Source of the DNA: Vescimonas coprocola
Lineage (GTDB): Bacteria > Bacillota > Clostridia > Oscillospirales > Oscillospiraceae
Direction of reading: 5' to 3'
Length of the DNA stretch: 64,000 bases
Assembly: GCF_018408575.1 (NCBI RefSeq)
Contig: NZ_AP023418.1
Location: forward strand, 1,454,415-1,518,414
This document shows positions 1 through 64,000 of the stretch, in pieces; the stretch's first letter is position 1, and every line of letters begins with the position of its first letter. The notes beneath the pieces were generated by a model. That model was given only the letters and a program-made list of their open reading frames with translations. It was not told where the DNA came from and did no database searches. Made by a program: the position numbers and the translations under genes.

Positions 1-630
1 CAGCACCAGCGCTCCCGCTGTGATGGCCTTGGCCCTGCGGCCTATGGCACTGCCCTGCACAAAGCACAGCAGCACCCCCAGCAGGAAGCAGGTAAACCAC
101 CAGCCCCCCGGCACAAGGCCCGCCAAACGCAGCGCCAGCAGTCCTGCGGCACAGGCAGCCGCCGGCCATATCCGCCAGCGCTGCCGCAGCACAAGGCCCG
201 CGGCAAGGCCCGTTACGGCCCCCATAGGCAGCAGCAGCCACCAGACGCTGCCCGCCCCCACATAGGGCGGCGTGTACCGTCCGGTCTGCTGAAAGCGCCA
301 CTGACCCCACAAGTCTCCCAGCCCCGCCAGAGCAGCGCTGATGTGGCTCCGCAGCAGTATGCCCGCCGCCAACAGCACCAGCAGCGCTCCGCAGATAGCG
401 GCCCGCTGCCATTTCCGGTCCCACCGCAGCAGCAGGCCCGCCGCAAGGCCCAGCGCCGCCAGAGCGCCCAGCCCCAGCAGGCCCAGCATCGGCTCCGGGC
501 GCAGGCATTGCCACAGCAGGCCCCATATGCCTGCCAGCAGCAGCACGCCCGCCGCCGCATCCGTGGGGCGCAAAGGCCGGGAGTGGGCCGGTACCGTATC
601 AAATTGGAATGAAACAGTCTGTTTTTTCAC
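1..630 (-). CDS. Membrane protein, N-terminal part (probable transglutaminase-like protein of a MoxR-DUF58 operon), cut by window edge
   Basis: The frame is open from a GTG start at 628-630 to the left edge (210 codons), with AGGAG seven bases upstream. The start MKKQTVSFQF is cytosolic; the rest is strongly hydrophobic with about five to six membrane segments rich in Leu, Ala and Trp. It lies nine bases after the DUF58 gene. MoxR and DUF58 genes are usually followed by a multi-pass membrane protein with an external transglutaminase domain, so this is the likely identity. That catalytic domain would lie outside the window, so the function is inferred from context only. Confidence 0.6.
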   Translation of the reverse strand, partial: MKKQTVSFQFDTVPAHSRPLRPTDAAAGVLLLAGIWGLLWQCLRPEPMLGLLGLGALAALGLAAGLLLRWDRKWQRAAICGALLVLLAAGILLRSHISAALAGLGDLWGQWRFQQTGRYTPPYVGAGSVWWLLLPMGAVTGLAAGLVLRQRWRIWPAAACAAGLLALRLAGLVPGGWWFTCFLLGVLLCFVQGSAIGRRAKAITAGALVL

Positions 631-639
631 CAAAAGCTC

Positions 640-1704
640 CTAATTCCACATCCATTTTCCCAGTATTTCCTGCATATCCTCCGGGGTGAAGCGGCACACG
701 CCCTCCCCGGCGCAGGGCTCATCGCTGCACAGCAGCACGACGGCATCCTCCGGCAGCTGTCCGTCCGCCGGAAGCTGGGTACAGCAGTACAGCAGCTTTC
801 CCTCCGGCCGCAGCTCCGGCGGCTGCGGCTCCTCCTGTGCCTTGCTTTTCAGCAGCGCCGTCACCGCTTCGGGCAGCTGCTCCTCCCCGGTGATCTCCCG
901 GACAGAGGCGGTCTCCCCGCTCCACATGAGTCGAAAGGGCTGATCCACATAGGCCTGACACAGCGACACCGCCGCCTCCATCAGGCCGTCCGCCAGACGA
1001 GGCGTGGCCGTGCGGCGCTCCACATAGATGGTCAATCGGTGATCCACCGGCTTGGCCGCATCCCGCACCATGTATCGTCCTGCCTTGGCGGAGAGCTTCC
1101 AGTGGATCTGACGCAGACTGTCGCCGGGGACATATTCCCGGATCTGAAAGATCTCCGTAGGATCGCTGCCCCGGACATCCGGGGCGTACTCCTCGCAGTC
1201 CGTCTGGCGGCTCACGGCTGACACCGGGTCTGCCTCGATGGGGAAGGTATCCGGCATGACGCAGGTGCGTCCCTGCACCGTGCAGGGGATCCTCACCGGC
1301 AGCACGCCCAGCAGATCCCACAGCACCAGCTCCGCCGCCTGCATCACCAGACAGCCGCAGCAGGTACTCTGCACCTGCCACGCTCCCCGGCCCTGATGCA
1401 GGGTCAGTTTCTCCCGGTGCGTCTCTCCGGTAACGGTGTTCTCCACCGATACCGTGAGCCTGCCCCGGCCGAAGGGAACGCCCTGCCGCACCTCCGCCGT
1501 CACGGAAAAGGGCTTACCCTTCTCCGCCGTCACGGGGCAGCTGAGCCGCACCTGCGACCGCTTCCTTGTCAGCAGCAGTGCAAGCCAGCCCGCCAGCGGC
1601 GCCATCAGCCAGCACAGGGCCAGCCACGGGGCAGGTGCCCAAGGCGTCACCAGCCAGCACAGCACCAGTCCGGCCTCCGTCAAAAGCCACAGCAGCGTGC
1701 TCAT
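640..1704 (-). CDS. DUF58 domain-containing protein
   Basis: 354 residues. Two hydrophobic segments near residues 5-20 and 25-46 anchor it in the membrane. The remainder is a soluble beta-rich region followed by the DUF58 signature at about residues 189-207 (REYxPGDxLRQIHWKLSAK). DUF58 proteins have a vWA-like fold and work with MoxR AAA ATPases; their exact role is unknown but is tied to envelope or secreted-complex maturation. The start codon overlaps the stop of the MoxR gene by four bases (ATGA), so the two are translationally coupled. Confidence 0.9.
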   Translation of the reverse strand: MSTLLWLLTEAGLVLCWLVTPWAPAPWLALCWLMAPLAGWLALLLTRKRSQVRLSCPVTAEKGKPFSVTAEVRQGVPFGRGRLTVSVENTVTGETHREKLTLHQGRGAWQVQSTCCGCLVMQAAELVLWDLLGVLPVRIPCTVQGRTCVMPDTFPIEADPVSAVSRQTDCEEYAPDVRGSDPTEIFQIREYVPGDSLRQIHWKLSAKAGRYMVRDAAKPVDHRLTIYVERRTATPRLADGLMEAAVSLCQAYVDQPFRLMWSGETASVREITGEEQLPEAVTALLKSKAQEEPQPPELRPEGKLLYCCTQLPADGQLPEDAVVLLCSDEPCAGEGVCRFTPEDMQEILGKWMWN

Positions 1705-2639
1705 GCCCGCCGCTCCGACAGCACCGGCGGCTGGGTCTGCGCCAGCACCTCCGCCACGATGGCCTCCGGTGTGTACTCGTTGAGGCGGGCCTTGGAGGAA
1801 AGCATCAGACGGTGGGCAAACACATACTCCGCCATCTGCGTCACATCCTCCGGCACCACGAAATCCCGGCCCTCTGCGAAGGCTCTGGCCTTAGCCGTGC
1901 GGCACAGGGCCAAAGCGCCACGGGGGCTGATACCCAGCTTCAGCAGCGGATGGGTGCGTGTCACCTCCGCCAGCCGGGCGATATAATCATAGATCTGGTC
2001 GTCCACATGGACCTGACGCACCCTGGCGATGGCGGTGAGCAGCTCCTCCCGGCGCATCACCGTCTCCACCTGCTCCAGAGGCTCCTGCTGGCTGCGCTCC
2101 CTCAGGATACGCACCTGACTGCCCACATCGGGATAGCCCATGCTCAGCTTCATGAGGAAGCGATCCAGCTGGGAGTTGGGCAAATTCTGTGTACCGGCAG
2201 AGCCGATGGGGTTCTGAGTGGCCAGCACCACAAAGGGGGCCGGCAGATCGTGGGTCACGCCGTCTACGGTGACATGACCCTCCTCCATGGCCTCCAACAG
2301 TGCCGACTGAGTTTTGCTGGAGGTACGGTTGATCTCGTCTGCCAGCAGCAGATTGGTCATCACCGCACCGGGCTGATACACCATCCGCCCCTGCTCCGGC
2401 AGGGAAAAGCCGATAATATCCGAGGGCATGGTGTCCGGTGTGAACTGCACACGCTTGGTCTCCAGCCCCAGCGCCCTGGAAAAGGCCAGCGCCATGGTGG
2501 TCTTACCCACCCCCGGCACGTCCTCCAGCAGCACATGGCCCTGGGCCAGAATGGAGATCCAAACCTTCTCCACCACATCGTCCTTGCCGACGATGACCTT
2601 CCGCACTTCCCGCAGAATTTTCTCCGTTACTTCGTACAT
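1701..2639 (-). CDS. MoxR-family AAA ATPase
   Basis: 312 residues from the ATG at 2637-2639 (MYEVTEKIL), chosen because GGAGG lies five bases upstream; a longer frame would begin with an Arg/Gly-rich stretch that is out-of-frame coding for the previous gene. Walker A GVGKTT is at residues 43-48, Walker B LLLADE at 97-102, sensor 1 ATQNP at 140-144 and an arginine-finger LDRF at 158-161. The C-terminal lid domain includes SPRG. MoxR ATPases act as chaperones on vWA-containing partners, here the DUF58 protein encoded next. It overlaps the end of the preceding gene by 13 bases. Confidence 0.93.
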   Translation of the reverse strand: MYEVTEKILREVRKVIVGKDDVVEKVWISILAQGHVLLEDVPGVGKTTMALAFSRALGLETKRVQFTPDTMPSDIIGFSLPEQGRMVYQPGAVMTNLLLADEINRTSSKTQSALLEAMEEGHVTVDGVTHDLPAPFVVLATQNPIGSAGTQNLPNSQLDRFLMKLSMGYPDVGSQVRILRERSQQEPLEQVETVMRREELLTAIARVRQVHVDDQIYDYIARLAEVTRTHPLLKLGISPRGALALCRTAKARAFAEGRDFVVPEDVTQMAEYVFAHRLMLSSKARLNEYTPEAIVAEVLAQTQPPVLSERRA

Positions 2640-4003
2640 ATTTTCCTCCGCTTGCTCCAAATCACCATGCCTGCGGCCACCACTACCACGGCGGCGCCTG
2701 CGGCGATCCATACTACGGCGCCGGAACCGGAGGTGGTCACCTCCGCCGCAACCCGCAGCTCATATGCCTGTGCCGGGTCCTCCGGCGTGATCTCCAGGGA
2801 AAGTTCCTGCATCCGATCCAGCAGCGCCCCGGCAGCGAACGCATAGCTGCGCTCGGCGGCGGGGATGGCCAGATACCGGGTATACAGGGCCTGCACCTCC
2901 TCCGGCGTGGCCACCGCCACATCCGTCAGTGCCTCGTTCAGGGCCGTCACCTGCGTCTTTACATCCTCCGGCATCTCCTCCCGGAAGTCATACAGGCTCC
3001 GGCGGGCGGCGGACAGCCGCTCCATGGCCTCCTGCGCCAGAAGAGCCTGCTCTGTGGCCATGACATCGGAGCCGTCCGTCAGAATATGGCGGAAGGTGCC
3101 GTCATCCAGCCGGTAGCGCATCAGCCCGTCCACGGCGCTGATGCCGTTTTTCACGAACCGGGCGTCCGTGGCCGGGTCCACTCCCAAGCTGCACAGGGCG
3201 ATGATGACCTGCGCCGTGCTCTCCAGATTGGCGGCGTCCCAGCTGATGAAATCGCCCTCCGCCGTCTGCTGGTCAGACAGCCACGCCAGCGCCCGGCGCA
3301 CCACCTCCCGGATGGTCACAGACTCCCCGGCAGCGCCGGTATACGTCACTGTGCTGTTCTGATAGGGCGCCAGCGCCTGCAGGGTCATGGCTGTCAGATC
3401 CACGTCCGAGTTCCCTACCGTCAGGCCGAAGCCGCCCTCCGGCTCCTGCGCTGCCACCAGCGCCTGCAAAATAGTGGCTCTGGTGTAGACGGCATCCTCC
3501 GGCACGGCGAAGCGGGCGCTGTCCAGAGCGATCAGGCCGAAGATCCAGCCGTTGAGTCCCTGTGTTCCCAGAGATTTGGCGGCGGTGAATTGATATACGC
3601 CGTCGGCCAGCAGGTTCACCGACCGACCGTTCTTGTCCCGGCCGAAGGCGGTGGGGTCCGCTCCCAGCGCCAGCGCCGTCAGGGCGGTGCGCTGCCACTC
3701 CGTGGCTCGCAAGCGGTCCAAGCCCCCCTGCTCCCGGTACATCCGGGTCACATAGCGCTCCAGTGCCTTGCGGTAAGCGGAGGTATCCCCCTCCGTACCG
3801 GCCCGGCTCACGGCGATGGCCACCCAGTCGCTGACGGAGTCTCCCGCCGTCAGCTTGTCGCTTTGCAGCAGTGTCTCCGCCGTGCAGCCCTGCGCCGCCG
3901 CCAGCGCATCCAGCGTCTCCTGCCCATAGGCGGGGATCACCAGCACCAGCGTCAGCAGCAGCGCCAGCAGGCGGCAGCAGCCCTTTCTCATTCTATCGTT
4001 CAT
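2627..4003 (-). CDS. Secreted, membrane-anchored protein with terpenoid-cyclase/prenyltransferase-type repeats
   Basis: 458 residues. A signal peptide spans residues 1-27 (hydrophobic LLALLLTLVLVIPAYG) and a C-terminal membrane anchor about 428-450 is followed by a basic tail, so most of the protein is outside the cell. Between residues about 130 and 290 there are helical repeats with the pattern of alpha6/alpha6 barrels (GLNGWIFGLIALD, EGGFGL then DLTAMTLQAL, EGDFISW then ESTAQVIIAL). This is the fold of squalene cyclases and of the N-terminal domain of transcobalamin and intrinsic factor. It overlaps the DUF4430 gene and lies behind a cobalamin riboswitch, which suggests corrinoid binding. 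That role is inferred. Confidence 0.75.
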   Translation of the reverse strand: MNDRMRKGCCRLLALLLTLVLVIPAYGQETLDALAAAQGCTAETLLQSDKLTAGDSVSDWVAIAVSRAGTEGDTSAYRKALERYVTRMYREQGGLDRLRATEWQRTALTALALGADPTAFGRDKNGRSVNLLADGVYQFTAAKSLGTQGLNGWIFGLIALDSARFAVPEDAVYTRATILQALVAAQEPEGGFGLTVGNSDVDLTAMTLQALAPYQNSTVTYTGAAGESVTIREVVRRALAWLSDQQTAEGDFISWDAANLESTAQVIIALCSLGVDPATDARFVKNGISAVDGLMRYRLDDGTFRHILTDGSDVMATEQALLAQEAMERLSAARRSLYDFREEMPEDVKTQVTALNEALTDVAVATPEEVQALYTRYLAIPAAERSYAFAAGALLDRMQELSLEITPEDPAQAYELRVAAEVTTSGSGAVVWIAAGAAVVVVAAGMVIWSKRRKICTK

Positions 4004-5882
4004 ATCTTGCTCCTGTCATAGCATAGTCCGGCAGTCTGCGCCGCCGGGGGAGCCACCCGGCATTGACCGCCGGGATCGGCTCCTGCTTCTGCTCCCCGCA
4101 GCGGGAGCAGGTGTATTCGATGTAGCCCGGTGTTCCGTCCTCTCCCGGCTCCGTGCGTCCCGTCTCCACGAAATCATGCCCCAGAGGCGGCACCTCCTGC
4201 TGATCCTTCCGATCGCCACAGACGGTGCAGACGGCGCTGATCTCGCCGGGATGGGTGCAGTCCGGCGCCACTGTCTGTGTCGGCTCACCCCAGACGTGCT
4301 CCTCAATGTAGGTGCCGTTGAGCCACTTACCACAATAGCTGGGCAGCAGACCGTAGCTGCCGCCGGTGGAGCTGTATCCGCCGATGTCCTTGCCGTAGGC
4401 CAGCGTGAAGCGCAGATACAGGGTATCGCCGTCGGTGAGGTAATAGCCGGACAGGCCCTTACCGGCATAGGTATTGCCGCCCACAGAGTACATCCAGCCG
4501 GAGCCCTGAGTATAGTCGAACTCGCCCAGACTGTTGTTATCCGTCTGGCCCGTCAGGGTCAGGCCGTCCTGCAGGATCTTGCTCCACAGGTTCTCCGGGA
4601 TGGCGGGATAGTCCATCATGCCGCCCCGGCTGATGCGCCGCAGATAGAAGCCCACGTCCATGGAGCCGGAGTATTCGTACTCGTAGCCCCACTCCTCCAG
4701 CGCCTCGATAACGGCATAGGAGGCCGGGGTATTCTGGCGAATTTTGTAGGTATACGGCTCCTCCATCACATCCAGTCCCACGGTGGTGGCGTCGATGACG
4801 ATATAGGCCGTGCCGATGACGTCGCCGGTATCCACGAAGCGGTAGAGAATGCGATAGGACACGAAGGCGGAGTTGCCCTCCCCGTCCCAGGCCCGGATGG
4901 TAATGGTATGCTCCACCGTATCGCCCACGATGGGATCCGGGAAGTAGAGCTGATACTCGTACACCGGGCCGCCGGTGGGGCCTGTGATGCGCTTTCCGTC
5001 CATCTGCACCTCGATCTGGCTGGCGTAGAGGGGAGAGCCTGTGTAGGCCGTGGCCTTCACCGTCAGGGTGAAGTTGCGGTTGCTGGTCTCCGTCACGCCG
5101 TCCAGATTGGTGACGATGGTGGGGGGATGCTCACCGATGGTGGGATGATCCTCATCAGCCTTCTGTGCTACATACCGGATGGAGAAGCGGACCTCCTCCA
5201 CCGTGGTGTTCCCCTTCTTGCGGTAGAGGGTAATGTGGTTGGTCTCATTGCGCACCATCCGAGCGGTGTAGTTCTTGCCGTCGGCGCTGGTGAGATACCG
5301 GCCATTCATGGGGGTATCGCTGTTTTGCAGCTTCACCTTCAGCGTCTCGCCGTTGGGATTGATGAGATAGGCGTAAAAGGGCAGCGTGTCATCTGTCAGC
5401 TGATTATAGGTGATCTCACAGTTGCTGAGATCCGTGATGATGCGGGTGCTGGTATCGTCAGAAGGGCCTGGCTCCGGTTTTACCGGGCCGGGGCCGTCGT
5501 TATCGCCCTTGCCGGGATTATCGCCGGGCTGCGGATTATCGCCGGGCTGCTCCGGCTGCTCCGGATTGTCTGTGGGATTCTCCGGCTGCTCCGGGGCATC
5601 GGGTTCCTCCTGAGGGGGCTCCTCGTCCGGCTGCTCCGGAGTCTCCGGCTCTTCCGGCGTGTCCTCGTCCTCCGGGTCCTCCGGCTGCTCCGGGGCATTG
5701 GGCTTCTCCTGCTGGGAGGCGCCTCCCTGTCCCTCGGTGCGGATAGTCTGGGCCGGGGACTGGGGCAGCGGCTCCGGCTCCTGCGTGGAAAGGCCCATCC
5801 CGGACAGCACCAGCAGCACCACCAAGGCCGCCGCCAGCACCAGCGCTCCGCCCCGCCATAGATAGGGTCGAATCTTCTTCAT
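3993..5882 (-). CDS. Cell-surface protein with Ig-like domains and a DUF4430 (transcobalamin-like) domain
   Basis: 629 residues from ATG 5880-5882 (MKKIRPYLW), with GAGGAG upstream. A longer frame to 5951 would start inside the upstream terminator hairpin and is rejected. Order: signal or anchor helix 10-29; a Pro/Glu/Asp-rich wall-spanning linker about 35-145; two beta-rich Ig-like domains about 147-350; DUF4430 about 357-498, with GSGWMYSVGGN and the DGDTLYLRF strand; a cysteine-paired tail (CTVCG, CSRCG, LGHDF) about 535-605. DUF4430 is the fold of the C-terminal cobalamin-binding domain of transcobalamin. It overlaps the next gene by 11 bases. The riboswitch directly upstream supports a role in corrinoid capture. 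Confidence 0.8.
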   Translation of the reverse strand: MKKIRPYLWRGGALVLAAALVVLLVLSGMGLSTQEPEPLPQSPAQTIRTEGQGGASQQEKPNAPEQPEDPEDEDTPEEPETPEQPDEEPPQEEPDAPEQPENPTDNPEQPEQPGDNPQPGDNPGKGDNDGPGPVKPEPGPSDDTSTRIITDLSNCEITYNQLTDDTLPFYAYLINPNGETLKVKLQNSDTPMNGRYLTSADGKNYTARMVRNETNHITLYRKKGNTTVEEVRFSIRYVAQKADEDHPTIGEHPPTIVTNLDGVTETSNRNFTLTVKATAYTGSPLYASQIEVQMDGKRITGPTGGPVYEYQLYFPDPIVGDTVEHTITIRAWDGEGNSAFVSYRILYRFVDTGDVIGTAYIVIDATTVGLDVMEEPYTYKIRQNTPASYAVIEALEEWGYEYEYSGSMDVGFYLRRISRGGMMDYPAIPENLWSKILQDGLTLTGQTDNNSLGEFDYTQGSGWMYSVGGNTYAGKGLSGYYLTDGDTLYLRFTLAYGKDIGGYSSTGGSYGLLPSYCGKWLNGTYIEEHVWGEPTQTVAPDCTHPGEISAVCTVCGDRKDQQEVPPLGHDFVETGRTEPGEDGTPGYIEYTCSRCGEQKQEPIPAVNAGWLPRRRRLPDYAMTGARYER

Positions 5883-5934
5883 ATACTCCTCATTCTCCGT
5901 GCCGCCGACTCCCGCAGTGCACGGGAGCAGGCGC

Positions 5935-5974
5935 AAAAAATATGGTGTCATCCTGCGTGGCAGAATAACACCAT
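5935..5974 (-). terminator. Intrinsic terminator of the cobalamin riboswitch (expression platform)
   Basis: On the minus strand ATGGTGTTATTCTG, a CCACG loop and the matching CAGGATGACACCAT arm form a 14-pair stem followed by a T run at 5935-5940. It lies between the aptamer and the ribosome binding site of the DUF4430 gene, where a ligand-controlled terminator is expected. Confidence 0.85.
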
Positions 5975-5989
5975 AACCATTCCTGGGAT

Positions 5990-6205
5990 CATTCTAACGG
6001 CAACAGTAGGTCTCCCGGCTCGCATCTCAAGCGGCGGTCTCCCCTGCCTTCTCAGAAGCACGCTTCCAATGGCTGACTTTCGTCGGCGGGATAGACACCT
6101 CGATGCACACGGTGTTGGTCAACGTGGGGCTCGTCCCCGTTCCCTTGTTCAGCTTTGCGCCTGACCCCACGGGGCTTTTGCAGCGCATCGCCTCTGTCCG
6201 TATCT
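5990..6205 (-). promoter_or_regulatory. Cobalamin riboswitch (aptamer)
   Basis: Read on the minus strand this leader has the B12-box pattern GCGAGCCGGGAGACCTACTG at 6004-6023, the GCCATTGG element at 6066-6073 matching the conserved GCCACTG, a GAGAAGGC segment like the conserved GGGAAGGC between them, and a GGGAA-containing core further upstream. Together with the terminator just downstream this is a cobalamin-sensing OFF switch. The outer limits are approximate. It controls the DUF4430 and barrel-protein genes and possibly the MoxR genes behind them. Confidence 0.82.
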
Positions 6206-6275
6206 ATCAGGAAATATTATATCCTATCCCATGTGGAAATGCAAGGAAAATGCAGAGGGCCGTCGAAAGATTTTC

Positions 6276-6326
6276 TTGACCTATGTCCGAAATCGTACTA
6301 AAATACATTTGTCCGGTTTCGGACAT
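6276..6326 (+). promoter_or_regulatory. MATE/MarR operon promoter with inverted-repeat operator
   Basis: A sigma-A type promoter has TTGACC at 6276-6281 and TAAAAT at 6299-6304 with a 17-base spacer. A perfect 10-base inverted repeat brackets it: ATGTCCGAAA at 6283-6292 and TTTCGGACAT at 6317-6326. A tighter palindrome TGTCCG-GTTT-CGGACA lies at 6310-6325. The position over and just after the -10 box fits repression, most simply by the MarR protein encoded as second gene of the operon. Confidence 0.7.
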
Positions 6327-6350
6327 TATTTTACGGAGGACTTTCTCTTC

Positions 6351-7682
6351 ATGCGTATCCAACTATCCGAGCACTTCACCTATCGAAAACTGCTGCGCTT
6401 TACCCTGCCGTCTGTCATCATGATGGTTTGTACCTCCATCTACGGCGTGGTGGACGGTGTTTTCGTGTCCAACTTTGTGGGCTCCGATGCCTTTGCTGCC
6501 GTGAACCTCATTATGCCGTTTCTCATGGTGTTGGGTGCCGTAGGCTTCATGCTGGGTACCGGTGGCAGTGCGCTGGTGGCGTACACCCTGGGAGCCGACA
6601 ATGAAAAACGGGCCAACGAGATTTTCTCCCTGCTGATCTATGTGCTGATCGGTCTGGGTGCCGTGTTCACCATCGGCGGCATTGCCTTTCTCACGCCTAT
6701 GTCCCGGCTGCTGGGTGCCGACGATACCATGCTGCCGGTGTGCGTCAGCTATGGACGCATCGTCCTGCTGGGCCTGATTCCCTATATGCTGCAAAACACC
6801 TTCCAGAGCTTTCTGGTGACGGCGGAACGGCCTCAGCTGGGCCTGTACGTCACCATCGCCGCCGGCGTCACCAACATCGCACTGGATGCTCTGTTCGTGG
6901 CGGTGCTGCAATGGGGCGCCGAGGGCGCCGCTCTGGCCACCATTCTCAGCCAGTTCGTAGGCGGCGTCATTCCGCTGGTGTACTTCCTCCGGCCCAACAG
7001 CAGCAAGCTGCGGCTGGGCCGCACCGCCTTCCATGGGCGGGCGCTGCTGAAGGCCTGCGCCAACGGCTCCTCGGAGTTCATGACCAACATCTCCATGTCG
7101 GTGGTGAATATGCTCTACAACTGGCAGCTGATGCGGCTCATGGGCTCCGGCGGCGTGGCGGTGTACGGTGTCATCATGTATGTCAACTTCATCTTCATCG
7201 CCATCTTTCTGGGCTATTCCATGGGCAGCGCCCCCATCGTGGGCTATCACTACGGTGCCGGGAACCGGGCGGAACTGCGGGGGCTGCTGCGGAAGAGCCT
7301 GTGCATCATTACCGTCATGAGCGTGATGCTGACGGCGGCGGCCCTGCTGCTGGCCCGGCCCCTGTCCCTGATCTTCATGTCCAAGGAGCCGACCCTGCTG
7401 CCGGTGACCATCCGTGCCTTCTCCATCTACTCCCTGTCCTTCCTGATGGTAGGGTACAACATCTATGCCTCCTCCTTTTTTACCGCCCTCAACGACGGCT
7501 TCATCTCTGCCCTGATTTCCTTTGCCCGGACGCTGGTGTTTCAGGTAGCCGCCGTCACCGTGCTGCCCGTGCTATGGGATATCGACGGCGTATGGGCCGC
7601 CGTGGTGGCCGCCGAGACACTGGCGCTGCTCCTGTCGGCGGCGTGCCTCGTGGGCAAGCGGAAGAAGTATGGCTATGCATAA
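6351..7682 (+). CDS. MATE-family efflux transporter
   Basis: 443 residues from ATG 6351 (MRIQLSEHF), preceded by ACGGAGGA; the longer frame would start before the promoter. Twelve hydrophobic segments form the two six-helix bundles of the MATE fold, with the usual N-terminal phrase LRFTLPSVIMMVCTSIYGVVDGVFVS and internal pseudo-repeats (GTGGSALVAY, GYSMGSAPIVGYHYGAG). MATE proteins expel cationic drugs or metabolites using Na+ or H+ gradients. It is 12 bases upstream of a MarR-type regulator and shares its promoter, so the exporter is probably de-repressed by its substrate. The substrate cannot be told from sequence. Confidence 0.93.
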   Translation: MRIQLSEHFTYRKLLRFTLPSVIMMVCTSIYGVVDGVFVSNFVGSDAFAAVNLIMPFLMVLGAVGFMLGTGGSALVAYTLGADNEKRANEIFSLLIYVLIGLGAVFTIGGIAFLTPMSRLLGADDTMLPVCVSYGRIVLLGLIPYMLQNTFQSFLVTAERPQLGLYVTIAAGVTNIALDALFVAVLQWGAEGAALATILSQFVGGVIPLVYFLRPNSSKLRLGRTAFHGRALLKACANGSSEFMTNISMSVVNMLYNWQLMRLMGSGGVAVYGVIMYVNFIFIAIFLGYSMGSAPIVGYHYGAGNRAELRGLLRKSLCIITVMSVMLTAAALLLARPLSLIFMSKEPTLLPVTIRAFSIYSLSFLMVGYNIYASSFFTALNDGFISALISFARTLVFQVAAVTVLPVLWDIDGVWAAVVAAETLALLLSAACLVGKRKKYGYA

Positions 7683-7694
7683 GGGGGTGAGGAT

Positions 7695-8117
7695 ATGACC
7701 ACCATTCAGGAGTTCAATCAGATCGACGGCCGTATCAGCAGTCTGTATCATGCAGCAGCGCTGAAAATGGGACTATCGGACAGCGAGTTCCGCATCCTGT
7801 ACACGCTGGCCGTCAATGCGCCGGGCTATCTCCAGTCCGCCCTGCGGGAGGCCACGGGCATGGGCCGCTCCACCGTCAATTCCGCTTTGAAGAAGCTGGA
7901 GCGGGAGGGCATACTGACCCTGTCCCCCGGCAGTGGACGGCACACCTGTGTCTCCCTGACGGCACAGGGGCATCGTCTGGCAGAGAGGACCGTGTGCCGC
8001 CTGATCCGTCTGGAGGACCGTATTTACGCCGGCTGGACGGCAGAGGAGCAGGCTCTGCTGCTGCGGCTGAACCGGGACTTCACCGAAAAGCTGGAGGCCA
8101 TCGTGGCGTCTTTGTAA
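7695..8117 (+). CDS. MarR-family transcriptional regulator
   Basis: 140 residues, start ATG 7695 with GGGGGTGAGG upstream. The winged helix lies about residues 25-95, with the recognition helix near GMGRSTVNSALKKLEREG and the wing near LSPGSGRHTCVSLTAQG. MarR proteins are dimeric repressors released by small aromatic or amphipathic ligands. As second gene behind a MATE exporter it is the likely local repressor, with the inverted repeat at 6283-6326 as probable operator. Confidence 0.9.
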   Translation: MTTIQEFNQIDGRISSLYHAAALKMGLSDSEFRILYTLAVNAPGYLQSALREATGMGRSTVNSALKKLEREGILTLSPGSGRHTCVSLTAQGHRLAERTVCRLIRLEDRIYAGWTAEEQALLLRLNRDFTEKLEAIVASL

Positions 8118-8137
8118 TGGGGCATCCCCCAAGAAGT

Positions 8138-8178
8138 AAAAAAGGACACGGCAGGCGCAGCCTGTCGTGTCCTTTTTT
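8138..8178. terminator. Bidirectional terminator between marR and pduL
   Basis: AAAAAAGGACACGGCAGGC and GCCTGTCGTGTCCTTTTTT form a perfect stem around a GCA loop, with an A run before and a T run after. It ends the rightward MATE/MarR operon and the leftward pduL gene. Confidence 0.9.
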
Positions 8179-8186
8179 GTGCTTGC

Positions 8187-8750
8187 TTACCGCACGATCT
8201 CGCCGACCTTGGGGTTGCCGGCAGCCTGAGACTCGTCGGTGTCGATGTGCATGGTGGTGACGGCGTCCTTGTTGACACGAACCACCACATCGTCAAAAAT
8301 CAGCTTACGGCCCTCGCCGCCGCAGGCCACCTTGATGATCTCGCCGTTCTTCACGCCCATCTCGGCGGCGTCGGCCTCGGTGATGTGCAGGTGACGCTTA
8401 GCGATAATGACGCCCTCGGTCAGCTCCACCTCGCCCTTGGGGCCTACCAGCTTACATGCGCCGGAGCCCTTCACGTCGCCGCTCTCACGGACGGGGGCAT
8501 CGATGCCCAGCGTGCGGGCGTCGGTGGCGGACAGCTCGATCTGATCCATCTTACGCACGGGACCCAGGATGGACACGTTGGCCATCTCCTTCTTGGGGCC
8601 CACCACAGTCAGACGCTCGTTGCTGGCGAACTGGCCGGGATAGGACAGGGGCTTGCGGACGGTGAGCTCATAGCCCTCGCCGAACAGCTTCTCCAGCGTC
8701 TCCTGGGTCAGGTGAATGTGACGGGCAGACGTTTCGATCATAAAAGACAT
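8187..8750 (-). CDS. pduL: PduL-type phosphate propanoyltransferase / phosphotransacylase
   Basis: 187 residues, the usual length for PduL without a microcompartment-targeting peptide. The family moves an acyl group between CoA and phosphate (acetyl or propanoyl phosphate plus CoA), and is unrelated to Pta. Both halves of the duplicated fold carry the expected histidines: ARHIHL at about residue 9-14 and KRHLHI about 119-124, which bind two zinc ions. No microcompartment shell genes are next to it, so here it probably replaces Pta in acetate or propionate energy metabolism. Monocistronic, ending at the shared terminator. Confidence 0.92.
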   Translation of the reverse strand: MSFMIETSARHIHLTQETLEKLFGEGYELTVRKPLSYPGQFASNERLTVVGPKKEMANVSILGPVRKMDQIELSATDARTLGIDAPVRESGDVKGSGACKLVGPKGEVELTEGVIIAKRHLHITEADAAEMGVKNGEIIKVACGGEGRKLIFDDVVVRVNKDAVTTMHIDTDESQAAGNPKVGEIVR

Positions 8751-8825
8751 GGTTTTTTCCTCCTAATTGTTGAACATTGGTCCACTATGAAAATCGTGCC
8801 GCAGCACGCTCCATACAACAGTGCG

Positions 8826-9092
8826 TCAAAGCAGGATACGGATGCCACCCAGCACCGGCACCGGCCGCTCCACGCCCCGGATGGCCCCGGTAAGGCCCAT
8901 GCACCACCACACCGCCACAAAGACGGCCCACACCCAGCCCACGCAGGGGATGACCCCCAGCAGGCCGAAAATACCCAGCACCAGCGACTGGTTCAGGTGG
9001 AAGCGGCTGGCCTCCCGGTTCCCCGCCAGCACGGCGATGAGCAGACCGACCCATGTGCAGTAGCAGACGATATCTGTGGTGCGCTTATCCAT
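8826..9092 (-). CDS. Small membrane protein, unknown function
   Basis: 88 residues from ATG 9090-9092 (MDKRTTDIV), with AAAGGA eight bases upstream. At least two, probably three, membrane segments (about 8-25, 36-58, 58-75) with a short polar loop NREASRFHLNQSL between them, resembling the small DUF4870-like or YccF-like proteins. No catalytic motif. Transcribed leftward just before pduL; a 76-base gap separates them, so they might share a transcript. Confidence 0.6.
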   Translation of the reverse strand: MDKRTTDIVCYCTWVGLLIAVLAGNREASRFHLNQSLVLGIFGLLGVIPCVGWVWAVFVAVWWCMGLTGAIRGVERPVPVLGGIRILL

Positions 9093-9175
9093 AGAAGTCA
9101 TCCTTTTCCATATGCTATATGGCATTGTAGCACATTCTCCCCGGTGTTTCAAGAGACAGGGCGCTATAAATTCCC

Positions 9176-9203
9176 TTGCAATCCCGTAAAAATCTGCTAT
9201 AAT
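9176..9203 (+). promoter_or_regulatory. Promoter of the LysR gene
   Basis: TTGCAA at 9176-9181 and a consensus TATAAT at 9198-9203 with a 16-base spacer, 54 bases upstream of the LysR start. Confidence 0.6.
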
Positions 9204-9257
9204 GACAGCATATTGCATCAGTGATATATATTATCCCTATTTATGAGGTCCTGCATC

Positions 9258-10181
9258 ATGTCTGTGAAATTGGAGCTTTATCGTGTATTCAAGGAGGTGG
9301 CCGAAGCCGGCAACATCACCGCCGCCGCTCAGGCCCTGTATATCTCCCAGTCCGCCGTCAGCCAGTCCATCAAGCAGCTGGAGGGCGAGCTGCAGACCCG
9401 TCTGTTTGCCCGCAACTCCCGTGGCGTGGCCCTGACGCCGGACGGCCGGATGCTGTACGAGTACGTCCGCAGCGCCATCGGCCTGCTGGAGACCGGCGAG
9501 GAGAAGCTGTCCCAGAGCCGGGAGCTGCAGATGGGACACCTGACCATCGGCGCCAGCGACACCGTCACCAGCCAGTTCCTGCTGCCGTATCTGGATCGAT
9601 TCCACCGGCAGTATCCCGCCATCCACATCCAGATCGTCTCCGGCCGCAGCCACAAGGTGCTGGGGCTGCTGCAGTCCGGCAAGGTGGATATCGCCTTTGC
9701 CAGCACCCCCCAGGAGTCCGCCTCGCTGGAGACGCACCCCTGCTTCGCCACCCACTCCGTGTTCGTAGCGTCGGCGGACTACCCCTGCGACTTCGGCCAT
9801 GTCTATTCTCTGGCGGAGATCGCCGCCTTCCCCCTGATCCTTTTGGAGCGCAAGGCCTCCTCCCGGCTGTATCTGGAGAAGTACTTCCTGCAAAATGGCC
9901 AGCGGCTGCATCCGGAGATCGAGCTGGGCGCACGGAGCCTGCTGGTAGATCTGGCGGCGATTGGCTTCGGGGTGGCGGGCGTCACGGAGGAGTTTGTCCA
10001 CGAAGAGCTGTCGAAGGGTCGACTGCGGAAGCTGGCTACGGACTTCGAGATCCCGCCCCGCAGCGTGGATCTATGCGTCCTGCGGGACGTGCCTCTGACC
10101 CCGGCGGCCCAGCGGTTTGCCGACTTCGTAAAGGACAGCTTATCCCAGCGTTCAGGCGCGCCTCTGAACTGGGAGAACTGA
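9258..10181 (+). CDS. LysR-family transcriptional regulator
   Basis: 307 residues from ATG 9258 (MSVKLELYRVF), with GAGG ten bases upstream; an earlier ATG at 9243 lacks a binding site. N-terminal winged helix about 1-62 (AGNITAAAQALYISQSAVSQSIKQLE), then a two-lobed effector domain about 90-295 (GHLTIGASDTV, LQSGKVDIAFA, LLVDLAAIGFGVAG). The subfamily resembles CysL/CbbR-like regulators but the ligand is unknown. It lies upstream of xpt-guaA in the same direction, yet a strong terminator separates them, so control of purine genes is not implied. Confidence 0.9.
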   Translation: MSVKLELYRVFKEVAEAGNITAAAQALYISQSAVSQSIKQLEGELQTRLFARNSRGVALTPDGRMLYEYVRSAIGLLETGEEKLSQSRELQMGHLTIGASDTVTSQFLLPYLDRFHRQYPAIHIQIVSGRSHKVLGLLQSGKVDIAFASTPQESASLETHPCFATHSVFVASADYPCDFGHVYSLAEIAAFPLILLERKASSRLYLEKYFLQNGQRLHPEIELGARSLLVDLAAIGFGVAGVTEEFVHEELSKGRLRKLATDFEIPPRSVDLCVLRDVPLTPAAQRFADFVKDSLSQRSGAPLNWEN

Positions 10182-10189
10182 CAAATACC

Positions 10190-10234
10190 GGGAGAAAAAC
10201 CAAGAAAAGCTTGGTTTTTCTCCCTATTGTTTTT
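10190..10234 (+). terminator. Terminator after the LysR gene
   Basis: GGGAGAAAAACCAAG (10190-10204) pairs perfectly with CTTGGTTTTTCTCCC (10210-10224), followed by TATTGTTTTT. Confidence 0.92.
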
Positions 10235-10305
10235 CCCCCGGAAATTGGGCAGAATAGGGTCAATATGGTGGAGTACCAGCGACTTATAATAAAGGAGTGT
10301 GGATC

Positions 10306-10890
10306 GTGGAAGCATTGAAAGAGCGTATCCGCCGGGAGGGCCGTGTCCTGCCCGGCAACATCATCAAGGTAGACGGGTTTTTGAACCATCGGGTGGACAC
10401 CGCCTTCATGGAGGAACTGGCGGACGAGTTCGCTCGCTATTTTGACGTCAGCAAGATCACCATGGTGCTGACTGCCGAGGCCAGCGGCATCGCTCTGGCT
10501 ACCATCTGCGCCAATAAGTACGGCGTGCCCATGGTGTTTGCCAAGAAGGCCAAGAGCGACAACATCGAGGGTGGCCTGTACCAGAGCGAGATCTTCTCTT
10601 ATACTTACAAGAAGAAGGCCACCCTCATCGTGGCGCAGGAGTGGCTGGGGCCGGAGGACAAGGTCCTTATCATCGACGACTTCATGGCTAAGGGCTACGC
10701 CATGCAGGGTCTCATCGACATCGTCAATGCCGCCGGCGCCGAGCTGGTGGGCATCGGCGTGGCGGTGGAAAAGGGCTTCCAGCACGGCGGCGACTCCTTC
10801 CGTGAGCAGGGCTACAACATCCACTCTCTGGCCGTTATCGAGGAGGCTACGCCCGACCACATCACCTTCCGGGAGGATGATCCGGTATGA
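10306..10890 (+). CDS. xpt: Xanthine phosphoribosyltransferase
   Basis: 194 residues, the normal length, starting at GTG 10306 (MEALKERIR) eight bases after AAAGGAG; the GTG at 10297 overlaps that site and is rejected. The enzyme makes XMP from xanthine and PRPP. The PRPP-binding loop is at about residues 121-130 ([10 protein letters not shown]), and the [11 protein letters not shown] segment at 55-65 binds the pyrophosphate side. It overlaps guaA by four bases (ATGA), giving a direct salvage route xanthine to XMP to GMP. A TATAAT at 10285-10290 lies unusually close to the start. Confidence 0.94.
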
Positions 10891-12419
10891 AAAAGGTTTT
10901 AGTGCTGGACTTCGGCGGCCAGTATAATCTGCTGGTGGCTCGCCGTGTCCGTGAATGCGGCGTATACTGCGAGATCCGCTCTTGGCGGGAGTCTATGGAG
11001 CATATCCGGGCCTTCCAGCCTGACGCTCTCATTTTCACCGGTGGCCCCGCCACGGTATTCGAACCCAATGCTCCCATGGTGGATCCCGCCCTGTTCTCTA
11101 TGGGTATTCCCGTGCTGGGCATCTGCTACGGCCAGCAGCTGATGATCCATCTGCTGGGCGGCCAGTGCCGCCGGGCCGAGACCCGTGAGTACGGCAAGGT
11201 AGAGCTGACCCATAACGGCAAGAGCCCTCTGTTTAAGGATATCCCCGCCACCGCCGTGTACTGGATGAGCCACGGCGTGGAGGTGGAGACGCTGGCCCCC
11301 GGCTTCGAGGTGGTGGCCTCCACCGACGGCTGCCGCTGCGCTGCCATCCAGTGCGCCGAGAAGCAGCTTTACGGCGTGCAGTTCCACCCGGAGGTGCTCC
11401 ACACCCAGTACGGCAAGGAGCTGCTGCAGAATTTCCTATACGGCATCTGCGGCTTCACCGCCGAGTGGACCATGGCGTCCTATCTGGAGGAGGCCGTGGC
11501 GGAGTGCCGGGCCAAGATCGGCAGTGGCCGTGTGCTGCTGGCTCTCTCCGGCGGCGTGGACAGCTCTGTGGCTGCCGCCCTGCTGCAGCGTGCCGTGGGC
11601 GATCAGTTGACCTGTATCTTCGTGGATCACGGTCTGCTGCGGAAGGACGAGGGCGATCAGGTGGAGGAGGTCATGACCCACCAGTTCCATGTGGACGTGC
11701 GCCGGGTCAACGCCAAGGACCGCTTCCTCTCCAGGCTGGCCGGTGTCACCGATCCGGAGGCCAAGCGCAAGATCATCGGCGAGGAGTTCATCCGGGTCTT
11801 TGAGGCCGAGGCCAAGAAGATCGGCGCCGTAGATTTCCTGGCACAGGGTACCATCTATCCTGACGTGGTGGAGTCCGGTCTGGGCGGCGAGTCCGTGGTC
11901 ATCAAGAGCCACCATAATGTGGGCGGCTTGCCAGACTGCGTGGACTTCAAGGACATCGTGGAGCCCTTACGGCGGCTGTTCAAGGACGAGGTGCGGCAGC
12001 TGGGCATCGAGCTGGGCCTGCCGGAGCAGCTGGTGTGGCGCCAGCCCTTCCCCGGCCCCGGTCTGGCCATCCGTGTCATCGGTGAGATCACCGAGGAAAA
12101 GCTGGAGATTCTGCGGGATGCCGATGCCATCTTCCGGGAGGAGATGGCTCTGGCGGGATTGGACCGTACCACCAGTCAGTACTTTGCCGTGCTGACCAGC
12201 GTCCGCAGCGTGGGCGTCATGGGCGACGAGCGCACCTACGACTATACGCTGGCCCTGCGGGCGGTGCAGTCTCAGGACTTCATGACCGCTACGTGGTCCC
12301 GCCTGCCCTATGAGCTGCTGGATAAGGTCAGCGGCCGCATCGTGGGTGAGGTGAAGCATATCAACCGCATCGTCTACGATATCACCTCTAAGCCCCCCGC
12401 AACCGTGGAGTGGGAGTAA
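10887..12419 (+). CDS. guaA: GMP synthase (glutamine-hydrolysing)
   Basis: 510 residues, full length. Converts XMP to GMP using ATP and glutamine. The class I glutamine amidotransferase domain covers about 1-190, with nucleophile Cys80 in GICYGQQ and the FHPEV His/Glu pair. The ATP pyrophosphatase domain follows, with SGGVDS at 221-226, and the GMP synthase dimerization domain ends in [11 protein letters not shown]. Coupled to xpt. The 3' end of guaA is a known insertion site for genomic islands in Bacillota, and an integrase lies 95 bases downstream here. Confidence 0.97.
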
Positions 12420-12429
12420 TCGCCACTTA

Positions 12430-12472
12430 CCCGAAAACCCTTTATTTTCAAGGGTTTTCGGGTTTCTTTTTT
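12430..12472 (+). terminator. guaA terminator
   Basis: CCCGAAAACCCTT (12430-12442) and AAGGGTTTTCGGG (12450-12462) form a perfect stem followed by TTTCTTTTTT. Confidence 0.93.
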
Positions 12473-12514
12473 GCTCCGGGTACATGAAAGGTACACGGCG
12501 GGTACACGAAAAAT

Positions 12515-13573
12515 TTATGCGAAAGCCTCCAAGCGGTCTGCAACTTCCCCGTGTTTTGTCGGGTACAGGTGGGAATAAATCTCCAAAGTTGTCGTTACGC
12601 TCTCATGCCCGAGGCGTTCGCTGATCAGCAGCGGTGCAAAACCGAGTTCAATCAGCAAGCTGGCGTGGCTGTGACGAAGATCGTGCACCCGTATCTCCCG
12701 GAGTCCGGTCTTCTTGCAGCCCCTTTCCATTTCGTGCTTCAAATAATGCTTTGTTACTTCAAACAGTCTATCTGACGGATCGTAGCCGTACAATCTGTCG
12801 GCATAATCCTTTACCAAATCGCAAACGAATTGCGGCAAGGTAATTTTGCGATTGCTTTTTGGCGTCTTTGGGTCAAGGAATAAGTCCTCGCCGTCTATAC
12901 GCGCATAGTTTTTTGTAATGGAAACCGTCCGTTCCTCAAAGTCGAAATCGTTCAGGGTCAAAGCTAGCATTTCTCCGGATCGCATTCCTGTCCAGTAAAG
13001 CAGATTAAAGATGACCTTGGACTGCAGCTTATCACTGACAGCATCAATAAAAATCTTGAATTCGTCCGCTGTCCAGATCTGTTCCAAGCCAGAATTCTTT
13101 TTACCGATAGTTCCGCTTTTTTGTACCGGATTGCTGCCGAGGCCGTAATACTTGACTGCAAAATTGAAAATCGCAGACAACTGGCTGTTCAGAGTTCTCA
13201 GATAGGTTGGCTTATAATTCTTCTGATTGTTCATCAGCTCGGTTTGCCAGCGACGCACATTCATCGGCTGGATCTCATTGACTTTCAAATTCTTGAAATA
13301 CGGCATAATATGTACCGCAATGATGTCCTCTTTCCCTTTGTAGGTAGTCGGTCTGATTCTGGCTTTGCAGTCATCCATATAGATCTCTACCATATCACTA
13401 AAAAGCATATCGCAGGAATTTGATGTCTTGCTCAGAAAATCCAGTTCATACTGCTTGGCCTCTTTTTGCAGGCGAAAACCTTTCTTCTTTTTCTGCTTTT
13501 TGGTGCCTGTCCAATCTGTGTAAACAAATTTACAGTACCATAACCCTGTCTTTTCGTCTTTGTAGGTCGGCAA
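12515..13573 (-). CDS. Tyrosine recombinase / phage-type integrase
   Basis: About 352 residues. A TTG at 13571-13573 is the best-spaced start after GGAGGT; the GTG at 13580-13582 overlaps the binding site and is less likely. An Arm-type DNA-binding region with a Lys-rich stretch is followed by a SAM-like core-binding domain and the catalytic domain: Arg in TGMRSGEM, HDLRHSHAS, GHESV and the nucleophile Tyr in EIYSHLYP. It recombines attachment sites to integrate or excise the island. It reads toward guaA, the usual layout for an island at this site, and lies just downstream of the excisionase-like gene. Confidence 0.93.
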   Translation of the reverse strand: MPTYKDEKTGLWYCKFVYTDWTGTKKQKKKKGFRLQKEAKQYELDFLSKTSNSCDMLFSDMVEIYMDDCKARIRPTTYKGKEDIIAVHIMPYFKNLKVNEIQPMNVRRWQTELMNNQKNYKPTYLRTLNSQLSAIFNFAVKYYGLGSNPVQKSGTIGKKNSGLEQIWTADEFKIFIDAVSDKLQSKVIFNLLYWTGMRSGEMLALTLNDFDFEERTVSITKNYARIDGEDLFLDPKTPKSNRKITLPQFVCDLVKDYADRLYGYDPSDRLFEVTKHYLKHEMERGCKKTGLREIRVHDLRHSHASLLIELGFAPLLISERLGHESVTTTLEIYSHLYPTKHGEVADRLEAFA

Positions 13574-13630
13574 TGATTTCACCTCCGATCTGTAAAAGTT
13601 TCATCGCCCGGATACGGTTTCCCTCGTCAC

Positions 13631-13831
13631 TTACAGGTAGGTATTCTCGTAAAAATATTTGGCAGATACCTTGCCCGCCACAGTCAGCTTTCCGGCTTTT
13701 TCCAGTTCACTGTTAAGCCGCTTGATAATGCGGTATGCCGTACTGCGGGAAACACCGAGTAATTCGGCAACATCCGTTGCTGTCAAGTATCTTTTGCTCG
13801 TCTGTAATGCTGTCGGTTTGTATTCCGCCAT
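13631..13831 (-). CDS. Excisionase-like helix-turn-helix protein
   Basis: 66 residues from ATG 13829-13831 (MAEYKPTAL), with GAAAGGAGG upstream. The core YLTATDVAELLGVSRSTAYR is a winged helix-turn-helix of the MerR/Xis type, followed by a basic segment (RIIKRLNSEL). Genes of this size directly upstream of a tyrosine integrase usually encode the directionality factor (Xis), which bends DNA at the attachment site. It could also be a small regulator of the integrase. It is 58 bases upstream of the integrase and co-directional. Confidence 0.75.
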   Translation of the reverse strand: MAEYKPTALQTSKRYLTATDVAELLGVSRSTAYRIIKRLNSELEKAGKLTVAGKVSAKYFYENTYL

Positions 13832-14267
13832 GTTTTCCTCCTTTCTGACAGCCTGCAGCAATGGAGTATCCTTGCGATATTGTCATTATACTACTTTTCG
13901 CAAAAGATCCCGTGTGGGGCTGTCCGCATATATTTATATTTAGTTTGTGTTCAAATTAAAAACGCCTGTCCGCCGGGCCATTTCCTGCGCCCATTTCAGC
14001 CGCGTATTGGCAGGCTGCCGCTATACGGCAATTCTTCTGTGGGCACGCTCCGAATCGATCATCGTGGCATACTGTCCGCAGATCCTGTATAACTCCCGCC
14101 GGAAGGATATTCGGTTTTCAAGGTGCATAAGCGGATAGAGCTTCTTCCTCTATCCGTTCACTAATAAACACGGGGGTATACCCGCCTTTTCTGCAATCAA
14201 AATTCAAAAAAGCGAAATTTCCTTTTCCGTATTGCCACCCGCATAACTATATATAGTTTCTAAATTC
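13832..14267. other. Gene-free stretch between the xis/int pair and the rightward operon
   Basis: About 435 bases without a convincing gene. Short frames exist but lack ribosome binding sites and family resemblance. The stretch 13,960-14,110 has codon-like composition on the minus strand (a frame reading RRELYRICGQYATMIDSERA before a stop) and may be a decayed gene remnant. The promoter of xis/int should also be in here; I see no clear consensus. Confidence 0.4.
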
Positions 14268-14296
14268 TTGACAAACACGATATATTGTGCTATACT
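14268..14296 (+). promoter_or_regulatory. Strong promoter of the leader RNAs and DNA-processing operon
   Basis: Consensus TTGACA at 14268-14273 and TATACT at 14291-14296 with a 17-base spacer. Transcription should begin near 14303 and run through the two structured RNAs into the operon starting at 14588. Confidence 0.82.
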
Positions 14297-14302
14297 TCTT
14301 CT

Positions 14303-14435
14303 GTAATTGATTTTTGTGCGTTGTCCGTAAGGACCAGCAGTACGCTTCTGCATTGCACATATCGTTAAGTTTGCAGTATGTCAGTAGTATAACTGTGCCG
14401 TGAGGCCGGTTATGTACTGGCATTTTTTATTTTTT
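14303..14435 (+). ncRNA. Structured leader/small RNA 1, three-way junction plus terminator
   Basis: A promoter at 14268 and a terminator at 14380-14435 define a transcript of about 130 bases. Its core is a small three-way junction: outer stem GTGC (14316-14319) with GCAC (14355-14358); arm GTCC-GTAA-GGAC (14323-14334), a GNRA tetraloop; arm GCAG-loop-CTGC (14337-14351). No conserved protein frame is present. It may be a free small RNA (for example copy or plasmid control) or an attenuating leader for the downstream operon. I do not recognise a named family. Confidence 0.55.
14380..14435 (+). terminator. Terminator at the end of leader RNA 1
   Basis: GTCAGTA, TATAACTG and GCC pair with GGC, CGGTTAT and TACTGGC around a GTGA tetraloop, with one bulge on each segment, followed by ATTTTTTATTTTTT. 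Confidence 0.85.
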
Positions 14436-14454
14436 AAGGATATTTATATCCTCT

Positions 14455-14532
14455 GCGAGAATGACACCTGTTCGTAATTCATTACGGACATGAATGCCTG
14501 AAAAGGCATCGGCTGTTGTTCTCGCTTTTTTT
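14455..14532 (+). ncRNA. Structured leader RNA 2, three-way junction closed by a terminator-like stem
   Basis: The outer stem GCGAGAA (14455-14461) pairs with TTCTCGC (14519-14525), which is followed by seven Ts. Inside are two perfect hairpins: TGTTCGTAA-TTCA-TTACGGACA (14469-14490) and ATGCCT-GAAA-AGGCAT (14494-14509). The outer stem plus T run can act as a terminator, so this looks like a second attenuator in series with RNA 1, 56 bases before the first gene. Confidence 0.6.
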
Positions 14533-14587
14533 ATGCCCAAAAAGCCTTCGTGCTTTTGGAATACATTTTTAGAAAGGCGGAAATCGA

Positions 14588-14752
14588 ATGAAAAGACGAA
14601 CCCATCGGCACTCGCACAGAAGAGTGTCCAGACCTGCTGTGTTCAAGCAGCAGGTAAAAAGAAAGGAGGCAAGAAAGCTTGCAAAGTACCCGCTGAAAAC
14701 GGTATATGTCTCTCGCACAAGGCTTTATCAGCCTCAGAATCGAGGTGCATAA
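14588..14752 (+). CDS. Small very basic protein, unknown function
   Basis: 54 residues, start ATG 14588 after AAAGGCGGAAAT. The sequence begins MKRRTHRHSHRRVSRP and stays rich in Arg, Lys and His to the end (no acidic residues except one Glu), so it should bind nucleic acid. It stops one base before the ATG of the YqaJ gene, which suggests translational coupling. No known family is recognised. It is the first gene after the structured leader. Confidence 0.5.
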   Translation: MKRRTHRHSHRRVSRPAVFKQQVKRKEARKLAKYPLKTVYVSRTRLYQPQNRGA

Positions 14753-14753
14753 T

Positions 14754-15809
14754 ATGCCGAACACAACGAGTACCTACGAACCGCTGGTTTTGGTTGACAC
14801 GGCAGATCTGCCGGAGGAGGAATGGCTGGAATATCGCCGCAGAGGAATCGGCGGAAGTGACGCCGCTGCCATTTTAGGTGTGTCCCCATTTGCGACCGCC
14901 CGCGACCTCTACTACGACAAACTCAAAGTCGTATCGTATGAGGACGGCGAAAGCAACTGGGTGCAAAAGAAGGTCGGGCATTTGCTTGAGGATCTGGTCG
15001 CTGAGATTTTCCATGTGAAAACAGGTTTTGAGATCTATCAGGTGAAGAAGATGTTTTATCACCCGGTCTACACCTATATGCTGGCAGACATTGATTACTT
15101 CATCCGATTGCCAAACGGCAAAACGGCGATCCTTGAGATCAAGACCACAAACTACAACGCCAAGGATCATTGGTGGTGCGACGGACAGGAGATCGTTCCC
15201 GTCAACTACGAGATCCAGGGCCGCCATTATATGTGCGTGATGAATATGGATGAGGTGTACTTCTGCTGCCTTTACGGCAATAACGAAAATGAAGTCATCA
15301 TCCGGCACATTGAGCGTGACCCGGATTACGAGGCGGAAATGATCGCTCTGGAGGGCAACTTCTGGAACTACCATGTTCTGACACAGACACCGCCGCCGTA
15401 CACAGAGGACGGTGAGCTGACGCTTGAAAGCGTTCGGCGTCACTTCGGCCCTGCCGACGAAAACGCCCCTGAGATCGAGCTGAGTGTGCCGCTGGCAAGC
15501 AGTCTGGTGCGCTATACCGAGCTGCAGGCGGAAAAGTCGGAATTGAACCGTGAGGTCAAGCGGGTCGAAAACGAGATGAAACGGCTGCAAGGGCGCATTG
15601 TGGCGGAAATGGGACGAAGCTGCACGGCTACGGCAAACAGCGGCGGCGTTTCCTATTCCATCAGCTACAAGCCTACGAGAAAGCCCGACATCGGCAAGGA
15701 AAATCTGATACGGCTGAAAGCACAGCATCCCGATATTTATGAGGATTATGTGACGGTATCGGAAAGCCGCCGCTTCTATGTAAAGCGCAAATTTGACGAG
15801 GCGGCATAA
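14754..15809 (+). CDS. YqaJ-family viral recombinase exonuclease
   Basis: 351 residues from ATG 14754 (MPNTTSTYEP), with GAGGTG six bases upstream. The lambda-exonuclease-like fold is clear: RRRGIGGSDAAAILG at about 28-42, the acidic residue in MLADIDYF (Asp112), and the ExK motif LEIKTT at 127-132, followed by a Gln-containing helix (NYEIQGRHY). C-terminal helices about 255-310 are charged and coiled-coil-like. These nucleases chew 5' strands of double-stranded DNA and feed a single-strand annealing recombinase. No RecT-type partner is recognisable, although the nearby 18,189 gene could serve. First large gene of the rightward operon. Confidence 0.92.
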   Translation: MPNTTSTYEPLVLVDTADLPEEEWLEYRRRGIGGSDAAAILGVSPFATARDLYYDKLKVVSYEDGESNWVQKKVGHLLEDLVAEIFHVKTGFEIYQVKKMFYHPVYTYMLADIDYFIRLPNGKTAILEIKTTNYNAKDHWWCDGQEIVPVNYEIQGRHYMCVMNMDEVYFCCLYGNNENEVIIRHIERDPDYEAEMIALEGNFWNYHVLTQTPPPYTEDGELTLESVRRHFGPADENAPEIELSVPLASSLVRYTELQAEKSELNREVKRVENEMKRLQGRIVAEMGRSCTATANSGGVSYSISYKPTRKPDIGKENLIRLKAQHPDIYEDYVTVSESRRFYVKRKFDEAA

Positions 15810-15830
15810 ACGGAAGAAAGGATGGTGCAG

Positions 15831-15899
15831 ATGAAAAACGATGCACAGAAAGAAAACGAGAAAGGAGTGGTGAACCGTGGGGTATGTCGGGACTTATGA
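15831..15899 (+). CDS. Possible 22-residue leader peptide upstream of the helicase
   Basis: ATG 15831 opens a frame MKNDAQKENEKGVVNRGVCR that stops at 15899, overlapping the helicase start at 15877. AGAAAGGATGG lies upstream. It could couple translation into the helicase gene, or it may be chance. Confidence 0.25.
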   Translation: MKNDAQKENEKGVVNRGVCRDL

Positions 15900-18123
15900 C
15901 CGGACGATCTTCTATAATCCGAGCAATAAGTATTGCATTATCAGCGTGAAAACCTCCGACCAAAGCGTACCGCAGCAGGCACGAAGTGCTTACCATCACC
16001 GGGACAATATGATCCGGTTTATCGCCGTCGGGTATGAATTGCCTCAAACCGATAAGGTGAGCATGATCCTGGACGGCGAATGGGAGAACGGAAAACACGG
16101 TGTTCAGCTGCAGGTCGATAAGTGCGAGGAGATCGTGCCGCAGACCAAAGAGGGCGTATACGGTTATCTTTCCTCCCGGCTGATCAAAGGCGTCGGTGAA
16201 AAGACTGCCGCATTGATCGTAAACCGCTTCGGTGCCGACGCATTGCGTGTGCTGGAAAACGAGCCGGAGCGACTGCTGGAGATTCGAGGAATCACCCCGG
16301 ATAAGCTGGAGGACATCAAAGCCTCCTATGCGGAAAGCCGGTGCGTGCGGGATCTGATGATCCTGCTGACCCCATTTAATGTCACGCCGGTAACGGCCAT
16401 GAAGATTTATGAGCATTTCGGCTCCCGCAGCGTAGACATTCTGCAAAAGAACCCCTATGAATTGTGCCAGGTATCCGGATTCGGATTTAAGAGAGTCGAT
16501 GCCATCGTCCGCAAGGGCGATCTGCCGCTGAATTCTCCTATGCGGATCCACGGCGCCGTATTTGCGGCATTGGATACGGGGCGCAACGAAAAAGGCCATC
16601 TTTTTCTGGAAGAAGATGCGCTTGCGAAAACGGGTGTGAAGCTGCTCAATGAGAATATTACCGATGGACAGGTCAAGGTCACGCCCGAGGAAGTGGACGC
16701 CGTTGTTCAGGATATGATCCTCAAGGGTGAGATCGTTTCAAGCAACGGCAACATCTATCAGAGCAATGTTTTCGTGCAGGAGGATGAAACCGCCCGGAAA
16801 ATTGCGGAAATGCTGGCTGTACCGCCGGTCACGCTGGATATATCCGAATCACTCGAATATGTCCGCAAAAACCTCGGTCTTGCCCTTTCACAAAGGCAAA
16901 GCGAGGCGGTGTATATGGCTTTTCGCAGTAATCTGTCTATCATCACAGGCTCTCCCGGTACCGGTAAAACCACAGTCTTGCGGGCGATCATAGAGGTCTT
17001 TCAGATGCTCTACCCCAAAGGGAAGATCTTGCTTGCCGCTCCGACCGGACGAGCCAGCCGAAGAATGGCAGAAAGCACGGGTAGAAACGACGCCAAAACG
17101 CTGCACAGCCTTTTAGGGCTTCTGGGCGACAGTGGACCGATCCAAAAGGATAAGCAAAAAGAACCGCTTGACGCCGACCTCATCATCGTGGACGAAAGCT
17201 CCATGATCGATATGTGGCTGGCAAGGCAGTTCTTCAGCCGTGTCCGTATGGGTACGAGAGTTATCCTGGTCGGTGATGTGGACCAGCTGCAAAGCGTGGG
17301 TGCCGGTGATGTCTTCCGTGAGCTGATTGACAGCGGACTTATCCCCGTTACGGTGCTCAACGAGATCTTCCGTCAGAAAAAAGGAAGTCTCATTGCCTAT
17401 AACGCAAAGCGCATCAATGAGGCAAATATCGACCTTCAGTACGGCGAAGATTTTCAGTTTGTAAAGTGCCAGACGCAGGAGGAAGCCGCTGACCTTATTT
17501 GCAGGATCTTCTGTGAACAGGTCGCTTTGCACGGAATTGAAAAGGTGCAGATACTCTCCCCGTTCCGTTCGGAAGGGCCGGCTTCGGTCGAGCAGCTTAA
17601 CGCCGCCATCCGTGAGCTTGTCAATCCGGCGAGAGATGAGTTTGCCGATCTGAAGGTCGGCAGCCACTACTTCCGTGTGGGCGACAAGGTGATGCAGACG
17701 AAAAACAATGCGAAGGCGTCCAACGGTGACATCGGCTATATTCGCAAAATGGGGCGCAATGCAAAGAATGAAATGGACGTGACGATTGAATTTTCCGGCG
17801 ACCGCATTGCCGAATACGGTATGGAAGAAATGAGCCATATGGAATTGGCTTATGCGACTACCGTGCATAAGGCGATGGGCTCGGAATTTGATATTGTAAT
17901 CATGCCTATTCTTCGCAGCCATTACATTATGCTGAATCGGAACATCGTCTACACGGCGATCACCCGTGCGAAGGAGCAGGTCATCCCGGTCGGTCAGAAG
18001 AAAACGCTGATCATGGCGATTCTCAAAAAGGCCACCGGAAAACGAAATACGCAGCTTGGCGAGCGTATCGGCAAATATCTGAAAGCCTTTACCCGCCAAA
18101 ATGAATTGAAAAAGGTCAGTTGA
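15877..18123 (+). CDS. RecD2-like ATP-dependent DNA helicase (SF1)
   Basis: 748 residues from GTG 15877, AAAGGAG nine bases upstream. N-terminal OB-like domain, then helix-hairpin-helix repeats about 95-215 (LIKGVGEKTAALI, VSGFGFKRVDAIV), then helicase domains: Walker A GSPGTGKTT about 358-366, motif II IVDESS about 437-442, GDVDQLQSVGAGDV, and the C-terminal UvrD-like motif YATTVHKAMGSEFD with YTAITRAKEQV. RecD2 enzymes are 5'-3' helicases acting outside RecBCD. In an element it probably serves recombination or replication together with YqaJ. Confidence 0.93.
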   Translation: MGYVGTYDRTIFYNPSNKYCIISVKTSDQSVPQQARSAYHHRDNMIRFIAVGYELPQTDKVSMILDGEWENGKHGVQLQVDKCEEIVPQTKEGVYGYLSSRLIKGVGEKTAALIVNRFGADALRVLENEPERLLEIRGITPDKLEDIKASYAESRCVRDLMILLTPFNVTPVTAMKIYEHFGSRSVDILQKNPYELCQVSGFGFKRVDAIVRKGDLPLNSPMRIHGAVFAALDTGRNEKGHLFLEEDALAKTGVKLLNENITDGQVKVTPEEVDAVVQDMILKGEIVSSNGNIYQSNVFVQEDETARKIAEMLAVPPVTLDISESLEYVRKNLGLALSQRQSEAVYMAFRSNLSIITGSPGTGKTTVLRAIIEVFQMLYPKGKILLAAPTGRASRRMAESTGRNDAKTLHSLLGLLGDSGPIQKDKQKEPLDADLIIVDESSMIDMWLARQFFSRVRMGTRVILVGDVDQLQSVGAGDVFRELIDSGLIPVTVLNEIFRQKKGSLIAYNAKRINEANIDLQYGEDFQFVKCQTQEEAADLICRIFCEQVALHGIEKVQILSPFRSEGPASVEQLNAAIRELVNPARDEFADLKVGSHYFRVGDKVMQTKNNAKASNGDIGYIRKMGRNAKNEMDVTIEFSGDRIAEYGMEEMSHMELAYATTVHKAMGSEFDIVIMPILRSHYIMLNRNIVYTAITRAKEQVIPVGQKKTLIMAILKKATGKRNTQLGERIGKYLKAFTRQNELKKVS

Positions 18124-18127
18124 TACG

Positions 18128-18165
18128 AAGCGGCTTGCAGAAAAGTGCAGGAGTGCTTCGTGTTT
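18128..18165 (+). terminator. Hairpin between the helicase and the 18,189 gene
   Basis: ACGAAGC and GCTTCGT pair around an inner CTTGCA/TGCAGG hairpin, followed by GTTTATTT. It lies just before the next gene's ribosome binding site and is one of several such hairpins in this operon. Confidence 0.5.
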
Positions 18166-18188
18166 ATTTATGAAAGGAGATTTCCCGT

Positions 18189-19094
18189 ATGAATACAAAT
18201 CAAAGTGCAACGATGTATGAATCTGTCCCTGTGGTTTCCGAACTGAACAAGGTGCAGGGCTTTGACCCGCTCAAATTTCTGCGCAGAACGACCAAGGGCG
18301 AAAAGGTTCTTGACCTCAAATACAAAAAGCTCTGGTTCCGCCTGAAATATCCGAACGGCAGGATCAAGCTGTCCTCCCTCAAGATTACGGATCAGCTGGC
18401 GATCATCGAGGCCCGTGTGTATTTCGACAAGAACGACGCACAGCCGAGATCCAGCTTCATTGCCCAAAGAGAGGCGAAAGCCACTCTGGGCGGTCTGTAT
18501 ATTGAGTCGGCGCAGCACGCTGCCATCGACCAGGCATTATCGGACGCTGGATTTGGCGTGCAGTTTTCTGCTGCCGCACCTGCAGTGAACGCAGAGAAAG
18601 CAGCCGAAACCGTCAAAGAGCAGACGACAGTAGCGGAAACCGCTACGACGGAGCAAGTCACCCCAGCAGCACCGGTTACGGTTGCTGAGGTAGCTACAGA
18701 AGTGAACAACGAGCCTGCGCAGGAAGCCCTGGCTGTTCAGGAAACCGTTGCAGAAGTTCCGACCGCAGAGGTCATGGAACCTTTGGCTCCGGTCACGGAA
18801 GAAGCCGAGGGTGAAGAAATTGAGGAAGAAACCGCCGATACCGATACGGCAGCGCCGACTTATTCTGCGGATATGCCGGTCGATGCGATCTGCTCCATGA
18901 TGACCTACGAAGAAGCCGGCAATGTGATCGTGCCGCTTGGCACCTGCAAGGGCTGGGCAATGTCGCAAGTAGCTGACCGCCGCCCTGCGAGCCTGAAATG
19001 GTACATCAACGGCTATTCCGGCAATGATAACATTCTTCGTGCGGCAGCAACGATTATGCAGGCATCTTTGGATGAAATGCAGAGAGCAAGCTGA
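18189..19094 (+). CDS. Element protein with acidic low-complexity linker and ExoX-like C-terminal segment
   Basis: 301 residues, start ATG 18189 after AAAGGAG. Residues about 1-120 form a compact domain (FDPLKFLRRT, LWFRLKYPNGRIKL, AQREAKATLGGLYIE). Residues about 130-225 are a low-complexity linker of Ala, Val, Thr, Pro and Glu with an acidic run. Residues about 240-300 (VPLGTCKGWAMSQV, SLKWYINGYSG) recall the small C-terminal module of ExoX-type nucleases. The layout, folded domain plus long acidic tail, recalls single-strand DNA-binding proteins, and the position between the helicase and primase genes fits DNA handling. No function is assigned. Confidence 0.6.
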   Translation: MNTNQSATMYESVPVVSELNKVQGFDPLKFLRRTTKGEKVLDLKYKKLWFRLKYPNGRIKLSSLKITDQLAIIEARVYFDKNDAQPRSSFIAQREAKATLGGLYIESAQHAAIDQALSDAGFGVQFSAAAPAVNAEKAAETVKEQTTVAETATTEQVTPAAPVTVAEVATEVNNEPAQEALAVQETVAEVPTAEVMEPLAPVTEEAEGEEIEEETADTDTAAPTYSADMPVDAICSMMTYEEAGNVIVPLGTCKGWAMSQVADRRPASLKWYINGYSGNDNILRAAATIMQASLDEMQRAS

Positions 19095-19130
19095 CCTTCA
19101 CCGATATTTCTTTAGAAAGGAGGCTTGTTC

Positions 19131-20807
19131 ATGAGCCAGCCGCATGATTTTCCGTTCGACATAACGGATGTGGCGGAACTGCTTCACTTGCGGATACGGC
19201 GGCCGAGCCCGCAAGGGTTTTATGTGGATTGTCCTATCTGTAATGACAAGCGAGGGAAAATGCACATCAACACGCAGACCGATACCTGGCGGTGCAATTA
19301 CTGCGATGAAAGCGGCGGTATGCTGGCTTTATACGCAAAGGTGCATAGCATCAGTACGAGCGCTGCCTATCGGGAAATCAGCGATGCGCTGCTCAACGGA
19401 GTAAACCTTTCGGATCATGCGGTCAAGTACCCGGATAAGCCGAAGGAAACGCCCGCCGAAGCTGCGCCTGTTGCCGATATTGCCGTGCGCCATAAAACCT
19501 ATACCGCACTTCTTGCTATGCTGACGCTATCCAAGGAGCACCGTGCGCATCCGCAAACGGTCAGAGGCTTGCCGGACGAACAGATTGAGAGGTTGGGCTA
19601 CAAGAGTATGCCTCCCTTCTATATGTGCCGTTCATTGGCAAACCGGCTTCTGCAAAACGGGCATCAGCTGGATGGCGTGCCGGGATTTTATCAAAAAGAC
19701 GGTCAGTGGACGATTGCAAGCTCCACCTATACCGCCGGCATTATGATCCCAGCACGGACAAGGCAAGGTCTTATCAGCGGCTTTCAGATCCGTTTGGATG
19801 TGCCGCTGAAGAATGAGGATGATCCACCGGAAAAGGACGGAGCCAAATACATCTGGTTTTCGTCTGCCGGTAAGCCGAAAGGCACCTCCTCCGGAAGCCC
19901 TGCGCATTTTGTCGGTGATCCGAATGCAGGCGTGGTCTATGTGACGGAAGGACTTTTGAAATCCGACATTGCCCATTATCTGATGAACCGTTCCTTTGCC
20001 GCTACGGCCGGCGTCAACAATATGGCGCAGCTGGAGTTTCTGCTGAAAGAACTGGCGGAGAACGGTACGCATACGATTATTGAATCGGAGGATATGGACA
20101 AATATCGGAATGAAGCAGCCTGCAAGGGCGCCTTGAAGCTGCACGAATTGGCAAGGAAATACGGCATGGTGTGCCGTGGACTTAACTGGAATCCGAATTA
20201 TAAGGGCGTTGACGACTGGCAGCTTGCCTTAAAGCGAAATGCCCACACAAAGGAGGATAGCAGGAAGAATTTCAGGCAAAGATTTATGTACGGTCTTTGT
20301 GACTTTGATGCGATCGACGATGATATTGCACAGTGGCACGAAAGCACGGAATGTGCGTGCGAACTGCATGAATATCTCGGACTGACGGAGGAAGAGTATT
20401 CTTTATTCGTCAGAAGCTCCGACGAGTTTGAAGGTCGGTTGCTGTCGCAAAGGCAGGAGCAACGGTTTCGGATATACCAGTTGGAGGTCAGTCTTTACAA
20501 GGTCATTCCCTTTGCCTTCGGCGGAATAAAAGAACTGCAAAAAGCAGGTCACGAATACCCGCCGGCGGCGCAATATAGTCTGATACATGACGGTATGCTG
20601 CATTGTGAGGAAACGGAGAGTGATACAGGGCGGCTCACACGCATTGCCGAGCTTTTCGGAGATGTTCTGCCGAAGGATTACCGTGGCAGGAGTGTCGCCC
20701 CATCCGATGTGATAGAACTGTATGACGACACGGGACGGCGTTATTTCTACCGTGACACAGACGGTTTTTGTCCGGTGAAGTTTTCTCCGATGCTCGCAAA
20801 GAAATAG
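19131..20807 (+). CDS. DUF3854 / primase-like protein with CHC2-type zinc finger
   Basis: 558 residues from ATG 19131 (MSQPHDFPF) after AAAGGAGG. The N-terminal zinc finger has Cys34, Cys37, Cys55 and Cys58 (CPIC, CNYC), as in DnaG-type primases. The middle region about 205-370 is a DUF3854/Toprim-like domain, with VVYVTEGLLKSDIA, TAGVNN and IIESEDMDKYRNEA, where a Glu and a DxD-type acidic group would bind metal. The C-terminal 180 residues have no clear family. Likely primes replication of the element or processes its DNA. A terminator hairpin follows. Confidence 0.8.
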   Translation: MSQPHDFPFDITDVAELLHLRIRRPSPQGFYVDCPICNDKRGKMHINTQTDTWRCNYCDESGGMLALYAKVHSISTSAAYREISDALLNGVNLSDHAVKYPDKPKETPAEAAPVADIAVRHKTYTALLAMLTLSKEHRAHPQTVRGLPDEQIERLGYKSMPPFYMCRSLANRLLQNGHQLDGVPGFYQKDGQWTIASSTYTAGIMIPARTRQGLISGFQIRLDVPLKNEDDPPEKDGAKYIWFSSAGKPKGTSSGSPAHFVGDPNAGVVYVTEGLLKSDIAHYLMNRSFAATAGVNNMAQLEFLLKELAENGTHTIIESEDMDKYRNEAACKGALKLHELARKYGMVCRGLNWNPNYKGVDDWQLALKRNAHTKEDSRKNFRQRFMYGLCDFDAIDDDIAQWHESTECACELHEYLGLTEEEYSLFVRSSDEFEGRLLSQRQEQRFRIYQLEVSLYKVIPFAFGGIKELQKAGHEYPPAAQYSLIHDGMLHCEETESDTGRLTRIAELFGDVLPKDYRGRSVAPSDVIELYDDTGRRYFYRDTDGFCPVKFSPMLAKK

Positions 20808-20838
20808 GAACAGCCGGAAACGGCTATAGGTCAAGAAT

Positions 20839-20879
20839 GGGATACAGCGTGGGTAAAACTGCGCTGTATCCCTATTTTT
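20839..20879 (+). terminator. Intrinsic terminator between the primase-like gene and pcfK
   Basis: GGGATACAGCG (20838-20849 region) pairs with CGCTGTATCCC (20862-20872), followed by TATTTTTA. The T run abuts the ribosome binding site of the next gene. Confidence 0.85.
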
Positions 20880-20895
20880 ATAGGAGGAACATTTT

Positions 20896-21651
20896 ATGAG
20901 TGTTGATACCAACAATACGGAATTGAAAAAAGGCGCCGATCTGGCGACTATCGCGGAACAAAGAGATGATCAGCGGCAGCAGGCGGAAGCCGAAGCTGCA
21001 CAGGAAGTGCTTCAGCGAATGCAGGATACTGCAGCCGAGGACGAAAAGCGCCGTGCTCACGAGGAGGCCGAAGCCAAGCGCAAAGCCGAATGGGAGCAAA
21101 AACAGCGCAAAAAAGCCGAAGCTGAACAGGCTGCCTGGGAAAACGCCGTAGCTATGGGTGATGATGAGGTCATGATAGCTTCGATGAAGCGTGTCGGTGA
21201 TGACGCCGAGCGACTGACCCGCCGCAATATGAAGCAATGCGTGACCGAGCATATTCAGACTAAGTGCCTCAGCGAACCGGAGTTTGCCCGGCAGGTCATG
21301 CACCCCCGCAAGAATATGATCCGTTGTTTCCGTTACATTACCCGCAAAGCCAAGGAGTTTGCCGAGCAGGAAATGAAGGACAACGACGAAAAGCCGATCG
21401 CAGGCGGTTATGGCTGTGATGTGCCAGATGATATGTGCTATCTCTGGGCCGAAGAATACTTTATGGATATGGACGCAGAGGAAGACAAGGAAAAGGAGGA
21501 AAAATTCGTTCCGAAGCCCTATCCCGGAAAGCCGGCTCCGAGATCCAATAAGAAAGCCGACAAGAAAAAGTCGGCTCCCCTAAAGGAGCCGCCGGCAGAG
21601 GATCACCCGAACGATAGCACGCAGATGAATTTGTTTGAGGTGGGCGCATGA
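20896..21651 (+). CDS. PcfK-like protein
   Basis: 251 residues, ATG 20896 after TATAGGAGG. Residues about 20-90 are a long charged coiled coil (repeated Ala/Glu/Lys/Gln). Residues about 100-185 are the conserved PcfK-like globular part (HIQTKCLSEPEFARQVM, CFRYITRKAKEFA, YLWAEEYFMD), followed by a Lys/Pro-rich tail ending QMNLFEVGA. PcfK comes from the conjugative plasmid pCF10 and its role is unknown. It overlaps the pcfJ start by four bases, so the two are made together. Confidence 0.85.
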   Translation: MSVDTNNTELKKGADLATIAEQRDDQRQQAEAEAAQEVLQRMQDTAAEDEKRRAHEEAEAKRKAEWEQKQRKKAEAEQAAWENAVAMGDDEVMIASMKRVGDDAERLTRRNMKQCVTEHIQTKCLSEPEFARQVMHPRKNMIRCFRYITRKAKEFAEQEMKDNDEKPIAGGYGCDVPDDMCYLWAEEYFMDMDAEEDKEKEEKFVPKPYPGKPAPRSNKKADKKKSAPLKEPPAEDHPNDSTQMNLFEVGA

Positions 21652-23660
21652 TGAATAAAAGAGTCTTGCGCAAATTTGCAATACCGAGCAACAGTCCTAA
21701 CCCGAAAAACGGCATTTTCTGTGCCGATCAGGTGAAGTATGTGGTGCGCACGGCGATCAAAAACATCGACCATCAGCGCACGCTGGTACTGTATATCTAC
21801 GCAAAGGAAAGTGTGCTGGCCGGAAATCATACCCCTCGTTGGACAATGTTTCAGCAGAAAGGCGGCTATATCACCTTATGCACCGATGATAAAGGCACAC
21901 GCTGGCAGCAGTCTATGTTTGAGAACCTCGGAAAGGATTACTTTTTCAGGGACAAATGCTCTTTCTATTCCCAGGCCGACGAGAGACGGGTCACGAGATA
22001 TTGTCAGTCCGAAAAGCAAAAAGGATTTGAAAGCCTCTGCCTGTTTCAGTTGGATCTGCTGCGGAAAAAGCAACGGGAAAATGAACTGAAAAAGCAGCGC
22101 AGGATTATCGAGCGGATGAAACCGGTAGGCGCATTACCCAGGGACATCAAAGGCTTTATGCACAGAGAGACCCTGCCGCATTATATCTTCTATGATTATG
22201 CCAAGGGAAAAGCGCCGAAAAACGCATACTGTACTGCCTGCAAGCATAATGTATCGGTCGCTGAAGCCAAGCACAACGGCGAAGGCGTTTGCCCACACTG
22301 CAAGAGGAAAATCACCTTTAAGAGCCGTGGGCGCCGCGGATATATAGTTGACCGTTCTACTGCACAGGTTATTCAGCGGCTGGGTAGCAACGAAATGATC
22401 ATTCGTTTCGTAAAAGCCTATCGCCGTTATCCGAAAAGCGACACGTCGGAGTTTCATGTTTATGAAAACGCACGGTTGTTTCTTCAATGGGACGGCAGCA
22501 AGATCATAGCCAGTGAAAGCTACTATTACGGTTATTCCCGGGATCGCATTACACCGTGGCATCCGGGCGACAGGCCGGTATTCAGCCGGTGGTACTACAA
22601 TTTTGAGGCAGACTGCTGCGGTTATCTCTATCATCGGAATCTGGACAGTGAACTGAAAGGAACGCCGTGGCAGTATTCCGCACTGAAGGAATATTATGCA
22701 GGAGATCCCACGCCTTTGTATGCCGGGCAGTATCTGCAGAAGTATTTACGCTATCCTATGCTGGAGTATTTGGTAAAGCTGAAGCTCTATCGTCTCGCAA
22801 CCTATGTTGCTTACGGCGATATAGGCGGGGCTCGTTACTATGACGACAGCGTGCTCAACAGCAAGGGCAAAACCGTAACAGAGGTTTTGGGTGTCGGTAA
22901 AAAATATATACCGCTTTTGCAGACAATCGACCCCGGGCCGAACCAGCTTACGATGATCAAAGCATTTCTGCGGGATAATATCCGACCGGATCTGGAACTG
23001 ATGAAATGGTGCAGCAAAAACGACATCGGAGAGGAAGCGTATATTACGGTTCCCTTGCGCTATATGACGCCCCATAAGCTGATGCGGTATGCTACGGAAC
23101 AGTTTGCCACACACCGAAAGACCTCTTATTACGCCCCCGGTTATTATTCCATGCGTGAGATGATGTCCGACTATAAGGATTACCTTTGTATGTGCGAACT
23201 ATTGGAGCACGATATGAAAAGCAGCTTTGTCCTGTTTCCGAATGATTTGAAGGCGGAGCATGACCGGGTAAATGATATGTCCCGAAATGATGTGTCGCAG
23301 GCGTATGATCGGAGAATTGCCAAAATGTTTGAGGGATTGCAGCACCGTTACGGATACACCCAAATGGGGTTTGTTGTTATTCCTCCGCATTCCGCAAAAG
23401 AGATCACACAGGAGGGCGATAAACTGCACCACTGTGTCGGACGCTATGTGAAAGATGTGGTAAAAAATAATACCACGATCCTTTTCATCCGAAAAGCGTC
23501 CGCACCGAAAAAGCCGTATTGTACGGTAGAGGTGAAGCATGGGGATGTCATTCAGGCAAGGATCCAGAACAACGTTGTCCCGCCGCCCAAGGTGAAGAGA
23601 TTTATCGAAAGCTGGAAAGAAAATGTGCTATACGCACCTGCTCTTGAACGGGCAGCATAA
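21648..23660 (+). CDS. PcfJ-like protein
   Basis: 670 residues, starting MMNKRVLRKF inside the end of pcfK. A zinc ribbon is at about 193-215 (CTACKHN, CPHCKRK). The PcfJ family core is at the C-terminus, with DKLHHCVGRYVKDV and PYCTVEVKHGDVIQ at about 590-640. PcfJ proteins are common on conjugative and integrative elements and phages of Bacillota; the conserved His-His-Cys and zinc ribbon suggest nucleic-acid or metal chemistry but no activity is established. Confidence 0.9.
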   Translation: MMNKRVLRKFAIPSNSPNPKNGIFCADQVKYVVRTAIKNIDHQRTLVLYIYAKESVLAGNHTPRWTMFQQKGGYITLCTDDKGTRWQQSMFENLGKDYFFRDKCSFYSQADERRVTRYCQSEKQKGFESLCLFQLDLLRKKQRENELKKQRRIIERMKPVGALPRDIKGFMHRETLPHYIFYDYAKGKAPKNAYCTACKHNVSVAEAKHNGEGVCPHCKRKITFKSRGRRGYIVDRSTAQVIQRLGSNEMIIRFVKAYRRYPKSDTSEFHVYENARLFLQWDGSKIIASESYYYGYSRDRITPWHPGDRPVFSRWYYNFEADCCGYLYHRNLDSELKGTPWQYSALKEYYAGDPTPLYAGQYLQKYLRYPMLEYLVKLKLYRLATYVAYGDIGGARYYDDSVLNSKGKTVTEVLGVGKKYIPLLQTIDPGPNQLTMIKAFLRDNIRPDLELMKWCSKNDIGEEAYITVPLRYMTPHKLMRYATEQFATHRKTSYYAPGYYSMREMMSDYKDYLCMCELLEHDMKSSFVLFPNDLKAEHDRVNDMSRNDVSQAYDRRIAKMFEGLQHRYGYTQMGFVVIPPHSAKEITQEGDKLHHCVGRYVKDVVKNNTTILFIRKASAPKKPYCTVEVKHGDVIQARIQNNVVPPPKVKRFIESWKENVLYAPALERAA

Positions 23661-23679
23661 CGAGAAAGGATGATATAGA

Positions 23680-25695
23680 ATGAAAGAAAGATTGATACGG
23701 CAGCGTGAACTGACCGCCCGGCTCAATACATATCGGGACGAGTATTACAACCAAAATGCTCCGTCAGTATCGGACGCTGTATATGACCGGCTCTTTGATG
23801 AGCTGACTGAACTGGAGGAAGAAACCGGCGTGGTGATGTCCAATTCACCGACGCAGACCGTGGGCTACCCCGTTGTGTCGAGGCTGCCGCAGGCAAAGCA
23901 CGATATTCCGCTGTTATCGCTGGATAAGACAAAGCTGATAAGCGAGCTGCTTGCATTTCAGGACGGCCGCACAGTGGATTTCTCACTGAAGCTGGACGGA
24001 CTGACGACCGAGATCATTTATGAGGGCGGCCTTCTGCAACGGCTCTCTACCCGGGGCGACGGCGACATCGGTGAGGATATTACCCACAACGCCGAAGCCA
24101 TCGAAGGAATACCGGTGCAGATCCCGTACAAGGAAAGACTGGTCGTTGCCGGTGAGAGTTTTATTCACTGTAACGACTTTGAACGGCTGCGCCAAAAGCT
24201 GGTTGACAGTACGGGAAAGCCGTACCGAAACAGCCGCAATCTTGCCGCTGGCTCCGTCCGTGCTTACAATTCTGCGGTATGCGCCAAGCGGTGCGTCCAC
24301 TTTTTGCCCTTTGCGGTCATAGAGGGACTGCCGGAGATCGAGGCCGAGACGGACAGCAAACGCATGAAGCTGGCAAAGCTCACTGAATTCGGCTTCGGCA
24401 GAGTGCGCTCTATTCAGTTTGCAACGGCAAATAACGATATGATGGATCTGCACATTAAGGTACTGCGGGACAAAGCGGCCGAGGAAGATCTGCCGATCGA
24501 CGGACTGGTCATGACCTATGACTCCATTTCCTACTCCCGCACCTGCGGACGGACAGGGCACCATTTCAAGGATGGTCTTGCCTTTAAGTTTGAAGACGAG
24601 CTCTTTGAAACAAGGCTCGACCACATTGAGTGGACGCCGACCCGTTCCGGTGAGATCTCTCCGGTAGCTGTTTTTGACACGGCAGAGATCGACGGATGCG
24701 AGGTGTCCCGTGCAACGCTGCACAACCTCTCTTTTATTGAGGGGCTTGAGTTGATGCCGGGCAACCGCATTCTGGTGAGTAAGCGGAACATGATCATCCC
24801 TCAGGTCGAAGAAAACCTTGACCGTGGAGATTTTTCAATGGAAGTGCTGGTTCCGTCTCTCTGCCCCTGCTGTGGGTATCAGACGATGATCCATACTACA
24901 CAGAAGCGGACCGACGGTGAGCAGAAGCTGACGAAAACACTATTCTGCCACAATCCGAATTGTGCATCGCAGAATCTGAGGAAATTCGTTCACTTCGTCG
25001 GAAAGAAAGCGATGGACATTGATGGGCTGTCAGAGGCGACGCTGGAGCAATTCATTGCCCGTGGCTGGCTTCAGGATTTTACGGATATTTACCGGCTGGA
25101 TAATCACCGGGACGAGATCATCCGTATGGACGGTTTCGGAGAAAGGTCCTGGCAGCGGTTGTGGGATGCGATTCAAAAAAGCCGCAATACCACATTTGAA
25201 CGCTATCTTATCGCAATGGATATTCCGATGATCGGCAACACAGCCAGCGCTGCGCTCGGTCGATGCTTCGATCAGAGTCTCCGTGCCTTTGAGGTAGCGG
25301 TCGATTCCGGCTATGATTTTACGCAGCTTCCCGATTTCGGAGAAACGCTGCATAACAACATTCACGAATGGTTTTCAGTTGAAGAAAACCGCATTTTATG
25401 GGAGGAATTAAAGCCTATGGTAAACATTGAAAAGAAAGAAACCGCTATGTCCGTCGTACAGGACAACCCCTTTGTGGGGAAAACGCTTGTGGTTACGGGC
25501 AAGGTCGAGCCGTACACCCGTGACGGCATCAATGCGAAGATATATTCTTTGGGTGCGAAAGCCGGAAGCTCCGTATCCAAGAATACCGACTACCTGATCT
25601 GCGGCGAAAATGCCGGCAGTAAGCTCGCCAAGGCGCAAGCGCTCGGCGTTGCCGTACTGTCTCCGGCAGAGTTTTTCCGTATGATCGGAGAGTAA
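23680..25695 (+). CDS. ligA: NAD-dependent DNA ligase
   Basis: 671 residues, full length. The adenylation domain holds the nucleophile Lys104 in KLDG and the RGDGDIGEDIT motif; an OB domain, a four-Cys zinc finger (CPCCGYQ, CHNPNC) about 389-430, helix-hairpin-helix repeats (AMDIDGLSEATLEQF, RMDGFGERSW), and a C-terminal BRCT domain about 595-670 (FVGKTLVVTGKV, GENAGSKLAKA) follow. It seals nicks using NAD+. This is a second copy carried by the element; the host must have its own. Its codon use matches the element rather than the core. Confidence 0.95.
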   Translation: MKERLIRQRELTARLNTYRDEYYNQNAPSVSDAVYDRLFDELTELEEETGVVMSNSPTQTVGYPVVSRLPQAKHDIPLLSLDKTKLISELLAFQDGRTVDFSLKLDGLTTEIIYEGGLLQRLSTRGDGDIGEDITHNAEAIEGIPVQIPYKERLVVAGESFIHCNDFERLRQKLVDSTGKPYRNSRNLAAGSVRAYNSAVCAKRCVHFLPFAVIEGLPEIEAETDSKRMKLAKLTEFGFGRVRSIQFATANNDMMDLHIKVLRDKAAEEDLPIDGLVMTYDSISYSRTCGRTGHHFKDGLAFKFEDELFETRLDHIEWTPTRSGEISPVAVFDTAEIDGCEVSRATLHNLSFIEGLELMPGNRILVSKRNMIIPQVEENLDRGDFSMEVLVPSLCPCCGYQTMIHTTQKRTDGEQKLTKTLFCHNPNCASQNLRKFVHFVGKKAMDIDGLSEATLEQFIARGWLQDFTDIYRLDNHRDEIIRMDGFGERSWQRLWDAIQKSRNTTFERYLIAMDIPMIGNTASAALGRCFDQSLRAFEVAVDSGYDFTQLPDFGETLHNNIHEWFSVEENRILWEELKPMVNIEKKETAMSVVQDNPFVGKTLVVTGKVEPYTRDGINAKIYSLGAKAGSSVSKNTDYLICGENAGSKLAKAQALGVAVLSPAEFFRMIGE

Positions 25696-25712
25696 ATAAT
25701 CAATAGAATGAC

Positions 25713-25742
25713 GGGCGGAGAGGAAGTTTTTCTTCTCCGCCC
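25713..25742 (+). terminator. Hairpin after the ligase gene
   Basis: GGGCGGAGAGGAAG pairs with CTTCTCCGCCC around a T-rich loop. The following TTGTC is a weak T run, so termination is probably partial. Confidence 0.5.
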
Positions 25743-25764
25743 TTGTCGGATCGGAGGAAATGCT

Positions 25765-25938
25765 ATGGCAAAGAAATATAGGGTCACCATAACCGAAACG
25801 CTGAAACGAACGGTCGATGTGACGGCAGAAAGCAAAGAGGCCGCTGAGCAGATCGTCGGCGACGAATGGTACAGCGGCAAGCATATTCTGACTGCCGATG
25901 ATTTTATCGGCGTTGAATTTGAAGCAAATACTATTTAG
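25765..25938 (+). CDS. DpnD/PcfM family protein
   Basis: 57 residues from ATG 25765 (MAKKYRVTITETLKR) after GGAGGAAA. The short alpha-beta pattern with VDVTAESKEAAEQIV and HILTADDFIGVEFE is that of the DpnD/PcfM family, which is found next to PcfJ/PcfK on conjugative plasmids and has no known activity. It strengthens the identification of this operon as a pCF10-like processing block. Confidence 0.75.
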   Translation: MAKKYRVTITETLKRTVDVTAESKEAAEQIVGDEWYSGKHILTADDFIGVEFEANTI

Positions 25939-25954
25939 GAAAGGACTGAAACGA

Positions 25955-27298
25955 ATGGAAGAATTAAAAAAGGCCTTTTACGAGGTCATGTATAAGTATG
26001 AAAAATCCTTTGGCGAAACCGGCGTTATGACAAATCTGAACTTATGGGCACAAGAAAAAGCAGGATTGCTCGAATTGCTGCGCCGCCATCCGAATTGGGA
26101 TGAGGACGCAAAGGCAATCGTGTTTTCCTTTGACGAGGGACGCGGTATTCAGCGTGATGTCGTGGACGAGATTGCTTTTACTATGGAGGATCTTGCCGCC
26201 GAGCAGATCAATGAAGAACAGCGTTTGGAGGATTTCCGCATTGCTCTGCGTGCCGCTGTCAACGAGTACAGCAGCACGCTGTCCGAGCAAACGCTGGAGA
26301 TCATCCGTACCCGTGGCGGTATAAAATGCGCCGAGGGACAGAAAACCAGCCGGATCATCGGCAAGCTGTGCCGCAGTTTCGGTGTGGACGGGCATGAGCG
26401 TTATAATGCGGTATTTGCCCAGCTTTCCGATTCTCTGAATCCTCTGCAAATGCTCAAAACGGCGCTGTTATCTCTGCACCCGTGTGATTTTCTCGAAATG
26501 TCTAACAAGGACAACACCTGGACTTCCTGCCACAATCTCGAAAGCGGCAGCTATCAGGCCGGTACGCTGTCCTATATGACTGACGATGTGAGCATGATCT
26601 TCTTCACGGTTGACCCGGAAGTGAAAGACCATTATTACCGTGCGCCGAGACGGTCACGGCAGATGTTTTTCTACAAGGATCAAACGCTGTTTCAATCAAG
26701 GCTCTATCCGAGCGATTTGTCGGAGCAAATGGATCTGTACCGCAGTATCGTACAGAAAGCGATTGCGACCTGCCTCGGTGTGCCAAATCGTTGGGTGCTG
26801 AAAAAGAAGCGTGAGGATGTGAACGAGTGCTGCACCAGCGGCGAAGGCAGCCGTCAATATCCCGACTATAATTACTACGGGAATCTGTCGATGCTAAAAA
26901 CCGCTGCCGCACCCAGTCATTTCGTCATTGGAGGCCCATCACTCTGTGTTTGCTGCGGCCAAGCGTACCATTCGGGTCACTTGAAATGCCGATGCGAGGA
27001 TACCGTTGTCTGCAAGGATTGCGGCAATACTGTTCCCAAGCAAAATGCAAGATATATTGAAGGAGTCTATCACTGCCATGCGTGCCTGCATATCTGCGGC
27101 TCGTGCGGTGAGATGATCCACGGAACAATGTATCCGGCATACGACCGCAGAGGCCGGTTGGTAGAGATATGCGAAGCCTGCTACCGGGCATCGCTTGAGC
27201 CGTGTGCGGCCTGCAGCGTTTGCAGCATCTGCCGCATCATCGGCAATGCGTTCTGCCACAGGACTTCGGTCACAGCTGCGGAAGGCGGTGCGAGATGA
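25955..27298 (+). CDS. Conserved element protein with C-terminal zinc ribbons, unknown function
   Basis: 447 residues from ATG 25955 (MEELKKAFYE) after AGGAAAGG. The middle third has a motif set shared by phage and element proteins (HPCDFLEMS, TWTSCHNLESGSYQAGTLSYM, a Ser-Cys-His core), which hints at an enzyme. The last 120 residues carry many CxxC pairs (CVCCG, CKDCGN, CHACL, CGSCGE, CEACY, CSICR), enough for three zinc ribbons. It overlaps the next gene by four bases. No function is assigned. Confidence 0.65.
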   Translation: MEELKKAFYEVMYKYEKSFGETGVMTNLNLWAQEKAGLLELLRRHPNWDEDAKAIVFSFDEGRGIQRDVVDEIAFTMEDLAAEQINEEQRLEDFRIALRAAVNEYSSTLSEQTLEIIRTRGGIKCAEGQKTSRIIGKLCRSFGVDGHERYNAVFAQLSDSLNPLQMLKTALLSLHPCDFLEMSNKDNTWTSCHNLESGSYQAGTLSYMTDDVSMIFFTVDPEVKDHYYRAPRRSRQMFFYKDQTLFQSRLYPSDLSEQMDLYRSIVQKAIATCLGVPNRWVLKKKREDVNECCTSGEGSRQYPDYNYYGNLSMLKTAAAPSHFVIGGPSLCVCCGQAYHSGHLKCRCEDTVVCKDCGNTVPKQNARYIEGVYHCHACLHICGSCGEMIHGTMYPAYDRRGRLVEICEACYRASLEPCAACSVCSICRIIGNAFCHRTSVTAAEGGAR

Positions 27299-28299
27299 TT
27301 CGATTTGATGATATTCTCCGTATGCGGCAAAAGGAACTGAAGCATTATCTGGCCGGTCACCTGAAGAAACTTGGCTATGAGACAGTCAAAAAGAAAGGCT
27401 TCCTCTATGCCGAGGGCACAGTGCCGGTGCTGTTGGTCGCCCATTTGGACACCGTACATAATGAGCTGCCGCATATCATCTGCCGATCCGAAGACGGGCG
27501 CTATATCATGTCCCCGCAAGGGATCGGCGGCGACGACCGGTGCGGCGTATATATGATCTTACAGATCATTAGCGAAGTACGCTGCCATGTGCTGTTCTGC
27601 GAGGATGAGGAAACCGGCGGACAGGGCGCCAAAGCGTTTGAACGGAGCGGGATCCAGATCGATGTGAATTACATTGTAGAGGTGGACCGCCGTGGGAACA
27701 ACGACGCTGTGTTTTACAACTGCGACAACCCGAAGTTTTCTGAGTTTGTCTGCTCCTTCGGTTTCCGTGAGGCAATGGGCTCCTTCAGCGACATTTCCGT
27801 TGTTGCGCCATATCTCAAAACAGCAGCGGTAAATATTAGTGCCGGTTACTACAATGAGCACCGATTGCACGAAGTGATCGACTGGTCTGCCATGCAGAAC
27901 AATGTCGAGCGCATCAAGCAGATGGTGCAGACGGAAACCGGCAAGTATCCTTACAGAAAGCGAAAGCTATATGCCGGCTCCTATTTCGGGCAGCAGACGC
28001 TGTTCGACATAGAGCCTGCCGGCAGAGATAAGGAAAAGCTGCTGATGGAGCTGCCGGAAGGAACGCGGCTTATGATGAACGGGTGCGAGGTCACACCTTC
28101 TTTTCCGTATCTTATGGATAACGAAGGCAATGTGTACGCCGGCATTCAGGAGCTTGACGCTGCAGTTTTATCGGAAAATTCCATTGCCTGCGACGAGAAT
28201 GGGGAGCTTCTCTCCTTTTCGGTGTTTGACGCCAAGCGGATGAAAGTTCTCTCTATGGAGTCGGCAATGGAACAGTTAGGAATGGATATTGGGTGGTAG
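27295..28299 (+). CDS. Zinc-dependent peptidase/deacylase-like protein (M20/M28/M42-like)
   Basis: 334 residues from ATG 27295 (MIRFDDILRM), overlapping the previous stop. The metal ligands of a two-zinc aminopeptidase are visible: AHLDTVHNE (His and Asp) about 46-54, GGDDRCGVY about 79-87 (bridging Asp), and CEDEETGGQGA about 103-113 (catalytic Glu). A later His in NEHRLHEV would complete the site. Such enzymes cut peptides or amides; in the element it may process the product of the neighbouring gene. The last 100 residues are not recognised. Confidence 0.75.
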   Translation: MIRFDDILRMRQKELKHYLAGHLKKLGYETVKKKGFLYAEGTVPVLLVAHLDTVHNELPHIICRSEDGRYIMSPQGIGGDDRCGVYMILQIISEVRCHVLFCEDEETGGQGAKAFERSGIQIDVNYIVEVDRRGNNDAVFYNCDNPKFSEFVCSFGFREAMGSFSDISVVAPYLKTAAVNISAGYYNEHRLHEVIDWSAMQNNVERIKQMVQTETGKYPYRKRKLYAGSYFGQQTLFDIEPAGRDKEKLLMELPEGTRLMMNGCEVTPSFPYLMDNEGNVYAGIQELDAAVLSENSIACDENGELLSFSVFDAKRMKVLSMESAMEQLGMDIGW

Positions 28300-28336
28300 G
28301 CTCCTCTGCTCACCCAAGCATTAGAAAGGAGTTGCC

Positions 28337-28570
28337 ATGAGAAAGATCACCGTTCTCGACTTTTGCAGTCGGATCGGAATTGCCAGCGATGAGATACCAG
28401 TCGTTGTAAAGGCCGGGATCAATATAGTAGGTCGCTACCGCAGTTTATATAAACTGACGGCACAGGCTATGCCCGACTTGCTGGAGGCTAAGGTGCAATC
28501 TGTAACCTCGACACGAGAAGAAGTCATCCTTCAAATTACTTTCAAGGACTTCAGCACGAAACGACCATAA
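28337..28570 (+). CDS. Small hypothetical protein
   Basis: 77 residues, ATG 28337 after GAAAGGAG. MRKITVLDFCSRIGIASDEI suggests a short helical N-terminus; the C-terminus is a beta-strand-rich VTSTREEVILQITFKD. No family is recognised. It closes this block and is followed by a terminator. Confidence 0.5.
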   Translation: MRKITVLDFCSRIGIASDEIPVVVKAGINIVGRYRSLYKLTAQAMPDLLEAKVQSVTSTREEVILQITFKDFSTKRP

Positions 28571-28586
28571 TCGTATATGAGCGAAT

Positions 28587-28625
28587 AGCACCTCACGGGA
28601 TTTTTCCCCGTGAGGTGCTTTGTCT
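28587..28625 (+). terminator. Terminator before parM
   Basis: AGCACCTCACGGG and CCCGTGAGGTGCT pair around a TTTTT-containing loop, followed by TTGTCTT. Confidence 0.85.
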
Positions 28626-28739
28626 TATCACTATTTTTTACTTGCGGGACTATTTTGCCCCTTTGCGGAAATCTGTTGAAATAACACGCATTAAAGTCGT
28701 AATTAAAGAGTATAAACCAAAAACAAAGGAGATTTTACC

Positions 28740-29651
28740 ATGCTAATCAGTATCGACCACGGGAATAAACAAATCAAAACCAACCACAGGACCTTTGTGT
28801 CCGGGCTTCGGGAAAGCGACACAAAGCCGCCCTTCGGAAAGGATGTTCTGTTCTACAAGGGCAAGTATTATACCCTCACCGATCAGCGCATCCCGTATAT
28901 GCGGGACAAGACGGCTGACGAACGGTATTTTATCCTCACGCTGTTTGCCGTTGCCTTTGAGCTTGCCGGAACCGAGTACCGCAAGGACGAGATCGTAGAT
29001 GTGCAGCTTGCGGTAGGCCTGCCGCCTGCCCATTACGGAGCGCAATACGAACGGTTTGAAAACTATTTTCTGAACCGGGATATTATTGACTTCCAGCTCG
29101 ACGGCAGACCGTACTCTGTATTCATCAGCACGGCGATTTGCTTTCCGCAGGCTTACGCTGCCATTATGCCGATCTATCAGCGGATCCATTCGTATTCAAA
29201 GGTTGCAGTGCTGGACATTGGCGGTTTTACTGCCGACTATCTGCTGGTGAAAAACGGCGAGGCGGATCTGTCTGCCTGCGACTCACTGGATAACGGCGTC
29301 ATCACTCTTTACAATGGAATCAAATCCAAGGTCAATGCGGATTTTGACATCCTCCTGGACGAGTCGGACATTGATGCTATCTTGAAGGATACGCCTACCG
29401 ATTTTGACGAAAGTGTGATCCGTATCGTGCAGGAGCAGGCGCAACAGTTTATCAACGATCTTTTCGGCAAGCTCAGAGAGCGGATGATTGATTTGCGCTC
29501 CGGCAAGGCTGTGTTTGTCGGCGGCGGTTCTATCCTACTGAAGAAACAAATCGAAGCGTCCGGCAAGGTCGGCGCACCGATTTTTGTCGATGAGATTTCC
29601 GCCAATACAAAGGGCTACGAGCTGTTGTTCAAGGCCGCTTGTATGGGGTGA
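28740..29651 (+). CDS. parM: ParM/StbA-like plasmid segregation actin
   Basis: 303 residues, ATG 28740 after AAAGGAG. Actin-fold ATPase: phosphate 1 loop SIDHGNKQIK at residues 4-13, phosphate 2 loop AVLDIGGFTADYLL about 157-170, and adenosine loop VFVGGGSILL about 258-267. ParM proteins polymerise into filaments that push plasmid copies apart, with ParR bound at parC as adaptor. Its presence implies that this element exists, at least at times, as a replicating circle. ParR follows five bases later. Confidence 0.87.
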   Translation: MLISIDHGNKQIKTNHRTFVSGLRESDTKPPFGKDVLFYKGKYYTLTDQRIPYMRDKTADERYFILTLFAVAFELAGTEYRKDEIVDVQLAVGLPPAHYGAQYERFENYFLNRDIIDFQLDGRPYSVFISTAICFPQAYAAIMPIYQRIHSYSKVAVLDIGGFTADYLLVKNGEADLSACDSLDNGVITLYNGIKSKVNADFDILLDESDIDAILKDTPTDFDESVIRIVQEQAQQFINDLFGKLRERMIDLRSGKAVFVGGGSILLKKQIEASGKVGAPIFVDEISANTKGYELLFKAACMG

Positions 29652-29656
29652 TGTGA

Positions 29657-30034
29657 ATGGCGAAGAAAGATATTTACAAGTTCACTATTCAATTCAGCGG
29701 CGGAGATCCGCAGCATCAGCAGGTTGCGGAAATACTCAATCAGCAGGGGCGCCGGAAAGCACAGTTTCTTGTAAACACAGTTCTGCACTACATTCATTGC
29801 TCCGAAACGCCCGATATTCCTCAGCCGTCACCAGTTAATACCGACGCCATTGAAGCAATCGTGCGGCGCATTATGGAGGAATACTCAGAAAAGCCCACCC
29901 CAAAAGATGTCGGACAGGCGCCGGAGAAAAAGACGGTCAAATCCGAAGAGATCGCCTTTGATGACGCTGCCGAACTGCTGGGAGAGGATGGTATGGCGGC
30001 AATCAAAAATACTATGGCAAGTTTCAGAAGATGA
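29657..30034 (+). CDS. parR: ParR-like centromere-binding protein
   Basis: 125 residues, starting five bases after parM. The N-terminus (IYKFTIQFSGGDPQHQQVAEILN, GRRKAQFLVNTVLHYI) fits a ribbon-helix-helix DNA-binding fold; the C-terminal half is an acidic, helical tail of the kind that contacts ParM. Identification rests on position after parM, size and fold pattern. A parC site would be expected upstream of parM (28,626-28,739), but no clear iterons are visible there. Confidence 0.7.
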   Translation: MAKKDIYKFTIQFSGGDPQHQQVAEILNQQGRRKAQFLVNTVLHYIHCSETPDIPQPSPVNTDAIEAIVRRIMEEYSEKPTPKDVGQAPEKKTVKSEEIAFDDAAELLGEDGMAAIKNTMASFRR

Positions 30035-30037
30035 GTA

Positions 30038-30077
30038 AGGGCGGCAGGAGCAAAACTCCTGCCGCCCTTTTATTTTA
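30038..30077 (+). terminator. Terminator after parR
   Basis: AGGGCGGCAGGAG and CTCCTGCCGCCCT around a CAAAA loop, followed by TTTATTTTAT. It may also serve the leftward gene ending at 30075. Confidence 0.9.
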
Positions 30078-30257
30078 TGGGTCAAAACGGTCTATGCAGC
30101 GCATAAACACAATGCAAAGCTCCTGGTACAGATCCTCGTCAAGAATTCCGTCTATAATTGATTCTTTCAGTAGCAAGGGCTGATATAGCATCAGTAATTC
30201 TGTTGTGGCTGTTCTGTCTCCGAATTTTGCTTGCAACAGTAACTCTTTGAAATTCAT
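30075..30257 (-). CDS. Small HTH protein of Tn916-type regulation module
   Basis: 60 residues (MNFKELLLQAKFGDRTATTELL ... MRCIDRFDP in outline). The helical pattern with YQPLLLKESIIDG and DEDLYQELCIVFMRCI matches the N-terminal, sigma-region-2-like HTH proteins that accompany small sigma factors on conjugative transposons. It overlaps the stop of the sigma-like gene by four bases, so both are co-translated. Confidence 0.65.
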   Translation of the reverse strand: MNFKELLLQAKFGDRTATTELLMLYQPLLLKESIIDGILDEDLYQELCIVFMRCIDRFDP

Positions 30258-30646
30258 TTTGATTCACCTTCTTCCATAAATCGGCGGAGCTTCTTTATTG
30301 CACGGTAATACAGTGAGGCTACAGTCTTATAGGACATACCGAGTTCATCCGATAATTGCCCGAAGCTTTTTTCCTCAATGATTCTTTCAAGGACGATCCG
30401 CCGTTCGTTTTCCTTGATTGACCGAAGCGCTTGCCGCACGGTCTCATGATCCGTGATCTCCTGAATGATGTCCGTTGTATCGAACAGGAGATAGTCCAGG
30501 TCAAAAAGCGGTGTTTCAAAGCGAAACTTGCGGCTTTTCTCGGTCAAAAATTGAATTCTCCGATTATGGACTGCCTTTTTCACATAGGCCGAAAACTGGT
30601 TTTGCAATATTTCCTGCTCAGTTGAGCCATTATTCTTTTTATACAT
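30254..30646 (-). CDS. Sigma-70-like regulator (Tn916 ORF7 type)
   Basis: 130 residues from ATG 30644-30646 (MYKKNNGSTEQ) after ACGGAGGG; a longer frame has no such site. The C-terminal part is a region-4 helix-turn-helix (ERRIVLERIIEEKSFGQLSDELGMSYKTVASLYYRAIKKL in the family pattern). In Tn916-like elements these proteins regulate excision and transfer genes. It is transcribed against the ParMR operon, together with the small HTH gene. Confidence 0.78.
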   Translation of the reverse strand: MYKKNNGSTEQEILQNQFSAYVKKAVHNRRIQFLTEKSRKFRFETPLFDLDYLLFDTTDIIQEITDHETVRQALRSIKENERRIVLERIIEEKSFGQLSDELGMSYKTVASLYYRAIKKLRRFMEEGESK

Positions 30647-31098
30647 ATAAAACCCTCCGTGTTTCTTGTCTGGCGTATGGGAGCAGACAAACACGGAGGA
30701 GAACGGCACCCGGGGCAATGACAGTTAAAACAAAAGAAAGCGCATTGACGGACATGAAAATCCGAAAATGCGCTTTCCTCTGCGTATATACAAGTGTCGT
30801 TATGATAATATGTGCCGGGCGGTGTGTCCCAAATAATTGAGAAAAGCAGTTGCAATACATAAGAAACGAGCTGCAACTCATATTCGTGAGTGCAACTCGT
30901 TTTAGGTGTCCAAGTATTATGCTCTAAGAGAAGTAAAAATAGACTTCGTCTTCCGCCGTTAGCTTAAATGAACCTCCTCATATGTACCATAGTGCTCCTT
31001 TCACACATAAAAAGCGAACCACAACTCACTAAATGCGAGCCGTAAGGATATTTATACGAACTGTAGCTCACACTAAAATATATATGAGGTGAACTACA
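30647..31098. other. Regulatory intergenic region between sigma-like and XRE genes
   Basis: About 450 bases without a supported gene. It contains the divergent promoters and five copies of a short repeat (listed separately). A hairpin with arms ACGAGCTGCAACTCA and TGAGTGCAACTCGT lies at 30867-30900. No origin protein gene adjoins it, but an iteron-type role is possible. Confidence 0.5.
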
Positions 31099-31102
31099 GT
31101 GC
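30868..31102. repeat. Cluster of five related 12-13 base repeats upstream of the XRE gene
   Basis: Copies: GAGCTGCAACTCA (30868-30880), GAGTGCAACTCG (30888-30899), GAACCACAACTCACT (31016-31030), GAACTGTAGCTCACACT (31058-31074), GAACTACAGTGC (31091-31102). The core is RACYRYARCTCA. The last two flank the XRE start region, and ACTGTAG/CTACAGT form an inverted pair. They are probably operators of the XRE regulator. Confidence 0.5.
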
Positions 31103-31428
31103 AAAATGTATTAGATACCTTCGCTGCGGAAGTGCTCCGAAAGCGCAAGGCGATTGGCTACACACAGAGGCAGCTGGCGGATAAGCTCCATATGAGCATC
31201 CGTACTATTCAGGATCTGGAACACGGAATCAGCAATCCAAAAGCCGAAACCATCTTGCTTATTGCGAGAGAATTGGATATCAGTATTGATGCGATCCTGT
31301 TTCCCAATATTGTGCGAGGGCATATTTCAAAAACCGCTATGGATTTCTTCGCCGGAAAGAGTGAGGCAGAGGTTCAAAAGTATGTGTCCTTGTGTCAACA
31401 AGCAGATAAGCTGAAAACTGATAAATGA
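31099..31428 (+). CDS. XRE-family transcriptional regulator
   Basis: 109 residues from GTG 31099, GAGGTG seven bases upstream. Helix-turn-helix about 12-66 (KRKAIGYTQRQLADKLHMSIRTIQDLEHG), the Cro/CI type, followed by a helical tail (DFFAGKSEAEVQKYVSLC). It probably represses its own promoter through the repeats listed at 30868-31102, in the manner of a phage-like switch between quiet and active states of the element. Confidence 0.88.
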   Translation: MQNVLDTFAAEVLRKRKAIGYTQRQLADKLHMSIRTIQDLEHGISNPKAETILLIARELDISIDAILFPNIVRGHISKTAMDFFAGKSEAEVQKYVSLCQQADKLKTDK

Positions 31429-31465
31429 GCAGCCGTTTACAAAGATAAGCGGTTGCTTCTTTTTT
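31429..31465 (+). terminator. Terminator after the XRE gene
   Basis: GCAGCCGTTTA pairs with TAAGCGGTTGC (one G-T pair) and is followed by TTCTTTTTT. Confidence 0.75.
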
Positions 31466-31498
31466 CGATATATTGTTTGTCTTTTGACCTGCCACAAC

Positions 31499-31551
31499 AA
31501 AAATCCCTATGTTCCTGCTATTCTAAGGATAGCAAAACATAGGGATTTTTT
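31499..31551. terminator. Bidirectional terminator at the end of cargo operon A
   Basis: AAAAATCCCTATGTT and AACATAGGGATTTTTT enclose an inner CTAT/ATAG stem. It ends the leftward operon whose last gene stops at 31582. Confidence 0.85.
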
Positions 31552-31581
31552 AGGGAATATATCGGGAAGAATTCGGTAGTT

Positions 31582-32289
31582 TTATTTTCTGTTGTAACAA
31601 AATCGGTAGCCGACACCCCAAACATTTTTTATCTGGACCGAATCGTCATCGGACAGTTTCTGCCGGAGTGATTTTATATGAGCTTTAACCACCTCATCAA
31701 CATTATATGCAGTCTGCTCACTCCACAAGAGATCATAAAGCTGATCACAGGTAAATACTTTGTTTGGATTCTCGGCAAACAGAAGCAGCAGGTCAAATTC
31801 CTTTCGTGTCAGCATAATTTCCTTTTCGCCAAGGAACGCTTGCCGACTCTCCGGAGAAATACGCAGCCTTCCGGCCACTGTCATTTTGCATGAGCTATTT
31901 TCCTCTTTCCGTGTTTGCATGTGTGGCGAATACGCCTGTATGAGGGCTTGCGCTTGCGCAAAGCATTCTTCCATCGAATACGGCCGACACAGATATGCGT
32001 GCGCACCTGCCCGCAGAGAATTGAGGCGTTCTTCCGCATCCGCCGTATCGGACCCTAAAACTAAAATGGGAACGCCCTTTACTTTGCGTAGAGCATCCAG
32101 AAACCGGTGGTCGTCCTCTGCTGAAAGAGCGACATCTAAAATGGCTAAGCAAAAATCCCTGTGTACAACATGATAAAGTAAATCCGCTATGGTTTTCGGC
32201 CATATGACTGCATAACTTCTCGCTTCAAAATAGCTGCTTATCCTCTCTGCCTCGTCTATATTTCTATCCAACAGCAAAATATTGCTCAT
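31582..32289 (-). CDS. OmpR-type response regulator with atypical receiver
   Basis: 235 residues. The receiver domain spans 1-115 and the winged-helix DNA-binding domain about 130-232 (EIMLTRKEFDLLLLFAENPNKVF, VKAHIKSLRQKL, VWGVGYRF). The phosphate acceptor Asp52 is present (ILDVALS), but the acidic pocket is Asp8-Arg9 rather than two acids, and the invariant Lys of the KP motif is Arg102 (CRPYS). It may therefore work without phosphorylation. It is the last gene of cargo operon A and has no kinase gene beside it. Confidence 0.88.
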   Translation of the reverse strand: MSNILLLDRNIDEAERISSYFEARSYAVIWPKTIADLLYHVVHRDFCLAILDVALSAEDDHRFLDALRKVKGVPILVLGSDTADAEERLNSLRAGAHAYLCRPYSMEECFAQAQALIQAYSPHMQTRKEENSSCKMTVAGRLRISPESRQAFLGEKEIMLTRKEFDLLLLFAENPNKVFTCDQLYDLLWSEQTAYNVDEVVKAHIKSLRQKLSDDDSVQIKNVWGVGYRFCYNRK

Positions 32290-32315
32290 TCTATAATCAC
32301 GCTTTCCTCCGCCGG

Positions 32316-33053
32316 TTACATCCTGTCGTTGCGTCTGCCGAATAAGGTTAAAACATAGAGGAAAAAGCGCAGAAAATAAACGAGAGAAGTCATAAGTGAA
32401 GCCAGGTAAGTGAGAGCAGCAGCGGACAGTACTTTCTTTGCTCCCGGCATCTCATCTGTCGTCAGTATTCCTTCCTGCAAAAGCATTTTTCCTGCACGGC
32501 GGCTTGCATTGATCTCTACCGGCAGCGTAACTAAAGTAAAAAGGAAGGATGTTCCGTACAAAATCACGCCGATCATTGCGATGTGAAATCCCATCTCAGG
32601 ATCGGCACTGATCACAAAGGCGTCAAGCAAAAGCCCGATCAACACCAATGGCAATGCCAGCCTTGATCCGAAATTCACTACAGAAACCAGTGCTGTGCGG
32701 AATCTGTAAAACCAATAGCCTTCCTGTTTCTGCATGACATGTCCCATTTCGTGGGCAGCAACAGCTACGGATGCCACCGAGCTGTTGCCGTAAGTGCTTT
32801 CGGAAAGATTGACAACGCCTCTTCTCGGGTCATAGTGGTCGCTCAGGTTTCCTTTTACACGCCCGACGGATATTCCGTTTACCCGATTCGACCACAATAA
32901 TTGGGCGACGGTATCATATCCGGTCTTTCCCGAACGGCACCGGACTTTAGAGTATTTTGAAAATGCCGAATGAACCTTTCCGCTTGCAATCGCAGAAAAT
33001 AAGGTGCAAAACAGCATAGCGGTTATAAACCATATATAATCATTCCAGTACAT
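32316..33053 (-). CDS. YugP-like membrane zinc metallopeptidase
   Basis: 245 residues with membrane segments near 5-25, 120-140, 150-180 and 215-238. The gluzincin motif HEMGH is at 101-105 with AAHEMGHVMQKQEGYWFY around it, and a later Glu in PVEINASRRA completes the zinc site. These neutral membrane proteases are uncharacterised, but the family sits in envelope stress contexts. It lies between the PII-like gene and the response regulator in operon A. Start ATG is followed by a typical N-terminal helix. Confidence 0.87.
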   Translation of the reverse strand: MYWNDYIWFITAMLFCTLFSAIASGKVHSAFSKYSKVRCRSGKTGYDTVAQLLWSNRVNGISVGRVKGNLSDHYDPRRGVVNLSESTYGNSSVASVAVAAHEMGHVMQKQEGYWFYRFRTALVSVVNFGSRLALPLVLIGLLLDAFVISADPEMGFHIAMIGVILYGTSFLFTLVTLPVEINASRRAGKMLLQEGILTTDEMPGAKKVLSAAALTYLASLMTSLVYFLRFFLYVLTLFGRRNDRM

Positions 33054-33075
33054 AGCATTTCTCCGATCTGCGTAC

Positions 33076-33765
33076 TTAAATGCCGGCGACGGAATCTATC
33101 GGCATGGACATGACAATCCCCTGCGCCTCACTGTGCATACCGCAGCTTTCTCCGATACACTTCATAAGCGCCACCTTGTTTGCGGACTCCGTCAGAATCA
33201 GAACGATTTCCTTTTCGTCCTGGACGCTCAAGCCCCAAAAGTTGGTCACATCCTCATTTCCGATGCGCCGACTGTGAATCACAGTGCCACCTTTGGCACC
33301 GGCACCACGAACGGTTTCCATCACATCACCGCTGAAGCCCCGGTTCACGATTGCCGCAACAAGAGAGTATTTTGTTTCAGACATACTGTTTTCTTCCTTT
33401 CCTCCGATATTCAATACTTCCTTTCCCGTATTCTGGGCAAGGATACGCAAAATCAGGTTGTTTGCTCCGTTCAGCGGGATCGTAAATGCAATACCGCTGT
33501 TTGCCATGTTTAACTGCAGCTCCGAGCGCAACTTATCCATCAGGACATCGGATAGTTCTTTCGGGATCATGCTGATCAAAACGCTTTTATCGATGCTGCC
33601 GAGACCGAGCATGTCCATGATCTCGCTGGAGGCGGTGCCTTCGGCATTGAAGCGATATTGCAGCGGCAGTGCACCCTTTTTGAACATTTCCGCTGCCTTC
33701 TCGGCAAGCTTTGGCGTGGTGATCAGCGTTAATAGCTGAAAAGATACTTTTTTCTCATAATCCAT
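33076..33765 (-). CDS. PII-like protein associated with DUF1538 transporter
   Basis: 229 residues from ATG 33763-33765 (MDYEKKVSFQ) with AGGAGG upstream; the longer frame is rejected. Two related alpha/beta halves, the second (TKYSLVAAIVNRGFSGDVMETVRGAGAKGGTVIHSRR in family pattern) resembling the PII trimer fold with its GATGGT-like loop. PII-like proteins sense small ligands and gate membrane transporters. It overlaps the DUF1538 gene's stop region, so the two form a regulator-transporter pair. Confidence 0.75.
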   Translation of the reverse strand: MDYEKKVSFQLLTLITTPKLAEKAAEMFKKGALPLQYRFNAEGTASSEIMDMLGLGSIDKSVLISMIPKELSDVLMDKLRSELQLNMANSGIAFTIPLNGANNLILRILAQNTGKEVLNIGGKEENSMSETKYSLVAAIVNRGFSGDVMETVRGAGAKGGTVIHSRRIGNEDVTNFWGLSVQDEKEIVLILTESANKVALMKCIGESCGMHSEAQGIVMSMPIDSVAGI

Positions 33766-33766
33766 T

Positions 33767-35290
33767 TTACTCACCCTCCTCAAGGTCAACGATCGCATCG
33801 CAATCGTCGGCAATTTCAGCCGTTCCCGTCGATGTCCTCTTTTCAGTCTTCAGTTTATATACAAGACCCATAAGCTGAATGGCGATCAGCGGTGTCAAAG
33901 CAACCAGCGCAACCACGCCGAACGCATCAGTCATCAGATTTCCGCCAAGCGCCTCACAAACGCCGATGCTGAGAGGCAGCAGAAATGTCGAGGTCATCGG
34001 GCCGCTGGCGACGCCGCCGGAGTCAAATGCAATACCGATAAAAATATCCGGAACAAAACGGGACAGCACCAGAGCGATGAGGTATCCTGGGATCACAAAC
34101 CATTGAATAGAGATCCCGGTAAGAACACGAAGCATTGCCAGCCCCACGCTCACGGCTACACCGATCGACATGCAGCGGTTCATCATTTTTACGGAGATAG
34201 CGCCGTTTGTAACAGTCTCTACCTGATGGTTCAGCACTTGGATGGCAGGTTCGGCCTTTACGATATAATAACCGATCAGCATACCGATGGGGATCAAAAT
34301 CCAACGGAAGGACACCCCGGTCAGCTCTTTGCCGAGATAGGAGCCGAGCGGTGCAAAGCCGACATTGGCTCCGCAAAGGAACAGCACCAGACCGATGTAT
34401 GTATACGCAAAGCCAACGGCAATGCGCTTGATCTGCCGCTTTTGGTAACGGCGGGTCATCATTTGGAAAATCAGAAACACCGCAATGATCGGCAGCAGCG
34501 ATACAAGGACTTCTTTGGCATACAGCGGTAGACCTTGTGCAAACACACGGGCAACATCCTGGGTGGTGACGACAGTCGCCACATCGGTGAGCGTATACGC
34601 AGCCTCAGTCGGTTTGTAGAAACAACCGAGGATCAAAACGGCGAGAATCGGCCCGACACTGGAAAGCGCAACCAATCCGAAGCTGTCGCTGGCTGCATTT
34701 TTATCGCTCCGCACAGAGGCAAGCCCGACGCCCATTGCCATAATGAACGGTACGGTCATAGGACCGGTGGTAACGCCGCCCGAATCAAATGCCACAGCCA
34801 GAAACTCCTTCGGCACGAACAGCGATATAAGGATGAGCGCCGCATAGCAGATGATCAGCAGCAGGGGCAAGCTGATCTTATAGCGGATACGGACGATTGC
34901 CAGCGCAAGAAACAAGCCGACGCCGATTGCTACCGTCATAATCAGCACGGCATTGGGAACGGAGGGCACCTGACCGGCAAGGACCTGCAGATCCGGCTCG
35001 GATACGGTAATGATGACGCCCATAACAAAGCCGGTCAGCAAAACCGTTATAAGCTTTTTCATTTTCGAGATCTGCACGCCGACGCCTTCTCCGATCGGCG
35101 TCATCGCCATCTCTGCGCCGAGCTGGAAAAATCCCATTCCGACGATCAGCATGACCGCTCCGGTAAGGAACATAACAATGCTGCCAAGCTCCATCGGAAC
35201 CAAGAAAATACTGAGCATCAGAACAATTCCGGTGATTGGAAGAACGGCGGAGAGTGACTCTTTGATTTTTTCTTTCAGTTTCAGATTCAA
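33767..35290 (-). CDS. DUF1538 integral membrane protein (tandem repeat)
   Basis: 507 residues, about 12-14 membrane segments. Two repeats of the DUF1538 family, each with the signature AFDSGGV-TGPMT (about residues 166-178 and 415-427) followed by a GLASV or GVCEAL helix. The inverted or tandem repeat and conserved Gly/Asp/Ser signature within the membrane suggest a transporter of ions or small solutes; the substrate is unknown. It is co-expressed with the PII-like protein. Confidence 0.85.
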   Translation of the reverse strand: MNLKLKEKIKESLSAVLPITGIVLMLSIFLVPMELGSIVMFLTGAVMLIVGMGFFQLGAEMAMTPIGEGVGVQISKMKKLITVLLTGFVMGVIITVSEPDLQVLAGQVPSVPNAVLIMTVAIGVGLFLALAIVRIRYKISLPLLLIICYAALILISLFVPKEFLAVAFDSGGVTTGPMTVPFIMAMGVGLASVRSDKNAASDSFGLVALSSVGPILAVLILGCFYKPTEAAYTLTDVATVVTTQDVARVFAQGLPLYAKEVLVSLLPIIAVFLIFQMMTRRYQKRQIKRIAVGFAYTYIGLVLFLCGANVGFAPLGSYLGKELTGVSFRWILIPIGMLIGYYIVKAEPAIQVLNHQVETVTNGAISVKMMNRCMSIGVAVSVGLAMLRVLTGISIQWFVIPGYLIALVLSRFVPDIFIGIAFDSGGVASGPMTSTFLLPLSIGVCEALGGNLMTDAFGVVALVALTPLIAIQLMGLVYKLKTEKRTSTGTAEIADDCDAIVDLEEGE

Positions 35291-35316
35291 TTTTGTGCTC
35301 TCCTTTTAACAGAGAG

Positions 35317-35790
35317 TTATTTTTTGCATTCCGCAAGCATCATAATGCCCTCAGCGATGAAAACAATACCGGTAAAGATGAACACCCAGGAGACGGTACC
35401 GCCTTGGTTCAGCAGGAGACAGATGCCGGCAGCAAGACCGATGACCGGCTTTGCATAGGTGCGAAGCTTTTGCACAGTACTCATGGAATAGCCATCTGTT
35501 TTCAAAGAGGAAACCAAATTCATCAGGCAATAGAGGATCATCAATGCCGCCACAATATAGAGCGTGATACTGACAAGCGTCCATCCGAGCAGCACGGTCA
35601 CAAGGCCGGCGACAATTTTCACAGTGCCACTTTTACTGTCTTTTTTTGCGGCGTCCAGAATACCCATAACGATCAACGCTGCGCCGAGAACAGTAAATGC
35701 AATACTCAGCACGTCCCCTTTCAGCGCAATAAACAGGACACCCACAACGATTGCTGCGATTGCAGTAATCAGCTTATCATTGAATTTCAT
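35317..35790 (-). CDS. DUF308/HdeD-like membrane protein
   Basis: 157 residues from ATG 35788-35790 (MKFNDKLITA), GAGGTG six bases upstream. About five to six short membrane helices (AIAAIVVGVLFIAL, SIAFTVLGAALIVMGIL, GLVTVLLGWTLVSITLYIVAALMILY, VIGLAAGICLLLNQ, VFIFTGIVFIAEGIMML in outline) with small loops. HdeD-type proteins are linked to acid and membrane stress. A second gene of this family is at 45798-46349 in operon B. Start overlaps the end of the hydrolase gene. Confidence 0.75.
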   Translation of the reverse strand: MKFNDKLITAIAAIVVGVLFIALKGDVLSIAFTVLGAALIVMGILDAAKKDSKSGTVKIVAGLVTVLLGWTLVSITLYIVAALMILYCLMNLVSSLKTDGYSMSTVQKLRTYAKPVIGLAAGICLLLNQGGTVSWVFIFTGIVFIAEGIMMLAECKK

Positions 35791-36776
35791 GCTTCGCACC
35801 TCGGTCTATCATATTTTGCCCAGAACGCCTTTACGGCATTTTCATACTTTTCCGGTTCCATAAAGTAGCTCATACCGTGATCGGCACCCGGAACAATCAG
35901 CAAATCCTTCGGTGCCGTACAGGCAGTGTAGTTCTCGTAGGTCATCTCTACCGGAACAAAATGGTCATCGGCGCCGTGGACAAGAATAACGGGAACATGG
36001 GTATGTTTAAGAGCTTCTACCGTCGAATGCTCCTTTGAGCCGACCTGTATTTTCCGACGACACATCCTGTCGGCAATCGCACTGCGTATGCCGAATCGAA
36101 TGTGGAGGTTATCCTTAGCAATATGCTCCCATATCGCATTGGCCGATGTAAAACCGCAATCCGCCATGATCCCATGTACGTTGGGCGGCAGCTGCAGTCC
36201 GGCAGCCATCAGTACGGTGGTAGCCCCCATGGAAACACCGGCAAGGTAAACAGGAATATCGCTTCCGCAGCGTTCAATCTCCCAATTCAGCCAGTCCAGA
36301 CAGTCAAAGCGTTCGGTAAGGCCGAAGCCCATATATTCGCCACTGCTGTTATTCTGCCCACGCTGCTCAACATAGAGCACGCTGCAGTTGTTTTTGTACC
36401 AGAAATCGGAGATCATCCCAAAATCCCGATGCCACGATGAACGCCATCCGTGGAAAGCAATAATCACTCTTTCCGGCTTTTCGCAGGGAAAATAATGTCC
36501 GACGAGCTTTTCTCCGTCATGAGCAATGATTTCAACCGTTTCATTCGGCTGTACGGCAAGGCTTTCAGAGGCACTCTCCATCCGGTTTGTGAACTCGTCG
36601 CTGCTTTTCTCTCCGGAGATACGCTTATCTGCTTTTTCCATCACCTTTGGCATTTCCCGATCAAGTGCTGTATCGATCAGGGCTTTTATTGTGACATATG
36701 CGTACAGCGATGCAACGGCAGCTGTTCCGGCTGCGATTCCTGCCGCTGTTACGATTTTCTTTGTATTCTTTTTCAT
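35787..36776 (-). CDS. Alpha/beta hydrolase with membrane anchor
   Basis: 329 residues. An N-terminal membrane anchor about 8-32, then an alpha/beta-hydrolase domain about 78-325. The nucleophile elbow is GVSMGA with Ser182, the acid is in HGADDHFVP about 272-280, and the base His is in PGADHGMSY about 300-308; FHGWRS about 108-113 provides the oxyanion hole. This family (related to BEM46/YqkD) cleaves ester bonds of lipids or acylated compounds. Its place among phospholipid genes suggests a membrane-lipid esterase. Confidence 0.85.
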   Translation of the reverse strand: MKKNTKKIVTAAGIAAGTAAVASLYAYVTIKALIDTALDREMPKVMEKADKRISGEKSSDEFTNRMESASESLAVQPNETVEIIAHDGEKLVGHYFPCEKPERVIIAFHGWRSSWHRDFGMISDFWYKNNCSVLYVEQRGQNNSSGEYMGFGLTERFDCLDWLNWEIERCGSDIPVYLAGVSMGATTVLMAAGLQLPPNVHGIMADCGFTSANAIWEHIAKDNLHIRFGIRSAIADRMCRRKIQVGSKEHSTVEALKHTHVPVILVHGADDHFVPVEMTYENYTACTAPKDLLIVPGADHGMSYFMEPEKYENAVKAFWAKYDRPRCEA

Positions 36777-36851
36777 ACTACAACTTCCTTTCTGCTAAGG
36801 GATATCTTTAGTGCGCCGATTAAGACAGACGCACCTCCGGATTCGGATCAT

Positions 36852-38234
36852 TCACAACAGATACCGGAAGAGGCCGGTGAGGAGTCGTAAAAGGAAATAA
36901 CCGGCTTTCTTATAAAACGGCATTTCTCCTTGAAAATCCGGCCCTTCGTTCTCTGTTCCATCGGGCAGCACATGTCTGCTTTGCTCTGCCTTGACAGATG
37001 CGTTTTCCCGTAGGCATTGATTCAGCTCCGGGCAGTCGATCACCAGCATGAGCTCCGTGTCCAGATAGGTGCTTCTCAGGTCAAGATTATAGGAGCCGAT
37101 CATACTGATGTGATCGTCCACCAAAATCGTTTTGGTATGCAGGGACTGCCCGCAGGACACTTCAAAGACCTCACTGCCGGTTGCAAGAATGTTTTTCTTC
37201 TCGTTCAGGTAGTCTGTGCAGCCAAAGGGGTTTGCTCCGCTTTCAATGGCATTGGTCATGATTTGGACCCGGCGACCGCCCTCACAGAAGCCTGCCAGTG
37301 TTTCATACATACCGTTATTGCAGATAATATAAGGAGTCTCAATCAAAATGCTTTCGCCGTTCTTCATGATGCCGCTCAATTGCTCCCAGAGTACAGGTGC
37401 TTTGTTTTCCGGCGAGGTTGGGTTGGAGAGAAGTGTGATACTTTTGGCTTCCAGCGTCTCTCTTTCCAAATCCACCGGCAAATAAGCCTCGGCATACGAT
37501 CCCTGTAGTTCTGTATAATGCGTTCGGAGCGTTTCCTGTGCCTTTTGGAGGTTTCTCCGGTTGCCGGAGATTTCCTTGTTACAGGGCAAATCCCATATCT
37601 TCGCAAAATATGCTGTCAAGGCCTCGGTCGAGCTGTTCGTCCCATCAGAGCAGACCAAAACTTCTCTGTCAATGTTGCGGTCTTCCTTGTCCTTATATTC
37701 TCCGAGGAACAAATCGTTTGTGTTTCTTCCGCCTAATAGGTATTGCTTTCCATCCACGATCAGGTATTTGTCGTGCAGGCGGTAATTGATTTTCCAAGGA
37801 GTCATAAGATTGATGGGGTTATACAGCTTGATTTGTACATTCGTATTAGCCGCCAATGCACCGATCAGCCTGTTGCAGCGCAAATACATATCTCCGGAAA
37901 TTCCGTCAACGAGTATTTTGATATTCACCCCACGCTCGGCAGCCTCATTCAAGGCCGCTATCATATCTTTCCCGCTGTTATCCACCCGAAAATCGAATGT
38001 TGACAGAATGATCTCGTTTTCGGCCCTGTCTATCAGTCGAAGACGCCAGATAAGCGCTTCACGGTTATCGTCAATACACAGAACCCGTTCTGTCACACCT
38101 GTACCGGCGAACTCGGCTCCTTCGAGCTCTATCGGTTCTTTTTGGAATATCGGCGGGACGATCAGGCTGATCAGTATGTAAAGCACAAACAGAATAGCCA
38201 AGGCCTTTATACCCTTAAAGATAACGTTTTTCAT
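36852..38234 (-). CDS. Phospholipase D-family protein (cardiolipin synthase-like)
   Basis: 460 residues from ATG 38232-38234 (MKNVIFKGIK), AAAGG five bases upstream. One N-terminal membrane helix about 5-28 and a short one at the C-terminus (FLLRLLTGLFRYLL). Two HKD motifs: HDKYLIVDG about residue 156 and LHTKTILVDD about 368, each followed by GGRN or GSYN. This is the catalytic layout of cardiolipin synthases and phosphatidyltransferases. First gene of cargo operon A, directly behind promoter A. Confidence 0.9.
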   Translation of the reverse strand: MKNVIFKGIKALAILFVLYILISLIVPPIFQKEPIELEGAEFAGTGVTERVLCIDDNREALIWRLRLIDRAENEIILSTFDFRVDNSGKDMIAALNEAAERGVNIKILVDGISGDMYLRCNRLIGALAANTNVQIKLYNPINLMTPWKINYRLHDKYLIVDGKQYLLGGRNTNDLFLGEYKDKEDRNIDREVLVCSDGTNSSTEALTAYFAKIWDLPCNKEISGNRRNLQKAQETLRTHYTELQGSYAEAYLPVDLERETLEAKSITLLSNPTSPENKAPVLWEQLSGIMKNGESILIETPYIICNNGMYETLAGFCEGGRRVQIMTNAIESGANPFGCTDYLNEKKNILATGSEVFEVSCGQSLHTKTILVDDHISMIGSYNLDLRSTYLDTELMLVIDCPELNQCLRENASVKAEQSRHVLPDGTENEGPDFQGEMPFYKKAGYFLLRLLTGLFRYLL

Positions 38235-38266
38235 CAGCACCTTTCCTTTTATCCAGATTTGCAGAA

Positions 38267-38299
38267 ATTATAATGTCCTTTTCTAAACTGAAACGAAAC
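38267..38299 (-). promoter_or_regulatory. Regulon promoter A (PLD operon)
   Basis: The 19-base element TTCTAAACTGAAACGAAAC is at 38281-38299 (reads GTTTCGTTTCAGTTTAGAA toward the gene). Eight bases on is a consensus TATAAT at 38267-38272. There is no separate -35 box; the element occupies its place, so an activator or sigma-contacting regulator is likely. Confidence 0.8.
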
Positions 38300-38354
38300 A
38301 AAAGGGAATTTGCTCAGGATCATAGTATTCCCGTTTGGATCTGAGAGAACGAGC

Positions 38355-38394
38355 ATAATAAAAGAACGGCGCAGCCTTTTTTCGGCTGCGCCGT
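38355..38394 (-). terminator. Terminator of cargo operon B
   Basis: ACGGCGCAGCC and GGCTGCGCCGT (38366-38394) form a perfect stem; on the minus strand it is followed by TCTTTTATTAT. Confidence 0.9.
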
Positions 38395-38417
38395 AACCAT
38401 ATCATTTGTTGAAGTGC

Positions 38418-39551
38418 TCAGTCAGATTTTTGGATGAGGTCGTTTTTCTTTAGCTTCCGCACAGCCAAACGGTGTTCAATATTCTCATGCAGTAATTGTG
38501 AGATCACCGCCATCAACGGGATAAAGAAGATGATACCTAAAACGCCAAACATCTTCCCGCCCAAAAGGACGGCGAGCAAGGTCCAAAACGGAGATAGCCC
38601 GACACTGCTTCCCACAACATGAGGGTAAATAAATTGGTTTTCAACGAACTGTGCCGCCTGATAGACGATCAGGCATAGGATCACCTTGTTTGGCTCAGCC
38701 AGCAAAGTCAGCAACATACCGATTGCACAGGACAAGAACGCTCCAATGTATGGTACAAAGGCAAAAGCTGCGGTCAAAACCGCCGTCAGCCCGGCATAAG
38801 GGATCCGGAATATAGAAAACGAAAGGAAAATCAGCGTACCAAGTATCAGCACCTCTACACATTGACCTGAAAGAAATTTGGCATAGGTATCGTGAGACAG
38901 CTTTGCGATATGGCAGACCTTATCTGCGACAGATTCTTTGCAATAAGCGTACAGCGCCCGTCTTGTTTGTTTGCCAAGTTCCTGCTTTCCAACCAGAACA
39001 TAAAACATGATCACGAGCGAAACGGCTGCGTTGACAACAGTAGATATTGTAGAGCCGGCAACACTGACAACGGAGCCTATTACTACGCCTGCTCCGTTCA
39101 TTGCCTTCTCGGCAATGGTTTTCCAATCCAACTTGTTGAGATATGCGCTGATCTCAGCGGTATCAAAGCCATAATTGCGCAGCACCGCTGCCCAGTCGGG
39201 CCACTTTTCTTTAATAAGAGAAATGATACTTTTTACGGAGGCTATGAGCTGAGGAATCGCAATGACACATAGTAGCACGATAATAGCGACTAAAAGCAAC
39301 AATGTAATAATCAAACTTAAAACATTGATTGTGCGCTCGCTTGCTTTGGGCATAAGGCGAGAAAGACGCTTGCCGATCCCGCGCATCGGAACGCTCAGGA
39401 TAAACGCCATGAGCAACCCTGCAAATACAGGGGTGAGCAATTCCGCACACACATGTAAAAAGTCCGAAATATAGTTCAAGTTGTTTAATGCTGTGAATAG
39501 AGCAACGCCGAAAGCAATCAAGCCAAGCTGTTGCTTAAATTTTTTATCCAT
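38418..39551 (-). CDS. AI-2E family transporter
   Basis: 377 residues from ATG 39549-39551 (MDKKFKQQLG); the longer frame has a Cys-rich unrelated start. Seven to eight membrane segments with the family features: paired N-terminal helices, a soluble middle helix region about 125-200, and FVPYIGAFLSCAIGMLL plus VVGSSVGLSPFWTLLAVLLGGKMFG toward the C-terminus. The family exports or moves small molecules and ions (AI-2, Na+/H+); the substrate here is open. Last gene of operon B. Confidence 0.9.
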   Translation of the reverse strand: MDKKFKQQLGLIAFGVALFTALNNLNYISDFLHVCAELLTPVFAGLLMAFILSVPMRGIGKRLSRLMPKASERTINVLSLIITLLLLVAIIVLLCVIAIPQLIASVKSIISLIKEKWPDWAAVLRNYGFDTAEISAYLNKLDWKTIAEKAMNGAGVVIGSVVSVAGSTISTVVNAAVSLVIMFYVLVGKQELGKQTRRALYAYCKESVADKVCHIAKLSHDTYAKFLSGQCVEVLILGTLIFLSFSIFRIPYAGLTAVLTAAFAFVPYIGAFLSCAIGMLLTLLAEPNKVILCLIVYQAAQFVENQFIYPHVVGSSVGLSPFWTLLAVLLGGKMFGVLGIIFFIPLMAVISQLLHENIEHRLAVRKLKKNDLIQKSD

Positions 39552-39553
39552 AT

Positions 39554-40258
39554 CTATTTCTCCACTGCAGAGGTCTGAGCTGATGCTTCTTTCTTTCCGT
39601 AACCCAGCCACCAGCCCAAAGCGCACACAGGCAATGCAGCTATGACATCCACAGCAGAATGTTGTTTCATAAAAACAGTCGAAAGGCTGATGCATACTGC
39701 GATGATGCCGAACACGATCTTCCATGCAACATTTTGAAAGCGTTTGCAATCCCACAGGGCAAACATAGCGGCAAACGAGCCGATAACATGGAGAGAAGGA
39801 CAGACATTCGTGTTGGTGTCAAATGAATAAAACCCCGTTATAAAATCAGTAAGTATATTGGGTTCATCGAAATGCTCCGGTCGTAATTCCTGGCAGGTCG
39901 GAAATACGATGTAAATAAGCAATGTGATGCCGTATGTAACGATAACAAAGTGCATCATTCTTCGGAAGGCTCTTGTGTCAAAGAAAAAGGTATAGATAAG
40001 TGCTCCGATGAGAAAAACAAACCACAGAAGATACGGGATCAGCGCCCATTCCCAGAATGGGATCAAGTCGTCCAGCGCACAGTGTACAACGTAATAATGT
40101 CTTTCCGGCTGAAACCGTTCAAGAAACATAAACATCAATCCGAAAAACGGCCAAAACAGCAGCAACTTAACATGTGAAAACTCCGGCGTATTCATTTTTT
40201 TGAAACGAAACTGGCGGTAGTCCACCTCCGGTTTGATTTTTTTCGTGCTTCTTTGCAT
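39554..40258 (-). CDS. PAP2-family phosphatase (membrane)
   Basis: About 234 residues from ATG 40256-40258 (MQRSTKKIKP); its ribosome binding site is weak and a TTG at 40288 is a possible alternative. Six membrane helices. PAP2 motifs: NVCPSLHVIGSFA about 168-180 (motif 2 with the catalytic His) and STVFMKQHSAVDV about 207-219 (motif 3). It removes phosphate from lipid phosphates such as phosphatidate or undecaprenyl pyrophosphate. Neighbours (CrtO-like acyltransferase, CDP-lipid enzymes) point to lipid turnover. Confidence 0.87.
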   Translation of the reverse strand: MQRSTKKIKPEVDYRQFRFKKMNTPEFSHVKLLLFWPFFGLMFMFLERFQPERHYYVVHCALDDLIPFWEWALIPYLLWFVFLIGALIYTFFFDTRAFRRMMHFVIVTYGITLLIYIVFPTCQELRPEHFDEPNILTDFITGFYSFDTNTNVCPSLHVIGSFAAMFALWDCKRFQNVAWKIVFGIIAVCISLSTVFMKQHSAVDVIAALPVCALGWWLGYGKKEASAQTSAVEK

Positions 40259-40303
40259 AACATTCCATCCATTCGTAACGTGCGGCAAAAGCGAGATAAG
40301 GGT

Positions 40304-40819
40304 TTACGGTGCTATCGTCGTTAGTAGCTGCTCCTCATATCGTGGTAAGTTCCGAATTTGCATATTGCGCTGTTGCTTTAAGAGTAATTTTTGTAAGCGA
40401 GGCCGGTTGAAACGCTGTACCACAATAAATGGCAAATTGCCGAGCAAAATGTAAACGGCCGTCATGCAAATACCTCCTATACCAGGCCAGAACCATAGCA
40501 TTGCAAGCCCTGCAATCGATAAGATACCGTGTGTCCACTCTGCAACACAGGTTTCTTGGATCATTCTGGGCAAATCGGAAAGCGTTTGTCGCTTTAGCTT
40601 TTTTGCCGGCATGATATTTGTAAAAATACGGCTCATATCCGGCACCTTTGCCTGCCACTGCTTCACACGCAGCGCTTTCCATATTGCTTGTTCATATGAA
40701 TAGCACCGCCACGGGAAATGATCCGCTTTGAACCAAGACTTTGGTACTAACCGTCCGACTACAAAAAACACAACACCCAAGGCCGCTATGTAAAGCAAGC
40801 AACGCAAAAAATGTTTCAT
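40304..40819 (-). CDS. Glycosyl-4,4'-diaponeurosporenoate acyltransferase-like (CrtO family) protein
   Basis: 171 residues, with membrane segments about 4-24, 100-115 and 118-135. The family signature is visible: SWFKADHFPWRCYSYEQ about 28-44, WKALRVKQWQAKVPDMS about 47-63, and the ETCVAEWTHGIL motif about 91-102 with conserved Glu and His. In staphyloxanthin synthesis CrtO adds a fatty acyl chain to a sugar. No carotenoid genes are here, so in this cargo it probably acylates another membrane glycolipid or sugar. Confidence 0.78.
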   Translation of the reverse strand: MKHFLRCLLYIAALGVVFFVVGRLVPKSWFKADHFPWRCYSYEQAIWKALRVKQWQAKVPDMSRIFTNIMPAKKLKRQTLSDLPRMIQETCVAEWTHGILSIAGLAMLWFWPGIGGICMTAVYILLGNLPFIVVQRFNRPRLQKLLLKQQRNMQIRNLPRYEEQLLTTIAP

Positions 40820-40867
40820 AAGTTTGATACCTCTTTGATTTGCATAGCGGCCGTTGGAAATGCTGAA

Positions 40868-41470
40868 TTACTTCTGTGGCTGGCCGCTTATCGCAGCAAG
40901 AAGCATTTGGGCACATGCCTCCGTGGACACGCCGGATGTATTCAGCAGAATATCGTAATTGCTCTTATCTGCCCACTCCTTCTGTGTCCAGAAGTGGAAA
41001 TAGTTTTTCCGATCCCTATCCTTTTTCTGCATCAGATATTTTGCGTCAGTCTCCGAAACATTTTCCGTTCGGATAATGCGTTCCACCCTTTTCTCGGTAT
41101 CGGATGAATAAATAAATGATTTCAGAACACGAGGGCTTTCCCCGAGGATCACCGTGGAGCATCTGCCAATAAAAACAGCAGGGCCTTTCAGCTCGATGTT
41201 TACCATTGTCCGACGAATTCCCTCGAACAGCTCATAGACTGTGTTCTTCCGGTTACGTGCGTAGTCCGAAAAAGCAGCAATGTCATACAGAAAGCTACCT
41301 GTACGCTGCTCGTCGTAGGTTTTCAGCAGTTCGATAGATACACCCTGGGCTTCAGCGGCTTTGATCAGCAACTCACCGTCATAGTAAGGTATTCCTGCCA
41401 ATTCGGCAACACGCATACCGATCTCACGGCCGCCGCTTCCGAATTCTCTTTCGATTGCCAAGGATTTCAT
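40868..41470 (-). CDS. Cytidylate kinase-like protein
   Basis: 200 residues from ATG 41468-41470 (MKSLAIEREF) after GAAGGGAG; the longer frame runs back into the ABC gene. The P-loop is GSGGREIG at 11-18, and the kinase lid region has RKNTVYELFEGIR, FIGRCSTVIL, RVERIIRTENVSE and KKDRDRKNYFHFWTQKEW. It belongs to the Cmk-like group, not housekeeping Cmk. Its link with CdsA (which uses CTP) is notable, but the substrate is unknown. Confidence 0.85.
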   Translation of the reverse strand: MKSLAIEREFGSGGREIGMRVAELAGIPYYDGELLIKAAEAQGVSIELLKTYDEQRTGSFLYDIAAFSDYARNRKNTVYELFEGIRRTMVNIELKGPAVFIGRCSTVILGESPRVLKSFIYSSDTEKRVERIIRTENVSETDAKYLMQKKDRDRKNYFHFWTQKEWADKSNYDILLNTSGVSTEACAQMLLAAISGQPQK

Positions 41471-41489
41471 GGTTGTCTCTCCCTTCTGA

Positions 41490-43295
41490 TTAAGATGCTT
41501 TGTCAAACTGGCTGTTGTATAGGTCAGCATAGAAACCGCCCTGTGCCAGCAGTTCCTCATGCGTGCCCTGTTCGATGATGTCGCCTTCCTTCATCACAAG
41601 GATCAGGTCAGCGTTTTTAATGGTAGAAAGCCGATGAGCGATCACGAAGCTGGTTCTGTGCTCTGTCAGCGTATCCATAGCCTTCTGCGTCATCAGCTCC
41701 GTCCGTGTATCGACCGAGCTGGTCGCTTCGTCCAGGATCATCATTGGGCTGTTTTTGATCATGGCACGAGCAATGGTAAAGAGCTGCTTTTGCCCTGCGG
41801 AAATGACCACATTTTCTCCAAGCACGGTATCAAAGCCATTCGGAAGCGTCTCGATAAAGTGATAGATCCCACACGCACGGCAGGCCTTTTCAAGTTCTTC
41901 GTCCGTAACCCCTGTTTTGTTGTAAACGAGATTTTCACGCACGGTTCCGTCAAACAGCCAGGTGTCCTGCAGCACCATGCCAAACAGCTCGTGGATGTTT
42001 TCTCGTGTCAAATCGGAGGTAGAAATACCGTCAATGCGGATATCGCCGCCGACCAGATCAAAGAACCGCATCAAAAGGTTGACCATTGTTGTCTTACCGG
42101 CACCTGTAGGACCGACGATAGCGACTTTCTGCCCCGGCTTGATGTGAGCAGAAAAATCTTTGATAATGATTTTGTCCGGATTATCCGGATAGCTGAAGCG
42201 AACATGGTCGAATTCGACCTCGCCATGCACCTCGGTCAATTTCTCGGTCTTATAGCTTTCATCCGAAAGTTCTTCCTCCTGCAGGAAGTCGAATATCCGA
42301 TCTCCGGCGGCAGCTGCCGTCTGCATCTGCGTCATACCCTGTGCCAGTGTGCTGAGCGGGGAGGTAAACAAGCGGACAAACATGATAAATGCCGTGATTA
42401 CGCCAAAGGTGATCTGCCCATCCATAACCAAAGCCGCACCGATCACACAGACCGCTACATAACCGAGATTGCCGATCACATTCATCAGCGGCTGCATAAC
42501 GCCGGATAGAAACTGACTTTTCCGGTTTGCATCGTAAACCGCACGGTTCATCCCGGCAAAGTTCTTTTTGATCTCGTTGTTGGCACGGGAAATGCGTACA
42601 ACATCATGGCCGGAGTACATTTCCTCCACATAGCCGTTGAGCTTACCGAGACTCTGCTGACGGGCGACGAAGTATTTTTGAGAACGGGACATGATTACCG
42701 CCATTACAACGAATCCAATCAGCGTAATGGCGATCGCTGCAAGCGCCATTCGCCACTCCGTCACAAGCATCATAATCAGGCAGCCTACGAATTGGGCAAC
42801 TGCACTGATCATCGACGGAAGGCTGTTGGAAAGTGCCTGCTGAAGCGTGCTGACATCATTTGTCACACGGCTCAGAATATCGCCGTGCGAGATTTTCCCA
42901 AAGCACTTCATAGGGACCTTATTGATTTTATCGGAAAGATCCCGCCGCATTTTCTTGGACAGATCCAGCGTAACGGTAGCCATGATATATTGCTCAATAT
43001 ATCCGCACACTTCACCGATCAGATAGATCGCCAGCAGGACGCCTCCCACCTTTGCAACGGCAGAAAGGTCAATGCCGGTCATCAGTCCGTCTGAGATCAG
43101 ATCCGTGATACGACTAAGCTGGTTTGGCCCGATGATCGTCAAGACAGCGCCGATCATGGAAAACACAAACGCAATGATCATTGGCAGCCGCAATTTTGAA
43201 GAATAGGTAAACAGTTCTTTCAGAACGCCCTTTATTCCTCGTTTACTTTTTTCGGGCACGCCTGTTCGGCGCCCCATCATTTGATTTCCGTTCAT
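41490..43295 (-). CDS. ABC exporter half-transporter, canonical ATPase site
   Basis: 601 residues: six membrane helices about 35-320, then a nucleotide-binding domain with Walker A GPTGAGKTT about 386-394, signature ISAGQKQ, Walker B MMILDEATSS (catalytic Glu present) and an H-loop His in FVIAHRLS. Start ATG 43295 after AAGGAGG. Its partner lies 15 bases upstream. Such type IV (ABCB-like) heterodimers export drugs, peptides or lipids; the lipid-rich operon suggests a hydrophobic substrate. Confidence 0.93.
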   Translation of the reverse strand: MNGNQMMGRRTGVPEKSKRGIKGVLKELFTYSSKLRLPMIIAFVFSMIGAVLTIIGPNQLSRITDLISDGLMTGIDLSAVAKVGGVLLAIYLIGEVCGYIEQYIMATVTLDLSKKMRRDLSDKINKVPMKCFGKISHGDILSRVTNDVSTLQQALSNSLPSMISAVAQFVGCLIMMLVTEWRMALAAIAITLIGFVVMAVIMSRSQKYFVARQQSLGKLNGYVEEMYSGHDVVRISRANNEIKKNFAGMNRAVYDANRKSQFLSGVMQPLMNVIGNLGYVAVCVIGAALVMDGQITFGVITAFIMFVRLFTSPLSTLAQGMTQMQTAAAAGDRIFDFLQEEELSDESYKTEKLTEVHGEVEFDHVRFSYPDNPDKIIIKDFSAHIKPGQKVAIVGPTGAGKTTMVNLLMRFFDLVGGDIRIDGISTSDLTRENIHELFGMVLQDTWLFDGTVRENLVYNKTGVTDEELEKACRACGIYHFIETLPNGFDTVLGENVVISAGQKQLFTIARAMIKNSPMMILDEATSSVDTRTELMTQKAMDTLTEHRTSFVIAHRLSTIKNADLILVMKEGDIIEQGTHEELLAQGGFYADLYNSQFDKAS

Positions 43296-43310
43296 TTACA
43301 GAGCACCTCC

Positions 43311-45071
43311 TTATGCGCCCAGTTCTTCGGCGGACAACTGCGACATGGCAATTTCTCGATAGACAGCACAATTCTTTATCAGTTCCTCATGCGTACCGAT
43401 CCCAACGGCCTTGCCTTCATCCAGAACGACGATCTTATCGGCGTTGCGGATCGTACCGATTCTCTGGGCAACGATCATGCAGGTAACGCCGCCGAGCTTT
43501 TCGGCAAGACCTTTTCGCAGCGCTGCATCGGTTTTGTAGTCCAATGCGGAGAAGGAGTCATCGAAAATCAAAATCTCGGGATTTCTCGCCAACGCACGGG
43601 CGATTGCCAAACGCTGCTTCTGTCCGCCGGAAACATTGGATCCGCCCTGTGAAATCGGTGCATCTAATTTGCCGGGCAGTTTTTCGACAAATTCACTTGC
43701 CTGGGCAAGTTCCAAGGCTTTCTGTGCGTTTTCGTCGGTAGGAACTGCGGCGCTTTCACCGAACAGCACATTATCCCGGATGTCACCGGCAAACAGAACC
43801 GCTTTCTGCGTTACATATCCGATACGGTCGTAAAGGGCGTCGAAGGTGTATTCTTTTATATCCTTTCCGTCGATCAGGACCGTGCCGGAGGTCGTGTCGT
43901 AAAAGCGAGCTGCCAGGCTGATGAGCGTTGTTTTACCGCTGCCGGTCGCACCGATAAATGCAATGGTTTCACCTTTATTCACCTTAAAGCTGATGTTTTC
44001 CAATACATCCTTATCCGAGGTGGGATAGTGGAAGGAAACATCCTTGAACTCGACTGTGCCCACTTCGGGAGCGTTGTCCGATTTTCCTTCCCGTAAGGTG
44101 ATTTTTGCATTCAGCACCTCATTGATACGCCCGGCAGAAACCTGGGCCGAAGGGAAGAACATTACAATCATGACCATCATCATAATGGACATGATGACAT
44201 AGGTTGCATAGGTGCCGAATACCATAATGTCACCGAATGTTGCGATCCTCGCTGCGACATCTGTAAGTGCGACCTTTTCCACGATAGATGCGCCTACCCA
44301 ATAGACGGTCAATGCCAAAGTATTCATAGCGAACGAGACAGCCGGCATAAGCATCGCAAATCCGTGCTGATTGAACAGCTGCGTTCTCATCAATTCGTCG
44401 TTGGCCTGCTCAAATTTTTCCGCTTGATATTTCTCGGCATTATAAGCGTGCACCACATTGATGCCCGTCAGATTTTCACGGGATACACGGTTGATGTTAT
44501 CCGTCAATTTCTGCACACGGCGGACACGCGGCACGATCACCGCAATGACGATTGCCATCATGGCAAGCAGCGCCACGACAAAGCCGGCGGTGATAACAGA
44601 CAGCGTCCAGCTTTTGTTGATGATCTTTATGACCGCCCAAATCGCCATGATCGGAGATTTGATCATAATTTGCAGGCCCATTGCCACAAGCATCTGGATC
44701 TGCGTGATGTCATTCGTCGTGCGGTTGATCAGGCTCGGAACAGAAAACTGCTGCATTTCATACTGACCGAAATCCGCCACCTGATTAAACACCTTTTCAC
44801 GGATTGTATAGCTGAAGCCTGCGGCAGTCTGCGCTGCCAAGTATCCGCAAATTACCGCAAGCAGAGCGCTTGCGAGCGTGCAGCCGAGCATTTCAAGCCC
44901 TGTTTGCCAGATGTCACTCATTGCGCTGCCAGGGGTCTTGATAAGTACTGTCAGGTCGCTCATATAGTCCGGCAGGCGCAGATCAAAATAGATCTGACCC
45001 AATACCAGAATGGCGCAAAGCCCGGCAGTCAGCCACTCCTTGCGTTTCATTTTCTTTAATAGCTCAAACAT
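43311..45071 (-). CDS. ABC exporter half-transporter, degenerate ATPase site
   Basis: 586 residues, six membrane helices about 18-300, nucleotide-binding domain with Walker A GATGSGKTT, signature VSGGQKQ and Walker B ILIFDDSFSALD. The Walker B ends in Asp-Asp, so the catalytic Glu is replaced by Asp, the mark of the degenerate half in heterodimers such as BmrCD and TM287/288. It pairs with the product of the next gene, which has the canonical site. Confidence 0.93.
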   Translation of the reverse strand: MFELLKKMKRKEWLTAGLCAILVLGQIYFDLRLPDYMSDLTVLIKTPGSAMSDIWQTGLEMLGCTLASALLAVICGYLAAQTAAGFSYTIREKVFNQVADFGQYEMQQFSVPSLINRTTNDITQIQMLVAMGLQIMIKSPIMAIWAVIKIINKSWTLSVITAGFVVALLAMMAIVIAVIVPRVRRVQKLTDNINRVSRENLTGINVVHAYNAEKYQAEKFEQANDELMRTQLFNQHGFAMLMPAVSFAMNTLALTVYWVGASIVEKVALTDVAARIATFGDIMVFGTYATYVIMSIMMMVMIVMFFPSAQVSAGRINEVLNAKITLREGKSDNAPEVGTVEFKDVSFHYPTSDKDVLENISFKVNKGETIAFIGATGSGKTTLISLAARFYDTTSGTVLIDGKDIKEYTFDALYDRIGYVTQKAVLFAGDIRDNVLFGESAAVPTDENAQKALELAQASEFVEKLPGKLDAPISQGGSNVSGGQKQRLAIARALARNPEILIFDDSFSALDYKTDAALRKGLAEKLGGVTCMIVAQRIGTIRNADKIVVLDEGKAVGIGTHEELIKNCAVYREIAMSQLSAEELGA

Positions 45072-45110
45072 ATTGGTTTGCTCCCATAATCTTTGTTGTT
45101 TATAATACCG

Positions 45111-45782
45111 TTAAGTTCGATACTTTGCCATCAGTTCCTTAAACAATTCCTGCGTCGAGGGCGGCGTATAGGTAATAGCGTTGGCCCCGGCCACGATTGT
45201 CTCATAGATGCTTTCGTTGGTTTTCCCACCGGATGCAACCAGCGGAACATTCGGAAACTCCGAGCGGATTTTTCGTACAACATTCGGAGTCTCTTTTCCG
45301 CAGGCGATATTTAAGATCGCAGCGCCATGCTGCAAACGGCTGGCAATGTCCGTGCCCTCATGCGTCACCGTGATAATCACCGGAATATCTACGGCGTTGC
45401 TTACAGCCAGAAGATTCAGATCGGAAATCGGTGCATTCAGCACAACTCCCATAGCACCTTGCGACTCCACGTCCTTCGCCAAGGATACCGTCCTTATTCC
45501 CTTGGTCGTCCCGCCACCAACGCCGCAGAACACCGGGATATAAGAGGAGCGAATGATTGCATCGCTGATCGCTTGCTGCGGAGTAAAGGGATAGACCGCA
45601 AACACGGCATCGGCGTCACAATTCCGAATAATTGCAAGATCGGTGGTAAAGACAAAGCTTTTGATCCTGCGTCCGTTGATGATAATTCCGCTGGCTTGGA
45701 AAACCGCCTCCGGGATCTTCAGAATATGCTGCCGCAAACGGCTGCCGATCTGAGGGATCTGCTCCTTTTTCATTTCTTCCAT
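45111..45782 (-). CDS. TIM-barrel-like protein, unknown function
   Basis: 223 residues. Alternating strands and helices with glycine-rich phosphate-type loops (CGVGGGTTKGIRT, VASGGKTNESIYETIVAGANAITYTPP) look like a TIM barrel of the HisA/HisF or PcrB style, which binds phosphorylated ligands. ACGKETP and THEGTD may form the active site. No family member with a known reaction is recognised. Located between the FtsH/DUF308 genes and the ABC pair in operon B. Confidence 0.6.
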   Translation of the reverse strand: MEEMKKEQIPQIGSRLRQHILKIPEAVFQASGIIINGRRIKSFVFTTDLAIIRNCDADAVFAVYPFTPQQAISDAIIRSSYIPVFCGVGGGTTKGIRTVSLAKDVESQGAMGVVLNAPISDLNLLAVSNAVDIPVIITVTHEGTDIASRLQHGAAILNIACGKETPNVVRKIRSEFPNVPLVASGGKTNESIYETIVAGANAITYTPPSTQELFKELMAKYRT

Positions 45783-45797
45783 ACTGCATCTCCTGTA

Positions 45798-46349
45798 TTA
45801 CCAGTCGGAGTTTCTGCGGGCAAAAGCCGCAATAATGCTTTCGATGCCGAACAGGATCAGATAGATTGCCACCATATAGCAGATCGCTCTGAGCGTTACA
45901 AAGGAAAGCGCCGGACTAAAGATCATCACAAATCCGAGCACAAGCCCGAGAATGTTCAGAATCAGTGAGAAATAGTAATAAAACGGATTTCCAATCAAAC
46001 GAATCAGGTTTGTCCTTGTCAGCTCGGATATGCAGTGGGCGATAAACCAAATCGGGAGAAGAATCGTCAGTGCCCATTTCCCGACATTGGGATTGGCGAT
46101 CAGCATCACGCCGCACATAACGCTTAAAATCCCAGAGATCAACGACAGCATCGGACCGAAGCTGATAAAGCGGGAAAGCCGGGCATATACCACGAGATCT
46201 TCAATGCCCATCACAATGGCGATCACGCCGTAAATAACGACCGCTCCCGTCAGCATGCTTTCCGGGCGGATAAAGGCAAAGATGCCAAGCAGGATCAGGA
46301 GCACGCCGACGATCAATTCGCTCCATCCAAAGCCGTTTTTTCTTTTCAT
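45798..46349 (-). CDS. DUF308/HdeD-like membrane protein
   Basis: 183 residues with six membrane helices in three hairpins (LIVGVLLILLGIFAFI, GAVVIYGVIAIVMGIEDLVV, MLSLISGILSVMCGVMLI, ALTILLPIWFIAHCISEL). It starts four bases inside the end of ftsH, giving a coupled pair. HdeD proteins support acid or membrane-stress survival in enterobacteria; clostridial relatives are uncharacterised. Confidence 0.8.
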   Translation of the reverse strand: MKRKNGFGWSELIVGVLLILLGIFAFIRPESMLTGAVVIYGVIAIVMGIEDLVVYARLSRFISFGPMLSLISGILSVMCGVMLIANPNVGKWALTILLPIWFIAHCISELTRTNLIRLIGNPFYYYFSLILNILGLVLGFVMIFSPALSFVTLRAICYMVAIYLILFGIESIIAAFARRNSDW

Positions 46350-48175
46350 ACCGCATTCCCATCCTTTCTGTTCAAAATCGTCATGAATTCGCTGCCCGTA
46401 ATGGTCTCTTTCTCGTAAAGATAGCTTGCAAGTTCATCCAACTTCTTGCGATTGTCTGCCAGCAGACGGCGAGCCTTTTCATGCTGCTTTTTGACAGTCT
46501 CCACGACCTTCTGATCGATTTCTTTTTGTGTATCCGCCGAGCAGGCAAGCGAGGTATCGCCGCCGAGGTACTGGTTGCTGACCGTCTCCATCGCAACCAT
46601 ATCGAATTCATCGGTCATACCGTAGCGGGTAATCATCGCACGGGCAAGTTTGGTTGCTTGCTCGATGTCATTAGAGGCACCGGTTGTAATCTGCCCGAAT
46701 ACGATCTCCTCCGCCGCACGGCCACCGGTCAGCGTGGCAATTTTGTTTTCCAGTTCTTCCTTGGTCATCAGAACCTTATCGTTCTGCTCGACCTGCATGG
46801 TGTAGCCCAGTGCGCCGGAGGTTCTGGGGATGATCGTGATCTTCTGCACCGGTGCGGAAGCCGTCTGCAAAGCAGCGACCAGCGCATGGCCAATCTCATG
46901 GTAGGCGACGACCTTCTTTTCATCATCGGTCATGATGGCGTTTTTCTTCTGATAGCCGGCGATGACGACCTCAATGCTTTCCTCCAGGTCTGCCTGCTCT
47001 ACGACTGTGCGCCCACTGCGCACCGCACGGAGGGCAGCTTCGTTGATGATGTTCGCAAGCTCTGCGCCGGAGGTTCCGGAGGCCATACGGGCGATGGTAT
47101 GGAAGTCCACATTGTCCGCCGTTTTGATCTTCTTCGCATGGACCTTGAGGATGGCTTCACGACCTGCGAGGTCAGGCAGCTCCACGGGAACACGGCGGTC
47201 AAAGCGGCCGGGGCGGGTCAGCGCCGGGTCAAGGGACTCCGGGCGGTTGGTCGCCGCCAGTATGATGACGCCGTTGTTGCCTTCAAAGCCGTCCATCTCG
47301 GTCAGAAGCTGGTTAAGCGTCTGTTCACGCTCATCGTTGCCGCCTATCTGACCATCGCGCTTTTTACCGATGGCATCGATCTCATCGATAAAGACGATAC
47401 AGGGCGCTTTTTCCTTGGCCTGCTTGAACAGGTCACGCACTTTTGATGCACCCATACCGACGAACATCTCCACAAATTCCGAGCCGGACATGGAGAAAAA
47501 CGGAACACCGGCTTCGCCTGCAACAGCCTTAGCCAGCATCGTTTTGCCGGTACCCGGAGGGCCTACAAGCAATACGCCCTTGGGCATAGATGCGCCGACA
47601 TCGGAATACTTCTTGGGATTATGTAGGTAATCGACGATTTCGGCAAGATTTTCCTTTGCTTCATCCTCACCAGCGACATCGGCAAAACGGATGCCGTCCG
47701 TGGACGGAACGTAGACCTTGGCATTGCTTTTTCCCATACCGAACGCCATCGCATTTGGGCCGCCTGCCTGGGACATCATTTTCTTCGCCATATACTGTCC
47801 GAGGGCAGCAAAGATCAGGATCGGCAGAATAAATGTCAGGAAAAAGCTGAGCAGCGGAGACATGCCTTTTTCAATATTCCGTGTGAATTTAGCTCCCGAT
47901 GCATACAGCCGCTCGGTCAGGGTGGGGTCGTTCATTTCGCCAGTCTTGTAGATCTGGGTATTGTCCTTGTCTGTGAATACGATCTCGGAATCGGCAACCT
48001 CTACGCTGCCGATATCTTTATCCTCGATCATCTTCATAAAGGTACCGTAATCAACCTCTTTCACTCTGGCATTTGCAAGCAACGGAGAGATGACCATGTT
48101 GAAAACCAGAATGACCAACAAAACAATGCCGTAATAATAGATCAGGGGTTTTCTCGGTGACTTAACTTCTTTCAT
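46346..48175 (-). CDS. ftsH: ATP-dependent zinc metalloprotease FtsH
   Basis: 609 residues, full length. Two membrane helices about 11-33 and 107-127 flank an external domain. AAA module: Walker A GPPGTGKT at 205-212, Walker B VFIDEIDA about 261-268, second region of homology with RPGRFDRR about 321-328. The zinc protease motif HEIGH is at 426-430. FtsH degrades misfolded or regulated membrane proteins, including lipid-synthesis enzymes in other bacteria. This is an element-borne extra copy and heads operon B behind promoter B. Confidence 0.95.
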
Positions 48176-48207
48176 ACTTACCCGACTCCTTTTCGTTCAT
48201 TGTGGTG

Positions 48208-48240
48208 AGTATACTGTCCATTTCTAAACTGAAACGAAAC
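48208..48240 (-). promoter_or_regulatory. Regulon promoter B (ftsH operon)
   Basis: The same 19-base element TTCTAAACTGAAACGAAAC is at 48222-48240, followed eight bases on by TATACT (48208-48213) toward ftsH. Sequence and spacing match promoter A exactly. Confidence 0.82.
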
Positions 48241-48243
48241 AAA

Positions 48244-48268
48244 CCGGAGAAAAAACTCCGTTTTGCTT
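48244..48268. terminator. Short hairpin at the end of cargo operon C
   Basis: CCGGAG, AAAAAA and CTCCG form a short stem with T-rich flanks on both strands. It lies between the end of the 1413-residue gene and promoter B. Weak but well placed. Confidence 0.5.
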
Positions 48269-48275
48269 CATTTCG

Positions 48276-51200
48276 TCAGCCATCGAGACCTATGTTTTTC
48301 TTTGCTGTGGACAGCATAAGCTTGATGCGGTTCAGCTGATTGACCTCGCTGGCACCGGGGTCATAATCCACCGCAGCAATATTGCTTTGCGGGTATGCTT
48401 TTTTCAGCGCTTTGATCACGCCCTTGCCTACAACATGGTTTGGAAGACACGCAAACGGCTGAATACAAACTACATTCGGCGTGCCATGTGTGATCAGTTC
48501 GATCATTTCTCCGGCTAAGAACCACCCCTCACCGTATTGATTGCCCAAAGACAAAAAGGGTTTTGTCATTTCAGCAATCCGGTAAACAGACAATGGGGCC
48601 TCAAACCGTTTGCTTTCGTTCAGCGCATCAGTTGCCGGTTTGCGCAGAGCGGCAATCAGCCTTATTGCCGCCTTGGATACGATGACCGAAGATTTTTTGG
48701 TGCCGAGGTATTCCGCCTTGTATTGGGAGCCGAAAACACAGTAATTGAAGAAGTCCAGCAGATCCGGAACAACAACCTCGGCACCTTCCCGTTCCAGCAG
48801 TTCCACCAAGTGGTTGTTTGCCAGCGGCATATACTTCACAAGGATCTCACCGACAATGCCGACCCTCGGCTTACGGATCGTTTCATCGATGGTGAAGCTG
48901 TCAAACGCATTGACGATTCCACGGCATACTTCCTTATAGGTGTACTGCGTTTTTGAATTTATGAGTGAGTCGATGCAAATATCCTGCCACTTTTTATGGA
49001 GCGCATCGGCAGAACCGGGTATGACCTCATACGGTCGCACACGGTACAGGCAGCGCATAAAAAGATCTCCGTAGACGATCGTTTTTGCGGCATCCGTGAC
49101 TAAACCGGCGGACAGGCTGAAACCCTCATTTTTCTCCATCCCGTTGGCGTTCAGGGAAATGACCGGAATATGGGAGTATCCGGCCTTATCCAAGGCGCGG
49201 CGAATGAAGGATACATAGTTGCTGGCACGACAGCATCCGCCGGTCTGTGTCATAACGATTGCCAAACGGTCGGTATCATATTTGCCGGAAAGTACGGCAT
49301 CCATAAATTGTCCGACCACCGTAATAGAAGGATAGCAGGCATCGTTATTGACATATTTGAGTCCCATATTCACAGCACTGCGATTGTCATTGTCCAGAAC
49401 AACCAGGTTATATCCGTGCTTGCGGAACACGGGCTCCAAAATATCAAAATGGATCGGACTCATTTGCGGCGCAAGAATGGTATACCCCTTTTCCCGCATT
49501 TCTTTGGTGAACTCTGTTCGGTGATACGCCACAGGCTTTGCCGTCGCCCTGCTTTGATCCTGCTTTCGCATAGCCATAGCAGAGAGCAAGCTGCGGATTC
49601 GGATACGGACAGCGCCGAGATTGGCGACCTCGTCGATCTTCAAAAGCGTATACAGCTTGCCGGAAGCCTCCAGAATCTCGCTTACCTGATCTGTCGTTAC
49701 GGCATCAAGTCCGCATCCGAAAGAATTGAGCTGAATCATCTCCAATTTATCATGTTGGCAGACAAATTCCGCTGCATTGTACAGCCGGGAATGATATACC
49801 CACTGATCCACAACACGCAAGGGCCGGGACGGCTCAAAATCGATGGGAAGACTATCCTCAGTAAAAACCGTCAGACCGTAGGAGGCAATCAGTTCCGGGA
49901 TCCCGTGGTTGATTTCGGGGTCGATATGATACGGCCGCCCCGCCAGCACGATTCCGCACTCGCCGTTATGCTTCATCTGATTGAGCAGGCGCTTGCCTTC
50001 CGTACGAATATCTGCCTTGACCCGCTGCTGTTCTGCCCATGCCGCTTTTACTGCCGCATGCACCTCCGGTGCGGGAATATTCCATTCCTCACGGCAGAGC
50101 TTTACCATGCGGTCAGCAACCGTCTTTTCATCGGTAAACGCCATAAATGGGCGTATGTAGCGCACGGCTCCATTGGTAACGGCTTCCACATTGTTTTTGA
50201 TGTTTTCAGGATATGAAACAACAATGGGGCAATTAAAATGGTTCTGTGCTCCCAGCGTTTCCTGGTGTTCGTAGAATACGCAGGGGTGAAAGATCGTTTT
50301 GATGCCTTGGTTGATGAGCCACTGTACATGGCCGTGCGCCAGCTTTGCGGGGTAACATTCCGATTCGGATGGGATTGACTCCATCCCAAGCTCGTAGATC
50401 TTTCGGCTTGAAAAGGGGGATAAGATGACCCGGAAATGCAGCTGTTTGAAAAAGGTTGCCCAAAACGGGTAGTTTTCATATAGGTTCAGCACCCGGGGAA
50501 TACCGATCGTCCCCCGTGCGGCAGCTGACTCTGCAAGCGGCTCATAGCCAAATATGCATCGGCGCTTGAATTCAACCATATTGGGTGCAGCTTTTTTCCG
50601 CTCGGCATTGCCGACCATCTTTTCACAGCGATTTCCTGTGATGTGGCGGCGCTCTCCGTCAAAAACATTTACCGTCAGCATACAATGGTTGGCACAGCCG
50701 CCGCAGCGTCTTGTGAAAGAGGAATAGGTCAGCGCCTCGATCTGCTCCAGTGAAAGCATCTTAGTCGGTGTCGGTGCTCCGGTGTAATTGCGTCTGGCGA
50801 TCAATGCGGCACCGAAAGCACCCATCACGCCGGAAATATCCGGGCAAATCACTCCTGCACCGGCAATTTCTTCAAACGCCCGCAAGACAGCCTTGTTATG
50901 AAAAGTACCGCCCTGCACGACGATATGGCTGCCAAGCTCCTCCGCCGAGGACAGCTTGATGACCTTATACAAAGCGTTTTTGATCACGGAATAGGCAAGG
51001 CCGGCGGAAATATCCGAAACCGAGGCACCTTCTTTTTGTGCCTGCTTGACATTGGAATTCATGAAAACCGTGCACCGGGTACCGAGGTCAACCGGGTGTT
51101 CGGCAAATAGTGCGGTTTGTGCGAACTCTTCTGCAGTATATCCTAAAGAGTTTGCAAAGTTTTCAATAAAGGAACCGCAGCCAGAGGAGCAGGCTTCGTT

Positions 51201-52517
51201 AAGCATGATACTGTCCACAGCACCGTTTTTCAGACGGATACATTTCATATCCTGACCGCCAATGTCCAGCACACAGTCCACTTTTGGATCGAAGAAAGAA
51301 GCGGCCGTACAGTGAGCAATCGTTTCCACTTCTCCGTCATCCAGAGAAAAGGCAGCCTGCAGCAGTGCCTCTCCGTAGCCGGTAGAGCACGCCCGGACGA
51401 TTTTTGCATTCCCCGGCATTAGCGTTTGCAGTTCGTGGATACCCTTTTTTGCCGCCTCGATTGGGTTGCCGTTGTTGTTCGTGTAGTAAGAATACAGCAG
51501 TTCACCGTTTTCCCCGATCAGCGCCATCTTGGTTGTCGTAGAACCAGCGTCGATTCCCAGATAGCAGTTCCCTCGATAGGCGGAAAGCTCACCACGGGCA
51601 ACGGAAGCCCGAGCGTGTCTGCAGCAGAACTGCTCATATTCTGCGTGACTTTCAAATAGAGCCGGAAGCCGGGGCATTTCAAAAGAGATCGAGACGCCGT
51701 TTTTCAGACGCTCGATCAGGGTGTCGATTGGGACAGTGTCTTTTTCCGTGCTTTCCATTGCAGCGCCCATGGCGGCAAACAGATGGGAGTGATCCGGATC
51801 AACAGTCGTTTCCGCTGTCAAACCAAGAGTCCGTACAAATGCCTTTTTCAGTTCCGGCAGAAAATGCAGCGGACCTCCGAGAAATGCCACGCATCCCCGG
51901 ATCGGCTTTCCGCAGGCAAGACCGGAGATCGTCTGGTTCACGACTGCCTGAAAAATAGATGCTGCAAGGTCCGCTTTGGTTGCCCCTTCATTGATCAAGG
52001 GCTGAATATCTGTTTTCGCAAATACGCCGCAGCGTGCTGCGATCGGGTAGATCTGCTTGTACTGCTCAGCCTCTCTATTCAGTCCGGCGGCATCCGTTTG
52101 CAGCAGCGATGCCATTTGATCGATGAAAGAGCCGGTTCCGCCGGCGCAGACACCGTTCATTCGCTCCTCTAATCCGCCGGTAAAGTATATGATCTTAGCA
52201 TCCTCGCCGCCAAGTTCAATCGCCACATCCGTCTGCGGCGCACATTTTTTCAGGGCTGTAGCGACGGCAACGACCTCCTGGACAAAGGAAATATCCAACG
52301 CTTTCCCCAGATTGATCGCACCGGAGCCGGTAATGCAAACCTGCAGTTCACATTCCCCAACAGATTTCTTGGCTTCTTCCAACAAAGTGGATAGGGTTTC
52401 CTGCGTGTGGGCCTGATGCCGTCTGTATTCTCCGTAAAGGATCTCATCGGCGTCATCAAGTACCACAAGCTTTACGGTCGTGGAGCCGATGTCGATCCCG
52501 GCACGGTATTTTTTCAT
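48276..52517 (-). CDS. Acyl-CoA dehydratase activase / BadF-BadG-HgdC family protein (double ATPase plus DUF2229)
   Basis: 1413 residues. Two actin-fold ATPase domains: the first begins AGIDIGSTTVK about 6-16 with the FeS-ligating CAGGTGSF and ARCGVFAK segments, the second begins GIDAGSTTTK about 320 with CSSGCGSF and GTRCTVF. After a Cys-containing linker (CGGCANHC) comes a DUF2229/HgdB-like region from about 680 to the end. These proteins use ATP to send one low-potential electron to radical dehydratases or related enzymes. No 2-hydroxyacyl-CoA dehydratase subunits are nearby, and its job in a lipid operon is unknown. Confidence 0.88.
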   Translation of the reverse strand: MKKYRAGIDIGSTTVKLVVLDDADEILYGEYRRHQAHTQETLSTLLEEAKKSVGECELQVCITGSGAINLGKALDISFVQEVVAVATALKKCAPQTDVAIELGGEDAKIIYFTGGLEERMNGVCAGGTGSFIDQMASLLQTDAAGLNREAEQYKQIYPIAARCGVFAKTDIQPLINEGATKADLAASIFQAVVNQTISGLACGKPIRGCVAFLGGPLHFLPELKKAFVRTLGLTAETTVDPDHSHLFAAMGAAMESTEKDTVPIDTLIERLKNGVSISFEMPRLPALFESHAEYEQFCCRHARASVARGELSAYRGNCYLGIDAGSTTTKMALIGENGELLYSYYTNNNGNPIEAAKKGIHELQTLMPGNAKIVRACSTGYGEALLQAAFSLDDGEVETIAHCTAASFFDPKVDCVLDIGGQDMKCIRLKNGAVDSIMLNEACSSGCGSFIENFANSLGYTAEEFAQTALFAEHPVDLGTRCTVFMNSNVKQAQKEGASVSDISAGLAYSVIKNALYKVIKLSSAEELGSHIVVQGGTFHNKAVLRAFEEIAGAGVICPDISGVMGAFGAALIARRNYTGAPTPTKMLSLEQIEALTYSSFTRRCGGCANHCMLTVNVFDGERRHITGNRCEKMVGNAERKKAAPNMVEFKRRCIFGYEPLAESAAARGTIGIPRVLNLYENYPFWATFFKQLHFRVILSPFSSRKIYELGMESIPSESECYPAKLAHGHVQWLINQGIKTIFHPCVFYEHQETLGAQNHFNCPIVVSYPENIKNNVEAVTNGAVRYIRPFMAFTDEKTVADRMVKLCREEWNIPAPEVHAAVKAAWAEQQRVKADIRTEGKRLLNQMKHNGECGIVLAGRPYHIDPEINHGIPELIASYGLTVFTEDSLPIDFEPSRPLRVVDQWVYHSRLYNAAEFVCQHDKLEMIQLNSFGCGLDAVTTDQVSEILEASGKLYTLLKIDEVANLGAVRIRIRSLLSAMAMRKQDQSRATAKPVAYHRTEFTKEMREKGYTILAPQMSPIHFDILEPVFRKHGYNLVVLDNDNRSAVNMGLKYVNNDACYPSITVVGQFMDAVLSGKYDTDRLAIVMTQTGGCCRASNYVSFIRRALDKAGYSHIPVISLNANGMEKNEGFSLSAGLVTDAAKTIVYGDLFMRCLYRVRPYEVIPGSADALHKKWQDICIDSLINSKTQYTYKEVCRGIVNAFDSFTIDETIRKPRVGIVGEILVKYMPLANNHLVELLEREGAEVVVPDLLDFFNYCVFGSQYKAEYLGTKKSSVIVSKAAIRLIAALRKPATDALNESKRFEAPLSVYRIAEMTKPFLSLGNQYGEGWFLAGEMIELITHGTPNVVCIQPFACLPNHVVGKGVIKALKKAYPQSNIAAVDYDPGASEVNQLNRIKLMLSTAKKNIGLDG

Positions 52518-52535
52518 AGATGATTCCTCCTGCGC

Positions 52536-53348
52536 TTATAAAAAGAAGCCGCCTGCGTATGTGCAGAAAAGATAAGTAAACGGAACGGCAAATAAATGAC
52601 TGTCAAACCTGTCCAGTATACCGCCGTGTCCCGGCAGCAGATTGCCATAGTCTTTGATGCCGCAAATACGTTTGATCACTGACATAGACAGATCACCGAA
52701 CTGGCCGACAACGGAGGTCATAAGCGCCCAAAGTGCCAGCGTTCCGTAATTTACTTCAATCTTTACAAATTTCTCAACAACGATCCCGCCAAGCAGTGCC
52801 AATAGCACCCCGAACAATAGGCCGCCAAGGGAGCCTTCTATGGTCTTATTTGGGCTTACCTTCGGCATTAGCTTATGCCGTCCCAAACCTCGCCCGATCA
52901 GATAGGCGGCGACATCCGTGACAAAGCACAATGTGACAGCAAAAATCAGATAATACAGTCCGCTATTCAGGCTTCTCAGCTCCGGAATGGCTTTAAAGAG
53001 CACAATGATCAGGAGCACAATGAAAAATGCCTTGACGGGAGAGTCCAAGCTGCAATGTTTTTGCCGTATCATCAGCCAAATGGATGCTACAGTTGCAAAA
53101 ATAAATGCCACCGTCAGTACGATCTCGGAACGGGGAATGTGTACGAAAGCAGCCAAAACGGCAATGAGCATAGAAACAGTAAACATCACTTCATTTTCGA
53201 TTGTGCCGGTTGCGCGGTATATTTCATACACCGAAAAGGCGCAAAGGATGGCGGTAGCCACCAAAATGACCGCCGGTATGTAAGAATAGAATAGGATTAA
53301 GTAAACGGCGGCTGTTATAAACGCACCGGTTATCGTTCGCTTGAGTAT
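52536..53348 (-). CDS. cdsA: Phosphatidate cytidylyltransferase, start codon unusual
   Basis: Makes CDP-diacylglycerol from phosphatidate and CTP. Eight or so membrane helices; the signature near the C-terminus reads GQFGDLSMSVIKRICGIKDYGNLLPGHGGILDRFDS (family S-x8-K-R-x4-K-D-x5-PGHGG-x2-D-R-x-D). A TTG at 53262-53264 would give 242 residues but lacks the first helix. The coding frame clearly continues upstream (LKRTITGAFITAAVYLILFY) to 53348, where GAGGGG is followed seven bases later by ATA instead of ATG. Likely a rare ATA start, a base error, or a damaged gene. Confidence 0.85.
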   Translation of the reverse strand: MLKRTITGAFITAAVYLILFYSYIPAVILVATAILCAFSVYEIYRATGTIENEVMFTVSMLIAVLAAFVHIPRSEIVLTVAFIFATVASIWLMIRQKHCSLDSPVKAFFIVLLIIVLFKAIPELRSLNSGLYYLIFAVTLCFVTDVAAYLIGRGLGRHKLMPKVSPNKTIEGSLGGLLFGVLLALLGGIVVEKFVKIEVNYGTLALWALMTSVVGQFGDLSMSVIKRICGIKDYGNLLPGHGGILDRFDSHLFAVPFTYLFCTYAGGFFL

Positions 53349-53379
53349 GGTTGTGACCCCTCGTAATAAAACTACTGTA

Positions 53380-53946
53380 TTATTTATCTTTTATACTATC
53401 GAGCAACATATTCCGTATTTCTGCGCCGATCGTATGTGTGGTTCCGTTTTCCACATCGCTTGCAGGAATCACCTGCACGATGTCCAAATATACATCGGAA
53501 TGCCGGCGTAGGACATTCTTATGGATCTGTTCCGTTCCCCTGATGGACATAACGACAATCGGTGTGCCGGCCTTTTTGGCAATGTGGAAAACACCGTCGT
53601 GAAACGGGAGCAATTCTCCGGTTTTGCTTCGGGTGCCCTCCGGATATACACCGATAGAGACCTCGCCGCTCTGAAGCAGATCAGAAGCTTTATTGATCGT
53701 CCTCAATGCCTTTCGCGGGTTCTCCCGGTCGATCGGCATAAAGCAGCATTTCCGAATAATTCGTCCGAAAAACGGAATCTTAAAATTCTCGCCTTTTGAG
53801 ATAAACGCAATATCCCACGGTTTCAGCACAAGCCACTCAATGATCGGGTCAAAATTGGAGCGATGGTTTCCGACAAACATCAGCTTTTGATTCTTAGGTA
53901 TCTTCTCCAGTCCGCTTGTATATACTCTGATTCGCAGCACCTTCAA
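53380..53946 (-). CDS. Lysophospholipid acyltransferase (PlsC family), catalytic part separated from its membrane anchor
   Basis: 188 residues from a TTG at 53944-53946. Transfers an acyl chain to 1-acylglycerol 3-phosphate. Motif I NHRSNFDP at about 27-34 (catalytic His28 and Asp33), motif II about 59-66 (FFGRIIRK), motif III YPEGTRSK at 101-108. Family members of this type start with a membrane helix and a VDPKKEYEKNSRFYR segment; here that part is in a different frame just upstream (53943-54101). The TTG overlaps the upstream stop as TTGA, so coupled translation could still make a two-piece enzyme. Confidence 0.85.
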   Translation of the reverse strand: MKVLRIRVYTSGLEKIPKNQKLMFVGNHRSNFDPIIEWLVLKPWDIAFISKGENFKIPFFGRIIRKCCFMPIDRENPRKALRTINKASDLLQSGEVSIGVYPEGTRSKTGELLPFHDGVFHIAKKAGTPIVVMSIRGTEQIHKNVLRRHSDVYLDIVQVIPASDVENGTTHTIGAEIRNMLLDSIKDK

Positions 53947-54101
53947 AGCAGCGGCAGAAGCGCTGTAAGCAGTGTGCGGTAAAAACGGCTGTTTTTCTCA
54001 TATTCTTTTTTCGGATCGACGCATAGGCTGCAAATTGCAAGGAAGCAAATATAGAGCAGCAGGACGGCGAGAATGCCAAGCAGTATGTAAACAACAACCA
54101 T
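53943..54101 (-). pseudogene. N-terminal membrane segment of the PlsC gene, out of frame with its catalytic part
   Basis: 52 residues from ATG 54099-54101 with AAGGAGGGATAAA upstream: a membrane helix (VYILLGILAVLLLYICFLAIC) and the typical VDPKKEYEKNSRFYR segment, then a premature stop at 53943-53945. One base lost or gained near 53946 would restore a single reading frame of about 240 residues. Either a frameshift mutation or a split gene working by stop-start overlap. Confidence 0.75.
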
Positions 54102-54133
54102 TTTATCCCTCCTTGGATCTGTGGTTTGCTGAT

Positions 54134-54688
54134 TCAGTTCGTGCGGAACAGATTCAGGTAAAACCGTATGTACAGCGTAAGGGACATAAGCATAACGCAA
54201 ATGCAAATTCCGATCAGAACATTTGCCACCGTTTCCGATATACTCGGGAACAAGATAAGGCACGTCATAACCAGATACAGAACCACGGTGTTGAGCTTGC
54301 CATACCATTTTGCGCTGTTAACAACATCTTTCTTTTGAATTGCCATATACCCGAGCACGGCCATAATGATCTCCTTGACCACAAAGAGAACAATCAATCC
54401 GCGCATCCAGCGATATTTCACCGTCAAGCAGAGGATCACCGTAGCCTGCGTCAGCTTGTCTGCCACGGGATCCAAAATCTTTCCGAGGTCTGACACCATA
54501 TTGAATTTGCGGGCGATGAATCCGTCAATAATATCCGTTGCACCGGAGATTAAAATCACAGCCACTGCAGCAGAATATTCCTGCTTTCCTATATATAGCC
54601 ACACGATCAGCGGAATCAGCGCCAAGCGTATCACACTTAATAAATTCGGTATCGTCAATACCTGATCTTTTCTGAATATCCTATGCAT
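54134..54688 (-). CDS. CDP-alcohol phosphatidyltransferase (PgsA-like)
   Basis: 184 residues from ATG 54686-54688 (MHRIFRKDQV) after GGGAGAT. Six membrane helices. The family motif is complete: Asp52, Asp55-Gly56, Ala59-Arg60, Gly69, Asp73 and Asp77 (DIIDGFIAR then GKILDPVAD). It joins a CDP-diacylglycerol lipid head to an alcohol; size and the IPNLLSVIRL start are those of phosphatidylglycerophosphate synthases. With CdsA, PlsC and the PLD-like protein it forms a path from phosphatidate to phosphatidylglycerol and cardiolipin. Confidence 0.9.
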   Translation of the reverse strand: MHRIFRKDQVLTIPNLLSVIRLALIPLIVWLYIGKQEYSAAVAVILISGATDIIDGFIARKFNMVSDLGKILDPVADKLTQATVILCLTVKYRWMRGLIVLFVVKEIIMAVLGYMAIQKKDVVNSAKWYGKLNTVVLYLVMTCLILFPSISETVANVLIGICICVMLMSLTLYIRFYLNLFRTN

Positions 54689-54741
54689 ATGTAATATCTC
54701 CCATCGGCCTGTCGCCATTATAATATCGTTTATCTTCGCAT

Positions 54742-55659
54742 TTATACAGCTGCCATTTCACTGTCCTGTTTTGCTTTTTCTGCCGGTGAAACGCATGACC
54801 GAACCGTATATTCCATGACTTCCGGTACAACTTCGCCGTCGATCTGAAGCGGTGCCGGCTCATTATATTTCACTTGAATGGTCTTTCCTTCCAGAATCGT
54901 CATCTGATTCGTATACTTCAGATGCTTGCCGCTGAAAATCGACGGAAAGATCATTAGTCCACGCAGTTTGCCGACATCGTGGAATATCAGAATGGATACC
55001 TTTCCGTCTTCACGTAATCTGTACTGCTCCGGCGTCGGCATCATACCCCCGCCATAGAACCTGCCGTTCATGACAGAGGCAAGCCACACTTTTTTATATT
55101 GATAGCGTTTGCCGTCAACAACGACGGTCACATTCTTGGGCTTATAGTGAAACAGCAACCCGGTGATGGCGATCTTCGTATAATTTACCGGCTTGGGCTT
55201 TTTCCTCTTCTTGTTTTCCTCTCGGAGCTTTTCTCCAACCTCACAACAATAACCGTCAATGCCGAAACCGACATTGTTCAGGAACAATTCAGACTTTCCT
55301 TTAACGCTTACACGAGGTAGCCGTTCAAAATATGGGTTGAGGCAAACCGTTGGATCCGAAAACGGTTTTTGCCCGACATCCCTCGCAAAATCGTTGCCGG
55401 TTCCCGTGGGGTAGTAGTAGAGCTTATTGGGAATGTTCATTCCGTTAACATCGTTGACAAAACGATTCAGGGTGCCGTCTCCGCCGCATAAGATCACAGT
55501 GTCATTCGGGTCTAATCCGTTAAAAAAAGTCTTATAACTGATGATGCGGCAAATATTGATCGCCACAGCCCCTTCATTGGCATCCTGCAAGGCTTTTACG
55601 GCTTTCTCGGTCTCCGGACCGCCTGCACAGGGATTATAAAGAATATATTTTTCAGACAT
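54742..55659 (-). CDS. Diacylglycerol kinase / lipid kinase family protein
   Basis: 305 residues from ATG 55657-55659 (MSEKYILYNP) after GAGGAGG. The catalytic glycine-rich loop GGDGTLNR is at 59-66 and the nucleotide segment PTGTGNDFARD at about 85-94, then a beta-sandwich C-terminal domain with GFGIDGYC and FYGGGMMPTPEQ. Members phosphorylate diacylglycerol or similar lipids (DgkB/YegS type). Recycling of diacylglycerol to phosphatidate would feed CdsA encoded two genes downstream. Confidence 0.9.
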   Translation of the reverse strand: MSEKYILYNPCAGGPETEKAVKALQDANEGAVAINICRIISYKTFFNGLDPNDTVILCGGDGTLNRFVNDVNGMNIPNKLYYYPTGTGNDFARDVGQKPFSDPTVCLNPYFERLPRVSVKGKSELFLNNVGFGIDGYCCEVGEKLREENKKRKKPKPVNYTKIAITGLLFHYKPKNVTVVVDGKRYQYKKVWLASVMNGRFYGGGMMPTPEQYRLREDGKVSILIFHDVGKLRGLMIFPSIFSGKHLKYTNQMTILEGKTIQVKYNEPAPLQIDGEVVPEVMEYTVRSCVSPAEKAKQDSEMAAV

Positions 55660-55704
55660 AAGTTCATTACCTCCTCGAAGCATCGTCCCTGTTCTGTAAA
55701 TTTA

Positions 55705-56106
55705 TCAGTGCGTGCTTAATGTAAACTTTGATTCTGTTCCGGCTTTCAAGCGCCTGAAGTTTTCCTTATGCCGCAGCGCCACAAAAATAACGATTGCAGC
55801 GTCTATCAAAATTACGGATACAGGTGCTTTGAACAGCAGCAGAAGCAATGGGCTGCAGAGCGTCGCAGCAACAGTAGCAAGCGACATATATTTTGTGGTA
55901 AGCAGCAGTACAACCATCATTCCGGTCACGATCAGACCGACCCGCCAGTCTGTTACCCAAATCGTTGAAAGACTGACGAGAAATCCTTTGCCGCCTTTGA
56001 AGCCGTACCAGATCGGATAGGCATGTCCAAGAACAGCAAAAAGGCCTGTATAGACAGCCCCTAACTGATAAAGCCCCAGATATTTTTCAAACAGCTTTTG
56101 AATTCT
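55705..56106 (-). pseudogene. plsY: plsY remnant (glycerol-3-phosphate acyltransferase), 5' part deleted
   Basis: The frame is open from 56106 to the stop at 55705. It encodes the C-terminal 60 percent of PlsY, including GHAYPIWYGFKGGKG with the GGKG acyl-phosphate loop, and later membrane helices. The N-terminal part with the GSGNxGATN motif is missing and there is no start codon. The upstream sequence runs into a degV fragment in another frame, so a deletion fused the two genes near 56,090. Confidence 0.8.
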
Positions 56107-56315
56107 TCAACGGAAACCTGCGCTGTCGTGATACGCTTTCCGCCACGGATCGTCTCGTAAAGTCTGTGTGCTTCTGCGGGTGTCCATGTGAGAAGCGCCG
56201 GAGACTCTTTGCCATCCTCGATCGTGGACATTCTGGCGTAGTCGATGTCGTATTTTTCGAGTTGCTCTGCGCTCAGGTCTGCGCAGGAATCGGTGATGAT
56301 CTTAACTTTTCTCAT
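56061..56315 (-). pseudogene. degV remnant (fatty-acid-binding DegV family), 3' part deleted
   Basis: Starts properly (ATG 56313-56315, AAGGAG upstream) with KIITDSCADLSAEQLEKYDI and RITTAQVSVEEF, the N-terminal DegV (FakB) domain. After about 75 residues the frame enters plsY sequence and stops at 56061. DegV/FakB proteins bind fatty acids and present them to a kinase, which then supplies PlsY with acyl phosphate, so the intact pair would have made sense here. Confidence 0.8.
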
Positions 56316-56364
56316 GGTAAAAACTCCTTTTTATGTAATGAATCTTTGAAATGCTGCTTGCCGG

Positions 56365-56877
56365 TTAGAAAGAATCAAGCTTTTCCCGGATAAACCTCAC
56401 TGCGTTTTCCGCATCCGTTTCATCGGGATGCCCCTCGGACAATTTTGCCTCGGAGATCATTTTTTTGATGGCAGGATCGTCTGGTTGCTGTGCGAACTGT
56501 CTTTGGATTTTGCTCAGCACCTCCTCCGCTATCTGACCTCGACACAGCAAAATGCCGCAATAGTCGCATTCGTCCGGCAGAAAAGGTTCGATCTTGCGCT
56601 CGATAAGCCGCTTGTATTCCTCACTTGGCTCTATGCCGCAGGTCACAAACAGGAATATCTTCTTTCCGGCCAGCCGGTCCAATGCGTCCATGACTTTTAG
56701 CGGGACTGTACCGTTGTTTATGCCGAATCCTACTAAATACACATCGGCCGCAAGGGTAACTTCTTCCTCTTGCAGGTTCGTCAAAAAAGCTTGATTTTCC
56801 GGAAGACGCTTTGCAATGCCGTATGCCAGCTTTTCTGTATTGCCTGATAAACTGTAATAGGCTATTTCATAGTTCAA
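56365..56877 (-). CDS. Flavodoxin-family protein
   Basis: 170 residues from a TTG at 56875-56877 (MNYEIAYYSLSGNTEKLA), eight bases after AAGGGAG; longer frames lack a binding site. The FMN phosphate loop is YSLSGNTEK about 7-15, and FGINNGTVPLK and VTCGIEPSEEY mark the two isoalloxazine loops. It likely carries electrons between enzymes. First gene of cargo operon C behind promoter C1. A possible electron donor to the activase or to a fatty-acid enzyme encoded in the same regulon. Confidence 0.8.
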   Translation of the reverse strand: MNYEIAYYSLSGNTEKLAYGIAKRLPENQAFLTNLQEEEVTLAADVYLVGFGINNGTVPLKVMDALDRLAGKKIFLFVTCGIEPSEEYKRLIERKIEPFLPDECDYCGILLCRGQIAEEVLSKIQRQFAQQPDDPAIKKMISEAKLSEGHPDETDAENAVRFIREKLDSF

Positions 56878-56923
56878 GTCTGTCACTCCCTTAAAAACCG
56901 TTATTTCGACATTTTCTGCGGAG

Positions 56924-56956
56924 AGTGTAGCAAGCAATTCTAAACTGAAACGAAAC
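56924..56956 (-). promoter_or_regulatory. Regulon promoter C1 (flavodoxin-lipid operon)
   Basis: The 19-base element TTCTAAACTGAAACGAAAC is at 56938-56956, followed eight bases on by TACACT (56924-56929). Same layout as promoters A and B. Confidence 0.8.
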
Positions 56957-56973
56957 TGCCCGGATTTTCAAAA

Positions 56974-57006
56974 GTTTCGTTTCAGTTTAGAATTTGAATA
57001 TACGAT
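56974..57006 (+). promoter_or_regulatory. Regulon promoter C2 (oleate hydratase remnant)
   Basis: The element in opposite orientation, GTTTCGTTTCAGTTTAGAA, is at 56974-56992, with TACGAT at 57001-57006 after exactly eight bases. With C1 it forms a 19-base inverted repeat around a 17-base centre, a divergent promoter pair. Confidence 0.75.
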
Positions 57007-57015
57007 AATGGTACT

Positions 57016-58005
57016 ATGAAACACGGAAAGGGAAAAATCTCTATCGACCTCATCGAGGACGATCTGGTGTTCATCACCAACGGCTGCTGCACCGATACCT
57101 CCTGCTATGGCGACCAGACTCATGCACCCGATCTGTCCGGCATTGAAAACGGCAAGGGCGATTCCTGGGATATGTGGAAAGCTATCGCTGCTCAGGCCGA
57201 GCACGGCGAGTACGGCAACCCGGACAAATTCTGCTCCGATGTGGATGCCACCAACTGGATGAGCGCTACCGTCGCCACTTCCAATGAAGAGATCATTCAG
57301 CACATTATGAATGTTTGCAAGCGTGACCCGCGCTCCGGCAAGGTAACCACCGGCGGCATTGTCACCGTCAAGGACAGCACCGACAACTGGTATCTCTCCT
57401 GGACCATTAACCGCCAGCCGCAGTTCAAGTCCCAAGATAAGAACATGGTGCTTGTGTGGTTGTATTCTCTGAACACCAATAAGGAAGGCAACTATGTAAA
57501 GAAGGCCATGCGGGACTGCACTGGCGAGGAGGTCTGCCGTGAGTGGCTGTACCACATCGGCATGCCGACCGAAAAGATCGATGCGCTGGCACACGATGCC
57601 TGCAACACCACCACCTGCTTTATGCCGTATATCAATTCCTTCTTCCAGCCTCGTAAGGAGTCTGACCGTCCGAAGGTCGTGCCCGATGGCGCTGTGAACT
57701 TCGCCTTCATCGGTCAATTTGCCGAGACGCCCCGTGACACCATCTTCACCACCGAGTATTCCATGCGTACCGGTATGGAGTCGGTCTACACGCTGCTTGA
57801 CATCGACCGCGGCGTGCCGGAGGTCTGGGGCAGCAAGTACGATGTGCGTGAGATCCTGCGTGCCTGCTACTACGCCATCGACAAGAAGCCGATCAGTGAG
57901 GCACCGCTGTCCTTCAAGGAGAAGGAAATGCTCAAGGTGGTCCTGAAAAAGGTTAAGGGCACAGATATCGAGATCCTGCTGAGAGAAAGCGGACTCATCG
58001 AGTAA
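57016..58005 (+). pseudogene. ohyA: Oleate hydratase (MCRA family), N-terminally truncated
   Basis: 329 residues matching the C-terminal 55 percent of oleate hydratase: DLVFITNG, WTINRQPQFK, YVKKAMRDCTGEEVCREWLY, MPYINSFFQPR, FAFIGQFAETPRDTIFTTEYS in family pattern. The FAD-binding Rossmann part with the GxGxxG loop and about 260 residues are missing. The ATG at 57016 has no ribosome binding site and lies only ten bases after the -10 box of promoter C2. A deletion between promoter and gene explains this. Intact enzymes add water to oleate and relieve unsaturated fatty-acid stress. Confidence 0.85.
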
Positions 58006-58023
58006 AAAATACAGAACCAATGG

Positions 58024-58064
58024 GCGGCTGCCGATGCACAAAAAGCGTCGGCAGCCGCTTTTTT
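58024..58064 (+). terminator. Terminator after the ohyA remnant
   Basis: GCGGCTGCCGATGC and GCGTCGGCAGCCGC form a stem (one G-T pair) around an A-rich loop, then TTTTTT. Confidence 0.9.
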
Positions 58065-58092
58065 CATTATGCGAGGAACATTTCAGCCGGCA

Positions 58093-58121
58093 TTGACACG
58101 TCGGGCGTGATACTGTAAAAT
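58093..58121 (+). promoter_or_regulatory. Promoter of the small HTH gene and two-component operon
   Basis: TTGACA at 58093-58098 and TAAAAT at 58116-58121, 17-base spacer, 41 bases before the HTH gene start. Confidence 0.8.
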
Positions 58122-58161
58122 ATATATAGTTCGCAGAAACGAATACAAGCGGAGGAAATGT

Positions 58162-58350
58162 ATGGATTATATCTCTGTAAAGGAAGCTGCCGAGCAGTGG
58201 CAGGTTTCGCAGCGCTGGGTGCAAAAGCTCTGTAAGGAAAACCGGATAGACGGGGTGCTGCGTTTCGGACATTCTTATATGATTCCGAAGGATTTGAAAA
58301 GGCCTGTCGATCTTAGATACAGCATCAACAAACCTGCGAAAAAGGAATAA
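58162..58350 (+). CDS. Small helix-turn-helix DNA-binding protein
   Basis: 62 residues, ATG 58162 after GCGGAGGAAA. The MDYISVKEAAEQWQVSQRWVQKL start is a MerR/Xis-type helix-turn-helix, with a short wing HSYMIPKDLKRP. Such single-domain proteins often act as excision or plasmid regulators. It precedes the two-component genes by 65 bases and probably shares their promoter. Confidence 0.75.
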   Translation: MDYISVKEAAEQWQVSQRWVQKLCKENRIDGVLRFGHSYMIPKDLKRPVDLRYSINKPAKKE

Positions 58351-58414
58351 GTTTATTTTCAGTTGATTTTGCAGCATTATTCTATGGGAGATAATTTAGC
58401 CGAGGAGGATATTT

Positions 58415-59089
58415 ATGTTTCACATTCTCGTTGTAGATGACGATAAGCATACCAGGAAGCTGCTCCGTGCCGTGTTGGAAAATGCCCATTACACCGTAAC
58501 AACGGCAACCAACGGAGAAGAAGCGCTGGAGGCTCTGGACAAAGAGCATATTGATCTGGTTGTACTGGACATTATGATGCCGAAAATGGACGGATATGAA
58601 TTTACACGGTTTGTTCGGGAAACAGATAATGCGCTGCCTATATTGATGGTAACGGCAAAGCATTTACCGGCAGATGAGAAAAAGGGATTCCTTGTGGGAA
58701 CCGACGATTATATCACAAAACCGATCGACGAGGAAAAGCTGCTTTTGCGTATCAAAGCATTGCTTCGGCGTGCGCAGATCGTCAGCGAACAGAAAATCAC
58801 GATTGGTGATGTTGTTTTGGACTACAATGCCTTTACGGTCACAAAAAATGGTGAAACGCAGGAGCTACCGCAGAAGGAATTTATGCTCCTGTATAAGCTG
58901 CTTTCTTATCCCGGTCAAATTTTCACCCGTATTCAGCTGATGGATGAGATATGGGGGACGGATAGCGAAACCGGTTGGGAAACCGTCACCGTTCATGTCG
59001 GGCGCTTACGCAAACGCTTTGAAGGATGGAATGAATTTGAGATCGTTGCTGTTCGTGGGCTTGGTTATAAGGCGGTGAAGAAGGTATGA
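58415..59089 (+). CDS. OmpR-family response regulator
   Basis: 224 residues. The receiver has the full site: Asp8-Asp9, phospho-acceptor Asp52 (VLDIMMPKMDG) and Lys102 (TKPID). The winged helix covers about 125-222 (LPQKEFMLLYKLLSYPGQIFTR, VTVHVGRLRKRF, VRGLGYK). OmpR-type regulators bind direct repeats upstream of -10 boxes, as in the regulon promoters at 38 kb, 48 kb and 57 kb, so this is a candidate controller; that is inference. It overlaps the kinase gene by four bases. Confidence 0.93.
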   Translation: MFHILVVDDDKHTRKLLRAVLENAHYTVTTATNGEEALEALDKEHIDLVVLDIMMPKMDGYEFTRFVRETDNALPILMVTAKHLPADEKKGFLVGTDDYITKPIDEEKLLLRIKALLRRAQIVSEQKITIGDVVLDYNAFTVTKNGETQELPQKEFMLLYKLLSYPGQIFTRIQLMDEIWGTDSETGWETVTVHVGRLRKRFEGWNEFEIVAVRGLGYKAVKKV

Positions 59090-60153
59090 ATAAAAGGAAG
59101 CGAACAGGGCGGATCGCTTTGGCACTGCTGATCTCCGGCATTGTTTTTCTTACCAACACGATCGCTATGCTGCTGACGATCGTAGCTATCTATGGACTGG
59201 CCCGACTCGGAGTCATTGAAACGACCGGAGGACAGGTAGGATTACCGGAGCTTTTGAGGTTCTTCTTTTACACCAGTCTGGTTATTGGATTTCTTCTCGC
59301 CTCTTTGACAGGAAAAATCATTCTAAAACCAATCAAGCGTATTATCGATCAGCTTGACCGGCTGGCAAGCGGCGACTTCAAGACGAGACTGCATTTCGGC
59401 AAGCCTATTGCCGACCATCCCACCTTCAAGCAGGTAGAAAAAAGTTTCAATCGGGCGGCAGAAGAACTGGATTACACAGAAATGCTGCGCAGTGATTTTA
59501 TCAACAACTTCTCTCATGAATTTAAGACACCGATCGTTTCTATCGCAGGCTTTGCAAAGCTTTTGCGTCGCGGAAACCTTACGGACGAACAAAAAGAAGA
59601 ATACCTTGAAGTCATTGAAGAGGAATCGCTTCGGCTTTCTGCCATGGCAAACAATGTATTGAATTTGACTCGGGTGGAAAACCAGACGATCCTGACAGAG
59701 GTTACAAGATTTAACCTTTCTGAACAGATTCGTGGAGCCGTCCTGCTGCTTGCAGAAAAATGGACGCCCAAGAACCTGTATATGGATATGCAGTTCGGTG
59801 AGCATATGATATGTGCAAATGAAGAACTGCTGAAGCAGGTATGGATCAATCTGCTGGATAATGCAATCAAGTTTTCGGATCCGAACGGCACGGTATCTGT
59901 CGATATTTCCGACGGGAGCGAATGCCTTTCAATCTCTGTTTCCAACCACGGCAAAGACATCCCAAAGGACCGTATTGCCCATATCTTCAATAAGTTCTAT
60001 CAGGCGGATGAGTCACATTCGTCGGAAGGAAACGGCATTGGTCTTGCCGTCGTGAAAAAAGTATGTGAGTTGCACGGCGGTGCGGTATCGGCAAAAAGCG
60101 AAAGCGGAACAACGACCTTTACTGTTGTGCTACCGAAACAGCAGAATATGTGA
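59086..60153 (+). CDS. Sensor histidine kinase
   Basis: 355 residues. Two membrane helices about 10-38 and 58-80 with only a 20-residue outer loop, so it may sense the membrane itself rather than a soluble ligand. HAMP about 80-130, then the dimerization helix with His144 (NFSHEFKTPI), and the ATP domain with NLLDNAIKFS (N box) and GNGIGLAVV (G2). A partner for the regulator encoded just before it, and well suited to a lipid-stress regulon. Confidence 0.93.
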   Translation: MNKRKRTGRIALALLISGIVFLTNTIAMLLTIVAIYGLARLGVIETTGGQVGLPELLRFFFYTSLVIGFLLASLTGKIILKPIKRIIDQLDRLASGDFKTRLHFGKPIADHPTFKQVEKSFNRAAEELDYTEMLRSDFINNFSHEFKTPIVSIAGFAKLLRRGNLTDEQKEEYLEVIEEESLRLSAMANNVLNLTRVENQTILTEVTRFNLSEQIRGAVLLLAEKWTPKNLYMDMQFGEHMICANEELLKQVWINLLDNAIKFSDPNGTVSVDISDGSECLSISVSNHGKDIPKDRIAHIFNKFYQADESHSSEGNGIGLAVVKKVCELHGGAVSAKSESGTTTFTVVLPKQQNM

Positions 60154-60167
60154 TATTGCTATATAAC

Positions 60168-60191
60168 AACAGCCGGAATATTCCGGCTGTT
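60168..60191 (+). terminator. Terminator after the kinase gene
   Basis: Perfect palindrome AACAGCCGGAATATTCCGGCTGTT followed by TCCTTC. Confidence 0.75.
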
Positions 60192-60204
60192 TCCTTCTAC
60201 GAGC

Positions 60205-60238
60205 ATAAAAATACCACCGGGGATTGCTCCCTGGTGGT
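60205..60238 (-). terminator. Terminator of the dehydrogenase gene
   Basis: ACCACCAGGGA and TCCCCGGTGGT around a GCAA loop, then ATTTTTA on the minus strand. Confidence 0.85.
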
Positions 60239-60285
60239 TGATAGATGATTAAGCTACTGATTAGAGCAAACAGCGATTGCACTCA

Positions 60286-61059
60286 TTATCCATTGACCTT
60301 CATCATAAATCTTCTGCACACACTTCTTGGCAGCAGCCGTGCAGCGATGCTCACCGTGTGAGTTGGCCAGCCACAATAGCGAAGAGTTTTTCCCTTCTGT
60401 GCAGCACGGAAACCTGCCTCTGCAACAGCCGCTGCGCTGGCAGGCTTAAACATGGAGAACATATGGGAGTTTTTCATCTGTGCGGCCTGTTCAAATCCCG
60501 TGGCAGTTGGGCCGGGGCAAAGCGCAGTCACTGTAACGCCCGTACTGCGCACCTCCTCGGCAACGGCTTCGCTGAAGCTGCGTACAAATTCCTTAGAGGC
60601 ATAGTATAGGCACATCCTCGGCCCGGCACTGAATGCTGCGACCGAAGATAGATTCAGCACACTGCCATGTCTGCGCTCCACCATACCGGGCAGAAAATAC
60701 CGCGTAAGCTGCACCAGCGTCATGATGTTGACTTGCAGGAGATCGGTCTGCCGCTGGGCGTCCACCTCCCAGAAGTTGCCGAAGTCACCGAACCCGGCGT
60801 TGTTGACCAGTGCATCAATGGTGATATTCTTCTCTAAGGTGTAATTGAATACTTCATAGGCGGCGTCTGGCTGAGACAAGTCCTGCGCCAGCACCCATAC
60901 ATGACAGTCATACTGCGTCTCCAGCTCGCTTTTCAGCTTATAGAGCTTCCCCTCGCTGCGGGCAACTACAACAAGATCAAAACCCTCTCTTGCGTATATT
61001 CTGGCAAACTCCAAACCCAGTCCGCCGGATGCGCCGGTGATAAGTACTGTTTTTCTCAT
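60286..61059 (-). CDS. Short-chain dehydrogenase/reductase
   Basis: 257 residues from ATG 61057-61059 (MRKTVLITGA) after GTGAGGTGG; the longer frame overlaps the previous gene. Rossmann loop TGASGGLGLEF about 7-17, NNAG about 84-87, catalytic Ser about 137 (NLSSVAAF), and YxxxK (YYASKEF) about 150-154. It belongs to the DltE/classical reductase type, with NAD(P)H on small carbonyl substrates. The C-terminal RRFMMKVNG tail is usual. It starts 11 bases after the metallo-beta-lactamase-fold gene and probably forms an operon with it. Confidence 0.9.
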   Translation of the reverse strand: MRKTVLITGASGGLGLEFARIYAREGFDLVVVARSEGKLYKLKSELETQYDCHVWVLAQDLSQPDAAYEVFNYTLEKNITIDALVNNAGFGDFGNFWEVDAQRQTDLLQVNIMTLVQLTRYFLPGMVERRHGSVLNLSSVAAFSAGPRMCLYYASKEFVRSFSEAVAEEVRSTGVTVTALCPGPTATGFEQAAQMKNSHMFSMFKPASAAAVAEAGFRAAQKGKTLRYCGWPTHTVSIAARLLPRSVCRRFMMKVNG

Positions 61060-61069
61060 ATTAGCCACC

Positions 61070-61928
61070 TCACAATTCGATGATGTGCGGCTGCACATCG
61101 GGGTCGTGGTTGGCAAGAGACTCTACGCAGTTTGCGTTTAGGCTTTGCTCTCGTATCCATTCCAGTGACTTTTTCTGTGCCGCCTTGTCATCTGCAATGC
61201 CGGATGTGATCAGCTGCTCCCACGATTTTCGGGCGTAACCGCCATCGGCGTAGAAGTAGTATGAACCGCCCGTCAGAACCAGTAATCTTTAGCGCACATA
61301 GCCCTTTGGAATGACCAGGGATATTGACCATAACGAGGCTTTCATCCCCAAATACATCGTAGGATTTTCCCGCAAGGCCTTCCGTACCGTTCCAGTCGAA
61401 GGTCTGCATTTTCGTGCTGCGCCACCAATCCGCATTGTAGCGGATGCGGTTGACGGGCGTTTTGTTCTCCGCAAAAAGCAGCTCGTCTTTCGACACAAGG
61501 ATCTGCTTTGCGTCGGCCACCAGATTCAGACCGTTGGTGTGGTCGCAATCCAGATGGGACAGCAGCACCAAATCCAAGTCGGCAGGATGAATGCCCAGCG
61601 CCGCCAACTGCTCGTCGATGGCTAAGCCTTTTTCAATTCGTCCTTGATTTGTTACATACAGCGGCAGCGAACCGAGGGACTTGATCTGCGCTTTTTTATC
61701 AAACACACCATCGGGGCTCATATTCCGATGCCATCCGCAGTCAAAGATTATCTTCCCGTGGCTGCACTCAATAAGATAGGCTGACACAGGCAGCCACAAC
61801 CGTTCCGATTTCTTTGCAAACGCGCCGGATGCCTTGATCGTGCTGCAATGCTCGCCGCCAAAGGGCAGATCCGGTGCTACGCATGCCTCGCCGGTGTGGA
61901 ACACATGAATTTTGATCTCTGCCATCAT
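61070..61928 (-). pseudogene. Metallo-beta-lactamase-fold hydrolase (AHL-lactonase-like), frameshifted
   Basis: The first 220 residues (61270-61928) read AEIKIHVFHTG, DCGWHRNMSPD, SHLDCDHTNG (the HxDxDH metal motif about 124-129) and NIPGHSKG, typical of the N-acyl-homoserine lactonase family. Near 61,268-61,271 a GGGCGG run shifts the frame; one G fewer restores YADGGYARKSWEQL and continues to the natural stop at 61070. As it stands the protein ends early with an unrelated tail and loses one metal ligand region. It precedes the dehydrogenase gene. Confidence 0.85.
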
Positions 61929-62021
61929 ACATCTCTCCTTGTCTCTGATTTGATTCCATCATACAAGAGACAGCGGATAGATGGAACGACACATTTTCAA
62001 AAAGTGTCCGGGCTTGGACGC

Positions 62022-62052
62022 AAAAAAGCTGCGGCACTGCCGCAGCTTTTTT
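62022..62052. terminator. Bidirectional terminator
   Basis: AAAAAAGCTGCGGCA and TGCCGCAGCTTTTTT form a near-perfect palindrome. It lies after a short gene remnant and before the lactamase-fold operon. Confidence 0.9.
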
Positions 62053-62145
62053 AGATGATCTGTTCTACGGAGGAGAGCATCTGCACACTGATGTCCGCCA
62101 GCTTTTGCGTGTCCACCTCATCAGGATGCTCCATCCAGTACGGCA
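62051..62145 (-). pseudogene. 3' remnant of an unidentified gene joined to the relaxase
   Basis: In a frame different from the relaxase, the last 30 codons before the terminator read LPYWMEHPDEVDTQKLADIS and on to EQII and a stop at 62051-62053. This looks like a genuine gene end (charged, helical, followed at once by a terminator), but its 5' part is replaced by relaxase sequence at about 62,136-62,148. Family unknown. Confidence 0.5.
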
Positions 62146-62984
62146 ATCCAATCAAACAGGAGAGCGATTTTCTTCTTGATGTCCCGGATAACGGCATTGG
62201 TTGCTCTGATCCAGCGGTTGAACTCGCCTTTCTCGGTGCGTATGCCTTTCTTCTCCATTGCCCGGACGGTTGCGCCCTCATGGACGGTGGGAAGAAGCTC
62301 CACGCCCTGACGCTCATAGCTTCGGTGGTCGATACGAACATCAAGCCCTTTCTCCGCAAACTTGGCGTTGCATAGTTCCGCCCATGTCTGCCGCCAATGT
62401 TCCAGCGTTTCGGGACTGCCCCAGTCGGTAGTGGGAACGGCATTGAAAACATACTCGCCGTTCTGGTCTCTGATACGATTTCCGTCCTCGTCCAGCTCGT
62501 ACACTCGTCGTTGCTTTAGCCCCCATTTACCGTCCTGCTCGATGGGGCGGATGGGACAAAGCACATGGAAGTGTGGGTTTGGTATGCCGCCGTCCTCCCG
62601 GTCTGGCTGGTGTACGGCGAAGTCAACCACCATGCCACGGCTCACAAAGTTCTCCAATAAAAATCGCCTTGCAAGAGCGATGTTTTCCTCAAGGGAAAAT
62701 TCATTCTGCAAGGCAATGTCAAAGCTGTATGCAAGCTGGGCGTTCTTTCCACGCTCGGCTTTTTCCACGGCGTTCCATAGGGTCTGGCGGTCTGCGTATT
62801 CTGGCGGTGCATGGGACGGCAAGAGAATGTCAGAGCAGATCACGCCGCCCTTGCGGGTGTAGTCGCTGTATTCGCCGTAATACTCGCTATACAATCGCTC
62901 CCCGGCACGGTAGGCGGCAGAAGCAATAGCGGACTGTCCTGCGCTTCGCTTAGTCTGCGTGACGCTCAGATGAAATAGTGCCAT
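62121..62984 (-). CDS. mobL: MobA/MobL-family relaxase, C-terminally truncated
   Basis: 287 residues; relatives run to about 400-540. The relaxase domain (about 1-230) looks intact: ALFHLSVTQTKRSAGQSAIASAAYR start, DFAVHQPDREDGGIPNPHFHVLC in family pattern with the HxH metal motif about 138-142, and HRSYERQGVEL. The N-terminal region carries the nicking tyrosine. The C-terminus is cut after KIALLFDWIAVL by fusion to another gene's end. It overlaps the DUF3847 gene by 35 bases if that gene's stop at 62950 is used, and its oriT lies upstream at 63,586. Confidence 0.87.
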   Translation of the reverse strand: MALFHLSVTQTKRSAGQSAIASAAYRAGERLYSEYYGEYSDYTRKGGVICSDILLPSHAPPEYADRQTLWNAVEKAERGKNAQLAYSFDIALQNEFSLEENIALARRFLLENFVSRGMVVDFAVHQPDREDGGIPNPHFHVLCPIRPIEQDGKWGLKQRRVYELDEDGNRIRDQNGEYVFNAVPTTDWGSPETLEHWRQTWAELCNAKFAEKGLDVRIDHRSYERQGVELLPTVHEGATVRAMEKKGIRTEKGEFNRWIRATNAVIRDIKKKIALLFDWIAVLDGAS

Positions 62985-63309
62985 CGGCTTTCAACTCCTT
63001 TTCTCTGTTCGCTTGGTTGGTGTGAGTAATCGCCATGTGACGGACGGCTCGCTGGACTTCGGACAGAGAAAAGATGTACTCCATCAGCTCTGTCATTTCG
63101 GTGCGTGTGAGATCTTTGACCTCCGGGGCAAGGCTCTCAATCGTGCCGCCCAGATTGCAAAGACGATGGGTGCGTTTCTGCCTTTCGCCTTTCTCCAGAT
63201 ATTTCTTTCTGTTCTCAAGACGGTTGAGCTTGTGCTTCTCCTGTGCAAGCTGCGTCTCGGCTCGTTCCTTTTCGGCTCGGAGCTGTTCAAGGGTTTTCGG
63301 TTTTGTCAT
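62950..63309 (-). CDS. DUF3847 domain-containing protein (mobilization accessory)
   Basis: 119 residues from ATG 63307-63309 (MTKPKTLEQL) after AAAGGAGG. A long charged coiled coil about 5-45 (LRAEKERAETQLAQEKHKLNRLENR in outline), then RTHRLCNLGGTIESLAPE, the signature of this family. These proteins accompany MobA/MobL relaxases and probably help open oriT, like MobC. It overlaps the relaxase start. Confidence 0.85.
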   Translation of the reverse strand: MTKPKTLEQLRAEKERAETQLAQEKHKLNRLENRKKYLEKGERQKRTHRLCNLGGTIESLAPEVKDLTRTEMTELMEYIFSLSEVQRAVRHMAITHTNQANREKELKADGTISSERHAD

Positions 63310-63348
63310 TGTGATTGACCTCCTTTTTTGATTTTTGGGATAAAAAAA

Positions 63349-63387
63349 GACCGTCAACTTTTCGCATAGTGCGACCAGTCAACGGTC
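63349..63387. repeat. Inverted repeat upstream of the mobilization genes
   Basis: GACCGT and ACGGTC enclose an inner TCGCA/TGCGA stem. On the plus strand it is followed by AGTTTTT. Could be a terminator or a protein-binding hairpin in the oriT region. Confidence 0.5.
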
Positions 63388-63584
63388 AGTTTTTCGGTAT
63401 TCAGTTTTTCAAACTTGCTGGCGGCGAACAGCATTTTATGCTGTTTGCGGACGGCAAGTCCACAAGGGATAGCCGCTTTAGCGGCGCAAGGGGGTGTAGC
63501 CACCTTGACGGAACGAAGTGACGCAACATTCTCGGTCAAGCAGTTTTCTTCTGCTGACGGAGAATGAAGCTCCGCAGGACGCAC
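63354..63584 (-). CDS. Possible small protein between oriT and the mobilization genes
   Basis: A 76-codon frame from ATG 63582-63584 (MRPAELHSPSAEENC ... KLTVDWSHYAKS in outline). There is no clear ribosome binding site and the last codons lie in an inverted repeat. It may be a real small gene or just the transcribed oriT leader. Confidence 0.3.
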   Translation of the reverse strand: MRPAELHSPSAEENCLTENVASLRSVKVATPPCAAKAAIPCGLAVRKQHKMLFAASKFEKLNTEKLTVDWSHYAKS

Positions 63585-63585
63585 G

Positions 63586-63638
63586 ATACTCCCGATAGGA
63601 GAGTATAGAAGTGCGCCCTTAGAGTTCTAAGGGTATTT
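63586..63638 (+). other. Origin of transfer (oriT), MOBQ/RSF1010 type
   Basis: An inverted repeat ATACTC (63586-63591) and GAGTAT (63601-63606) is followed directly by AGAAGTGCGCCCTTA. The AAGTGCG/CCCT core at 63609-63619 matches the RSF1010/R1162 nick region (TAAGTGCG/CCCT), including the placement of an inverted repeat on its 5' side. The nick should fall between 63615 and 63616. A second hairpin, CCCTTAGA and TCTAAGGG, lies at 63616-63633. It sits upstream of the relaxase genes, where an oriT is expected. Confidence 0.75.
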
Positions 63639-64000
63639 TTAGATAATTGGGAATGTTTCTTTGTCAAACTGCGTAACATTGAACACGATACGCCACTCGA
63701 CATCATCACCAACCGGTTCAAAGTGCAGAGCAGAACAAGCAGCATGAAGTTTTTCTTGTGAATTTGTTCCATATATAACTGCTGTCGGACCATCTGCACC
63801 ACCAATAACACCAACAACAAAACAGGAACTACTGCCAACTGGACGGAACGAATGATCGTCTGGTGTAACTTCTATCGGTCTATCGCCTTCATCACAGTCA
63901 AAAACCGAAATGTTCTCCATCGGTTCAGGGGTAAGTGTATAACTCATGGCAATATAATGTGTCGGATAAATCCAGCGATCAGAACCAAAACTATTTTGAG
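63639..64000 (-). CDS. Unknown protein with OadB-like GGADGPT motif, 5' end beyond window
   Basis: The ATG at 63945-63947 gives 102 residues, but the frame stays open and protein-like to the edge (FGSDRWIYPTHYIAMSYTLT), and that ATG has no binding site, so the gene probably starts further right. The segment VVGVIGGADGPTAVIYGT carries the GGADGPT signature of the beta subunit of sodium-pumping decarboxylases, yet the protein is small and lacks membrane helices, so such an annotation would be misleading. The C-terminus is soluble (WRIVFNVTQFDKETF). Confidence 0.6.
   Translation of the reverse strand, partial: QNSFGSDRWIYPTHYIAMSYTLTPEPMENISVFDCDEGDRPIEVTPDDHSFRPVGSSSCFVVGVIGGADGPTAVIYGTNSQEKLHAACSALHFEPVGDDVEWRIVFNVTQFDKETFPII

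Follow-up and report, generated by a model that had tools for sequence, protein, structure and literature searches.

A 19-base element with a -10 hexamer at a fixed distance is highly likely to form an activator-dependent promoter by which a two-component pair, the response regulator encoded at 58415 and the histidine kinase at 59086, would control a membrane-remodelling programme and itself. We analysed this element in a 64,000 nt stretch of the Vescimonas coprocola genome (the window) and in further genomes of its family. Among related gut bacteria, the element stands in the company of this gene pair and of genes for making or remodelling membranes, and very probably tags the targets of the two-component system.

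Four perfect copies of the 19-mer occur at 38281–38299, 48222–48240 and 56938–56956 and, inverted, at 56974–56992, as the preliminary description had reported. With 0.01 expected and none of 100 shuffles reaching four copies, a chance origin is rejected. Across the 2.56 Mb genome, these four are the only copies at up to three mismatches, and a reversed control pattern gave no match. Hexamers TATAAT, TATACT, TACACT and TACGAT lie exactly 8 bases off at all four sites; because they sit at the TTCT end, the element reads GTTTCGTTTCAGTTTAGAA in the sense of the operons, three of which run on the minus strand and one on the plus strand. The operon-sense unit is thus GTTTCGTTTCAGTTTAGAA-N8-(-10), containing an 11-bp tandem repeat. 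A separate -35 box is absent, as previously claimed, since the best TTGACA match at 16–18 spacing reaches just 3/6 at each of the four sites. We examined the spacing on 37 distinct sites from the window and relatives (up to three mismatches), taken without selection by -10: at spacing 8, 29 of them match TATAAT in at least 4/6 positions, and at each of 12 other spacings at most 7 do so. Self-similarity of the motif peaks at shift 11 (0.83) and is also strong at shift 5 (0.76), so that the half-site pitch is assigned partly from what is known of the protein family.

The same regulator acting on the same sites might instead repress, with the promoters blocked until a membrane signal releases the protein. 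Protein bound to the element, which covers the -35 position, might equally obstruct polymerase, and the OmpR/PhoB family includes repressors. Against this stand the lack of any -35-like hexamer at the four window sites and the fixed N8 to the -10 hexamer, a combination usual in activator-dependent promoters. We therefore consider repression improbable and activation the preferred reading.

We trained a scoring matrix on 27 sites that had up to three mismatches to the window 19-mer and a -10 hexamer of at least 3/6. This choice favours sites resembling the 19-mer, so the high scores of the four strong sites (41.6, 40.9, 38.7 and 36.7 for sites 1–4) are built in. The sole independent find of the matrix is a degenerate fifth site, GTTTATTTTCAGTTGATTT-N8-TATTCT (58351–58383, plus strand), with six mismatches to the 19-mer and immediately 5′ of the response regulator gene. 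It scores 22.4 with a matrix of foreign sites only, compared to a top score of 11.4 in 40 simulated 64-kb sequences.

Site 1 (38267–38299, minus strand; TATAAT) lies upstream of an operon that starts with a PLD-domain protein, perhaps of cardiolipin-synthase type (36852–38240, minus; PF13091), and continues with an alpha/beta hydrolase (35787–36776, minus; domain match), a 48% relative of which stands behind a site at locus L043. Site 2 (48208–48240, minus; TATACT) precedes genes on the minus strand for an FtsH protease (46346–48175), a DUF308 membrane protein (45798–46349), a conserved protein of unassigned function (45111–45782; 73% identical copy behind the L059 site), the MsbA-like half A (43311–45071; relatives behind sites in L053 and L091) and half B (41490–43295) of an ABC exporter, a cytidylate-kinase-like protein (40868–41560), a CrtO-like acyltransferase (40304–40819), a PAP2 phosphatase (39554–40288) and, as end gene, an AI-2E-family transporter (38418–39755). 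Past the latter lies a terminator-like structure (38366–38394, minus), an 11-pair stem with a T run.

Site 3 (56924–56956, minus; TACACT) is followed on the minus strand by a flavodoxin gene (56365–56877; PF12641), which starts at TTG 56877 or ATG 56870, the longer open reading frame running into the promoter. The operon further encodes a DegV 5′ remnant fused out of frame to a PlsY 3′ remnant (55684–56315), a diacylglycerol kinase (54742–55683; relatives behind sites in L043, 51%, and L099, 43%), a CDP-alcohol phosphatidyltransferase of PgsA type (54134–54718), a PlsC-type acyltransferase (53380–53946), a CdsA-type cytidylyltransferase (52536–53264) and, as end gene, a plasmalogen-synthase-like activase/reductase of 1413 aa (48276–52517). 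This protein comprises two BcrAD_BadFG stretches and DUF2229, the domains from which its likeness to plasmalogen synthase is judged. In facultative anaerobes, the activase and reductase regions of plasmalogen synthase (PlsA-PlsR) share one open reading frame. The 1413-aa protein is the only DUF2229 open reading frame found in the genome; DUF2229 also matches in 4 of 14 control genomes, including Lactococcus lactis. At 29 loci with relatives of the protein, fetched from 215 genomes with a match (one, G061, carries the regulator), no site was found within 1.5 kb of the gene, a result that says little on longer operons, because the window's own site, 4.4 kb upstream, would escape the same look. 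Site 4 (56974–57006, plus; TACGAT) lies upstream of a 5′-truncated oleate hydratase gene (57016–58005, plus), of which the 3′ half remains (profile positions 253–495 of 495) and which falls under the curated cut-off (436.9 vs 567 bits, positions 274–576 of 577). A full-length copy is present elsewhere in the genome.

In the window and relatives, the targets mainly serve fatty-acid activation and phospholipid synthesis or encode a PLD-type enzyme, a plasmalogen-synthase-like protein, FtsH and ABC exporters. Target sets vary widely among relatives and include non-lipid genes of RelA/SpoT type (L091), radical SAM (L043) and HlyD type (L054); the sites in L047 and L048 have no clear gene behind them, and at one minus-strand site of L100 a flavodoxin gene starts ~47 bases past the -10 hexamer.

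The proposed controller (58415–59089, plus) combines a receiver (PF00072, 3.5e-32) with a winged helix of the OmpR/PhoB type (PF00486, 4.4e-18), and the phospho-acceptor and other signature residues of the receiver (D8, D9, D10, D52 and K102) are invariant in six aligned sequences. It scores below the curated cut-offs of named families, as judged from the best 25 of 99 NCBIfam families: MtrA (183.5 vs 300), PhoB (181 vs 296.2), YycF (163.4 vs 340) and VanR-F/M (154.7 vs 460); its identification as PhoB was rejected on this score. The kinase gene (59086–60153, plus) encodes, by hydropathy, a protein whose two membrane segments are joined by a very short loop, as in intramembrane-sensing kinases. 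By crude hydropathy, the N-terminus is long and hydrophobic in all 30 kinases examined, 27 of which have two segments with a short gap and the other three a single merged segment. Among the closest orthologs of the regulator, the segment TGWETVTVH(I/V)GRLR is almost invariant; where it is altered (L077–L079, L102), the top sites score just 13.7–24.9. Weak sites also occur beside an intact segment (L072, 15.8; L067, 14.7; L098, 14.0).

Which regulator tracks the element, N8 and -10 hexamer was determined in 300 genomes of the family, with an ortholog of 58415 defined by at least 68% identity. The promoter form is present in 14 of 18 genomes with an ortholog vs 2 of 282 without (Fisher 9e-19, or 1e-17 with the window's own genome removed) and, on the same lists, in 12 of 14 genera. 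The comparison thus picks 58415 and favours the single regulon under an OmpR-type activator that the preliminary description had suggested. G142, one of the two exceptions, is 67% complete and shares its genus with the ortholog-bearing G062. The four ortholog genomes in which the form is missing at three mismatches are G046, G062, G257 and G263; three of them hold weaker matrix sites beside the response regulator (L076, L067, L077).

With leave-one-locus-out matrices, a site was found at 27 of 30 loci whose response regulator has ~64% identity or more, and any site at 9 of 77 loci where the regulator is more distant; the search that supplied the named loci was cut to its best 80 of 575 matches. 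The site adjoins the regulator–kinase pair at 24 of the 30 close loci and precedes the regulator itself at 17. No site was found at the remaining close-ortholog loci, L092, L095 and L066 (the last only 3.7 kb), despite an intact recognition segment. L044 and L097 were excluded from these locus counts as repeats of the L043 region, and L097 was included in another tally, giving 4/13 sites. The counts overstate independence because they hold near-copies: G217 and G258 are such a pair, and L097 is a record of L044. In a tree of 68 response regulators (the 30 of the kinase set and 38 more distant ones, with seven weak-site rows kept as their own group), site-bearing regulators cluster, with 4 changes vs a shuffled mean of 20.9; none of 500 shuffles was as low. 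Sequence comparison shows the site, its geometry, its link to 58415 and its neighbours.

Alternatively, another regulator, TetR-type or that at 31582, might bind the element, the 58415 pair being merely a target. The genome holds 12 TetR-type genes, an open reading frame ~1.6 kb beyond the window end and outside these 12 has first residues that look TetR-like by eye, and the pair has its own site, as targets would. However, the pair recurs constantly beside the sites, while other targets vary. A TetR protein is a poor fit because the site adjoins the response regulator gene in relatives and is a tandem repeat, whereas TetR sites are usually inverted repeats. The atypical regulator at 31582, earlier named as a candidate, was rejected as controller: relatives (E up to 1e-30) occur in two other genomes of the 300, both element-free. 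We regard control by another regulator as very unlikely. An alternative sigma factor that recognises the element as an unusual -35 would account for the strict distance to the -10 hexamer. We find this scarcely credible: the -10 hexamer belongs to the common TATAAT type, and the element, besides tracking the response regulator, has a length and a repeat structure out of keeping with a -35.

The extent of the regulon proved smaller than the 26 kb described previously. Not every operon in 31.5–58 kb starts at an element: a terminator-like structure (58022–58060, plus; 16-pair stem with a T run) splits the site 4 unit from the regulator–kinase pair, which has site 5. The genes at 31582–35290 lie 496 bases past the last gene of the site 1 operon, and their membership found no support. 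Without these genes and the regulator pair, the span is about 22 kb (35.8–58.0 kb). The gene block might be cargo of a mobile element: mobile-element genes lie on its flanks, but a search for a repeat of the guaA tail gave none that was convincing in the window or 60 kb beyond (longest match 15 bases).

In the mechanism of activation by 58415, kinase 59086 would phosphorylate the regulator, which would bind as a tandem dimer and recruit RNA polymerase. The putative half-sites GTTT(C/A)G and GTTTAG lie head-to-tail, 11 bp apart, in place of a -35 box, and the second half-site is separated from the -10 hexamer by 10 bases. Binding, activation over repression and the signal are inferred. With almost no outer loop, the kinase probably senses the membrane state itself. 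The output would comprise fatty-acid activation, synthesis of phosphatidic acid and CDP-diacylglycerol, phosphatidylglycerol (PG) and PLD-type enzymes, lipid or drug export and FtsH quality control, probably with plasmalogen synthesis in some members; the weaker fifth copy would give 58415 control of itself. More tentatively, we propose that the intramembrane-sensing pair may read the membrane lipid state and switch the whole programme, including plasmalogen synthesis, for which a dedicated flavodoxin would donate the electrons.

A two-component system with such targets is apparently undescribed in the literature that we searched. A query for GTTTCGTTTC and response regulator matched a plant paper only; none was found for fatty acid kinase and two-component system in Clostridi-, nor, judged by title, for a two-component regulator of plasmalogen synthesis; and among the matches listed for two-component systems and Ruminococcaceae in combination with phospholipid, FtsH and ABC transporter, no title concerned the present system. 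Plasmalogen synthesis genes are widespread in anaerobes. If the proposal is true, the pair is a candidate regulator of plasmalogen synthesis for strictly anaerobic bacteria. The analysis provides the pair, its list of targets and a precise promoter signature of 33 bases, which makes control of membrane lipid genes testable with one protein and five DNA sites.

Known systems share single features with the one proposed here, as far as the available portions of the cited articles describe them. HexRK is a further envelope two-component system of Clostridioides difficile, and the target genes known for HexRK and DraRS are other ones. The likeness, compared by description only, is clostridial two-component control of genes that protect membrane or envelope, DraRS being an envelope system of C. 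difficile (PMC10128005, PMC10601699). The TetR/AcrR-like EF1326, upstream of the Enterococcus plasmalogen synthase gene, is likewise a regulator tied to plasmalogen synthesis but not two-component; within the portion available, this TetR-like regulator of facultative anaerobes is described as missing from strict anaerobes (PMC9702350).

Among solved structures, those nearest the DNA-binding part of 58415 are 8hih (69.5 bits), 8hml and 8hig, which we take to be GlnR; we know of no partner kinase for GlnR. On its opposite strand, the element reads TAAAC-n6-GAAAC. Actinomycete GlnR binds similar boxes, such as t/gTAAC-n6-Gc/aAAC, head-to-tail and activates itself in mycobacteria; it differs in its nitrogen regulon and in the four boxes per promoter of the structure covered by the review (PMC10704036).

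PhoP and PHO boxes take the -35 position, and the target genes of PhoP/PhoB differ from those here. Tandem half-sites, the 11-bp pitch and a GTTTA core near that of the E. coli PhoP box are shared, whereas 58415 lies below the PhoB cut-off, as given above. The E. coli PhoP box is TGTTTA-n5-TGTTTA, and the Streptomyces PHO box consists of 11-bp repeats, in the text available (PMC9019756).

In SaeRS of Staphylococcus aureus, the kinase is counted among the intramembrane-sensing ones and has two helices, joined by a linker predicted at 9 residues; SaeR binds the 11-bp-pitch direct repeat GTTAA-N6-GTTAA and activates one of its own promoters, and fatty acids lower the activity of SaeRS, which is dependent on fatty acid kinase, according to the available parts of the sources (PMC5083920, PMC5539427). 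The short-linker kinase, the 11-bp pitch and the proposed self-control are alike in the present system, but the half-sites read GTTT(C/A)-N6-GTTTA, and the SaeRS targets named there are virulence factors, not lipid synthesis. Membership of SaeRS was rejected, as other DNA-binding domains outscore SaeR (46.4 bits) among solved structures. Because SaeRS shares the loop-less kinase, the 11-bp repeat and the link to fatty acid kinase, the parallel raises the prospect that loop-less kinases may sense membrane fatty acids outside staphylococci too.

The preliminary description placed four perfect copies of a 19-base element at 38281-38299, 48222-48240, 56938-56956 and 56974-56992 (sites 1–4), and all four hold, against an expectation of 0.01. 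In the whole genome (2.56 Mb), the 19-mer is confined to these copies when up to three mismatches are allowed. Read in operon sense, it is GTTTCGTTTCAGTTTAGAA. As also claimed, a -10 hexamer (TATAAT, TATACT, TACACT, TACGAT) follows each copy after 8 bases and the -35 hexamer is absent at all four sites, the best TTGACA match at a spacing of 16–18 being 3/6 in each. The motif resembles itself most closely when shifted by 11 (mean column identity 0.83, against 0.76 for a shift of 5), and thus we read half-sites GTTT(C/A)G and GTTTAG at a pitch of 11 bp. Among 37 distinct sites from the window and relatives (≤3 mismatches), 29 carry at least 4/6 TATAAT matches at spacing 8; at 12 other spacings at most 7 do.

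We performed the search that had been proposed for finding the controller, scoring in 300 same-family genomes the promoter form (element-N8--10) against orthologs of the OmpR/PhoB-family regulator encoded at 58415. The promoter form (≤3 mismatches) occurs in 16/300 genomes and the bare element (≤2 mismatches) in 18/300; a reversed control pattern matches in 2/300. Orthologs (≥68% identity) are present in 18/300 genomes, the window's own included, and the promoter form accompanies 14 of these 18 versus 2/282 others (Fisher, 9e-19; own genome left out, 1e-17); for the bare element the counts are 13/18 versus 5/282. The set includes near-copies (G217, G258); by genus, the same lists give the promoter form in 12/14. 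Orthologs stand without it in G046, G062, G257 and G263. The converse holds for G142, a 67% complete genome congeneric with G062, and for G265, whose site (3 mismatches) is perhaps due to chance. Five sampled other members of the window's genus lack the element (0/5).

Named genomes gave the same picture at finer resolution. From the best 80 of 575 loci, the 14 whose regulators are 61–80% identical contain 13 sites (≤3 mismatches) over 225 kb, L097, a repeat of L044, accounting for 4; over the 1118 kb of the other 66, whose regulators are more distant, there is no site at this stringency. With a leave-one-locus-out matrix, a site is found in 27/30 loci with regulators of ~64% identity or more, directly adjoining the regulator–kinase pair in 24/30 and ahead of the regulator itself in 17/30, and in 9/77 loci with lower-identity regulators. 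Five of these nine are Bacilli (L112, L116, L118, L119, L156; regulators of 43–47% identity), in which the weaker site lies ahead of the regulator or of an ABC-transporter operon running into it, a hint of an older connection of ABC transporters with this regulator line. In a 68-regulator tree, 4 changes account for the site-bearing members (shuffled mean 20.9; 0/500 shuffles as low). In two congeneric loci (L047:11095, L048:14133) a site and its -10 are common to both and a clear downstream gene was not found; they perhaps face a small RNA or small gene.

The atypical regulator at 31582, the rival candidate, has weak matches in 2 other genomes of the 300, with the element in neither. A regulon with 58415 as its putative controller is well supported by these comparisons; binding to the element, activation and the signal are inferred. 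With a matrix built from 27 sites, all from other genomes, sites 1–4 score 36.7–41.6 and a fifth, 58351-58383, scores 22.4; the next reaches 9.6, and the top score in 40 simulated 64-kb sequences is 11.4. Since the fifth site lies immediately upstream of the 58415 gene, the regulator probably controls itself, as the 17/30 relatives' loci likewise suggest. Just ahead of it, between a terminator-like structure and the regulator, is a 62-aa ORF (58162-58350), by appearance a putative excisionase-type DNA-binding protein, which has its own good promoter (TTGACA-17-TAAAAT).

Site 1 precedes a PLD-type protein and an abhydrolase. The site 2 operon encodes FtsH, DUF308, an unknown protein, two ABC exporter halves, a cytidylate-kinase-like protein, a CrtO-like acyltransferase, PAP2 and an AI-2E transporter, and is closed by a terminator-like structure at 38394-38366; the unknown protein (45111-45782), conserved and with only weak family matches, is 73% identical in L059. 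The site 3 operon comprises flavodoxin, DegV and PlsY remnants, diacylglycerol kinase, PgsA-, PlsC- and CdsA-type proteins and a 1413-aa activase/reductase. Its remnants, which we take to belong to the fatty-acid activation route, join 5' DegV to 3' PlsY out of frame (55684-56315). Ten bases past the site 4 -10 box starts an oleate hydratase gene that retains only its 3' half (57016-58005, profile positions 253–495), likely a deletion scar, parted from what comes next by a terminator-like structure (58022-58060); the gene is also present at full length at G000:C1:134373, with a TetR gene ~0.7 kb away.

The block of lipid genes is bordered on both sides by mobile-element genes: a tyrosine integrase immediately after guaA, with YqaJ, RecD2, YodL, PcfJ, ligase and actin-like genes (12515-31000), and MobA/MobL (62121-62984) on the other side. 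A second attachment site was not found in the window and 60 kb past it. Lying 496 bases past the abhydrolase gene, 31582-35290 forms a block of its own, perhaps outside the regulon that it adjoins (DUF1538, P-II-like protein, zinc peptidase, weak-receiver-match regulator).

In relatives, from a scan of a subset of the site-led genes, targets include FakA (L094, L096; in L094 followed in one run by PlsX-type and DegV proteins), DegV (L051, L100), acyltransferases (L045, L046, L055), diacylglycerol kinase (L043, L099), ABC exporter pairs (L053, L091), FtsH with flavodoxin, PgsA- and CdsA-type proteins (L091), and CrtO-like with MGDG-synthase-like/PAP2 (L059); RelA/SpoT-type (L091), radical SAM (L043) and HlyD-type (L054) proteins lie outside lipid metabolism. 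The 1413-aa protein (48276..52517, minus strand) lies 4.4 kb behind a site on the same strand; a 73% identical relative (partial gene) follows a site in L056, and another, with flavodoxin, a weaker site in L100. At 29 relatives' loci, from 215 genomes with a match, no site lies within 1.5 kb, a distance that would miss the window's site 3 too; the regulator is present in one of those 29 genomes (G061). Element control of this enzyme type thus probably applies to some members.

The 1413-aa protein is the sole DUF2229 ORF found in the genome, and its DUF2229 and two activase stretches within one ORF fit, by domain content, the single-ORF plasmalogen synthases described in PMC12838417. The system itself is an ordinary kind of machine, an OmpR/PhoB two-component system; a target set of such kind was not found in the literature searched. 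The N-terminus of the kinase encoded at 59086 has two hydrophobic segments with almost no outer loop, a build called intramembrane-sensing in PMC5083920; by crude hydropathy, two segments are seen in 27 of 30 kinases compared, and in the other 3 they are merged into one. Other solved DNA-binding domains score above SaeR against that of the 58415 regulator, and the likeness to SaeRS is one of working principle: the SaeRS kinase has the same build, its site is an 11-bp direct repeat, and the system is kept down by fatty acids where fatty acid kinase is absent (PMC5539427).
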